From the NCBI GenBank assembly GCA_003024175.1, contig MDYQ01000186.1:1-55725 (forward strand): a DNA stretch of 55,725 nucleotides. Reading direction: 5' to 3'. A model generated the notes under the pieces. The model was not told the DNA's origin, ran no database searches, and saw only the letters and a list, made by a program, of their open reading frames with translations. Each line of letters opens with the position of its first letter. The stretch's first letter is position 1. Positions 1 through 55,725 of the stretch are shown here, one piece after another. Origin of the DNA: Planoprotostelium fungivorum (Eukaryota; Evosea; Variosea; Cavosteliida; Cavosteliaceae). A program made the position numbers and the translations under genes.

Positions 1-2109
1 GACATGCACACTCACCCTCTCCGCCATAGCTTTCAACTCTGGCAGCAGATACCGATCACCGATGATCATCGTCTCCACGGCAACTTCCGCATCGATGACT
101 ACATAGTCCGTGTACCTTCCTCCTTAGTCGACATTCACAAACGTCGACACCCACAGATACTCCATGACGATGAGAAAGACCTGATGATCAACGTCCGACA
201 TCTCTATGGTATCTTGATAGCTCTCCCTCATTCGATTTGATATGAGAGCGTTGAAGTGTTCGCTGCGTGTGGCCAATATGTTCTTGTGTGCGAATACCTT
301 ACGGCCTTCCACGAGAAAGACAATGTCGGAGAATTTCTCCGAATTGACTAATCTCCGAAGATCTCCCGCCAAACTTCGCGGAGGGGGGACCGCCGCCGTG
401 ACAGAAAATTCTGGGGAAAATCAGGGGGGGACGGGGGGGTAACACACCGAAATTGAACCGATGGAGGTCGTTCAGGTTGGTCTGACGCTTCGAATATCCG
501 CCGAATATGTACATGTTCTTGCAGTGAACGATGGCACAGTGGAAGTGTCTTGCTGAAGGGGTGCGAGCGTCAGATTCTGATATGGTCACCCATTTCTTGT
601 CCGTTCCATCTACAACAGTTCAATCGGATGAGACAATCTGGAAGGGGAGAATCTAGGGAGATTTCGGGTTACGTACCGAGTTCGAGGGTGCAGACGTCAC
701 CGTATTGTTCCTTGTTGAAACCACCGTGGACGTACAATCGATCGTTGTGGGCCACGGTCACGTGACCTCTACGCTTCTGGGGGAGGCTACTGATACGTAT
801 CCATACGTAAGTGTCCAGATTGAAACGAAAGCAGTCCCCTTGGTTGTCCGTGGCGGCTAAACCTATCTCTCCGTCAGATGAATTGTACACAGACTTTTCG
901 CTGCTGATTCGTTGGAGATCGATAATAATATAGATATGTGGATACCGTTGTAGATCGATAGTTTCATGTATATACAGTGTTGTAGATCGAACCGTACGTA
1001 TATACGATGGGCATGGTATAAGTGTATGATGTCTCTATCGATGCATCGACGATGTCATCGTGAATAGAGATGGATGATATTACAAATCGAATATGGATGG
1101 ATATAAATGGATTCACCTCCTACGATGTATAGATTGTGATTGAACAGAGCTGCTCCGTGAAATTGTCTCGCGGCAGGTGGTGTGCCGAAGGCGGGGAGAG
1201 ATCTCCATATACCAGATCCTACGGGCTTCAGTTTGAAATTTGAATCTCCCGCCGAAATCACCGATGTGGAATTCGTGTGCATCTCTCAGGAAGTGAGTAC
1301 CGTAACCACCGAAGACGACGATGGAGGCCTCCCCATTCTCTCTACAACGAGTCAATTTCATTTCCACCCTCTACTAGATGTATGTAGGGCGGCACGGTAA
1401 AGATCGTGAATTTTGCGGTAGTTAAGGTGTTCTCACTTGAGATGGAGGTTTGCAGTGTGACCCCAACGTGGTGTGGGTGGATTATCACTTCTTATCTCTC
1501 GCCAGGCTCCAGTGACTGTGCATCGGTAAGCATCATGTGAATTTAATGGACTCACTGATGTCAAAGTGATGTAAATCGTTTCGAACTTGACCGTTGGTGC
1601 CTTCATTCCATCAGATCCTGATGGTGACGCTCGAGATGAGATCACACCGATGCCACCGAAGACGTAAAGTCCATTGTTGTGACAGACCATTGTGTGGGAG
1701 TGACGAGCTGGTGGCCGATCCGCTTTGTTTCCTTGGTAGACAAAGTCCCATCTTCCTTCGTCTATAGAGATCAACAGGTTTTCGATTTTCAATAAACGTA
1801 TCACGTGGGTGGTTTGTCATTCAGAAATAGAATTGAAGAGAAGAAATGTCTCTCGCTCGTGCGAACATGGAAGATGTATACGATGATCACCTAGACTGTA
1901 TTTGTGAAGGTCATTCCGGTGAACTCCTCTTCGGTCGACGTCATCACTGACAGTGATTCTCAGAGGAAGGCGGCCAGCTATGAGGATTCGACTCACCTAT
2001 ATCCTCCAAAGACATAAATGTAATTGGCATGGACTGCCATCGCATGACAGTGCCTGGGAACAGGTACTGTACCTGTTGTGGCCAACACCTCCCATGAATT
2101 AGCATCCAT
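1..2109 (-). CDS. Kelch-repeat/BTB protein (LZTR1-like architecture), 3' end cut off
   Basis: Spliced minus-strand gene running off the left edge. The N-terminal part is a Kelch propeller with several repeats showing the GG plus HS/HT..Y/F-GG pattern, such as RHCHAMAVHANYIYVFGGY (about 2000-2070) and ARHSHTMVCHNNGLYVFGG (about 1670-1720). A BTB domain follows (about 120-372) with LVNSEKFSDIVFLVEGRKVF and HKNILATRSEHFNALI. A BTB/BACK-like exon, DRYLLPELKAMAE, lies near the edge. The start is the ATG at 2109 (MDANSWEV), the first in-frame ATG after a stop just upstream. Kelch first and BTB second is the order seen in LZTR1-type adaptors, which by family knowledge link substrates to cullin-3 ubiquitin ligases. 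That role is inferred. The intron at 380-450 contains long G runs on the plus strand. One intron acceptor (near 610) is the window's recurrent GTTGTAG|AT motif. Divergent neighbour: HAUS1, 184 bp away. Confidence 0.72.
380..440 (+). other. cluster of four G tracts (possible G-quadruplex) in an intron
   Basis: On the plus strand G runs of 6, 4, 7 and 7 bases occur at 383-388, 413-416, 424-430 and 433-439, inside an intron of the minus-strand Kelch/BTB gene. The transcript therefore carries C runs and the coding (non-template) strand is C-rich. Such spacing is compatible with a DNA G-quadruplex, but loops are long and nothing else supports a function. Confidence 0.4.
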
Positions 2110-2292
2110 CCCGATGTGAATCTCGATGGGTGTTTGTCCGTTTTGGAAGGTAACCGTGACACGAAGGATGGGTTAGATGCCCACAGATCGTCTTTAGAGG
2201 TCAGTGAATGCCTATATCGTGATTGCTGATGCCGATGTGAAATACAGAAATAACATCTTCCCGCCTTTTATTTATTCAACATCGGCCACAAC
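2110..2292. promoter_or_regulatory. divergent intergenic region, Kelch-BTB / HAUS1
   Basis: Only 183 bp separate the two start codons of these head-to-head genes, so both promoters must lie here or overlap 5' exons. An AT-rich stretch (tttatttattcaac) sits just before the HAUS1 start. No recognised binding motif was found. Confidence 0.45.
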
Positions 2293-3387
2293 ATGAACGA
2301 TCAGGTTTTAGAGGACAAGTATAAAGTCGTCCTAGGATGGCTCAAATACAAATACGGCAACGACATACCTCCATGGGAGGTCACCGCAGATAACATCCAG
2401 ATCATGTATGATCTGGCGACCCTAAATCAAATACGAACCGCACAAGTGCAAGCGAAGACACAATTCATGTTAGAGATCCTTCAGGAATACAAGGTGGAAA
2501 CCGATATGATGAGACAAACTATCGATCATTTGGGCGTCAAGAAGATGTTACCCTCCATCACCTCTTCAGATTCTTCCACATCATCTCTGCATCAAGTCGT
2601 CAGAAGTCTCACCGCCTCCGCCGTCGAGCTCGATCTCAAAGACACAGAGACAAGCAGGTGATGCACATCCAACGACACGTTTGTCACGGCCTTCTCATCT
2701 GATCCTCTCCAGTTTCTTCTTTGCCATCAATCGACTTCATTCCGATCAGAATGACCTCGTAGACAGACAGAGAAGTGTAGATCGATCCCATCGTGTCATG
2801 AAACAGAAGCTCTCTCAAGCTCAGACGGCTCTCAATAGTTTACAAAAGTGAGACGTTCTGAGTCATCCCAGTCATCTATATTGATCATCGCAGGATCTTG
2901 AAAGAGACGAAACTCAATGCGGAGAAGACGAGAGATCTGATGAAGAAACAAAAAGAAGAATCACCTTACTACGATCAGAAGCAGGCTGAATACACGGAAG
3001 AATTATCGGAGTTGCAAGAGAAGGTGATGATGTTTCACAAGTTCATCAGAATGAAAGGCACAATATATTGATATCGTACAGCTGACTGCCTCTGGCTTGA
3101 AGCGAGAGATCATGCATCCCGCTTTGGTCCAACTTCGGTCCGAGTTGGACGAAGTCCAACAAGAAGATTCCGAGATTCGGTCCAAGTTGGACGTCTACAA
3201 CGATCTACCTCCCGTGAGAACTTGTCATCGTCATCGGCATCTCATCACATGTGGAATGTCATTGCGACCAAAGGAGACTGATGGAGTGCAGGATGTTGCC
3301 TTGGCTGAGATCAAGATCACAGAGGCGAAGAGAAGGTACAACGAGATGGAAGACAAGTTGAGAACAGCCATCTCCGAGTTCATCTGA
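2293..3387 (+). CDS. HAUS1: HAUS augmin-like complex subunit 1
   Basis: Coiled-coil protein in about five exons (2293-2656, 2713-2847, 2894-3023, then 3084 onward), about 280 aa. The start ATG at 2293 opens with a block like HAUS1: VVLGWLKYKYGNDIPPWEV, then a region ending in AVELDLKDTETS. The C-terminus has the HAUS1-like pattern LRSELDEVQQED..SKLDVYNDLPP followed by LAEIKITEAKRRYNEMEDKL. By family knowledge HAUS1 belongs to the eight-subunit augmin complex, which recruits gamma-tubulin ring complex to existing microtubules and nucleates branches in the spindle. Lengths and both ends match the family. No defects were seen. The identification rests on remembered family patterns, so it is likely rather than proven. 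Confidence 0.75.
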
Positions 3388-3599
3388 AAGTCATGCGACC
3401 CGTTTGGATTCCTTGTACATAAAAAGACGTTCGGTTTTCGTCGGGGCAGTTTCAGAGTTGAAGGAAATGACAGATGCATATCAATGCTTATTTTCCCCCT
3501 TAAGTCAATACAATGATGCCACGATGAGTTCCTGCAACACTAGAAGTTCGTCGCTACCACACGCTAAATCGCCTCGGGAATAATCCTAGAAGGACACAA

Positions 3600-4851
3600 T
3601 ATCTGATAACAGTTCATCTGCTTTTCCTAACGTCACGTATCTCAACTTGGCCTACAACGATCTCAACGACCCTCGATCGAGTCTCTTCACGGCTGCCGTA
3701 TCTGAACCTTCTGTCGGTGAGTTCAACGAAACTCTCTGGTGATCTTCAAGGGCTGTGTCCACTGCACAATCTCACGACCTTGGACTTGAACGCTGCATTC
3801 GGTGGATCGACGGAAAACAGGAAAGCAGAGTGTGACGGCCTGACTGCAGTGTGTGTGATGAAGGCAATAGACGCAAGGGGCAAGTCAGAGCTTACGAGAG
3901 AGGCTGTCATGCTGCAGGTGAGAGAGAAGAGAAAGAGAAGAAGGAGGACATAGAAGCTGTGAGAGAGACAGAGACAGCATCATCCGATGATAGTGATGTA
4001 TCTGGGACAAGACAGTACAGGTGATGATATGACAGAGAGAAGAGAGAAGAGACTGAAAGAGAGAACAGAAGGGTCGATAGTGACAGAGTGGATGAATGCA
4101 GGAAGATTACAGGAATATGTGAAAAAGGAGGAGCTGGATCTGTACAGACTACCTAAGATGTGGGTGAGATTGAAGAGAGAAAAGTTGAAAGTTACGCAGA
4201 GGAGAAGACGTGGCAAAGAAAATGACATACATCCATGAACAAAATCTCGTACACACTCACCTCACTGCCAAGAGCGTGAGTCATTCTCATGAATTAGCGC
4301 AGTTTGAAGCTCAAGTTATGCATCAGGTGCTCCTAAGCGTGTTCGACACAGAAGTGACAGCCAAGATAGCCAACATGCGTCACGCTGTCACAGCAGGCGA
4401 CAGAGCAGAGCAGCGACAGATGGGACCGCACACAGTGAGTGACAGCAGAGACGAGAAGAGAGCTGACAGAGAGCGAGGCGCCAGAGGTAGGGAGAGAAGG
4501 AGTGTACAAGAAAGCATCAGATGTGTACAGCTATGGACTGCTTCTGTGGACGATGATAGAAAGGGAAGAGATACCAGAGAAGGTGGGTCCTATCATCTCT
4601 TGAAGTGAAGAGTTGAATGTCTGTAGACACAACAGAGATTCAAAGAGAGACAGCTCTCCATCACGGTGAAGGAGGGATGGGACACGGGATTGAAAGGTCT
4701 GATGATGGACTGCACGCATGATGGAGACAGGCCGACGTTCTTCGATATCGCCAAGAAGTTGCGCACACGGAGAGCTGCGATGAGCAACAGAGACCACGGG
4801 ACGCTGAGGTTTGAAGAGGAGAGTGCATCACCTTATGTATTGGTGGAATGA
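3600..4851 (+). pseudogene. LRR-protein pseudokinase, probably a decayed gene
   Basis: Plus-strand exons encode leucine-rich repeats (FPNVTYLNLAYNDL, about 3630; LCPLHNLTTLDLN, about 3755) followed by a tyrosine-kinase-like domain. Kinase landmarks in order: the beta-3 lysine strand TAVCVMKAIDARG (about 3840-3885); helix C REAVML; HHPMIVMYLGQ after an intron; hinge-like IVTEWMNAGRLQEYV; then YIHEQNLVHTHLTAKSV where HRDLxxxN is expected. VTAKIANM stands where the DFG motif should be. Next come SEAPEV, SDVYSYGLLLWTM and GLMMDCTHDGDRPTF. Both catalytic aspartates are replaced, so catalysis is unlikely. The two LRR segments are in different frames with no evident intron (about 3690), no signal peptide or clear start is visible, and upstream frames are closed. 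A decayed or partial copy of an LRR-kinase family is the best reading; an expressed pseudokinase is possible. AATAAA follows the stop directly. Confidence 0.6.
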
Positions 4852-4985
4852 AATAAAACACGAACCATCTTGTCATGACAACCGACCAAAGTCCCGAAAA
4901 GGGAAAAATAATTCGTTTGGGATTTATGAGATATACAACCAGCCGATTCCAATCGAGAAAGGACCCCGGATCTCAGATCATCATC

Positions 4986-7900
4986 ATGCCTCGCCCCATA
5001 GACAAAGAATTAAGACATTACTTCTCAGAGTTGTCGAAGACCCTTCAGTCTGGCGAATTGGAGGATGAAGAACAAAAGGAGATCTTTGTTACCAATGTGT
5101 TAGAGCAGCTGCAAAAGCAAGAAGCACGTGTCGCTTGTGACAAGAGATGTTCACGCGTCGTCGAGCAGGTTAGATGCACCCCTGTTATCATCATCTGATC
5201 CATCATCACAGATCTTACTGATGTCCAACCCCATTCAGACTGCCAAATTTCTCCACAGTATCGCTTCTCAGAAAGCTCTCAATTTTACGGACCAAGAGGA
5301 AAAGTGATCATCCATCCCTATAACATCGTCTCATTTTGAATCAGATGGAGTCAATTGGTTCAAATGATGTTCAACTGCAATGGATCTCACACGACACAGA
5401 GCGTGATCGAAAGAATTCCATCTCTGATGGAAAATGAAGAGAAGGTAACAGAGACGTGCATCCATCGATTGATGGAGCGTAGATGAGAAAGAACGACCCA
5501 GAGGCCGTGGCAACGTTACCTCGTTTGGATACCATCTTATTGGATTTCTGTGAGGTGTGGATGCTGTCTTTTGATTCAATGAATCAAACCTCTCACTCTC
5601 TATGACATCATCATCGGATTATCTTCAATCATGCGTCATCTGATGGTGACTCATCAGGAACTATACTTCAACTCAGAAACCACCGAAGAGAGAGAAGGTC
5701 AAGAAGGAGAAGAGAAGAAAGAGAAGGACGAAGAAGATGAAGAGGCTGAAGCTTACTCCACGATCCTCTACCGTGCCGTCTCTGACAGGTGAGACCCGTG
5801 CGAGACATCACTTACGTACGTAGATACGCCGCTCACGTCTTAAAAGCCATCCTGTTGACACTGTCTGGATTGCAGATCAAGGGAAGAGAAGTGACATACG
5901 AATTGAGGGTGAGCATCCTCATCCTCTTATCGTCCATCACGTATACTTCATCTACAACGATGTAGATGGCATTTCAAACTACCACTTACTCTCTCAGAAA
6001 CCACTCGACCTCGCCGTACCTCTCGACCAACAGACCACCGAGAAGGAGGTGAATCTCATCGAAATTTCACTCTCTCAACACACCACAGGTACCCTCTTCC
6101 TTCAAGAAGATGAGAAGGAGGATATTCAAAACCATATGCAAGTTTGATCTGAACAATATGGTTTTTAATTCGTCCGAATGTACCGTTCTACAACTCGTTC
6201 TACAACTCGGCAGCGCCAGGGAGAAGGTGAGAGAGTTAGATAATGAGACGTGTGACGGAGTGGACAGATGGCCGTTGTAGATCGAGCGTTGTCGTATGAT
6301 ACGGAAGACCCGACGACGTACGAGCCACACATTCGATCAATCATACAAGAATCTACAGCCGCTCGATTTGTTGAAGCAGCATTCACAGTGAGAATTTATT
6401 CTCCTTTTTTTCATTCCAGAAATATCAGAAATTACAAATTCGAAATGTGATAGAAGAATCTTTTCGGAGAAAATATTTCGCGAAGAAATTTTCTTTTTCT
6501 CGAATTGAAGAAAAACAGTGTGGAGACGAAGACATCTGGGAGAAATTATACGACGACGTCTTGAGAAGAAAATTAGAATATTTCGCCGTGCACGACAGAG
6601 CCAACCACTGTGTTCGCGCCTGCATCGATGGCGCTCCCAGTGGAGAGAGGGTGATGAAATTCCGTCGACTTTTCTGACTCCCGTCAGCTCAAATTGATCT
6701 TGGAAGAGATATTACCACACTTGACGAAGATTCTAGAGAAGAGAAAGTACGCCATCGTACAAGCTATAGCCAGTGCTTGTGCGAGACTGAAGGAGGGACA
6801 GTCGGATTTCGTGCAAGTGAGTGAACAGAATGATCGGAATCATGTCTTTGTCGTGATGATCGCGATCATGTGGATCACGATCATCATTGAGATCGTGATC
6901 ATGTTTGATCGATGATGATCGTCTGTCAAGAGATCATCAAACCTGATCATGTTGGCGATCGTGATGATGATCGCGATGTGATGTGATCGCCGATCACGAA
7001 AAGAGTGACATAGATTGACGTCCTTCAGGCACTCCGACAGCTCTCCAAGGACAGCGGAGGCATGTTCCTCGAATGGGTCCTCTACTTTGTGAGTCCCGTG
7101 GAGCTGTTTCTCCACGACATCTGACATGTCCCAGGGAGAGCAACAACCATCAGGTTCCCAGGTGGCCCAGAGTCTATTGGACTTTGAAGAGAGCGTCACC
7201 GATACCCTCAAGCCCGAGTGAGATTTTATTTTATTTTATTGTTTTCCCGCCATTTTTCTACCCCGGATGGGACTTTTCTGAGAAAATTCAGCATCAATAA
7301 GATGTCACCTGATCTACTCATTCGCCTGGGCTGTACCTTCCAGGGAAGCAAATTCTTGGAAAAGTTGTTACGCTCCAGTCTGTTTGATTCGAGGAAGATG
7401 CAGAAGTGGACACAGAAGTTTGAGGGAAACTACGCACAGGTGCATCTCATCTTCATCTCATGTTCTATCGCCGACGATTCTCATCTCTTTGCTTCTCTTC
7501 ATCTTGTCTCTGATGTTTTCTCATCATCGGCCTCATCTTCCATCGGTGTCTTCTGTTGATCGTTTCCTCTTCACTCTTCTCATCTTCCCACTTCGAATCA
7601 TCTTCTAATGTGATCAGATGGCGATGGACAAGTACGGGTCTCACGTGGTCGAGGCCGCTTACGACGTCTCTAACGTCGCTGGAAAGTCTGCCATCGCGGA
7701 GGAGCTGTCCAAAGACAAGTCTGTCGCTTCATCTTCTTTCGGGAGGTTCGTCTTGAACAAAGTGGGAGTCCAGAGATACAGCCACAGGAGGAAAGACTGG
7801 GAAGAAGATGCACAGAAGGAGGTCAAGAAGAGGAAGATGGCCGACTCATTCTTGGGTGGGTGACGTGAGCAGCAGCTCATGTTCTTCATCTCGTCTCGTC

Positions 7901-8223
7901 TTCACCTCTTGACTTCTGTTTCGACTTCTCGTGCATTTCACATGGACATCTCACATGTTCCATCTTCCATCTATTCATCAATGTCTTACGTCTCATCCCC
8001 TCTCGTCCTTCGTTCATCCTCTTCCATTCCTTTGTCCTCCAGTGTTCCTCCCAACCATCAGCGCTCGCATGTCACCTGTCTTTCTTTTACAAACCATCTC
8101 ACCTTCACAGATGAGCTCGGTGCCTCCACCTCCACCACGAAACCAATGGGCCAGGTGATGTAGACAAACACTTCCACCTCCTAAACCCCACAGACTGGAG
8201 CCCACAAGAAGAAGAAGAGGTAG
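4986..8223 (+). CDS. NOP9: Pumilio-repeat nucleolar protein Nop9 homologue
   Basis: Gene of many short exons. The chosen start is ATG 4986 (MPRPIDKELRHYF); an upstream in-frame ATG at 4875 is possible. The N-terminus matches the Nop9 opening: HYFSELSKTL, then EIFVTNVLEQLQKQEARVACDKRCSRVVEQ split over positions 5085-5170. Later exons carry Pumilio-like repeats, for example ALRQLSKDSGGMFLEWVLY (about 7029), GCTFQGSKFLEKLL (about 7332), DKYGSHVVEAAYDV (7627-7670) and SFGRFVLNKVGVQRY (about 7737). The last exon ends in GAHKKKKR then TAG at 8221, a basic nuclear/nucleolar signal. By family knowledge Nop9 binds the ITS1/18S junction region of pre-rRNA and is needed for small-subunit maturation. An intron near 5950 holds an ATCTACAACGATGTAGAT inverted repeat, and a larger one (6840-7028) is packed with GATC/TGATGATC words. 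Confidence 0.72.
5949..5968. repeat. inverted repeat CATCTACA-ACGA-TGTAGATG in Nop9 intron
   Basis: Eight-base arms around a 4-base loop. It is one member of the window-wide ATCTACAACG/CGTTGTAGAT motif family, and TGTAG here could serve as a 3' splice site. Confidence 0.7.
6838..7020. repeat. GATC/TGATGATC-rich intron
   Basis: This Nop9 intron consists largely of overlapping GATC, ATGATC, CGATCATG and TGATCGCGATC words, many of them palindromic. Similar words recur in introns near 13000-13050, 32640-32730 and 51440-51500. It has no coding potential. Confidence 0.55.
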
Positions 8224-8371
8224 GCTGAGAGAATATCTATCGTGTGTGTTGCTGTCAGTGTCAGCCGCTGGAAGGCGAGATCTGCAACCAAACTGCGAAA
8301 TAAACGTGAAATTTCATGCTTTGTAACAAAATTCGGAGATTGAACACGCAAGTTGGCCCCGAGGGGGTTGA

Positions 8372-9292
8372 ATGGCCACTCACTCGTTATCGTCACTTAC
8401 AAGCGAGCTCGCGAACAGCAACACCGTCAGCATGCCGACGTCTTCGTTTCTCTTCCTCTCTCTCATCACGATGGCCGGGGTCATGTCCATGCCACTCCAC
8501 TCGAGGAATGACTATGGGCTCAGTGCTTCTGTCATCTCCTCTAGCCTCCTCAAACTGTACAACAACAACGGCACCTCTGCGAGAGAGCTGTGGGAGACTC
8601 TGCCATCACCATCCACCGCACAAAAGTCACACTTTCACCTCATCCTATCCAACATGCTCTTCCTGGCCACCGGCATCGTTCTATCGGCCCAATTTGGAAG
8701 ACTTCGAACGAGGAGGAACGTTCTATACGTCGTAGCCGCCGTTCAGATCACCATTCTCACGGCGCTCGAGAGGTTCTACTTTGCATGGCTGGCCCTCTGG
8801 GGTATCTTCCACTCGTGTGCCCACCACTTCTGGCCTTTCATCACTGTCGCTGGACTCAACATCAAAGCCACTGCCTTTCCAGACGTCTTTGTGCATCTCA
8901 CAATGCACGTCATCGTCCATTCCGCCGCATGCCAGCTCGGTATCTCGGACGCCACCCGCCTCGCTTCTTCTCTCGTTCTGGTCGGCTGCCTGTGGAACGC
9001 TTACCTGGCTTACTACTCAAGAGTGGACGAGAAGTGGTTCGTATACACTTCCATGTTTCAAGCTCTATCCACGGGCAGCTGGGTGGGCCACCTTCTCTCG
9101 GTCAGTCTGCAACACAACCAGGCGGGCTTCGTCTACGAGAGCAATCTGTGGCTGATGTGGGGAGGAGCAGCCATGAACTGGTTTCTGTTCAAGAACAGCA
9201 ACAAGATGCTGAAGAAGCTGTTTACGATCAGCTATCTGGACACGCTCTTCATCTTCCCCGTGTGGCTCTACATGTGCAACAACTGGATTTGA
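8372..9292 (+). CDS. intronless multi-pass membrane protein of unknown function, 306 aa
   Basis: Single uninterrupted reading frame, ATG 8372 to TGA 9290-9292, unusual here because nearly all neighbours are spliced. About seven to eight hydrophobic segments can be seen: residues about 26-45 (FLFLSLITMAGVMSM), 88-106 (ILSNMLFLATGIVLS), 117-133 (VLYVVAAVQITILTAL), 135-160, 172-190, 196-215 (ASSLVLVGCLWNAYLAYY), 228-245, and 288-303 near the C-terminus (DTLFIFPVWLYMCNNW). There are histidines inside the membrane region (FHSCAHHFW) and in VHLTMHVIVHSAA. I do not recognise the family. The His-rich membrane face could bind a metal or haem, but this is speculation. GC content is higher and exon-like throughout, so the frame is very likely real. 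Confidence 0.65.
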   Translation: MATHSLSSLTSELANSNTVSMPTSSFLFLSLITMAGVMSMPLHSRNDYGLSASVISSSLLKLYNNNGTSARELWETLPSPSTAQKSHFHLILSNMLFLATGIVLSAQFGRLRTRRNVLYVVAAVQITILTALERFYFAWLALWGIFHSCAHHFWPFITVAGLNIKATAFPDVFVHLTMHVIVHSAACQLGISDATRLASSLVLVGCLWNAYLAYYSRVDEKWFVYTSMFQALSTGSWVGHLLSVSLQHNQAGFVYESNLWLMWGGAAMNWFLFKNSNKMLKKLFTISYLDTLFIFPVWLYMCNNWI

Positions 9293-9611
9293 GATGGGAA
9301 ATTTCAACCTTGTGAATACATATTTGTTATTTATACTTCTCTTCTTTTGTGTTTTCGTATCTCGTGATCGAGAAAGCATGATACGGTGTGTTCTCCCGAA
9401 TCATTCGAAGAGATGGAAGAGAACAAAACTCGACGGAGGAGCGCAGAAATATGTGCACATGAGACCGACACTTCGAGTTCCAAGACAGATGTACGCTGAG
9501 TATGTTGATCCGCATCGGGGTGTGCTCGTCAATATGATTCAAATTAGTTCAGCGATGATCTCATGAAACACTCTGCTGCAAACTGCCATCAAATCGTCTC
9601 CATCACTCTCT
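9293..9611. other. intergenic region between convergent genes
   Basis: This 319-bp spacer lies between the 3' end of the membrane protein gene and the 3' end of the polycystin-like gene. A 90-codon frame starts at 9294 but has no family resemblance. I read the stretch as the two 3' UTRs. Confidence 0.5.
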
Positions 9612-12600
9612 TCATTCTGCATGTTCCGCATTCGATGAGCCCTCCTCCGTGATGAACGTACTGTACAATCTCTCCAATAGTAATCCGTTCCTCTGGCTAT
9701 CCAAATTAAGCTGTTGATTCTGTTCGGCCAATCGATTCATCTTCTCTGAAAACTCTCTCTGTACAAATTGAATTCGGTCGTCTGTCTCCCGCTGTATCGC
9801 TTTGAGTGCCTCTTGCAGCTGTCGCTGTACACTCTGGTTCATGTCTGCGATCTGTGATACCAGGAGCGTCTGTGAATCTCTCGTTTCGGTGGCAACGTGG
9901 TAGATTTCCACATTGTTCTTCTCTCGTTTCGATCGGATTTCTCTCAACGTCATCCTATCCACTTCGTCTTGGCTCATGCTGACTCGCGGTGATGACGATG
10001 TCGATGACGATCTTGTCTTGTCGTCGGAGGTTTCGCTGGGGAAAGGTAGAACGTTGGGTAAACCGCTCCACGAGTGATGTCTGAGTCGACGCCACAGATT
10101 TCTCGTGTGTTGAGCGATGAGATTCTCCCACGTCGGGCACAGGAGGCTCTCGGTGTAGATTCTTGTGACGTACAACTCCCACATCTCTCTCTCGTTGGAC
10201 GAATGTTCGATGTATAGAGCCGTGAGTACCGCCGAACACTGATGGACGTCAGACTCTGACATTCGGTTCGTTTCATTCTTCTCACCATATTGAAGAGGAT
10301 GATGCATTGAAAGGAGGCAAAGAGGAGAAAGAAGAGAGGACCAAAGAATCGATCGATATCATCTAACGGCTGAAAGGCACTGTCTCCAATGACCGCTCGA
10401 GTCAAAGACAAAATGGTCTGGCCCAACGATCGAAGAGAAAAGACGCTCGTACCAAAGGCCAAATGAAAGATGACCGAGAAGGAGACCATCACGTAGATGA
10501 ATAGCACCACAAAGACGATGAACGAGCGACTGCTGAGTGTCTGAGAGAGTTAGAAGATGAAGCTGATGAGTGTATCACCTGTACGAAGGCATATACGGCT
10601 GATCCAGTTTGAGGTAAAATTCGAAAGAGATGAATGGATCTGAATAAAGCCAAGATGATGAAGAGTGCTAGGAGGTTCTGGGCCAAATTCTGAATGTGGC
10701 TGTAATCAGCAAAGCTGACGAATGTTGTGGAACTGGGCTTGAGATTCAGATGGTTCATCTGAGCGTCCGCGGCGATCTGCACTCCAACAACGGCGATGAA
10801 TAAGAGACTGAGAATGATATCCCAATAAGCGATCCACTTGTATAAATATCTGCGACGGTAATGTCGTACCTACAGAAAATGAGAATGATGCAAGTGGTGA
10901 TGTCACTTCACCTTGATCCACTGCGGTGGTAAGAAGAAGAAGACAAAATAAATCAATATGAGGACTTGTAGGAAGGCAAAGAAATCATCCAAGGCAGACT
11001 GATACTGGATTCCCTTCAGTACCCTCACATCTCCCCCCGTTATCCCCTGAGACAATTTCAGCACAGATCCCTGACAGAAGCTCCACGCGTGACACTCACC
11101 AGCCCCGACTCTGTGAATTCGACACCCAAATCGATCGCTACGACCGAGTTGATGTTGACGTTCCACAGAGATAGACTGACGACAATCGCTCGGGTGTGTT
11201 CATCGTTCCACGTTGAATTCCTCAGAGATTGCACTGCGGGCACGCTGGTGGCTTTGTCTGGGGACAACGTGATGGAGAATCCGCCGGTTGGAAACTGTTT
11301 GCCAGTAGGAGAGAACCATCTGTCTCCACGAGAGGACCAAACGAAGCTGTCGTTGGGACCGTAGCTGGTGTGACTGAATGAATATGAATTGGGGATACAG
11401 CCTTGTATGTTTGTGTCCAATTCTTTGGGTACATCACAGGTGTCCAAACTGCGATACTGAAAGAATTAATATTTGTGGGAGGTGAAATGATGATTATTCT
11501 ATACCGATGAACAGATTGAAACATCTCATCTCCTTACCTGACGCAATAAGATTGATCCCATCGCACGGATACCAGTGAGGGGTGGATCAGTTGAAGTCGC
11601 ATTTTGCAGAGTGTAATCCGTGTATGTCAATAGAACGTTCTGAACCCAGGATAACATCTGATCAGGTGTCTGTACAGCGTAAAAACTATTTCCGTTGAGT
11701 TGTAAGCCGTTTGAAACTTCCCGGAAGAAGTAGAAATTCTGAGGATCATTCCTCGTGCTCGATCCAAAGGCCACTGTTTATGTTCAACTCGAATCTCATC
11801 ATGATGACGTCGATCGCTCACCGATGATGATGGCCAAAATCCATAATAAATGATGAAAACTGCTGGAGAAAAATGTTTTCAAGGCGAAGTGAGTGCGGTA
11901 CGTCGACAATCTCTCTTGAGCGATGTTGGATAATTCAGCGGTCGCACTGAAATGCGACATCGAACAGGTATCTCCGTTCATCTTCTTCAGCTTCTTAATG
12001 TTGTCCGAGTGTTGTAAGAGTAGGACATCGTAACTCGTCCTTCCTATTATCATCAGTTTCTCTTCACAACTCTTATTCTCTCACCTTGTGTATTTTTTAA
12101 TAAGAGGTCGACCTCTTGGTGTTTTGTCATGATCTCTTTGGCACAGAGAAGACGATGCGTGCGGCGTTGTTGTAAATTTCTTGTGTCCATGGTATAATCT
12201 GTGCAGATAAAGTCGGATTCATCCATGTCGTTGGCCTCCGAATAACGTTCTCTCGGTGAATCTGGGGTGAGTGAGATCATGAGACGTGAGTTGCATTCAC
12301 CCTTATGATTGAAAGCGTAATGCAGCGGAGTGTTTCCACTATCGTCCTGAGCGTTAATCTGTACCGAATGAATGGTAGAACGGTTCAGATGACTTACATC
12401 TGCCGTGTTCGATTGGGTGAGTAAACGTATCGCTTGAATGTTCGACGATAAAACGGCGTGATGCAAGAGGTTTCGGTTTCTGTCGTCTGATTTCGTTCCT
12501 AAATCACTGTACATTTGGATAAACAAGGTCAGAGTCTTCATCTCGCTCTTCAGATTGTCGGCCACTGCCGACAACACTTGTACCTGTACAGGATGTGAGG

Positions 12601-15420
12601 ATCGTTGTAGATCGATGGTCTCACCAGAGGGAATCGAACTTTGGTTTCGATCAGTTTCTGGAAGAAAGGCGCGTCATCTAAAAATGCCTTTCGTCTGAGA
12701 AATGCTATCGTCCTCTCATCTTTCATCTGATGGAAATGTTAGCTGGATGATCATCATCGATCACACGATCGAGTTTCGCATCATCACCTGGTTTTGCTCG
12801 GGCCACCTCCGACTCAACAGACGCAAGAACGACCACTGCTCGTTGGTGACTGCACAACTGAGTGCAGATCTTCCTTGATGAATCGCGTCCATCTTGACAT
12901 TCATGTGAGTGACTAAAAAATCTGCCGGCCAATATAAGCCATTCATGGCTAGAAATTGTAGGATGGTAGGCGTCGATCTATATGTTTTCAGAATAATGTT
13001 CGTCGATGATCGTGATGGTGATCGTGATGATGATCGTGATGATGATCTCACCTGTTGATGACTTGATGATGTTCCATCATCCACTTACTACTGTAACAAC
13101 CGAAAGACCACGCAGGAAGCCCGCGAAATCTCAAAGGAAAATTTCTTATCGTCTTGTGTGAACTGGAGACTAAACCGTGATCGAAAGTCATTCCACAGTG
13201 GATGAATGCCTTGTCCATGGTCCACACTCTCAGAAGCTGAGCGGAGGCTGATTGTAGATCCCACACTTCGAGGCTGTTGTTGTTCTCGCTGGGTAGATAG
13301 AGAAGGTCACCTAATGAAGAAGGACGAGCCGTTCCAGGAACGGTACTCAGCATGTACAAGAGCTCAAGGTTCTTTGTGATATATCAGTAGAATTTTCGTG
13401 GAGTCTTCTCACCTTCGCATTGTAGACGGTGGCGGATCTGTGCTGCACTATGACCAATTTATCCGTCACTTGTAACATGTGCTTGACTTTTCCTTCGTTT
13501 GGCAGGTTGTAGATCTTCATTTCTCTCCCATCTTTCATGCGACAAGCTTGAATTGTGTGCTGTGTGCAAGTGTAGATCTTGTCCCCATATGTGGTCACGT
13601 GATCAATTCCCATGGAGACGACATTTTCTGCACTCCATCTCACGCTCCAATCCTTAGTGACGATCGTCAGCTTTCATCTCATCTACAACACTCACAAATA
13701 CATTCCAGACATAGATGGACCCTCTCACGCTCGCCGTGATCAGAGATGCTCCTTCTTCTTCTGTCTGAGATATAGACATGCTGGTGATCGGTTCCTTGTG
13801 TTCCAATCGTCTGACCGGTTTACCATCCAAGGCCCTCCAAACATCTACTCTTCCCTCGTTATCGTTCGTCACGATGACGTCAGCGACAAACAGGGCACAG
13901 TGAATCGGGCCCCAATGTCCATCCAGGGTGCAGCGGATGCGTATACCACTATCCTGTCTCTCCGTCAGATGATGGAGATGTCATTCACTCACCTTGACGC
14001 CCACGATGTACGCCTTCTTCTTGGTAGGTACGAGGGCCATGTCATCGCACGAGTTGATATAACATCCCGAATTTCCAGGAAATTTCTCAGCTTTGGTTAC
14101 CCGAATGGGCTGCAGCGACCACACTTTGATGTCATCGTTGGTTAAACTCCAGAGTGAAGAGTGGCCCAGGTGACTGATAGATGCGCACAGATGGTGAGTG
14201 CCTCGACCCTCCAATGTCTGGAGGTAAGACATCGTATCGATGCGTACGACGTCCACTCCTTCCATGATGAGGATTGTAGATGAATGTGATCGATTTTCAC
14301 CTTGCGTGTGGGAGAGGAAGATGAAACCGTTGAATACAGTGAGAGTATTGTAGAATAAGTCTGCTCGGTCGTAATTCTCCCAGTCTACAGCGATGGGAGC
14401 TCTTGTGACCATGGAGAGGACGTGAAATTGACCTTCTATATCGATGCAAAATATGTATTTTTCGTCAGCAGCAACGACCTGATCTCCTTTAATCTTTCCT
14501 CGAACATAGATAGTAGATCACATAAAATTGTGATCATACGATGATGTGACATTTTGAACGATAAGATGAAAAAGTCTCACCAGTGGATCAGCCATCAAAT
14601 GTAATTTCGATAGAGTGAGGTTGTCTGTCCCTATACTGCAATCTTTGATGCTCCAAACGTGAAAGTTGGCTTCCTTCTCTGTTTCACCTCCGTGGTATCT
14701 CGACCACCCAACGATCAGCAGAGACTCGGTCATGGACAGCCTGGGGATGCGGTGAAATGGGTCGAGTATTCTTCCCATGACTTCTCCAGTCTCGATGGAG
14801 AAGACGTGGATGTCTGTAGTTTCTCCACGACGGCAGAACAATTGAGAGGAGGTTGCTTCAAATTGGGTTACGGGTCCTCCAACTTCGATGCGTTTTACGA
14901 CGCGAGCAGCGTTGTCTTTCCACACCTGCAGATGATTACCATGAGATCGAATGGGGATGATTCAATCACTGACCGGTGCCCACAGACAGACCCAATCATC
15001 TCCTCCTGCACTCCATAGAGTTGTGGGTGATTTCGAATATAAGAGAGTGACAGGCTGCCGATGTCCTCTCATCCAATGTTCTTGCTTTGTATCCCACTCG
15101 GTCAAACCGTAGACTTCTACGACAGAATTATTCTTCCGACAAAGATAGACGTGATGTGGGAGGACAATGCAACATGCGATATCCCTCTCTGCGATGGTCT
15201 GCCTCGGCTTGGTTTCTACGATCTGGTAGATTCAGATGGTGACCCTTGCCTCTATCATCTGCTGTCTCACCGGGAAGCCAACATCGGTGCCGTGTACGAT
15301 GGCAGCTCTGTGTCTTATTTGCCTATCGCCTCCATCATCATTCCACGGCGAACTCTCTTCTGTGTCGTCTATCCCTTCTGAATGGACAACACCGAGTGGT
15401 ATCTCTTCAGGTGAGCTCAT
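9612..15420 (-). CDS. WD40-type propeller + ankyrin + polycystin (TRPP) channel + coiled coil
   Basis: One long spliced minus-strand gene. The N-terminal half (15420 to about 13050) is a beta-propeller: GHRQPVTLLYSKSPTTLWS then GGDDWVCLWAP (about 15030), EANFHVWSIKD (about 14660), RGSIYVWNVF (about 13700), NNSLEVWDLQSASAQLL (about 13280). Ankyrin-like sequence follows (12990-12000): INAQDDSGNTPLHYAF, RNRNLLHHAVLSSNIQAIRLL. A first membrane span (HHLLWILAIIIG, about 11850) precedes the extracellular polycystin domain (11800-11060, with RAIVVSLSLWNVNINSVVAIDLGVEF split by residues), then S2-S4 (about 11000-10600). The pore region at 10300-10510 reads FGTSVFSLRSLGQTILSLTRAVIGD and FFGPLFFLLFASFQCIILFNM in pieces. 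A coiled-coil cytosolic tail ends at 9612. The propeller joins the ankyrin part through an in-frame intron (INR, 13047/12993), which supports a single gene. Family knowledge: polycystin-2-type channels conduct cations at cilia, ER or contractile vacuoles. The start ATG at 15420 is likely, not certain. Confidence 0.72.
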
Positions 15421-15844
15421 GGGTGGGTATTATGAGGCGCCCCGTCTACCACTCTTGTGACACCCACAAGTATATAGAGGAAGTGCTCAAGGTGGACCAG
15501 TTGTGGTCGATGATGGTCACGTTTCAAACAATTGTGTGTCGGGTTAAAAATAGTCCTCTGTCAATTCGAGACCACAGACGCATGAGCGTTAAGAAACAGC
15601 GGTAGTTGGTATTCCTCTGATGAATATAGACGATCGCCAGCACGGACAAGACATGTTCTTCTTTGGAGTTCTCGTGGGCCACAAAATTCTCGGAATATTC
15701 TGTATGCGTAATTTGAATGAAAGAACCACAGCGACATCACATCTCTCAGCAGCTCCACCAATTTGAGAAACAGACACCCACAACATTGGTAGCCCGTCGT
15801 AAACATCACTCTCTCTTCTCAGCTACAGACTCTGATTCCCAGAG
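15421..15844. promoter_or_regulatory. divergent intergenic region, channel gene / CDCA7-like gene
   Basis: This 424-bp spacer separates two head-to-head genes. A minus-strand frame of 82 codons at 15561-15809 (with RIFREFCGPRELQ) could be an extra 5' exon of the channel gene or chance. No splice link to 15420 was found. A TATATAG word lies at about 15472. Confidence 0.4.
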
Positions 15845-17159
15845 ATGATAGATCTGAATCAGGAAGACAGTATAGAAGAGGTCATCTCTGACTTTCCTCA
15901 CGAACTCAACCCCTGTCAATTGTGTCTATCCAATCCATCGAAGTCGATCCAGTGCACATCTTGCCCATATACTGTCTGTAGGAGGTGCTTCGGTACACAA
16001 TGTCCAAAAGAGAAGAAAGGGGCCTTTCCTTCAACGCAGAAACCATGGGCTTGTCCCTCATGCAAATCTGGGTGTAAATGCACCCTCTGCACCACCAAAA
16101 AGAAAGAACAAAAGACGCCGAAAGACGAATCCAAGGAAGACAATCGAAAGAAGAAACATGTCAACGAACAAAATGAGACACTCAAGACTCCAATGCAGAC
16201 TACCCCATCATCTAGGCCCGTTAGAAAGAAGAAACAGGTGAATATCCGGATTCTTTTGGATCTCTGGGAGCGGTTGTATCATGTTATCACTGCTGAAACT
16301 CCTTCAGCCCCCCACATCCATGTTACCGAGAAACGAGCCCGAGTGGGCAGACGAAGAAGATGACGAATATTCTGTCGAAGAACAGAGTGACGAAGATGGT
16401 GAACACATGGAGGCCGATACAGACAATGAGAATTCAAAACCTCCACCCAAGAGGAAACCGAAACCACCATCACCAGAAGAATCAGAGTCATCTTCTTCGT
16501 CAGAGGAAGAGGTTGTTTTAGACAAGGAAGGAAGGAGTCAGAGGAAGAAGAAACAAGTCATCAACGAACCCAGCTGGTCCGACGGAGGAGAAGATGAAGA
16601 GTTTGCCCCATCATCAGAGGATGAATCAGACATGCACATCGAGGGAGAAGGACATCCGAGGCCGGCACCTTCTACACAACGCATGAATGTGCAGAATCCA
16701 TCACCGACGACATTGCCAACATCAACGATCCCAAAATCAACGACACCTGCACCCTCCATCTCCACCCAGACACCATCATTACCCCCGATGTCTATGTCAT
16801 TACCTCCAATGTCCGTACCATTACCTCCCATGTCTACAACACTACCTCCCATGTCCACATCACTGCCCTCCATGTCCACATCACTGCCCTCCATGTCCAC
16901 ATCGACACCTCTCTTACCATCCATCCTGCCGCAGCACCTCTATCCTCATTATTCCAACTTGACCATGCCACCCATCTTTTCTTATCCCTCCGATCAGATG
17001 GGGACGCCCCATCCGTATTGGTCCGGCATGATGTCTTTTGCCCCGTTTCCGATGATGATCCCTCCGATGATGGACACACCGGCACCTCCACAAGTGTTTG
17101 ATGATCTCGTGAAGAAGGCAGAATCGGTCAAGGCCATGTTCACCATCGAAGATGATTGA
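15845..17159 (+). CDS. CDCA7-type (4CXXC_R1) zinc finger protein
   Basis: Two exons; the intron is about 16238-16305 (KKKQ|PPTSML), in frame. The N-terminus has a cysteine cluster: CQLC, CTSC, CRRCF, C, then WACPSC-x3-CKCTLC (residues about 25-83), the zf-4CXXC_R1 layout of CDCA7-family proteins. A basic linker follows, then two copies of an RKKKQ ... EPxW(A/S)D plus acidic module (about residues 120-150 and 202-225). Next is a proline/serine tract with LPPMS/LPSMS repeats, a Tyr/Pro/Met-rich region, and an end at DDLVKKAESVKAMFTIEDD. By family knowledge CDCA7 partners the HELLS remodeller and reads hemimethylated DNA; whether this protein does so is inference. It could instead be another 4CXXC nuclear protein. 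The start at 15845 (MIDLNQEDSIEEV) is the first ATG. Confidence 0.62.
16783..16911 (+). repeat. tandem 21-24 nt coding repeat, LP(P/S)MS(T)
   Basis: About seven consecutive copies of a unit like ccatgtccacatcactgcc encode LPPMSxS or LPSMSTS in the CDCA7-like protein. The last units are nearly identical, so the tract has expanded recently. Confidence 0.8.
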
Positions 17160-17362
17160 ATAGACATGAGATCGAATGATCTTCTCATCTATGTCCATTT
17201 CCGAGTTCAACTTCACAGGCTGAAAGAGTGCATGCACCGATGAGATTCCAATTCAGACTTCTTCTCGTCGACCAAGATGCAAGTGAAACGTCTACAACGT
17301 TGACAGGTGCGATTTACGCACGGGCTGTAGTCTGCCACCCGATCACATAATCGCAACACAAC

Positions 17363-19206
17363 ATGAGTTTCGCTTCGATATGGAATCATCAGACACAATC
17401 AAAAGAGCCTATCGTCTTCCACTGCATCTTCTTACATCCAACGACACAACTCTTGACTCATTGGCCTTCAACGGCTATAGACCCCCAACGCCTGAAGAAA
17501 ATCTATCGTGATGCGAGTGACACCATCACCCTCGATCGGAAAGACATCATACTCCATCCCGATACACCGATCGATTTGAAGAAAGATGAAATTTATACCA
17601 TCGTTCCTATGAAGGTCAGTTCTATACGATATTCCGTTCATAATGACATATCCAGGGTGAAATCACGCCTAGCAGACCAATGCCCACACCTGTTCTCACG
17701 TCAGAGGTGAAGATGATCCAGCTGGATTGAACGTCCCCTGATGTGACATTCAGATGCAAGAGTCATCTCTCGAAGAGTTCGAGGAGTCCCTGAGAAAGAA
17801 CGTAGAAGACGCTTCAGAAGATGAGCTACTGCAGAAGGAAGTCAATTACATGGGCAATTTCGACGAGATCACGGACCAAGTGAGTGGAGGCGAGAGAGCT
17901 CATCTACAACGTTGTAGATTGTCGATGGTCTGTGGCTCGGAGATTGTTATTCCATGGAATGTCACAAGCAGATGCACATCAAAGGTGAGACGATGATGAT
18001 AATCACGATGATCGATCGGCAATCATCAATGTGTATGAACTTCGATCAGGTATAACCCACGTCATCTCCGTGGCCAACGGTCTCAAACCCATCACGAACG
18101 ATGTGAGTCGTCGACACACCACAGTCGACATTCATTCGTCCACCCCCTCGTACAATCCGATCCGTTCTGACTCGTTGTAGAATCTCACTCAACACATCTA
18201 TTCTCTACCTGATGTTCCTTCCTCGAATCTTCTCGAGATTTTCGACGAAACTTCCAACATCATAGACTCTGCGCGGGAGAAGGGTGCTGTTCTCGTCCAC
18301 TGGTGAGTTTTATCGAAATGAAATTTCGCTGACATCTCAGTATGGCCGGGGTGTCTCGCAGTGCATCTGTCGTGGTAGCTTACATCATGAAGACATTCAG
18401 AATCAGTAGAGATGAAGCCATCCAACTCGTTCGCGCCAGGAGGAATCAGATCTATCCCAATCAGTGAGTTTTCCGCGGAATTTCGGCTCGTGTACGTACG
18501 TTACGCTCCTTACCGAGATTTCGCAGGGGTTTCATGAATCAATTGAAAGAGTACGAGACGATGGGGTGTGAATTGAGAGAAGACAGACACATTCGAAGCT
18601 TACAAGACACGATAGAGAGGATGAAAAACTTGGCCTTCTTGATGGAATGTGAGCCATCGTACGATGTGAAATTTCGAGAAGTCGTGTACATTGTCGACGT
18701 CGACATGTGTGGGTGAACAGAAGGCTGACGGGGTCACAGCGGAGGGGAGGGTGAGGCTGGAGTGGCTGAAGAGGGATCCGAACAACAGTCTATTGAAAGA
18801 GACTGAGAAGAAGAGATTGTTCGTCTGTGCTTCTTGTCAGAGACCTCTCTTTCTCGTGGAGAGTCTCTTGCATCCGACAGAGGTGATCATCGTGACCATC
18901 GTCTCATGCATCGCGCCAACACATCTCGTCATCTCATCGACACCCTCATCACCGCATCATCGTGATGACATGGAACAGGGGCTGTGCAATAATCTGTTCT
19001 TAGAGCCGATGCAATGGATGCACGATCAGATCAGCGGCTTCTCTGGCCAACTCCAGTGTCCGCAGTGCAGGAAGCGATTGGGGAGCTACAGTTGGACATC
19101 ATCGATGGAGAAGACGATCGAGTGCTCATGCCATCACATCACGGTCCCCGCCTTCAACGTGTGGACATCGAGAGTACTGCCCGCCGGAAGGAAGAGTTGG
19201 ACATAA
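17363..19206 (+). CDS. DUSP12: dual-specificity phosphatase DUSP12/Yvh1 with N-terminal extension
   Basis: Multi-exon gene. The N-terminal 85 residues (MSFASIWNHQTQ to DEIYTIVPMK) are an unrecognised domain, joined in frame through GEITPSRPMP to an acidic linker. The phosphatase domain follows: ITDQIVDGLWLGDCYSM, GITHVISVANGLKP, YSLPDVPSSNLLE (candidate general-acid Asp), then the P-loop VHCMAGVSRSASVVVAYIM (about 18295-18390; Cys nucleophile and Arg present). The C-terminal zinc module has CASCQRPLF, NLFLEPMQWMHDQI, GQLQCPQCRKRLGSYSW and CSC...VPAFNVWTSRV, closely patterned on DUSP12/Yvh1. Family knowledge: Yvh1 releases Mrt4 from pre-60S ribosomes, and the zinc domain is the essential part. 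One intron (17881-17917) ends inside a perfect 18-bp palindrome. The stop TAA is at 19204. Confidence 0.8.
17902..17919. repeat. perfect 18-bp palindrome ATCTACAACGTTGTAGAT at an intron 3' end
   Basis: The palindrome spans the 3' splice site of a DUSP12 intron; splicing after TGTAG gives the in-frame junction DQ|IVDGLWLG. Another perfect copy lies at 27545-27562. Confidence 0.85.
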
Positions 19207-19433
19207 AGAGATTATGGTAACTGATCGAGACTGTTCTCGGCCATGTTGAACTTTATCTTACATCTGTGTTTCTCAGGGAGAATTTCACCAAGGATAATAG
19301 TCTCATAGGGATGTGACGCAAAGACAAGAGATATCTTAAGAGCAAATGAACCAATTAAATCTCTCGCGGGCGGTTGTCATCTAGCGCGTCACTTGTCTAT
19401 GAATGGCTGTGAAGTATTTTTAAGAGACCAGGG

Positions 19434-21210
19434 ATGAGGCAACACGTCGTCCTCTTCGGTTTAGCCCTCTTGATCGCATGCTCTCAAGCTGCTGTGCCAT
19501 CTCAATCTTGCGCTCAATCGAGGTTGGCTCAGTTGAAGTCAGGTATGTTCTGCCGTTTAAAGACTATGCTAACCGCTGGATAGGCAATGTCGCCCTTCGC
19601 GGAGTTAATCTGGTTCGTGATTTCTCAATGATATGCACATCACTGACGATTTCAGGGAACATGGTTCATCGCCGAAGACTGGATGAAGCCTCAAATGTGG
19701 AACGACAACGGTTGCGATCGTAATTCGGTCAAGGGACAGTGGCTGCTGGAAAAGTGTCTGGGCTCCAAAGCATCTGCCGTGAGAAGCACGCTCGCATTAT
19801 TCTGATCTCACGCATTCTCAGGTATTGGAGCAACACTGGTCGACCTTCTTCACCGAATCCGATTTCGCCGACATGAGCGCTCTCGGAGTCAATCTGATCA
19901 GGTAGTGGAGAAGAAAGCCGTCGCGTGGAACGCTGAATCATCTCTCAGAATGCCGGTCGGATGGTGGCAGATCTACGATCCTCTCGGTGGAGTGGCCCAG
20001 GCACCTCTGAACTACACCGTCTCTCAGAGAAACTACACCGTTGGTGCTCTCAAGTACATGGATTCCGCCTTCCAGTGGGCAGAAAAGTGAGACATCATCT
20101 CCTCCGCATCATCATATCGACCGCATCAGGTACGGCATCGGTGTCCTCATCGGCATGCACGCCGCCCCAGGCTCTCAAAATGGACAAGACCACAGCTCCC
20201 CAGAAGTCTACCAGCAGAACCAGTGGGCGTCCGACTACAACAACATCAACCAGACGCTCGACTCCCTCGAGAGATACGCCATACGCTACGCATCCTCCCC
20301 CGCACTCTGGGGCGTCTACCTTCTCAACGAGCCCACTCAAACTTCAAACGACACCACCGGAGCCAAGATCCAGCAGTACTTTGTAGATGCTTACCATCGC
20401 GTCAGAGCCAAGGTAGAGAGTCCATATTGATTGACAGACGAGCACGAGTTGATAGGGTACAGGTGGACTCGTCTGTTGCCATCGTCATCTGTGCCTTCAA
20501 CAACCCATACCAAGTGGGTTACGAGCAACCATGGGTCGATTTCATGAACGCTCCCAACTTTGTCAACGTCTGGTGAGCTGATTTCGCTCCTCCCGTCTGC
20601 TCACCCTCCCAGGTCTGACATCCACATCTACTTCTGTTTCGGTGGAGCATACGACGGAAGCAGTCAGACCGACACCTTGAAGTTCATCAACAACCAAGTC
20701 GTCGGTGCCATACAGCAGTACAAGTCCGTCAACTCGAAGCCGATGCTTGTCGGAGAGTGGTCCGGCTGCAACAACTTCAACAACGGAAGCCAAGGAACAG
20801 CTGCCATCATCCGAGCTCAGTTGAGCGCCTACCAGGGCATCCGTGCCTGGACCTTCTGGTCTTGGACCGACGGCTCCCTCGGCAACTTGTGGTCACTGAA
20901 GACTGCACTGAGAAGTGACGTCGGCTGGATGACCATGGCGGATATGGCAAACAACACGTGCCCCAGTGAAAGCCTGACCACAGACACGTTGTCCGGCTCA
21001 TTTTCATCTGCTGCTAGCGGCGTGACCACCAGCTCCTCCCCCAGCGGTACGGTCAGCAGTTCCTCTTCTACCAACGTGAATTCGACCGCGTCGCCCGTGA
21101 TTACTTCGTCTACGATGACTTTGGGGGTGAGATGATGATGTGATGGATATGGATGACTGAATGGAACGAAGGTTTCTGTCTTGGTGATGGTGTTGGCTGT
21201 GATGCTCTGA
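19434..21210 (+). CDS. secreted GH5-family glucanase with GPI-type C-terminus
   Basis: The start ATG at 19434 gives a signal peptide (MRQHVVLFGLALLIACSQAA). The GH5 fold is visible in spliced exons: NVALRGVNLGTWFIAEDWM, ALGVNLIRMPVGWW, GIGVLIGMHAAPGSQNG, then the acid/base motif LLNEPTQ (about 20325) and the nucleophile motif KPMLVGEWSG (about 20745), with TFWSWTDG near the end. This looks most like the exo-beta-1,3-glucanase branch. A Ser/Thr-rich stalk follows. A last intron (about 21127-21170) leads to a tiny exon coding VSVLVMVLAVML then TGA at 21208, which makes a hydrophobic tail like a GPI-anchor signal. The likely role is hydrolysis of beta-glucans at the cell surface, such as food fungus/yeast walls or the cyst wall. 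Substrate is inferred. Both catalytic glutamates are present. Confidence 0.82.
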
Positions 21211-21483
21211 GGTTCTGATAATATTGTATGGCTATAGAATAAATACATGAATTGGGTCATCCCATGTTGCGAAGAGGGGACGTGGCAGTGGATGCTTGCG
21301 ACCAAGATGCGTCGGCCATCTCTTTCTTCGTGCAGAAGCTGTCGTCATTTAGAACGTTCTACTTACCCTGCAAATTGGTAGTGACGCCTGCGAGCAACGA
21401 GGTGTTGGTCGCAAATGAATGCTACACAGCAGGACTTGGCAATTTTTCCATTCTTCCGAACATCGAACAGACACCAACACATC

Positions 21484-21972
21484 ATGTCGGCTGCAGATTC
21501 CCTCGAAGCCAAGTTCCGCAAATGCGTCGCTTATATTGAAGGTCTGCCGAAAGATGCACCATATCAGGCATCTACACAGGAGAAGCTCATCTTCTATTCC
21601 CTCTTCAAGCAGGCAACAGAGGGACCCGTGAAAGGCAAATCCCCATCGAGATTGAATATCGTCGCTAGAACGAAATGGTGATAGAATCGGACGAACATGA
21701 GTCTAAATTGTGAGAAGGGACGCTTGGAACGCCCTCGGAAAGATCAACAAAGAGGAGGCATACAAGAGATACATTCAAAAGGTGATATTCCATTTTCCTC
21801 CATCCAGTCGACTCACGTCATCTAGGTGCTGGAGGTCTCTCGAAAGATCCCAGGAAAGAGGAGCGAGGATCTTCAAAATCAAGTCGGGTATGTTGTAATG
21901 TTATCACCCTTGTTCTAATCAGCCAACAGAAGCGCCAGCGACGGATCGTCTGCACCAAAGGCCAAGTTGTAA
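21484..21972 (+). CDS. acyl-CoA-binding protein with C-terminal AKL
   Basis: Four exons. Start ATG 21484 (MSAADSLEAKFRKCVAYIEG). Landmarks of the ACBP fold: STQEKLIFYSLFKQATEGPV, then ARTKWDAWNALGKINKEEAY and RYIQKVLEVSRKI. The conserved YSLFKQAT and KWDAW motifs that line the acyl-CoA pocket are intact. The final exon after the intron ending at about 21929 encodes GSASDGSSAPKAKL then TAA at 21970. The C-terminal AKL is a functional-looking type 1 peroxisomal targeting signal, unlike the classical cytosolic ACBP. By family knowledge the protein binds medium to long acyl-CoA esters. Peroxisomal location is inference. Length is about 115 aa, slightly longer than the usual 86-90 because of the tail. 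Confidence 0.85.
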
Positions 21973-22349
21973 ACGACCGAATATAGACCGTTGAGAAACG
22001 ACTGTACATCATCATCATCTGGGGTTATATAATATAGCCAAGACTCGTCTCATTCGAAGAATGAACGCCAGCGCAGTACAAACTCTCGTAACTCCACTTG
22101 TGATCTTTTTCTTGTGATCCTTCGACCCACAAAATTCATTGTAATTGATCAGAGCACCAACCGCATTCCTTGACAATGAGAATCACTCGAAAGCTTCGAT
22201 GAGACGATCCATCCATTAGACGACGAGACAAGGTGTTGACCTCGGAGGTCCTCGAAATAAGGCCTCGGAATCGGTCCCAATTTCGGAGATAAGCCCCAGA
22301 TTGGCGTTCGCATTCATAGTTCGTCGGTTGGTAGCCAGTAAGCTGCATC

Positions 22350-24938
<2,589 letters not shown>

Positions 24939-25220
24939 ATGTACCACTGATGTCGTCGATCCGTTCTCATACACATCATGATGAGATTGCATGGAATAGT
25001 AGTTATACGGTGATGTAGTTGGGCAATACGTATTACCAACATTAAGATGGACGTGAGAAGAGAATTGGCTCATATTGCTTTTCATTCGATATCATGAGAG
25101 AAACGTGACCCTCAACAAACAAAACTTACGGAAATCTCTGACAATTTCTCCCGCAGCACGTGCCACATCTTCCAACTAATCGACAACACAAAACCACACA
25201 CACACTCACGACTATCCACC

Positions 25221-25737
25221 ATGTCTATGATCACCAAGTGAGTCCTCTCACCTCGACACCTCTCGTAGCTGATTCGAACATTAGAAACGTCACGGCCATA
25301 CGTATGGTAGCACGCCCCACCTTATGCACTCGCGTAGGACAGAGACAGAGACAGTTCATGCCCGTTCGCTTCTCTACAGTCAATGCGGCCTCCAAGCAAC
25401 CCAAGCAAGAGACCGCCACTGCCAGCGATGATTTTGCTGGTGAAGCCGATGGAAGGTAAGATCATCTTCTCGAACATGTTCTTTCTATTAGAGGATGAGA
25501 TGAATGACGTCACGTACAGAAACTTGGGAAATGAGCCAACTGGTGATGTTCCAAAGGGAACCAACCCAAGAAAGTTCTTCACCACTGGAGATGACTCTCA
25601 GAAGAGCAAGGGTGAGAAGACACATTTACATTCCATCGCACGTGCTGATTGGAAATGTAGAACACTTCAACAAGGAATGGAAGGACAACGCCAAGCACAA
25701 CTCCTTCCCAGGCACTGATCCCAACGAGAAGCACTAA
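25221..25737 (+). CDS. small probable mitochondrial protein, family unknown
   Basis: Four exons; the first codes only MSMITK. The N-terminus is rich in Arg and Ser with few acidic residues (IRMVARPTLCTRVGQRQRQF, then PVRFST), as in a mitochondrial presequence with possible cleavage near RFS. After a Gln/Thr linker, exons at about 25492-25608 and 25670-25737 encode NDVTYRNLGNEPTGDVPKG, NPRKFFTTGDDSQKSK and EHFNKEWKDNAKHNSFPG. The donor at about 25442 and the acceptor ending TATTAG give the open joined frame. I do not recognise the family. Length about 112 aa; a small respiratory-complex subunit or assembly protein is possible but not shown. Confidence 0.6.
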
Positions 25738-26038
25738 GTAAAGAATTATTTTTGCAGCTGTTGTTCGGTTCATTGTATTCGTCATCCGTTTGAGATCGTG
25801 GTCTCTTTGTCATCACGTTTATGTCATCTCTATCCTCCTAATCGTACAGTACGTAAGGGCTGTCACGATGAGCAACCTGCAAGTGTGAACTTTTTGAAGA
25901 GTTTGTCTCGTGACCACCTCGACAGAAAAAAAATAAGACGAACCCTCCGTTACGCAGGTTGGCTGCGCTGGTGACGCTGATGAGAGCACTGCATAGCAGA
26001 TGATGATTGGGCTGATGACGAAGAAGACATTCAAGCCT
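25738..26038. other. intergenic region between convergent genes
   Basis: About 300 bp lie between the stop codons of two convergent genes. No motif or convincing frame was seen; a 71-codon minus-strand frame at 25819-26034 looks like chance. This is probably the two 3' UTRs. Confidence 0.5.
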
Positions 26039-29000
26039 TTATTCGTTTCTCCTCGACACAGTCCATGCAGTCAACACATCATTACTGGCGACAGATCCTT
26101 TCCATACGTTGGAGACGCTCAATAAGGTAGATACGAGAGCTCCTCTCGTCTGCAACATCTTGCCATTCGAAATGAGACATGACATCCTCTGTATGACTCT
26201 GTCCATGTAGGGAGCCCAGTTGGGGTCTTCTCGTTGGAGGTATCTGTTGTTCGTGTCAATCTATGATGAGATGGAAGAGAAGCCGATTACCTCTGACAGA
26301 TGCGAGAGAAATCGCAGGACATCAAGAGATTGGGATGAGAGGGACTCCATCTCGGATTATTGTGTCTAAAGAGGACGCTCGAATCGGATGCCAACCATTG
26401 GGTAGATAGACCTTTTCATCTTTCAGAATGGGTGTCGATGTGAAGATGGAAATGATCTCACAGGAGAGGATGGAAAGACCCATCAGAGGATTTGGACTGA
26501 GAGAGAGGGCGTCTAACGTATCCAACAACCATCTCTGTCGGTCTTCCGCAGATCGAACGATGGGCTCAATCACGATGGGAATGAGAGGACATAACATCTC
26601 CGCTTGACCTGCAATCTCCATCAGATCTCATCTGATGGATGCTTCTTCTCACCCAAATGGGTGATGGACAACAGCCACGTCCTGCATGAACTCAAGATGG
26701 AAGATGGAAGGACCTTTCCATCGACCAGTTTAGACAACACGTAACACATCTTGACGTTCTGTTGAAATGCCTCTTCGTCCTGCTCGCGAGTCAACATCTC
26801 ATCTTCTTAGACATCACATCATGACCTTGTCTCCCATCTGCAGAGAAAATCTAGACTGCAACAAGTCTTGAGGGATAGAAGAGAGACACTTAACGTAAGC
26901 GTCTAAGACGTGGACCGCTGCATCATCGAGTCCTCTCTGATGATGGACGATGTTGGGTGTCGATGAGATGAACTGGTTTACGGATGAGACAATGTGTGGA
27001 CGATGCAATGAGATTACATGATGTAACAGGATGGAATGCAATTCGGACAGAACAGGTTGTGGAAGGGTCTCTGCATTAGACAATGTCTTAGCGATGACAT
27101 CCAACACCTGCAACATGCTGAGTCACACGGCCAAAATTTTCTCCTCGTATTATTTTCTTTCAGACTTTGAAGAATAATTCTCGAAAATTTTCATTTTTTC
27201 ACAATTTGGAAATTAAATTTCATTCTCACCTTGATTTGAGAAGAAAGATCTCCTTCAAATGAATCGAAGGCAAAAGTGAACAATTCTCCGGCCATTTTCT
27301 TCGCCTTACCCGAAGGCAGAGCCGTCAACAACGTCGGCATGCATCCGATCATCTACAACGAGTCACTCGGACCTCTCCCAGCCTCAACCCCCCACCTCCA
27401 TTTTCACGGAATTTTCAAAGCCAGTGAACCTCTCCATTTCAGTCCATTCACTCACCAGAGCACCCAGGCTCGGCTCGGTCACGTGACTGCAGGCGAATTT
27501 TACGCTCTGAGCTCTTACCTACGTGGGGTCACGTGACTCGATCGATCTACAACGTTGTAGATGCTCACATTTGGTCCCAGGGTAGAGCGGAAGGAAGAGA
27601 GTATGAGGCTCTCCCAATTTGTAGACGGAAGGCGAGAGAGTGTCGACAGTGTCGACAACGAGGCCGCCACTTGCTCGCTCGATGTGGAGCTAAATATAGA
27701 TCGGCACGTTGTAGATGGAGAAAAGTCGTGGAAAACTCACACATCTTGAGACTGTACGGACTGTTGGATGAGGGTAAAGAGGGTACGAACCAAGCTGGTG
27801 GGAGGCATGTAGCTGAGGTCGGAGGGTACACCTACAATTCCGTGAATTTTCGTGAAAATTTGGAGGAACTTTCACCCTTGGAGGCGGCTGCCAGGGGTAG
27901 AGGCCTTCCCAGTAAACCCAGAGTCCAACCCGCCACTCTGAAATCTCGATGAGATTCGCCTCGACGATCTACAACGATGTAGAACACGATCGTCACGATG
28001 GTATGAAATAAGAATAAAATAGAACAAATGTGGTGCGTCATGATGATCACCTGGACACTTTGGCATCACCATCATCATCCAAACACTTGTTCATGCGCTG
28101 AACGGCCCGACTCACGGCGGGATAATTCTTACTCTCCTTCATCACGGTGGGTGAGAGCGTACAGTACGCATCAATGAATGTCGACGTCGACAGACGAGGT
28201 GAGGGTGTGACTGAGAAATTTCCGAGAACGTTCCCTAAGGCAATAACTCCGGCCATTCTAGCGTTCGTGTCTTCTTCGTTGTCATCGATCATTCTGATGA
28301 TTTTCGCTACGAGCCCATCTACAACGCCTCCGGTCACGTGACCTGTACACGTCATCAATGGAAGGGAAATTTCACGGAAATATACCTTCGGTGGTGAGGG
28401 TGTGACGGAGAGATGAGAAAGAGATGAGAATGGCGGGAAATTCTTGTGAAGAAGGTGGTGTACGGTCCATCAGCTCTTCTACCCTCTGCAGCAGCTGCGT
28501 ACAGTACTCGTTGTCGACAATGTCGACAGAGTAACAGCGGGAGGTGAGGGAGGGTAACGCGTAGAGGGCACCTTCGATGAGACCTCCCTGAGATTTCGTG
28601 TAAATTTGAGTGAAATTTCGATGAAAGTTGCACCTCGCGGTGGTGGGAGGGAGAAGAGAGGAGGGAAGTGGCGCGGTCCAATAGGTGTTTCAATTTTTTG
28701 TGCCCGTTCGCAGATTTGAGGGCAGAGGATGCGAATGCGATACCGACGAAGGCACCGTAGGCTGAGATGATGTCATGAAAGATCGTCGAGATATCGTACC
28801 TGATAGGGGATCTTTCGTCTCATTCAATTGTGCCTCCAGGGTCTCCACCATATCGTTCAAGAGGGTAGAAGTCTCCCCCCTGTCGCTCGTGTCTCCTCTT
28901 CCCATGGCAGCCGCCAATAGACCTGAAATAAACGTCATCGAATATCATTTTGTTATATTTTATTCTTCGATACAACTATAAATCGAATTTATTTTGTTTT

Positions 29001-32000
29001 ATTTATTTTCAAGGAAGAGAAGACTCACCGATGGAGATGGTGCAACCGAATCTGACCCAATGATCGTCACTACTGGCTCGTTGTAGACTCAACGATGCGT
29101 AAATATCAGAAAACTTGACGAAATCTCCGGGTTGTACGTTGTGCGTGAGGATGCCGAGACCGATGGCAGCTCCATACTTGGCCCATTCGTGTGGTCCATC
29201 CTCTAAATCCTTCTTCAGCTCCTCTACCATCTATCAAATGTGTCAGTTTGACACGTGTGACGTCATCGTTCCCACACCTTCTCCACGCAGGAGTACATGA
29301 GAGGAGGGAGACACAAGCCGATGCAACCCTTCAGGATGTTTGTACACTCGTGTGATTTTGGGTTTTCCTTGGAGATGGAGAGAAAATTCTTGGAAAAAGT
29401 GTCGACGGCTCGGTCATAGCACCCCCTCTCGTCTAGCTCCTCCCCGTTCATCGACGCACGTGCCGCCTATTTTTCTTCAGTCTCGAATTTTGGCGGGAAC
29501 AGCCTTTCACCTCCCCCGCCTGTACGGCGTCCAACGCTTCCCGCGCAAAATTCAAAAAGGCGGGAAACGTCAGCAGACGTATCGCAGCGTCTTGATCGTC
29601 CCTTGATGCGATGTCGTTGATGATATCTTTAGCGCTACGTAAATACGCCTCTCCCCTCTGTACCAGAGATTTCCTGGGTGCCTGGGTGTCCGTTGAACAT
29701 AACAAATTCGACCGTCTACTACGAACCTGAACCGACGTAGCGGCGTCTCGATCTACAACGGGAGGACGGTAAGCGATGAGCATGGCGCCGGCTATGCCGG
29801 GGCGTACCGAGGGTCTCTTGTACGTCTGGTTCCCATAGATTTCCCGCAGGTTCTCCATGGTCTTAGTAACCATGGTAACGGCCTGTTTGGCGCCACTGAC
29901 GCCGGCAGCAGATGAACTGTCGTATGCTCTCCTCCTCTGATTCGTCTCCCAGCGGACGACCGCCCTGACAAGCTGTCGCAGTCAGCCGACGGAAAGAAAT
30001 TGGCGGGAAGAGATTAGGCGGGAAAATTTGGCGGGAAATGGGACGTACCTCTCTCGCTTCGGCCCTGGCCTCTTCGTCACTATCTCGGAGGAGTCGGACG
30101 AGATCTTGTGCAGATGCCACGCTCATTACCTCCACGTTGACCGATGCGTAATTACGTAACGAAGCGTAACTGTTCTTCCTGATCTTGGGAACTTGGGAAG
30201 TCGTCATCTCCCACAGGTACTGACGTGTGTCAGTCTGACACGGTGTACGTACGGTACGTACCGCAATGACACCCCGTACGAACTCTAGGGTCGACTCGTC
30301 TTCGGACGCGGCGAGGTCACTTCCGGCCGCCAACATCTTGGCAATCTCGGCCTGAACGAGAGCCCTACTCTCTCCCACCAATTTCTGACGCACCAACTGA
30401 TGACGTCATCATCACACGAGTTTTCCACGAGTTCTCCTTCAATTCTCTCACCTCCCAGGTACTCTTAAAGTCTGCGGCACCGATGGAACACAAGTGAGAG
30501 ATCGAGCGCACGCAATTGGCCGTGGTCGTCGGGTGATTGTCTTCGGATAAAATGCGGAAGGTGAGGGGGAGGAGTTCTAATCCACGGTTGGGTTTCTTCT
30601 CACTGATGAGAGATAGAGTAGAGGAGATGGAGATACGGATCTAATAAGAGGTCATCCACAATGTCATGTGATGATGATGTGATGTGATGATCATGTGATG
30701 ATGTGATGTGATGATCATGTGATGATGTGATGATGTGATGATGTGATGATGTGATGATGTGATGAAGAGATGATGTGATGTGATGAGGAGACGATGTGAT
30801 GTGATGAATAGATGATGTGATGATGTGATGAAGAGATGGTGTGATGATGTTGATGCTATGATTGAATGCCATGGATATCATATCATCCACATCCAACTCA
30901 CCTCCACATCCATGTTACGATCGTACGTCATCAATGCAGCCTGCAGCCTCGAAAAAGTCCTCTCCTGCCCGCACCACAGCTTGTACAACAGCCTCACACC
31001 CACAGCTTCCATTCCCCTCGCCCTGCTGATGGGATGAATGGTTCTCAACACGGGCTGTACGCAAGATGGATGTGTGGCCAGTGTGGGGATGCAGTAGAGG
31101 AGTTGAGATTGAACGAGTGGATCAGACTCTCTACCGAGTTGATAGAGGAGGAGGGGGAGGAGCGTGATACCTGAGAGGGTGAGGACGTGTGTTTTTGTTG
31201 GTCATTTTTCACAAGTGTCAAACTATACGTAAATGTCGAATTCGATTGTAGATGACGAAATCAAATGATGAAATAGTTGATGAATATTAAAATGATGGAA
31301 GATTCAATTGTGAAATAAAAGTAGTTGTAGATTCACCATCGAAAGGTGAGACGGATGCGATGTGAGATATCAGTTGAGACATCTTCGATCTAGCCTCCAC
31401 TTCCCGGTGGAAGAGGAAAGGAGACACGAACCACAAGAGGGCCGGTGTGACCTGTCATGATATCACACGGATGATATCATCGATGACGTGTGATGACGTC
31501 ACCTGTCCCTTGGTCTCGATCTTTTGGGTCACATCGTGGATCCATTCGTGCACTCTGACTTGTCCTTCTCCCTTTAATAGGGGTAATAATCTCTCCGCGT
31601 TGTAGATGAGGCTCGATATACCGTGGATGGCGGGTGATTCTCTTCTGTGTGAGGGAGAATTGGTAGAGACACCTTTGACCTGAAGAAGTGAGAAGGGTGT
31701 GAGATGATGATGATGATGGCGTCACGTGTTGACATGAGATGATGAACTAGAGGAAGATGGAGATGAATGGTCCGATGAATGTCTCTTGAATGGGTTGTAC
31801 GTATGGGCAGATTGATATTCGGATATTCGGAAGAATAAAATTACCCGAAGTAATTTTTCGAGGCGCTGTAGTAGAGTCGCCGACTTTTCCGCGAAATCTC
31901 TGTGAGGTGAAGTCGTGATGGTCAAGAGGGGTAAAACGAGGAACGTCAGCGAATTCTTCATGTGGGGGGAGAGGGGTGTGGTGAGTTGTAGTGCGTCGAA

Positions 32001-33568
32001 AACCTTCGAAAATAATTCCAAGAGGGTCACTTGCTCCTGCTGAGAGCCACCTGTGACGTTTGAGTTCGAGAAGAAATTTCAGTGAAATTTACCCATCAAG
32101 AGGTAAGAGAGGACCGTGATCACGTGACTATCTTCAGTGAAGAACGAGAAACGTTCGATGAATTTTCCGAGAAGATTCAGAGGAAGATTCAGAGATTTTT
32201 GCGTGGACCTCAGGTTACACAGAATGGATAGGATGGCCTGCGATCGTTCAGTGAATGGACGATCCAGCAGACGAACCTCTAAGAGTTGAAAAGCCAGTTG
32301 TCTGTCTCCGCTGGCCTCGTTCTTGTCATCTACAACGATGTTTTCTATCAGATTCTCCAGGGCAGAAAATACGAATAATTTCGAGGCATTATCAACAACG
32401 GATTGAAACGGCTGGTTTCGTCAGTATGACATCCCTCGTGATATCTCTTTGAGTTGTAGATGGATGATCTCACTAATAACTCGATCAAGTTGGAGAAGAT
32501 GTAATGGCGGAGTTGGGAGGTGGATGCATCGGCGCTTTTTCCGATTTGGATCAATCTACAATGCAATTGATTCACGGCGAGTGCCCAGTCTTCACTGTGA
32601 ACTGAATTTCGTTAAACCTTAAAAGATGACAGTCGATGGACGATGATGATCGGTGATCGATCGTGAAAAGTGATCATCTCGAGCGATCGGGTGATGTGAT
32701 CACGTGGATCAGTCGATGATGATCGATGATCGGATGTCTAATCACCCTCGCAGAAAGTAGAAGTCACGAACGGCCAGACCATTCGGATGAAAGACTCTCC
32801 ACAGTCACCTCTCTTCGCCTTTGATAACTGACCCAACGTATGGGTGACCTAACCGTACATTCATATCGAGAAAATTTGAAAGAATATCATTAGACAATAG
32901 AAAGAATTTTTAATAGGTGAAAGAGAGAAATTGAAAGAAGGTTTTTCCTTCAAAGAAGTTTGAATTGAAGGAAAAGAAAAGATCTTTCAGAGAAGAAAAG
33001 AAAAACATTGAAAAAATGAAATAGAATCATGAAAGAGAAGAGATGCACACCTGCCACAAGAGATCCTGTCTCGTATCCAAACGACTGCGAAGGGCAGTTC
33101 GAAGAGGGTGATGAGTCCACGAGTATGTGATCTGATTGAAAATGAGGTGAGATGCATACCCCTCGAAATCGAAAGAAATCACCTTGGACGTCTGAGAGAG
33201 ATGTAACATGAGATCGATCAGGCTCTTTACGGCCGAGGAGGTGCATGGACCTTCTGGAGTGGATACGAAAGCGTTCAGCATGTCGGATTGAACTCTCTTC
33301 TCGTCTTGTTTGTCTTTACGAACAAGTTCGACCATCTGATTTCAATCAAAAATGGATGGATCAATCTTCTCACCGTGTTCCATGCCGATTCACATAGGAC
33401 GATGTTCGTGTTCGTCAGATTACTGATGAGAACATTGTATAGAGGTGTCGAAGATACAGGGGGAGACGTACGGAGGAGTAGGCTCTCCAATTTCTTCGCG
33501 GCTTCACGTTGTGATCCCACCTGTCCTGAGGAGAATTTAGACTCTAATTGGGATACATCGTCGTTCAT
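26039..33568 (-). CDS. FOCAD: focadhesin/RST1-like HEAT-repeat protein (DUF3730 family)
   Basis: Very long minus-strand gene with many introns, ATG 33568 (MNDDVSQLESKFSSGQVGS) to TAA 26039. The N-terminus resembles focadhesin openings. The body is helical HEAT/ARM-like repeats. Family-like blocks include RPGIAGAMLIAYRPP (about 29790), EWAKYGAAIGLGILTHN (about 29150), ARMAGVIALGNVLG (about 28230) and GVPSDLSYMPPTSL (about 27800). The last exon gives NWAPYMDRVIQRM and LVSTLLSVSNVWKG. By family knowledge FOCAD and plant RST1 bind and stabilise the Ski complex with the cytoplasmic exosome. Identification is by remembered sequence pattern, so moderate. Several introns end in CGTTGTAG|AT on the coding strand (plus coordinates 27351, 27967, 28317, 32328). 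One intron (30660-30850) is a TGATG microsatellite. Confidence 0.65.
27545..27562. repeat. perfect 18-bp palindrome ATCTACAACGTTGTAGAT
   Basis: Lies in a probable intron of the focadhesin-like gene, followed by repeated CACGTGAC words (27480-27536). Same sequence as the palindrome at 17902-17919. Confidence 0.85.
30662..30846. repeat. TGATG / GATCATGTGATGATG microsatellite
   Basis: About 185 bp of imperfect TGATG and TGATGTGATGATCATG units lie within an intron of the focadhesin-like gene. On the minus strand this gives an artificial His/Ile/Thr/Ser frame that should not be annotated as protein. Confidence 0.85.
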
Positions 33569-33735
33569 GATGATCGTTGGCCTTGTGACGATCGTGATGT
33601 GATCTCATCTCGTTGTAGTGCTGACGAATTATGGTTTTTGAGCAGGTGTCTTTGTCATGTCCTCGTCTGGACAACCACAACGAAAAGTATTGAGTCTTAT
33701 ACCAAACAAGTCATCATAATTACTACAACAACAAG
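33569..33735. promoter_or_regulatory. divergent intergenic region, focadhesin / GH84-like
   Basis: Start codons are 167 bp apart in head-to-head orientation. There is a run of CAACA repeats just before the plus-strand start. No known motif recognised. Confidence 0.4.
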
Positions 33736-35030
33736 ATGATAGCATCGATCGCTCTGGTCCTTTGCATCTTTTCCGTCGTGGAAAGCACATCTGCGGTATG
33801 TGGTTCCGCTAGACATAGATCTAATCATCGTAGTTCAATGGTCTCATAGAAGGCTACAATTGGCAACAGTCTCAGTCTATCGGAGGAGAATACGATCAGT
33901 ACACCTACCAGATGAGAGACTCTCTCATAGAATACGTCGGAAAGAAGACAACACTCCGGGCTTACATCTATTCCCCACAAGATTCTGAAGAGAGTCCATT
34001 CACATTGACTCCGTGGTCACCTGATGCGAAATCCAATTGGTGCAACACCATCACCAAAGCTAACAACGTTGGAGTCAAGGTAATTCGTTCTCTCTTTCCA
34101 CGTGATTCTGAAGATGTCAGGTCATAATGGGCATCCATCCTCGTTACATTGACGATTACACTACCACATTGAATGCAGTCAAGGCGAAACTGAACGACTT
34201 CAGCGCGTGCGGCATAGACAGGTGAGTCGCCTCATTCGACGTTCACCGGACCAACATCCGTCCAGGTTCATCATGTCTTTCGATGACGTCGCCGGGGCAG
34301 GAACCACAGGCCAACAGCAACAACAGGCGAAATTGGCCACAGCTGTGAACGGTTACAAATCCATCAAACTCGTCGGTGAGATCTTCTCATCATCTCATCA
34401 ACTCCCCATCTGATCTCCCATCATCTAATCATCTAATCATCTAATCATCTAATCATCTCATCAGGAATCGTCCCCGCCTCCTACTCCCGCTCCATCTCCG
34501 GAACATCAGACAACAACTCGTGGGGTCAAAGCATGTCCTCGTTACTCTCCAAGTTGAACTCCTCCATCTCCATCATTGTCACCGGCACAGACATCGTTCC
34601 CTCCAAAATCACAGCCAACGATTATCCTCATTATGGTCCCACCCGACAGACTTTATTCTTTGATAATTGGATTGCAACCGACTCCCGCGATCGCATCACA
34701 ACGTCACAAGCCCCCCAGCGTGCGCCAGCCATCTACAACGAGTCACCCACCATCTTGGGAACGGTACTCAATCTGGCTTTCCCACCGGAGAGAGTTATCC
34801 ATCAAGTTTACGCTATGGACGTACGTAGCCGTAACGGTAGTTACGCATCGGCGGCGGCGGCGGCTGCTTGGACAGACTATTTGAGGACGTACAGACCCGA
34901 CGTGTTGTCCCAATACGACAATGACCAGCAGGTGGCTGCTGATCTACAAGGCGTTTTGGATCAAGGTTTAGAGTCGAACGACGACATCGTTAATTCGTAC
35001 CCCAATTTGCAACCACTGTTTCAGAACTGA
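33736..35030 (+). CDS. secreted GH84-like beta-N-acetylglucosaminidase-type protein
   Basis: Start ATG 33736 gives a signal peptide (MIASIALVLCIFSVVES). Spliced exons read FNGLIEGYNWQQSQS, TTLRAYIYSPQDSEESPF, NNVGVKVIMGIHPRYID, then GIDRFIMSFDDVAG (about 34255-34290), matching the GH84 pattern of a G-x-EG(f)Y start, a Y-(I)YSP(K/Q) strand and a catalytic Asp-Asp pair. Later SIIVTGTDIVPSKITANDY and LFFDNWIATDS fit the GH84 tail of the barrel. GH84 enzymes remove N-acetylglucosamine from glycans or proteins by substrate-assisted catalysis. This one would act outside the cell or in the endolysosome, perhaps on chitin or hyaluronan-like polymers. Residues after about 390 are unassigned; a poly-Ala run (SAAAAAAAW) is present. 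Lys in the usual PK motif is replaced by Gln, so activity should be viewed with caution. Confidence 0.62.
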
Positions 35031-35586
35031 AAGGAAGCCACAAAGATGCTGAATAGATGGATGTAGTCAAAGATGATCTCGTGGAAGTGAAATTTTCTCG
35101 ATTGGCTCATCTCATCGATGAATCCATTCGTGTTGATGACCACAGAAAAGACGCCAGAGCCATTCAAGCAGGCAATCCATGAGACATTCCGCTGAGGGAA
35201 AGTTGAAATGCATCATGCACGATGGCGAGTACACAAAACACTTCCCTCCCAATCGCTATTGTGCATTTGGTTCAGTTGCATCTTCTTCTCTTTTTGTGGA
35301 GGTTGGAATGGAATCAACTGAGCACAGATACCATCTCCGACTGAGCGGTACCTCTCCATTTGGGGATCCTGAAGATGACCGAAGATCGCGATCACATGTG
35401 AGCGCGGGCTTGAATACGGTGTTCTCCGAGAGATGAGGTGGTTGTTCGCAGTTTGATCGAGGTGGGAGGTTGCTTGAGATGTGGAGGTTTTTTCAAAGCC
35501 CAAAATCGTGGGCATTCAACGATTGAACTGCCATCAAAGCATATGTGCGAGCTATGCAACGAAGCGCATAAATTTTCCCTCAACCA
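35031..35586. other. intergenic region with a short orphan frame
   Basis: About 556 bp lie before the tRNA. A plus-strand frame at 35057-35182 (41 aa, containing RLAHLIDESIRVDDHRKDAR) has protein-like composition, followed in another frame by MRHSAEGKLKCIMHDGE. This may be the remnant of a gene or a small exon. No splice partners or family were found. Confidence 0.35.
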
Positions 35587-35666
35587 GCAAGTTTAGTGAA
35601 GTGGTCAAACACGCTAGCTTCAGGTGCTAGTCCTTCGGGTTCGTGGGTTCGACTCCCACAGCTTGC
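35587..35666 (+). tRNA. tRNA-Leu (anticodon CAG)
   Basis: The acceptor stem GCAAGTT pairs with AGCTTGC (one T-G). The D stem is GTG/CAC. The anticodon stem CTAGC/GCTAG encloses loop TTCAGGT, anticodon CAG. The long variable arm TCC-TTCG-GGT marks a class II tRNA, and the T arm is GTGGG-TTCGACT-CCCAC. The internal B box GGTTCGACTCC is perfect, there is no intron, and a T-rich stop signal (cttcttttt) follows at about 35670. It reads CUG leucine codons. It sits 25 bp from the 3' end of the convergent F-box/ankyrin gene. Confidence 0.93.
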
Positions 35667-35690
35667 AACTTCTTTTTGATACATTTCATT

Positions 35691-36422
35691 TTATTCTACA
35701 ATGATGCGAAAGATCTTGACAAGCTTTTCCATCAAACCCCTCCTCGGTTGACGATCTGCTCTCGATGGCAAGGTCCACCTGCTGTCCCTCTCGAACTCTC
35801 TCCTCATCTTTTGACTCCAGCATGCATCTTGCAATCTCTCTGGGTAAATGGTGACGTCCGCCCTCTTATCCTCCAAAAGCAATCGAACCACTTGAACGTG
35901 TTGATGCAGAGCGGCCAGTCTGAGACACGAGCTGTTGTCCGCCGTTGGATCAACCTTTGGATGTCGCAGCAGCTCCTTCACGATCTGCGAGTGGCCGGCT
36001 TCACACGCTCTTCTCAGAGCTGCATTATCCAGGGCCGATGGATCGACTCTGGAGAACGTCAGGAGAGGATGGTGGAAATGATGATTCACCTTGGATCTTT
36101 CAGTATGCGACACAGTAGAGAATACCAATTGTTCTGTGCAGCGGTGATAACGAGCCAGTTTCTGTGGGACGAGGGATCGATGTGATGATATCGAATGAGT
36201 TTCTCGATGGCCTCCAGACTGGGCTTCGTCTTCTCCAGAGCAATCTCTAAATCTCGGTTGTCTGGCGTCAACACGGCCAACCCTGTTGATCGTGAGATGA
36301 TATGGTATATGATGTAGATTACCGATTGCATGCCAGAGTTGGTTCACTCGGAGGATCGCCGAGAAGTCCGATCTGTGCACGTGCTGAAAGATGTGATACA
36401 GACTGTCGTGGGTGAATTGCAT
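35691..36422 (-). CDS. F-box / ankyrin-repeat protein
   Basis: Three exons. Start ATG 36422. The first exon is an F-box-like helix set (MQFTHDSLYHIFQHVHRSDF, then ILRVNQLWHAIG). An intron in phase 1 follows ATC-G. Ankyrin-like repeats come next: RDLEIALEKTKPSLEAIEKL, IDPSSHRNWLVITAAQNNW, LDNAALRRACEAGHSQIVKEL and NSSCLRLAALHQHVQVVRLL. A basic C-terminus ends at 35691. F-box proteins dock to Skp1 in SCF ubiquitin ligases, with the repeats binding substrate; that role is inferred. A second, isolated exon of the same F-box type with the same phase-1 intron position lies at 37987-38134, so this is a dispersed family in the genome. Confidence 0.68.
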   Translation of the reverse strand: MQFTHDSLYHIFQHVHRSDFSAILRVNQLWHAIGNLHHIPYHLTINRVGRVDARQPRFRDCSGEDEAQSGGHRETHSISSHRSLVPQKLARYHRCTEQLVFSTVSHTERSKVNHHFHHPLLTFSRVDPSALDNAALRRACEAGHSQIVKELLRHPKVDPTADNSSCLRLAALHQHVQVVRLLLEDKRADVTIYPERLQDACWSQKMRREFERDSRWTLPSRADRQPRRGLMEKLVKIFRIIVE

Positions 36423-36802
36423 GGTGATGTCTGTGTGTTGGAGATCAGGCGGTGTATTTCCGTTCGGTGAACGGGATTCGCCGCAGTGGATGAGAAGAGG
36501 CGTCAAGGATGGTGCCTGTGCACAACTCTATCGTGTCTTCCATTCCTTTTCGTGGTCATGTATCACTTCGTATTCTCTGCTGCGCAACCATTCCTCTATC
36601 AGCGGCTCTGTCCTTCACGATCTAGTTGTCCAACATCATCAATGTTAACTCACTGCAGATTTGAGTCGAGAGTCTATGGATGTGGTCTTGTTTTTGAGAG
36701 GTTACTCTTCATGCTGACCAATTTGCTGGTGACAACTTCCAAGTAGATCTACAACAATGATTTCTCGTTTTTTGGGACATCATCGTCAGATCGGAAGCAG
36801 GG
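36423..36802. promoter_or_regulatory. divergent intergenic region
   Basis: About 380 bp lie between head-to-head genes. It contains one ATCTACAACAATG word (36747-36759), from which a short frame MISRFLGHHRQIGSRDE could be a 5' extension or presequence of the next gene if spliced. Nothing else was recognised. Confidence 0.35.
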
Positions 36803-37645
36803 ATGAATGAGCACGTGAAGAGAAAAGGAGAATTTGAAACACCACCAGGATTCACGTCCAGGACAAACCAAGGAAGAGAGCTCATTCTGTCTGCTCAGCC
36901 CATCACCACCTCTGCTGTCTTCATTTTTGTCGATCAACGCGGAGAGAGAGCCTCTCTATCCCACATCCATCCCTCACAACTGAAGGATGCCAAATCATCA
37001 GAAGAGATCTATCAGCGATTATGTGCAGAAAAGACGTGGGCGTATCGCGGTAAAGTGAGACGATCTTCTATGAACAACGAAACTGAACACGAAAAGGAGA
37101 AGGCAGGAAGAACTTTTTGTTTCTACCGAGACGAAGTGAGATCGAGTGTCTTAGACATTACCAACTGAACAGTGCAGCCCTTCGACCCCGCTGATCCCAT
37201 GTGGCCGACATTAGCCAACCGATTAGGTGTCAAATTACCTCCCAAGAAAGACGGCAGCAGAGCACCCACCGTGTCTGCCGCCACTGTCTTTGAAGGTCTA
37301 ATGGAGGTGATGTCATCGACTCGTAATCATCTCAACTCTACAGGTCCACGAGGCACCCTCGCCGGAGAAATATTCTAACGCATTAGACTCCCTGATGCAT
37401 GTATCATCTGATACCCAATCGCATCCTCTTTCTCTCGTGTGGGAGGATCAATTCATCATTGAAAACATAGAGAAGGTGAAGACAGCTGCAACGAGTTTGA
37501 TCATCTGATGACATCATGTTGATCTCGATGACAGTTCTTTGAGCTGGCAACGAAAGAAGGAGTGAAACCAGTGGAAGAGAAGGAATCATCTTGGAAGCAG
37601 GGAAAGGGCTACGTCACACTCTTGTTGAAACTACTGAAACAATAG
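36803..37645 (+). CDS. protein of unknown family, about 250 aa
   Basis: Plus-strand exons give ELILSAQPITTSAVFIFVDQ, SLSHIHPSQLKDAKSSEEIY, CAEKTWAYRGK, then after introns TFCFYRDE|PFDPADPMWPTLANRLGVKL, SAATVFEGLMEV|HEAPSPEKYSNAL and LVWEDQFIIENIEK. The last exon runs FFELATKEGVKPVEEKESSW to LLLKLLKQ then TAG at 37643. Introns at about 37137-37174, 37307-37344 and 37477-37531 have clean GTGA/ATGT-type donors and CAG/ACAG ends. The start is uncertain: ATG 36803, or an upstream exon from 36758 with an Arg-rich N-terminus. I do not recognise the family. Conserved-looking amphipathic helices suggest a folded soluble protein. Confidence 0.5.
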
Positions 37646-37941
37646 ATCTCTTCACGGAGAACGATTCCACTTACATTCCGAGTGGACTCCCAATTGATTC
37701 TTCCATCAGACACAACTGGATGAATTCTTGGCTCAGCTGAACGTGAGCTCGGAAGACATTTGGACCTTCTACCGTGGTTCAGTCGGATGAGCACGATCGA
37801 TCCGCCATCCATCAACGGTGAACGTGTTCGGGTAAAGAATTGACCCCGGGCTACGAGGGAATGTGGTATGATGTAACAAAGACGTTCGACCCCAGAGTGT
37901 TTCCTGGGCAGATGAAGTGGGAGTTCAGCCGAGAGAAGTGA
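37646..37941 (+). pseudogene. broken coding segment of unknown family
   Basis: Protein-like stretches occur in different frames with no splice sites that join them: LDEFLAQLNVSSEDIWTFYR (37705-37765), then DPPSINGERVRVK running into ELTPGYEGMWYDVTK and FDPRVFPGQMKWEFSREK (to TGA 37939), the last two offset by one base near 37836. This looks like a frameshifted remnant or the mis-spliced end of the gene upstream. Confidence 0.35.
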
Positions 37942-37986
37942 AGCTGTCCACTGAGAACATCAGCTGACTACCACTGAGTGACTCAC

Positions 37987-38134
37987 CGATGTCTTTCCAC
38001 AACTTGCACGTCAGGCGAAGAACAGCGAATCGTCTCCTCGTTGTGTCGTTCGTTTCTCTTCTGCCTTTGTTCAGCGCAAAGTACAAGATGGCTTTCGTGG
38101 CATCGTGACTGGAGATGGTACCGTTAGACATCAT
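37987..38134 (-). pseudogene. solitary F-box exon
   Basis: Starts MMSNGTISSHDATKAILYF and continues RRRFAVLRLTCKLWKDIG, ending at a phase-1 donor (ATC-G|GTGAGTC). This is the same exon design as the F-box/ankyrin gene at 36422-35691. No ankyrin exons follow; instead the plus-strand remnant occupies the space. It is probably a truncated family copy. Confidence 0.45.
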
Positions 38135-38478
38135 TCGTCTCCTCTGATGGTTCGAAAAAGATGATCTGATGTCGCAGCCGGAGAAGAAACGCGGTGTTTC
38201 GAGAAAAATGCACACTCGTTCGTAGAAAGCAAATCTGCATCAAGGATAAATCAGATCGATGTGCAAGCACGCTTCTGATTGACGACCAACGCGATCTTTC
38301 ATCATTAGACAAGAAATCTCCGCACCTGCCTGTTGATTCATTGTCCACATCTATAACAGTTACTCCACTATGCAGTCATTATGACAGACTGGACCCTTTT
38401 TCGCTTCATCTCCGAGCTTCTGTGAGATCATCGCGATGCATCATCACAATCGATCTTCGCTATTTCTACATCCTACAT
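38135..38478. other. intergenic region
   Basis: About 340 bp lie between the solitary F-box exon and the 3' end of the VTT-domain gene. Overlapping frames on both strands have no family resemblance or splice support. I see no feature in it. Confidence 0.4.
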
Positions 38479-39629
38479 TTATTCTTGAATCCGCCCCTTG
38501 TCTAATTCGACGAGAGGTGAGTCCATGCATTCATCATGGTGCACATCTTGTCCGTTCTGCAACAGACCTTGCCTCTCTTCATCTTTTTCGACTCGCATGG
38601 CCTTGTTCAACACGTGACGACCGAGGAGGACCATGAAGATTAAGAGGATGACGGTGATGCCGATCTGCACTCCCATGATGACTTTGGGTGCCGTTCCACT
38701 CTTATGACCCGATACAATCTCAGAGATATCTGATAAAATGATATTAAAATAAATCTTCTTCCATTTTGATCATCTCGATGATGCATGTATGACGAGAGAT
38801 GGTGTGATATTTGTTTTTGACTCACTGTTGATGGTTTTTCCCATGTTAACCCATACGAACATCTCTGGCAACAAGCCCAATCCAGTGGCCGTGATGAATA
38901 CCCAGAATCTTATACCTGCCACCTGTAACAGCGTCACCCACACCATCATCAGTCATCACAACGTCTGATGTATTAATGACTCACGGCAAAGAGGGCGTTT
39001 TGAATGCCCATCGGCACAGGTGACAATCTCATCAGGAAGATGATGGTAAAACCGTTGGATTGCACAGCTTTCAATAAGATCTTCAGTTTCTCCTTCTTGT
39101 TGATGTATTTCATCACTGGTTTGTTGAATAAATATTTGCACATGAAAAATGCAATGGGAGAACCAAAGCAGACTGTCCCTATGAAAGTGGTGGCGACGCC
39201 TGTTATAAAAATGAGTTGGTCAAAGTGAATTGGAGGATCCCACCTATCCATAAATCGTACAGGAAGCCACAGGCAATGGCGACTTCTGTGTATCCAGTTC
39301 CGAAAGGCAGAGTCGTCAAGATGAATATGGCACAACATACTGCAACCATCAGATTCGTCTTCTAAGATGAACGCCCGAACGGCAGACTCACTTGCATTAC
39401 CCCAGATACCTAGTCCTCGGATCCATTCTATCAGTGCCGCCATTCGACTCGGTTTCAAGACCATCCATATGATAACCCCTACACATCCGGCGAGCACGCT
39501 GATAAGGATTCCTCTTATGATCCACTTCTTGATGTACTGTGATCTAGTCTCTGGCTCTTCTTCCTCCTCTCCATTCGGATTCGTATTGTCATCATTGGAA
39601 GCGTGACTGGCCAGCTCCTCGTGACTCAT
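38479..39629 (-). CDS. VTT/DedA-domain membrane protein (TMEM64/Tvp38-like)
   Basis: Spliced minus-strand gene with start ATG 39629 (MSHEELASHASNDD). An acidic N-terminus precedes a first span (IRGILISVLAGCVGVIIWMV). Exons then give AIFILTTLPFGTGYTEVAIA, GFLYDLWI, GVATTFIGTVCFGSPIAFF and FTIIFLMRLSPVPMGIQNALFA, with the conserved R-x-SP-x-P core of the VTT (SNARE-associated) family. Next are FWVFITATGLGLLPEMFVWV and a last span GITVILLIFMVLLGRHVL. By family knowledge Tvp38/TMEM64-type proteins sit in Golgi or ER and act as scramblase-like or transport factors. The frame is open upstream to 39809 with a Lys/Arg/His-rich stretch, so a longer N-terminus is possible. Confidence 0.75.
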
Positions 39630-39964
39630 GCTTCCTTCTACTCTCTTCTTTCTAAGAGAAGGTGTAGCTTTGTGAGCGTTATCTATTTTGATCTCTATTT
39701 TCGTTGAGTGATGTTGTGTCTTGCTTGTTCTGTGGGGGTTTTGTGTGTTTTCGCGAATTCTCCACCACGACGATCCCGGATGTGGACCTTCTTTAGATAC
39801 AGCGACCACTCCCGTCCACTCTCCTCCTCCGTTCGGTCCGTCTGACGCATCGCATGGAGGTCGGTTTCATAGAACCCGAATCGAGTTCGAATCAATACCG
39901 CGTGACGCTGAGTCCGAGGACACGCATGAGGACAAGTGATGCGGCAACCAACGTTCATTCATGT
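39630..39964. other. 5' region of VTT gene and 3' flank of dynamitin gene
   Basis: 335 bp lie between two same-strand genes. No independent gene was recognised; the promoter of the VTT-domain gene should be here. Confidence 0.4.
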
Positions 39965-41813
39965 TTAGAAGGTCTCCATGCCCACGGCCTCCAGTTTCTT
40001 TCTCATGTCTTCGTATCTCTTCTCGAGAGAGGCCACGTTCTTCTGTATCGTCTCCATGTTACCTCTAAAGTTTTCGTCCAACTGAGAATCCCATCAGCAT
40101 CACCATCATCTCCCGTTCGACATCATCGATGGACACTGTTGAAAAACTTCTCATCATCACCTTGTTGGACAGTTCGTTATTGTACTTGACCAAATTCTTG
40201 ATTTCCTCTTGCTGGGCCTCGATCTGGCTGACAGAGCCCACAAAGGACACGGACTGCTCGTGAAGGGCCTTTAGACTCTGCAGCCTCTGCACGATAGAAG
40301 GTAGCTGCTGAGAGAAGGTATCCCACTTCTTCGTCAGATCGAACAGCTCGTTGATCTACAACGCTCAGTTTTAATTTCTTTCTCTTCTCTTTTCTCACCT
40401 TTTGTTCGTGGATGGCTGGAGCCACGTTTGAATACGATTTCCTCTTGTCTAATATGCTCTCCATCTCTTGTGTGACGGGTTTGAGAGATTTTGTCAAGTT
40501 TTCGAGACTCTCAGGGGTGGATAAGACAGTGAGCCTCTCTTTCATCTGCTGGACGACATCCAAAATGGGTTGATTCATTGCGCTCTGTTAATCGATCAAC
40601 TCAAAGAAACGAATAAAACATGTAGGTAAAACAATAAAATACGCTTCACATCGACGTACGACGGAAATGGTTGACAATGTTTAAAATGGAATAAAACATG
40701 AGATGATTCTCACCGATCGAGCACCTAACAGCTTCTCCAAATCAGATATCCTCTTCTCTAAATCAGCAACCTTTGAAATCTCTTTCGCCTTGTTGTGCTG
40801 CGGTGTGCAGTACAATTCGTACGTCAACCCAGAAGCCTGACCACTCTGCTCCTAAATTTCGTCGACAACTGGACTCGATACAAATAGAAGGTCGACGTTC
40901 TCACCTGCACCGGCTTGGCATCTGAAGTGTTGATGTTCGTCACGACAGACGACAGTTGTTGGATGAGCTTCTCGCTCATGGCATTTTGGAGTGTCTCGCT
41001 CTGTCTCGCGTCATTCTTCGCGTCAATGATGCGAGCGGCTTGATCGTCCTGCGAGGGTGAGAAATGGTTGATGCGAGGGGAGGAGAAGGATGGGAGGGTT
41101 GGCGGATTCTTTCGCACCTTCAATAAGCCGGCGAGCTGTTGTTGGAGTAACTTGATCTCTGTGGAGAGAGCACTGCTACCCTTTGAGGCCTTCTCTTCAC
41201 CGCCTTCCTTCTGAACGTCCAATCAGCATGGAACAAGTGGAAATGTGATCTTCATGATTGGTCCTCACAGCTTTTCGATTGTTGATCTCCTCGACAAAAG
41301 AGGTGATTTCATATTGGAGACGATTAAATTTTTGCAATGGCGTCTCGTTCCTCTCTATGCTTCCGACCTCATATTCGTCTCTTCCCTTCTCTTCTCTCTG
41401 GCGGTTTCTGCGGACTGTGACCAGGCTCTCGCTGTAGTCTGTTTCGAACGCTGAGGATGCATTTGAATAGAGACGACATCATTACCTTGGCGGGACGTGT
41501 CGAATGTCTTCGAGGAGAATTTACCTGCAGCTTCTGATAGAGCTACTCTGTCACCATCGATGTTCTCCTTCAGATGTTCGGGTACCTGAGAGGATATGTG
41601 AGATGAAAATGTTTACATGCATACCTGATTAGACTGGTCGTTAGAATAGTTAATATCAGGGACATCGGGTGTCTCAAAGACATCAGGACCACTTCGATCC
41701 TAAATGAGAGTCAAGGAAGACGAGATTTACGAATCGCGAGCTCAATGTAGAAAGGATACGATGTTCAACAATCTTCCTCCGCCTCGCGGTGTTGGTGGTG
41801 GTGCATCCTCCAT
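39965..41813 (-). CDS. DCTN2: dynactin subunit 2 (dynamitin, p50)
   Basis: Many-exon minus-strand gene. The first exon MEDAPPPTPRGGGRLLNI joins in frame to DRSGPDVFETPDVPDINY, the typical dynamitin N-terminal VFETPD element. Coiled coils follow: LQKFNRLQYEITSFVEEIN, TEIKLLQQQLAGLLKV, SGLTYELYCTPQ, VADLEKRISDLEKLLG and MNQPILDVVQQMKERLTVL. The C-terminus resembles the family: LPSIVQRLQSLKALHEQSVS, then NVASLEKRYEDMRKKLEAVG, TAA at 39965. Dynamitin forms the shoulder of dynactin and links p150Glued to the Arp1 filament, so the gene product supports dynein cargo transport. The intron acceptor at 40354-40363 (minus) is CGTTGTAG|AT. Confidence 0.8.
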
Positions 41814-41907
41814 ATCTGCTCGAGATGATTCACGAACTTGTCCCGTCAGAGTCTCGTTGTAAAGGCACCCACTTTGAAGGGTGATCCACATCACATCACG
41901 TAGCATC
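41814..41907. promoter_or_regulatory. divergent promoter region, dynamitin / TsaE
   Basis: Only 94 bp separate the two start codons of these head-to-head genes. It holds repeated TCACATCACG-like words but no recognised factor site. Confidence 0.45.
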
Positions 41908-42850
41908 ATGCACACGAGTCGATTCATACGGATCAATAGCTGCCTGCGACCCACAACGCCGTGTCTAAGACATGTTCGACATCTGTCGAGTCCAACTCTG
42001 GCGGTCACTGTCTTAGGCCCTGGAGGCACGAAGAAAGTTGCCTCTTGTGTGGCCAATCTGACGAAACCAGGCGATGTCATCCTGCTCGATGGGTGATGTG
42101 ATCTTTTTTTTTCATCACCACACCACATTTCATCCTCTAATCGCTCGATAGAGATCTGGGAGTGGGTAAGACTACGTTCGCCCGTGGATTCTTGAGAGAA
42201 AAGATGAACGATCCACACCTTCAAGTTACATCACCCACATTCATTTTGACTAATGAGTACGAGAAGGGAGACGTCAAGTGATTGTACAACTCATCCTTCA
42301 TCACTCTCTCATCATGTTTCACAGAGTCCATCACATCGACCTCTATCGATTGGACACGGGACAGAAGGAAGATTTCGATGTGTTACAATTAGACTCTGTC
42401 TTCCAGAAGGGTATAGACATTGTCATCTCATCGTCTGATGATTTCAGATATATCACTGATCGAGTGGCCACAGAGACTGAGCGGTAGACATCCAGAAGAA
42501 TATTTAGACGTCAACATATCGATACCACCTCTCGGAGAGAGTATCAGTGCCACCATGTCTAAAAAGATGGAAGATGAGGATGCAGAGGAAGACGGAGAAG
42601 AAGGTGATTACACCATCTCCATCACACTCCGACACGTCCATCGATCAATACACCGTTGACGGGATGTTCAACATCACCTAACAAGACATATCCAGATTTT
42701 GAAGAGGATACACGACAGATCGTCATCACTGCCTATGGAGGACGATGGAAAGATAGGTGACGAGAAGCCCATGTCAACTGAGCTGAACGGCATAGGTTGA
42801 ATGAGTTGAGAGGGGTGATCGACAAAGTTCCAACTCTGAAGAGAAAATGA
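41908..42850 (+). CDS. mitochondrial TsaE-type ATPase (tRNA t6A modification)
   Basis: Start ATG 41908. The N-terminus [20 protein letters not shown] with RHVRHLSS is a convincing mitochondrial presequence. Exons then give [41 protein letters not shown] (Walker A GDLGVGKT across an intron), [14 protein letters not shown] (switch-like), [11 protein letters not shown] (conserved HxDxYR) and IEWPQRL, all TsaE/YjeE landmarks. The C-terminal part has an acidic insert ([14 protein letters not shown]) and ends after a last intron in [20 protein letters not shown] 42848. TsaE works with TsaB/TsaD in bacteria in making threonylcarbamoyl-adenosine at tRNA position 37; a eukaryotic copy with a presequence implies an organelle role. 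About 200 aa, longer than bacterial forms. Confidence 0.8.
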
Positions 42851-43087
42851 GATAAAAAGGAAGAAAAGAACCAATTCGTTCGATCTGTCTGTGAAGGTGT
42901 TAGATGACATCATCATGATAAAAATCCAGAGGGAAGTGTATTTTTCAATAAGTCTCTCTGTCTGTGATCATTTTATCTGTTGTGATGCTGCTGAATTGCA
43001 GCGAAGAAGGTGATCGCGATCATGAATTTCAACGTTGCAGTTGTAAACGAGAGGGAGGAAGATGAGTCGGCATTTTCTCACGACAAC

Positions 43088-43905
43088 ATGACGATCTTCA
43101 CCATGATCGCTCGCCAGAGCGATGGCATGATGCTGGCAGAGTCTATCGCCGATAAAGACAGTCGGATCGAAGATGTAGATTCGTATCGAGCGCAAGCCAA
43201 GAAACTCCTCCGACTCGCGGACCCAAAGACATCGACTCGCATGACGGTAGATACTGGACCGTTCTACTTCTGTTACATCATTGTGAACGATGTAGTCTAT
43301 CTCACATTGTGTGAGAAGGCATTCCCAAAGAAATTGGCCATCCGCTTCTTGGAAGAGCTACAAAAGGAATTCGACATACAATATGGCACAGAGGTCACCG
43401 CTGCGAAGCGACCATACTCTTTCGTTAAGTTTGGTGAGTCCCATCATTTTCAATCGTGTCGTGAATAGAAGGAATTCTGATCGGCCATTCCAGATGCTTT
43501 CATCGAGAGAACGAAGAAGGTGAGGGATGATTAAAATGATGGGTGTTAATGAAAATGCAAGGTCTACACGGACACACGCTCCCAACAGAATCTCAACCGA
43601 GTCACAGAAGATCTCTCCGATGTTCAAAAGATCATGGCTAGAAACATTAACGAAATCTTGTATCGTGGAGAGAAATTAGAAAGTGAGTCCCATCCTCTCC
43701 ATCCCTTCATCACTCCCTCTCCCTCCATCCAACCCATGACACTTCATCAGGCGTTTCCAAGAGATCAGATGATCTTCTGGCAGGAACCATCGCCTACGCC
43801 AAGCAAGCGAAAGACCTCAACGCCTCTTTCTTCCTTCGGAGAGAGGGCATCATCGGCCTGGGAATCGTCGGCTCCGTCCTTACCTTTTACTTCTACTTTC
43901 TCTGA
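43088..43905 (+). CDS. SEC22: R-SNARE Sec22 (longin domain)
   Basis: Start ATG 43088 (MTIFTMIARQSDGMMLAES), the normal Sec22 beginning. An in-frame upstream ATG at 43022 has no family support. Longin domain: GPFYFCYIIVNDVVYLTLC, EKAFPKKLAIRFLEEL and RPYSFVKF, then DAFIERTKK|VYTDTRSQQNL. SNARE motif: VTEDLSDVQKIMARNINEIL with the central Arg in NEILYRGEKLE, then SGVSKRSDDLLAGTIAYAK. The C-terminal anchor is GIIGLGIVGSVLTFYFYFL with TGA at 43903. Sec22 acts in ER-Golgi vesicle fusion. Length about 215 aa is typical. All parts are intact. Confidence 0.9.
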
Positions 43906-44209
43906 TACACACGTCTTCTGTTCTTTCACGTCTTCTGTTCTTCCTCTTCTTCTGTTGTCTCAACACCATGACACTGTGCGATCTTCATACTAGGCTTTGT
44001 TTCGTGTGCAATGTGAAAGGATGACACATCTCTCAAAAGCAACACCAGTTCACATCATGATGAAATAAGATTGACGAAAAGGAGAGACACGCTGAAACAT
44101 TGCATGTGGGCGATGTGATCTCTTGCAAACAGACATCATCACCTCCACAACAAAGAAATAACGATACCGTAATTGTACCACCAATAAAATTTATCACCCA
44201 GAATTGCAA
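43906..44209. other. intergenic region between convergent genes
   Basis: 304 bp between the stops of Sec22 and eS25. Includes plus-strand AATAAAA (about 44184), a candidate polyadenylation signal for Sec22. No gene seen. Confidence 0.5.
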
Positions 44210-44812
44210 TTAGGCAGAGGTAGCTCTGGTGTAGATGACCTGGTTGCTGTGCAAGTGAACGGGCTTGATGAGTCCCTTGGAGGCCAGCTCTCTCAGAGCC
44301 TTCAGGGCCAGAGAACCGCTGATCTTCAGAGCCTCAGATGTGCTGGACACAGTGATGAGCTTGGAAGAGGGGATTCTCTTGTAAAGAGCTTCGTAAGTGG
44401 GCTTGTCGAAGAGAACCATGTTGGTGGTCTTCTTCTCGCTCTTGGCCTTGGACCACTTCTGAAACGGAAAATGTCAGGAGAGGATCGCGGAAGAAGATGA
44501 ATGGGAGTCGAAAAATCATGTTCGAAAGGACGATGATGAGAGAGTGGGTGATGGATGTGAGAAAAGCATGGTTCCAATGTGATTTCACCTTTTTCTTGGC
44601 CTTACCACCTCCGGATCCTCCCTTGGCGGCGGACTTGGCGGCTTGGATCTGCTTGCTCTTTCCTCCCTTGGCGTCCTTGGGTGGCTGATCACATCATATC
44701 AGAATCATCTCCATCCATCATCGTATCGCTCGAAACGAAAGGATCACGTTATATGACGATGCTTCTGTCTCTATGCGATCGATAGACGTGAGGATGGAAG
44801 GTGGCTCACCAT
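44210..44812 (-). CDS. RPS25: ribosomal protein eS25
   Basis: Three exons. The first exon contains only the ATG (44812-44810) before an intron of about 100 nt, a layout common in ribosomal protein genes. Exon 2 is the Lys/Gly/Ala-rich tail [28 protein letters not shown]. Exon 3 is [58 protein letters not shown] and the end VIYTRATSA. This winged-helix protein sits in the head of the small subunit; by family knowledge it contacts the E-site region. About 110 aa, full length. It is divergent from the LYR gene, starts 90-145 bp apart. Confidence 0.93.
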
Positions 44813-44956
44813 TTTGAGTTGATGGATGGAGGCAACAAAAGACGAAGGTTGGCACGATAATCCTTCTGTCGTTTCTCAATTAAGATATCTCATCGATTGT
44901 AGATGAGGTTTTTGACCTTTTTCGATTTTTTCGTTGACCACACCGATCTCGCCAAG

Positions 44957-45505
44957 ATGATGCTTATGCGACAAGCCCGGGGCTTCAGTGCCCTAGGGAC
45001 GAAGGCAACGAACCATGCTGAATTGAGAAGCAAGTCACTTGCAATGTATAAGGCATGCATGCAGGAAGCCCCCACGGTCGTCAGGTCATACAACTTGGGA
45101 CGCTCCACCGAGCGTTTCAAGAAGGCCATCCGAGCGGAGTTCGAGTTCTACAGAAATGTAAAGGACATCGACCAGGCGGAGCTCTTGTTACATAAGGCCG
45201 GTCAAGAGCTCGACGAGTGCTTCAACATGTGGAAGACCAAGTGGCACGTGGAGGAGATGTTCGATGCATTCGAGAGGACCGTACAGAAGCTGGAGGAGAG
45301 AAAGAGACCGGCGGTGGTCTTAGATGAGAACACTCCATTGGACATTCTAGGCAAGTATGTCTCCATCTGCAGTGATGATCCGTGGGACCCGAAGAGATTG
45401 GAAGAGATCTACAGAATGTCTCTCGAGGACAGAATTGCCTTCTTCGAGGAGAGATTAAGATCGGACGATCCCATCATCAAGGAGTTTGCAGAGGGCAGAA
45501 TATAA
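44957..45505 (+). CDS. LYR-motif mitochondrial protein, complex I NDUFA6-like
   Basis: Single exon. ATG 44957 (MMLMRQARGFSALGTKATNH) gives a plausible presequence; an earlier ATG at 44903 adds a Phe-rich stretch and follows GATTGTAG, so it may be intronic. The body has LYR-family layout: SKSLAMYKACMQEAPTVVRS (LYR position AMYK), ERFKKAIRAEFEFYRNVKD, DQAELLLHKAGQELDECFNM, then WKTKWHVEEMF, close to the helix pattern and WK..TH end of NDUFA6/B14. A C-terminal extension of about 70 residues (TPLDILGKYVSICSDDPWDP, EEIYRMSLEDRIAFFEERL) is not in the family as I know it. NDUFA6 is an accessory complex I subunit that anchors acyl-carrier protein. Identity is likely but not certain. Confidence 0.6.
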   Translation: MMLMRQARGFSALGTKATNHAELRSKSLAMYKACMQEAPTVVRSYNLGRSTERFKKAIRAEFEFYRNVKDIDQAELLLHKAGQELDECFNMWKTKWHVEEMFDAFERTVQKLEERKRPAVVLDENTPLDILGKYVSICSDDPWDPKRLEEIYRMSLEDRIAFFEERLRSDDPIIKEFAEGRI

Positions 45506-45984
45506 ATTTCGAGCTGTATGAGATGGGGTATTTACTCGATCTCTGTCGTCGCGAATGAATCAAATCGTGATGACATGACGGCTTTGAGACAAGTTTTACC
45601 TTCTATTTCTTTGTCACTGTTTATTTGGTCGTTCGATGTTGGATTCTCCTTCAATCGCTCGTCCTTTGAAAGATAGATGTTCGAAAGCGTCATTGTCACC
45701 CTCATCATGCCACAAAACTTCTTGGAAGAGTAGATTGAATGAATTGCGTGTAAAAGGATGTCAATTTTCGAAAATATCAGACAAGAGACATCGGGACTTT
45801 TTGCCCGAGCCGACAGGGAACAGCCGCAAGGCCAAGATCGTCTTCAAGATGCGAGCTCTTGGATCAGGATAAGCACGCGGAATCAACAGAGCACTCGAGC
45901 AATCTAATTGTAGATTGTACTAATTTGTGACGAAATAAAAACGAAACGAAACGAAAGACAAGAGACATCGGACCGGCCGGGCCA
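45506..45984. other. intergenic region with an unassigned 78-codon frame
   Basis: 479 bp. A plus-strand frame at 45636-45872 (basic, with SRLNELRVKGCQFSKISDKR) has no recognised family. AATAAAAACG at about 45941 suits a poly(A) signal for the upstream gene. The promoter of the first EGF gene must lie here. Confidence 0.35.
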
Positions 45985-48900
45985 ATGCGAAGGTCTCACC
46001 CCGTCTTAGAGTTCTGCCTCTTCCTCTTCTCCATCTCATCCTATTCTAATGCCCAGACTGACCTCTGCAACTGTGGTTCACTTCGACTCCTCACATCAGT
46101 CAGTCTCACAGGGCCCACCATCGATGTGTCTGTCGTATCACCCGACTACACGGAAACCGCAGTAGGTCCTCACTTGACCATCACGACCTCCACAAAGACC
46201 GAGAGTCTCCGATGCACGACGGTTGAATGCACGAATGTAGAAAAGAGCGAATGGCCGACATTTCCAAGTGATCAGCTCTTCACTGCGGTACCATATGTGG
46301 ATCTGAGGACAAAACCTGACGCTTGGATAGTCGACAGGGTCACTTTCACGGGTCTCACTGTAAGCTGTGATGACTCGATATTTGGTTGATTTTCATCTCA
46401 GTGTGCAGAAGGACAGCTCCACATCGATGCTCAAGTCTTCGAGCATCAGGATCACTTCTCAATGGAAAGCGGTCTCTGCCTAGGTTGGAATCTTTACAAT
46501 CTCACCGTATTCAAACGGAACCAATATGGATACTATCCTATTGCCCTCTATAATCAAGGTGAGGTCATCACCCAACCATTTTCATCATTTCGATCACACA
46601 TCAATGATCTGTGTCAGGTGGAAATCTGGCCCTCGTCGATATCGCATATGATGGAGGATGGATATCAACAATCCCATCGTGAGTGCACCGCATCATCACG
46701 AGATCTCATCCACCATCAGACCACCACCACAATACAAAGGTGTGACACCCATACGAGGCGTGAGTTTAGGAGATGGTGAGTCATCATCTCGATCGCAGCT
46801 GATGATCTCAGACATCTTCTTCATCTTTCTCTCACAAGGATCGGATATGTATTCTGTTCACTGTCCCGGACAAACAGTCACACCGTGCGTGACGAATCAT
46901 TTTATTTCATTTTATTCTCTCCTCTTACCTCTCATCAGAAGCTGCAAGGTCAACCACATCAAGAAGGCAGATTCGTGGATGAATGGTCGACTGTTCACTG
47001 AGTCTCCTCTGTCTGTGGCCGTCTACAACGGTACACCCATCATCACGGTGTCTGTGCGGACGAAAGGTCTGGAGACCATCAGGTGATCATCGCATCGACA
47101 TCACTCCATGGCGATCATCGGACGGGATGATGATGAGAATCTGAAACACATCAGGTGTCTCGATGCCAAATGTACGACCACGAAGCAGTTACCGGTGAAA
47201 TATGAAATGCTACGCACGGTCTACTGAACGAATTTGGCAGGTTGTAGAAGAAAGACTTATCTACGGTGGATTTGTCACCGTCGATCCATCACATCGTATT
47301 GTCTTCACTTCCTTGCTGTCTAACGGAAGGTGAGACGTCACAAGACAGCTGAGCTGACGCTGATGACGTCGAGCAGCATCATGAAGAGGACATGTGATGA
47401 CAATGAATGTTCGACTTATCAGACGAAAACAGTGGGAAAAGTAGATAGTAGTATGAACCCGAGGATCAGAGATGCTTCCACGGAAACTCAGTTTTCCATC
47501 ATCGCTTTCACCGAGACGATGTATTCGAAAAAAACGTACATCTACAACGAATGCAACAGTAATCTGATGAATATCGCTCCTGCACAAAGTGAGATGAACC
47601 GTCATCATCATCATCATCATCGATCACCTCCCATCACGTCGCTTCCACTCTAAAACATCCTTGAGAACTCAATGGATCACGCGTTTCATCACGACCTGAT
47701 ATCGTACAGTCGACGCTCACACCAGACAAGAGGTCATTCTATTAGGCAACGGTTTCTGCACTTCTCGCGCTTACAAGTGTACGACATGTGAGCTCTTTCT
47801 TCTACAACTCTCGTCTCACTCTCGGCAGCTGATGGACTCTTTTCATCCATCGCCAAAGTCAACAGTGAAGAAGATATGAGTTGTACTCTGCCCAACACAA
47901 TGGTCGATGGCATCTATGACATCACGGTCAACGATGTATCAGTGAGTGGAGAGGAGAGAGAGAAGGTAGTGACGATGGACAGGGAAGTGTGAAGCTGATG
48001 GTGGGAGACTGTGGTTGTGGAGTGTATGGAACGTGTAATCCTGAAAGAGTTCGATGCGATTGCAGAGATGGATATTCTGGGGAAAAATGTGACGTACCTC
48101 CGACGACATCTACAACGAGCACGACGTCGAGCACATCATCTACAACGAGTACGACGTCGAGCACATCATCTACAACGAGCACGACGTCGAGCATGTCATC
48201 TACAACGAGCAAAATAACGAGCACGACGTCGAGCACGTCATCTACAACGAGCACTATATCCACGAGCGTTGCGACTACAACGAGCCAGAGTACGGATATT
48301 TCGTCGGAATCTATGAGAACATCTACTACGACCTCGGAGACCACTACATCATCATCTACAACGGGTCAGTCCTCCACTTCAATGGAGTTTACCACGTCCT
48401 CGTCTACAACGAGCCAAGATGGATTCATCACCGGCTCTCAGAATGGTACCACTGCAACTTCATCAACAACTGAATATGATATCATTACGAGTTTCAACGA
48501 CACTTCCACTTCTGGTCTCTTGGATGATTCAGGTGCATTCCACTCACACTGACATCGAAGCAATCACGTGACTGACAGCAATATACAGAATGGAAAGACA
48601 AGAGAGTCAAGGCATCCATCGTCATCGGTCTCTATGTGCTCTTTCTTGCAGTTGTCACAGCTTTCTTCTACTTTCGCAACATCTCATATGTCAGGTGAGA
48701 TGCAGACAGAGAGGCTGACGCTGTTAAACCTGAAGAACATACTGACAGTGGTCAATCTTCCCATCGAGTTCTTGCAGCTGTCGTTCTTTGGTCTGGCACT
48801 GCGAGAGGGGTGAGAGAAGAAGAAAGTGAGAATGGCAAAGTGACCGTTGTAGATGGACTAGAAATTTCCGCTCAGCAGTTTCACCCACCACCCTCGATTT

Positions 48901-50208
48901 CGTGAGTACAATCTGTATTTCATTCGATACATATCTCTATGGAATTATATCCATACGGTGACTCACGTGAATTATCAGTTCCACAGCGAAGAATTAGTCA
49001 TGGTGGAGTTCTTCGTTGTGTTCGCTTGTACCTTATCGTGGAGTCTGTTGGTATTACCCGTCATGTTTATGTATAAAGGGAGACCATTGATGGTTACGCT
49101 GCTGGAGATTCCTGCCATCAAGTGAGTGATGACGAGGAGGATGATCATCTCGATGATGATGATGATGATGACGCTGGATAGATCACTGTTCTCTCTGGGT
49201 GTGTTGTTGATCATACCATTCGGGACATTCCTAGTGTTACCTAGCATTCGAATGCTGCTGAGAATGTCAGAGTGTAAACACGTACCGGTGAGATTTCTAC
49301 GATTTCTCGCATATAACTGTCTTCTTGTACACATCATAGATGATGTGATACATAGAACGATAGAGTGATGAGAAGCAGGATGAAGTTGGACTGTATGTGA
49401 GAGGTACGACGATGGAATGCTGGACACAAGATCAGATCGTGCTGTGTGTGATGGGACTGATAGGGCTGGGCATCTACTTTCCGCTTGCAGTGTACATACT
49501 GCCAAAGATACAGACGTCAGATGGGACGGCAGAGATACTTCGTAACACGAGGTGATTGTGGATACTCGTGATCTCATGATGATCATCAACCATGATCATC
49601 TCGATCATGACCAAGATCATCATCTCGATCACGATGGTGCTCAGCATCACAACATCGATGACGGAAGACTGATCCGTAACAGGTTTCTGTTCATTCAAAA
49701 GATGCTTTACGTCTCTATCGTCGTCATTCAGGTTAGTGTCCATCCATCCTTCCACTCACTTCATGCAGGTACTCTGCTCAGAAGAGCTGTACAACATCAT
49801 CTGTGCCATCGTCGTCTCTCTGCTCCTCTTTCTCGTCAGCTTTGACGGCTCTTGCAACGTCAGATGGATCAATCGGACACAGACAGTGATGTACATCGCA
49901 GCCTTCTGGACCGCGTGCATGTCACTGTGGGCACAAGTGCGAAACAAGGACGACAGGTGATGATTCTGAAGAGGGGACGAGCCAACAAGACTGATGATGA
50001 TGTCAGTCTTCCACCTCCACTGATGGCCCTCTTTGCGGGCTATCTGCTCATCCTTCTGCTCTTCGTTCTGTCTTGGATACCACAGATTTCTTCTTTCCAC
50101 AGACGTCAACAGACAGATCTGCTGAGCGCGCTGATAGGGGGGATGGACGATGAGAAGAGACCACTGATGACTGATTCCTCCTCTGAGATCGATCTGATGG
50201 GGGAATGA
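45985..50208 (+). CDS. EGF-domain multi-pass membrane protein, tandem copy 1
   Basis: Start ATG 45985 with signal peptide (MRRSHPVLEFCLFLFSISSY, then SNAQ). A large extracellular region begins TDLCNCGSLRLL, followed by a beta-rich part, then one EGF-like module: GDCGCGVYGTCNPERVRCDC and RDGYSGEKCDVPP (47999-48100). A Ser/Thr stalk of tandem repeats follows, then EWKDKRVKASIVIGLYVLFL. The C-terminal half has about eight membrane spans: VVNLPIEFLQLSFFGLAL, MVEFFVVFACTLSWSLLVLP, LGVLLIIPFGTFLVLPSI, QIVLCVMGLIGLGIYFPLAV, YNIICAIVVSLLLFLVSF, MYIAAFWTACMSLWAQV and FAGYLLILLLFVLSW. It ends at SSSEIDLMGE. Family not recognised with confidence; the layout recalls amoeba surface receptors and fungal TRP-like membrane domains. 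The intron after NISYV is only 19 nt here (48695-48713), which may impair splicing. Confidence 0.65.
48109..48263 (+). repeat. 30-bp coding minisatellite for the Ser/Thr stalk
   Basis: About five units of tctacaacgagcacgacg plus tcgagcacatca encode S-T-T-S-T-T-S-S-T-S. Each unit contains the ATCTACAACGAG word that is also the window's dispersed intron motif. Confidence 0.85.
48510..48862 (+). repeat. near-identical block shared with 52728-53118
   Basis: This block of copy 1 (end of stalk exon, intron, membrane exon, following exons) is almost base-identical to copy 2, introns included, apart from a 43-bp indel flanked by ACAGAGAGGC. Further near-identical blocks are 49365-49556 with 53625-53816, and 49680-49960 with 53925-54210. 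Confidence 0.85.
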
Positions 50209-50315
50209 CGTCGGGGCTGATGTGAAAAGAGAGAAAAATACAATTTTGAGGCGTTTTATTCGTAGTTCTCGCTGGGTTGCGAATTTGCATCAGTGTCATC
50301 GGATTGGACCATCAG

Positions 50316-53300
50316 ATGCACCAATGGTGGACCTCGATGTGGATCTATGTCTTCTTTTTCCTCTTTCCTCTCTCAAACGGTCAGACTGATCTCTGCCACT
50401 GCGGGACACTACGACATATCGCATCGACTGACTTCTCTGATCCCATCATCGATCTATCAGTCATCTCTCCCGCAGCCGATTTCACAGGATTTGGTGCACA
50501 ACCTCAAATCACCATCACATCTGCAACTAAGATGTCAAGTTTCCGATGTCAATCGTCAGAATGCACACAAGTAGACAAGAAGGAGTGGACATCACAGAGC
50601 GGTGCATATGTCGCTGGAGTCCCCTACATTGATCCTGTCTTTGGCGTAGACACGTGGTTCGTTGAGAGACAAGACCAAGGAAATTCCATGGTAAGATTAG
50701 ACGAAACGACATCAGTTGATCGTTTCAAAGTGCGAAGGAAGACTTTACATGGGAACTACTTCTCAAAACTACGGAGGGACCAATGGTTTCTGTGTGGGTT
50801 CGACCCTCTACAACATCACCTCTTTCGATCGGAATGGCATCCTTCCCATCGCCCTCTACGATGATGGAAGTGAGTCCCACCTAACTCACACCTCACACCT
50901 GCACTATTTCCCTCCTTCTCTACATCGTTGATACCTCACAGGTTATCTGACTCTTTATGATACCATGGATGGATCGAATCTAGAGTTACCGTTCTCCACG
51001 TGGGTCGCACATCATGCGGAAAGATCTGATCTGCCGCCAGATCATCATCACAATATAAACGGAAGATACCCATACGAGGTAGAACCCTGGGCATAGGTGA
51101 GCGTTCTTCTCGTCCTGAATTAAAACCGAGATCACGTCAGGGTTGTTCTTCATCATGCTCTTAGAAGGCAAGGAATTCTATTACATCTATTGTGCAGATA
51201 CAGATCATCTGTCGTCTAAGTGAGTCGTTCATTCTGTTTCATCTACTTTTCCACTCTCATCCTCATGTTGACCTCTGTGGCAGATGCTCTACGTTTTCAC
51301 TCAATGTCAATACAGAATGGTGGAACGATGCCTCGTCGCTATCTGAATCTCCTCTGTCGGTGGCTACTTATGGATCGTATCCCATCATCACAGTTGCCGT
51401 CGTGTCAAAGGGTCTAGAGACGATCAGGTGATGACATCATGATGGAAACGATGATGGTCATCGAACATGATCACCATGATGATCGTGCGATGACAATGGA
51501 GATGTTATGTTCTGATGACGCACCAGGTGTCTCGATTCATCTTGCCGCTCGATAAAATATCTACCGGTGACCATGCCCTTATACTCACCATCACTGAATC
51601 CAATCTGGCAGGTTGTAGATGAGCCCAGTCTTCACAGTGGACATATGACAATCCACTCGTACGGTCTCGATGATTACCCAGGTCGTATCCTGTACACCTA
51701 TCTTCTACAGAATGGAAGGTAAGACGTCTTAATTTGATATCGCGACGTCATGACGAGGTGCAGTATCGTGAGGAGGACTTGTCATGACGAGAGCTGTTCC
51801 ATTTTTGGGACGAAAATTCTCGGAACGATCGGCCCGGTACAGACTGCGAGACTGAGAGACTCCTCCACCAGCCTCCAAGTGTCCTTCATCGCTCTCACTG
51901 AAAGTGAAAACAAGCAGGACGTGTTCATCTACAACGATTGCGAAAATCGATTGCTGAACGTCACTCCCTCTCACGGTGAGTCGTTTCAGAATAAAAATAA
52001 ATTCGATGTGTTAGAATGGATTCGATCAACTGTTGAGAGATGATTTCATCTGATGACGTGCAGTGTCTGCACACAATTCTACAAGGTTGATTCTATATGG
52101 TCGACGTTTCTGCACTTCTCGCGCTTACAAGTGTACGACATGTGAGCTCTTTTCTCTACAACTCTCGTCTCACTCTCGGCAGCTGATGGACTCTTTTCAT
52201 CTCCTGCTACAGCCGAAAGTGGAGAGCAGATGAGTTGTACTCTGCCCAATACAATGACCGATGGCATCTATGACATCACGGTCAACGATGTATCAGTGGG
52301 TGGAAAGGAGAGAGAGAAGGTAGTGACGATGGACAGGGAAGTGTGAAGCTGATGGTGGGAGATTGTGGTTGTGGCCCACACGGAACGTGTGATTATGCAG
52401 AGGGAGAGTGTGACTGCCAGGATGGATATTATGGAGGGAAATGCGAGATACCTCCATTCCCTATATCTACAACGACCACGACCACAAGCTCGAAGACTAC
52501 GATCAGTCAAATTCCGAGCACTTCGACGAGTCAACCAGAGACGAAGTCCTCTTCTACAACGAGCCAACCAGAGACAAATTTTTCTTCTACAACGAGCCAA
52601 TCGATCACTTCGTCTACAACGAGATATTCACTCACTTCCACTGCCAATACAACTGGTACGTATGTACCTATGACGTCATCACACGCCACCACTACGAGTC
52701 TAAACACCACCTCTACCTCTACTTCCGCTCTCTTGGATGATTCAGGTGCATTCCACTCACACTGACATCGAAGCGATCACGTGACTGACAGCAATATACA
52801 GAATGGAAAGACAAGAGAGTCAAGGCATCCATCGTCATCGGTCTCTATGTGCTCTTTCTTGCAGTTGTCACAGCTTTCTTCTACTTTCGCAACATCTCAT
52901 ATGTCAGGTGAGATGCAGACAGAGAGGCGAGTGAGTGATGGTCGACAGGCTGGCTTATCGAACAGAGAGGCTGACGCTGTTAAACCTGAAGAACATACTG
53001 ACAGTGGTCAATCTTCCCATCGAGTTCTTGCAGCTGTCGTTCTTTGGTCTGGCACTGCGAGAGGGGTGAGAGAAGAAGAAAGTGAGAATGGCAAAGTGAC
53101 CGTTGTAGATGGACGAGAATTTTTCGAAGGGTAGCCTCACCTACCACCCTCGATTTTGTAAGTATCTATCTTCATTCGTTTTCACTCGCCTTATCCCAAA
53201 TGGGGTTCACCGATCATCACAGAATTTCAGTCACTTACATGAGACGTCAGTTGTTCAGTGGAGAGTTAGTCATGGTGGAGTTCTTCATCGTGTTCGCTTG

Positions 53301-54449
53301 TACATTATCGTGGAGTCTGTTGGTGTTACCTGTCATGATCAAATTCAAAGGAAGATCACTGATGTCCATCCTGATGAAGATTCCCGCCATCAAGTGAGTG
53401 ACACACGATGGATGATGATGATGACGATGACTCAATAGATCACTGTTTTCTCTCAGTGTGGTTTTGATCATACCATTCGGAACGTTTCTGGTGTTACCTA
53501 GCATTCGAATGCTGCTGAGAATGTCAGAATGCAAACGCGTACCGGTGAGATTTCTGCAGCTTCTCGCATATAACTGTCTTCTCCTATATGTAGCATGAAT
53601 GGCGTGAAGGAGATAGAACGATAGAATGATGAGAAGCAGGATGAAGTTGGACTGTATGTGAGAGGTACAACGATGGAATGCTGGACACAAGATCAGATCG
53701 TGCTGTGTGTGATGGGACTGATAGGGCTGGGCATCTACTTTCCGCTTGCAGTGTACATACTGCCAAAGATACAGACGTCAGATGGGACGGCAGAGATACT
53801 TCGCAACACGAGGTGATGGTAGATACTAGATGAGTCTTCGTGATCTCATGATGATCATCAACCATCATCATCATCTTGGTCACGATCATCGCACGCCAAC
53901 AACGATGGAAGACTGATCTGTAACAGGTTTCTGTTCATTCAAAAGATGCTTTACGTCTCTATCGTCGTCATTCAGGTTGGATCTCTTTCAAATCGATCAT
54001 TCTCTGCTCATTCTTTCCAGACACTCTGCTCAGAAGAGCTGTACAACATCATCTGTGCCATCGTCGTCTCTTTCCTCCTCTTTCTCGTCAGCTTTGACGG
54101 CTCTTGCAACGTCAGATGGATCAATCGGACACAGACAGTGATGTACATCGCAGCCTTCTGGACAGCGTGCATGTCACTGTGGGCACAAGTGCGAAATAAG
54201 AGCGACAGGTGACGATGATGAAGACAGATCACACGTGTTGAACTCGTCAGATTTCCGCCACCTCTCATCGCCCTCTTTGCGGGTTATCTGCTCATCCTTC
54301 TCCTCTTCGTTCTGTCTTGGATACCAAAGATCTCTTCTTTCCACAGGCGTCAGCAGACAGACCTGCTGAGCGCATTGATTGGAAGAGAAAACGAGAGGAC
54401 ACCGCTGCTATCTCCTTCACTTCACGAGAATGCTCTCATCACGAGCTGA
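50316..54449 (+). CDS. EGF-domain multi-pass membrane protein, tandem copy 2
   Basis: Paralogue of the gene directly upstream, same order of parts. Start ATG 50316 (MHQWWTSMWIYVFFFLFPLS, then NGQTDLCHCGTLRH). The extracellular half is only distantly similar to copy 1. The EGF module (GDCGCGPHGTCDYAEGECDC, QDGYYGGKCEIPP; 52358-52460) and the membrane half are close. The stalk differs: a roughly 33-bp unit coding STTSQPETKSS. Membrane spans match copy 1, with WTRIFRRVASPTTLDF and MVEFFIVFACTLSWSLLVLP. An intron ending in CGTTGTAG|AT (53108) joins LALREG to WTRIF in frame. The intron after NISYV is 62 nt, a normal length. The cytosolic tail ends ALIGRENERTPLLSPS.., TGA 54447. Role unknown; a cell-surface receptor or adhesion protein is plausible. 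Confidence 0.68.
52540..52640 (+). repeat. 33-bp coding repeat in stalk of copy 2
   Basis: Units of the type tcttctacaacgagccaa plus ccagagacgaag are repeated about three times, coding S-T-T-S-Q-P-E-T. They differ from the copy 1 unit but use the same TCTACAACGAG core. Confidence 0.75.
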
Positions 54450-54573
54450 TCGCACTCCGTGAAAATCGACAGAATACAACCTCAGTTTTTTTTTCTTTTT
54501 CACGATGATGCATTATGATGAGAAAGAGGTTGACACTCTTACAACACGGTGTATTCATTCACGTGAAAAGTTT

Positions 54574-55714
54574 TCAGTTTCCACGTCCACTACCACGTCC
54601 AGACCAGGGAGGCCTCACGGTGGGTCTCTCCGTGGGTCTACCGCTGCCACCTCCAGTCCAGGGAGGTCTAAACGTGGGCCTCTCCGTTGGCATGTCCGTC
54701 GGCCTCTCGTGAGTGGGTCTTCCGGTGGGTCGGTGATGAGTCGGCCTCTCTGTGGGTCTGTGGAATGTGGGGCGAGTTTGGTTGGTTGGGAAACCAGTCG
54801 GTCTCTCGGTTGGCCTGTGGAATGTGGGGCGAGTTTGGTTTGTGGGGAACTCGGTCGGTCTCTCGTGTGTGGTGGGTGTGCCGGTGCCGCCAGTGGTGGG
54901 GCGATGCGAGCGAGTGACATTGTGATTGCCGCTCGTGCCCGATGTGGAGGTAGAGGTGGAAGAACCGGAGGTGGTGGAGCCGGTGGTGGTGGTCGAGTGG
55001 TTACCGCTGCACTTGCTCTGTGATGATGTGAGAACGGTCACTATGGAAGATGGGATGATGATGATGTGAAAAGACGTACGGCAGGGAAGGGTTGGCGTCC
55101 CTGGAAGTTTCCGGGGGGGTTGTAGTTGCAAACAACTTTCATCGTGTGAGCCGATAGATGTCGATTGAAGATTGGACTCACCCAACTTGCATGTGCTTCC
55201 GCAAGCACATCCGACCTTGGTGGTAGTCTCCCACACGACTTGAGTCAAGTGACCGCAGTTGGCCCATCTTCATTTTCCATCAGAGACCTTCGAACTGTAA
55301 TGATATGCTCACCCTCCCTTGCATCCAGCTCCCCACATGTCCTGTCCACAGGTCCAGCTCTTCTCCTCTCCAACTGTCCAGGAGTTGACGGAGCCCTTGA
55401 CATCATTGAGGTTGCAGGTACCACCACCAGAGCTCATCCAGATGTTCTGTCCATATCCGGAAGCACCTCCGTGCTGAAACTGGCACTTCTAAAGACACGA
55501 TATCAGTCGAACGAATCGAATGGATGTGATGTTCGGAATGGAAATGACTCACGTCGGCCCACGATTGAGCGAGAGCGGCAGCTTTGTCGTCCCACGATAG
55601 AGGGTTGAGTCCATACTTGGCTCTGTATGCGTTGTGGGCATCCACCCAAGCATCAGAGAACTGCGAGGCAGTTGCGCCGAGAGCGAGAGCGACGAAGAGG
55701 CAAGCCTTGAGCAT
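54574..55714 (-). CDS. secreted CAP/SCP-domain protein with Thr/Pro/Arg repeat tail
   Basis: Start ATG 55714 gives a signal peptide (MLKACLFVALALGATAS). The CAP domain begins WVDAHNAYRAKYGLNPLSWD (first CAP His present), ALAQSWAD, then after an intron KCQFQHGGASGYGQNIWMSS (the usual GEN motif is GQN here). Further exons give SWTCGQDMWGAGCKG, GHLTQVVWETTTKVGCACGS and VVCNYNPPGNFQGR. A long low-complexity tail follows: Thr/Ser stretch, then repeats of RPTFHRPTERPTGFPTNQT and RPTERPTFRPPWTGGGSG, ending GRGSGRGN at 54574. CAP proteins are secreted and often bind sterols or glycans; the tail looks like an O-glycosylated linker or wall-binding segment. Function inferred only. The gene is complete within the window. 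Confidence 0.78.
54590..54870. repeat. tandem repeats coding the CAP protein tail
   Basis: Two units of about 48-51 bp (54599-54690) and two of about 66 bp (54735-54865) are nearly identical. The opposite strand carries a Gly/Ser/Arg-rich open frame that is an antisense artefact. Confidence 0.75.
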
Positions 55715-55725
55715 GTCGGTCGTCT

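Follow-up and report, generated by a model that had tools for sequence, protein, structure and literature searches.

What is the ten-letter word that recurs along this stretch of Planoprotostelium fungivorum DNA, and does it belong to splicing, to mobile DNA or to something that reads the DNA itself? In the 55,725-nt window, the whole stretch that was analysed, the 10-mer occurs 28 times against 0.07 expected, and in the genome (36.9 Mb) 7,984 times against 62 for the reversed word; this counting confirms the word reported in the initial annotation and shows its excess to be extreme. Chance, or an ordinary acceptor consensus combined with coding bias, is a scarcely credible explanation. Ile-Tyr-Asn and Ser-Thr-Thr codons account for part of the exonic copies, but these outnumber the expectation from shuffling synonymous codons (22 against 4.8, and 9 against 0.08; for the first sample with the branch-point-term finder version described below), the genome-wide excess argues against it, and ordinary acceptors in this genome resemble CAG without any further base being strongly fixed. 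As a full explanation it is refuted. Full-text literature searches with the letter strings of the word gave, among the matches listed, none on protist introns by title, and a search for an intronic motif in two orientations gave nothing relevant by title. The same genome carries telomere-like TTTAGGG repeats.

Introns were predicted with a home-made gene finder that takes no account of the word and uses no RNA evidence, in 305.7 kb of sampled DNA divided into two sets of 744 and 348 introns (1,092), the latter from DNA outside the training of the finder. The finder fuses or divides some genes, and its versions differ (744 vs. 867 introns from the same DNA). One version, applied to the first sample, has a hand-set branch-point term that may favour TGAC-bearing acceptors; for that sample it underlies the cis co-occurrence, wobble, synonymous shuffle and TGNC[T/G] flank counts. 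The acceptor ranking, the fraction of copies used as acceptors, the junction calls, density classes, strand symmetry and core variants were obtained without this term.

GTTGTAG is the commonest acceptor 7-mer in both sets (24/744 and 12/348), and the enrichment at intron 3' ends foreseen by the initial annotation is present in the sampled DNA. Acceptor use is real, but it is the minority case: in the predicted gene models of both samples, 29 of the 116 10-mers serve as acceptors. The predicted Aquarius homologue aligns without gaps to human AQR at motif-acceptor junctions 9 and 15, the third such junction (23) lying beyond the alignment shown. TGAC[T/G] stands directly upstream in 19/31 non-palindromic acceptor copies, and where acceptor copies carry a TGNC[T/G] flank (for the first sample with the branch-point-term version) the variable base is A in 19/19, which argues that splicing shapes the 3'-end class. 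The form TGACNCGTTGTAGAT occurs 811 times and its reversed pattern not once. TGAC[T/G]CGTTGTAG/AT unites branch point and AG in one motif and is a ready-made intron 3' end; to this extent the proposal of an element that brings its own acceptor holds, but a mobile element is unsupported. The supposed lack of a polypyrimidine tract in motif introns does not set them apart, the average of all predicted acceptors being without a clear tract.

Within the window, ten junctions had been proposed to use the word (Table 1). Five of them (610, 17917, 18180, 27353 and 40356) were called as acceptors by the word-blind finder, the one at 610 not being an exact 10-mer because its first base is T. Two more (48852 and 53108) are supported by frame, as both copies read LREGWTRxFRxxxSPTTLDF through, although the finder picked other acceptors. 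The remaining three are unsupported: 27967 and 28317 lie inside introns with predicted acceptors further on, whereas the gene models take 32328 as coding sequence (IENIVVDDKNE). The copies described as intronic and opposite to the gene, at 946 and 12603, are both antisense and within predicted introns. Of the gene names given, Kelch is borne out by Kelch repeats matching Pfam in an upstream exon; dynamitin has a Pfam Dynamitin match (E 0.00012, 22 bits) that lies below the curated cut-off of 31.8; and the one exon tested for focadhesin matched nothing. The Ser/Thr-rich stretch in the table is largely a tandem repeat (TCT ACA ACG = STT).

Table 1. Copies of the word and associated introns in the window. 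Gene names in quotation marks are those of the initial annotation.
Feature	Position	Strand	Basis or remark
Kelch-gene intron ending TGTTGTAG/AT	610..700	-	word-blind finder
10-mer antisense to gene, in predicted 254-nt intron 863-1116	946..955	+	finder
10-mer antisense to gene, in 41-nt intron 12584-12624	12603..12612	+	finder
38-nt intron, "DUSP12", 3' end palindrome ATCTACAACGTTGTAG/AT (17902-17919)	17880..17917	+	finder
Intron ending TGACTCGTTGTAG/AA	18103..18180	+	finder
Intron, "focadhesin", ending TGACTCGTTGTAG/AT	27353..27455	-	finder
Palindrome ATCTACAACGTTGTAGAT (18 bp, perfect), close to the 5' splice site in a 62-nt intron	27545..27562	.	
Intronic 10-mer	27967..27976	-	not an acceptor in finder
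Intronic 10-mer	28317..28326	-	not an acceptor in finder
10-mer as coding Val-Val-Asp	32328..32337	-	not an acceptor in finder
43-nt intron, dynamitin-like gene, ending CTGAGCGTTGTAG/AT	40356..40398	-	finder
43-nt intron, first "EGF" copy, ending TGACCGTTGTAG/AT	48810..48852	+	frame, copy likeness; finder chose another intron
43-nt intron, second "EGF" copy, ending TGACCGTTGTAG/AT	53066..53108	+	frame, copy likeness; finder chose another acceptor
Six 10-mers antisense to Ser/Thr-rich stretch	48108..48363	-	

The reuse of a dispersed 10-mer as an extended 3' splice site therefore stands for the excess and for acceptor use, but most copies are not acceptors; the majority of these are found within short introns, in one orientation or the other, or in exons. 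An extended 3' consensus would be confined to the sense strand and to acceptors, whereas here reverse copies also gather near GTGAG. The word is densest in introns of up to 60 nt (2.25 copies per kb, against 0.29 in introns longer than 100 nt, 0.175 in exons and 0.024 in intergenic DNA), and about 9% of the sampled short introns bear it (59/628). Only 1/116 10-mers is intergenic, in a class (40.9 kb) that depends on the home-made gene finder; for 9-mers the gap is smaller (5/168; P 0.0035 against long introns). This near-absence speaks against a DNA site, which would be expected between genes as well, while an RNA element would be distributed in this way. In exons, 9/48 non-palindromic 9-mer copies carry the TGNC[T/G] flank, against a background of 0.9% (for the first sample with the branch-point-term version). 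No first-intron bias was seen from intron numbers by eye, and neighbouring sites follow no evident rule in their spacing or orientation. The predicted proteins of motif-rich genes look mixed in function by eye; among these, which we take to be telomerase-like, kinase-like and others, the Aquarius name was the one tested.

In introns of up to 100 nt, CTACAACG occurs 36 times and CGTTGTAG 30 times. The intronic core is thus about equally frequent on both strands, whereas U-rich words and the branch-point extension are not (strand-biased comparisons: ATTTTATT, 19 vs. 2; TGACTCGT, 14 vs. 1). Genome-wide, the 24 nt that follow GTGAG contain the reverse word 954 times and the forward word 1,200 times, whereas the reversed patterns give 1 and 3, respectively; GTGAGTNNATCTACAACG, with the reverse word directly after GTGAGT, has 131 copies and its reversed pattern none. 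The palindromic form CTACANNNNTGTAG occurs 2,042 times against 169 for the reversed pattern, and asymmetric palindrome spacers appear in both senses (TCGT 5, ACGA 3; CCGT 2, ACGG 2). The likeness of flanks in both directions of transcription was given no weight, since palindromic sites are counted in the lists for both directions. Beside 84 exact intronic copies of the core (56 forward, 28 reverse), we found 19 one-step variants at core positions 2-9 (12 forward, 7 reverse) where 4.3 were expected; in C142 as a whole there are 18 variants and 34 exact copies. The core is not invariant, its variants being few but above chance, yet the ratio of variants to exact copies speaks for constraint, and the core is strict in the same way in both orientations, as a DNA site would be. 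Enrichment, strictness, two-strand symmetry and restriction to gene bodies are all directly supported.

Further evidence comes from three paralogs that are 82-88% identical. All three retain the acceptor copy as well as one reverse core, an intronic copy is lost in 1/3 and an exonic core is changed in 1/3; in one paralogous intron the word is kept while the interior has diverged. Conservation in this one family is directly supported, as is acceptor use, by gene models and homology. Together, strictness, strand symmetry and persistence in the paralogs argue against a plain splice consensus and RNA pairing as well as against mobile elements in decay.

The best-supported reading, to which we would give an even chance, is a strict double-stranded DNA site inside transcribed genes, read by a putative DNA-binding protein. 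A protein-bound motif had been among the initial proposals, and it fares best here, with the binding itself and its effect being what we infer. The half-site CGTTGTAGAT, written (C)GTTGTAGA(T), is often palindromic and would be sometimes extended to TG[G/A]C[T/G]CGTTGTAGATGG and sometimes doubled into the palindrome (A)TCTACAACGTTGTAGA(T). Such a site may be kept within gene bodies for the putative protein. In short introns it occupies many registers in both orientations: it may overlap the 5' splice site, follow it closely, stand in the middle of the intron or lie at the 3' end; as genes are packed and introns measure about 40 nt, short introns would be the main room for the word, which could explain the many registers. 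Where the word lies forward at the intron end, its TAG would serve as the acceptor and the TGAC flank as the branch point, so that one motif could be both binding site and intron 3' end. Binding may perhaps slow or mark the polymerase for co-transcriptional splicing.

Alternatively, the word may be an RNA splicing element, in which the spliceosome or an RNA-binding protein reads CGUUGUAG/AU as a fused branch point-acceptor, the reverse word being a second splicing element near 5' splice sites. The rank of GTTGTAG among acceptors, the TGAC[T/G] upstream of so many acceptor copies, the near-confinement to gene bodies with highest density in short introns, and the reverse word right after GTGAGT all fit this possibility. 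However, the two orientations hardly differ in their frequency and strictness within introns; two unrelated RNA signals would need to be exact reverse complements, and exonic copies are also in excess. We therefore regard it as possible but rather unlikely. Pairing between RNAs, by which forward and reverse copies across introns of one transcript, or the word and a small nuclear RNA, would steer splicing, draws on the exact complementarity of the two words and on several genes that carry both, and is nonetheless improbable. Co-occurrence of forward and reverse copies in genes (73 vs. 86 expected; for the first sample with the branch-point-term version) shows no excess, so pairing in cis was rejected; in some genes there is just one intronic copy; retention of wobble variants is not notable (same version), nor was a partner found that is maintained by wobble or compensatory change; and no stretch complementary to the word was present inside the RNA at the two loci read, one of 15 U2 matches and one of 3 U6 matches. 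A hairpin function was rejected as well, since better folding than in other introns was limited to palindromic ones; motif introns without a palindrome did not surpass 150 sampled introns in this respect.

Introners are described as many introns sharing sequence (Gozashti et al., 2022, PMC9860276). If the word were left by an introner or a comparable small mobile element with its own acceptor, as the initial annotation suggested, the likeness would lie in the sequence common to many introns, in a palindrome recalling joined terminal inverted repeats and in the acceptor supplied in one orientation. The uneven spread of sites over genes also fits this origin. In contrast to introners, about 8-18 bp are shared here without whole-element similarity, one-step variants are few and intergenic copies nearly absent. 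With the word masked, the mean longest word shared in an all-against-all comparison was 5.0 among motif introns (60/72 short motif introns) and 5.7 among non-motif introns, and inspection of the listed introns by eye revealed nothing in common apart from the word. Nor did inspection by eye show terminal inverted repeats at the two ends of an intron, each listed short intron having one copy or one compact palindrome. Variants are fewer than steady decay leaves, although their number would be low after a very recent burst too, and the paralogous intron that kept its word while the rest diverged also argues against this origin, which we consider very doubtful.

Fused branch point-acceptor motifs are known from Giardia and Trichomonas. 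Strict 3' intron structures are described for intron-poor eukaryotes (Irimia and Roy, 2008, PMC2483917). The likeness lies in a long fixed sequence that runs from the branch point as far as the AG; in contrast to those strict 3' ends, about 3% of introns (36/1,092) in an intron-rich genome are concerned here, and the word is also found away from acceptors and in either orientation. Haemophilus and Neisseria have dispersed uptake signal sequences, strict 9-12-mers in many copies on both strands and in inverted pairs. The present word resembles them in all these respects, but resides in a eukaryote, nearly exclusively in gene bodies and mostly in introns, and is shared with splice signals. Zinc-finger proteins such as CTCF have intragenic sites, and plants have intron-mediated-enhancement motifs; these too are DNA-level motifs in introns, whereas here the factor is putative, first introns are not favoured by eye and intergenic copies are very rare.

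The usual view of introns as short as about 40 nt is that they contain hardly more than splice signals. If the word is a site kept for a factor, such tiny introns would be landing sites for a factor that reads sequence, and why a compact genome keeps many introns would become directly testable. More tentatively, one DNA-binding protein with a strict 10-18 bp site in the short introns of many genes, and out of intergenic DNA, might provide a gene-body marking coupled to splicing, the site having evolved into a branch point-acceptor. The palindromes GAAATTTC, TGACGTCA and TCACGTGA, which would then be sister marks, are likewise in excess in these introns.

The initial annotation had pointed to a dispersed 10-mer, CGTTGTAGAT (reverse complement ATCTACAACG), and this was borne out: the window holds 28 copies of the two forms, against 0.07 expected from dinucleotide shuffles, and the 36.86 Mb genome holds 3,973 + 4,011, whereas the reversed word occurs there 27 + 35 times. 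Ranked by excess score, the word comes first among 10-mers both in the window and in C1:100-200 kb, a stretch of another contig of this genome. Strong enrichment is also found in C20:1-50 kb (11 copies, 0.09 expected), where telomere-like, GA-rich and overlapping words outrank it; this sampled contig end (C20:1-50000, L011-L015) carries CCCTAAA/TTTAGGG telomere-like repeats. The spread along a contig seems uneven, as C1:1-100000 has at least 6 copies among the matches listed and the adjoining C1:100001-200000 has 43.

Introns and exons are predictions of a home-made gene finder whose coding and donor models were self-trained and whose acceptor model covers only four positions around the AG and is thus blind to the word. 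In the first sample (205.7 kb) this blind version predicted 744 introns whose lengths peak around 40 nt, with the donor consensus G|GTGAG, CAG acceptors and an A more frequent approximately 10-11 nt upstream; their average acceptor profile contains no clear polypyrimidine tract. The first-sample figures for the synonymous shuffle, the co-occurrence of forward and reverse copies, the TGNC[T/G] flank and the distribution over genes come from a second version, which adds a hand-set branch-point term and predicted 867 introns; C142:100-200 kb is a sample outside finder training. The models are good where checked, i.e., at a predicted 1,468-residue protein that matches human Aquarius (5mqf chain U) at 1,394 bits: the alignment is ungapped at junctions 9 and 15, where the word forms the intron 3' end with its TAG as acceptor (junction 23 lies outside the compared part), and at the Walker A intron, which bears a reverse copy.

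The word lies on both strands, in gene bodies and short introns. It is present in 59 of the 628 introns of up to 60 nt; the per-intron contrast is weaker than that in density (8/235 for 61-100 nt, 12/229 for longer introns), and part of these introns are possibly false.

Density of the 10-mer by sequence class (blind finder labels, 305.7 kb)
Class	10-mers	Copies per kb
Introns <=60 nt	63	2.25
Introns 61-100 nt	9	0.49
Introns >100 nt	12	0.29
Exons	31	0.175
Intergenic	1	0.024

The rate between genes is below that in long introns (P = 0.0018), also for the shorter 9-mer (5 intergenic and 19 long-intron copies, P = 0.0035). Under a synonymous-codon shuffle, exonic ATCTACAACG was observed 22 times against 4.8 (maximum 9) and exonic CGTTGTAGAT 9 times against 0.08 (maximum 1), all nine in one frame, Val-Val-Asp; some exonic copies may sit in missed introns, and several window copies lie in a single Ser/Thr-rich repeat that the finder reads in another frame. 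The 9-mers are spread unevenly over genes (164 on 108 predicted genes, chi-square 198, 107 df), with 66 predicted genes lacking any. One home-made model, g14 (C1:138808-147874), has 13 copies of the 9-mer, and its predicted protein, judged by eye, looks telomerase reverse transcriptase-like with further genes merged behind.

Gene models and homology, rather than RNA, show that the word has been co-opted as branch point plus acceptor. The earlier description as an extended 3' splice site holds insofar as GTTGTAG tops the acceptor 7-mers of both the first sample (24/744 introns) and C142:100-200 kb (12/348), but only 29 of the 116 10-mers are acceptors (19/82 and 10/34, respectively). Among the ten window junctions listed as word-bearing acceptors, five were called by the finder and two more are backed by the reading frame, whereas three are unsupported.

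The word is strict. Predicted introns of four stretches contain 84 exact copies (56 forward, 28 reverse; 0.16 expected), 19 one-step variants of core positions 2-9 (12 forward, 7 reverse; 4.3 expected) and 42 variants at positions 1 and 10 (0.7 expected). Steady neutral decay would, by our estimate, yield approximately 0.8 one-step variants of the core for every exact copy, and the intronic excess is approximately 0.2; in the entire C142 sample, exons included, 18 core variants stand against 34 exact copies.

We favor a reading of the word as a double-stranded DNA site in gene bodies, recognized by a putative DNA-binding protein whose binding may affect transcription or splicing. Over the whole genome, the 24 nt following GTGAG contain 954 reverse and 1,200 forward copies (the forward figure takes in some acceptors), compared with 1 and 3 copies of the respective reversed patterns. 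In introns of up to 100 nt the core is nearly symmetric (CTACAACG 36, CGTTGTAG 30), whereas the splicing part is not: the U-rich word ATTTTATT occurs 19 times against 2 on the opposite strand, and the branch-point extension TGACTCGT 14 times against 1. Asymmetric palindrome spacers occur in both directions (TCGT 5, ACGA 3; CCGT 2, ACGG 2). Among genic 9-mer copies, 41 with a palindromic left flank being excluded, a TGNC[T/G] left flank precedes 19/31 acceptor copies (TGAC in every one), and as it also precedes 9/48 exonic and 9/44 intron-internal copies (background frequency 0.9%), this flank seems to be part of the motif; acceptors select its A version, which can serve as branch point. TGACNCGTTGTAGAT is found 811 times across the genome and its reversed pattern 0 times. 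The main rival, in which the word is read in RNA as a splicing element, is in our judgment unlikely, though it would better fit the near-absence of intergenic copies, which is odd for a DNA site and counts against our preferred reading.

Other mechanisms fared worse. Pairing between introns was rejected because forward and reverse copies co-occur within genes 73 times against 86 expected, and folding because non-palindromic motif introns are not more structured than 150 sampled others. For snRNA pairing, no match was found inside the RNA of one U2 locus (of 15 matches) and one U6 locus (of 3). The suggested introner-like footprint of a mobile element is unsupported: when 60 of the 72 short motif introns were compared with the word masked, they had no more sequence in common than other introns do, and the small number of variants and the word's virtual absence from intergenic DNA likewise disfavor it. 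Two tandem U6-like genes (among the 3 U6 matches) and the 15 U2-like matches, 14 of these above the cut-off, are located at C74:56400-56602 and on contigs including C27, C123 and C387.

Conservation was followed in one family, three tandem paralogs on contig C2 that are 82-88% identical. The acceptor copy TTGACGCGTTGTAG|AT is retained in all three, even though one of these introns has an interior of different length and sequence. One reverse intronic copy is likewise retained in 3/3, with an outer base altered in one, and a third intronic copy is lost in 1/3; in exons, the forward core is kept in 3/3 and the reverse core altered in 1/3. The tandem gene pair of the window (45900-49600 and 50200-53900) has tracts of complete identity resembling gene conversion, one of which stops just past the motif; because the surrounding tract is identical, the pair is uninformative there.

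Introns of up to 100 nt (305.7 kb sample) are strongly enriched in further palindromic 8-mers as well, namely GAAATTTC (27, 1.4 expected), TGACGTCA (24, 2.7 expected) and TCACGTGA (17, 4.5 expected), and TGACGTCA is likewise denser in introns than between genes.
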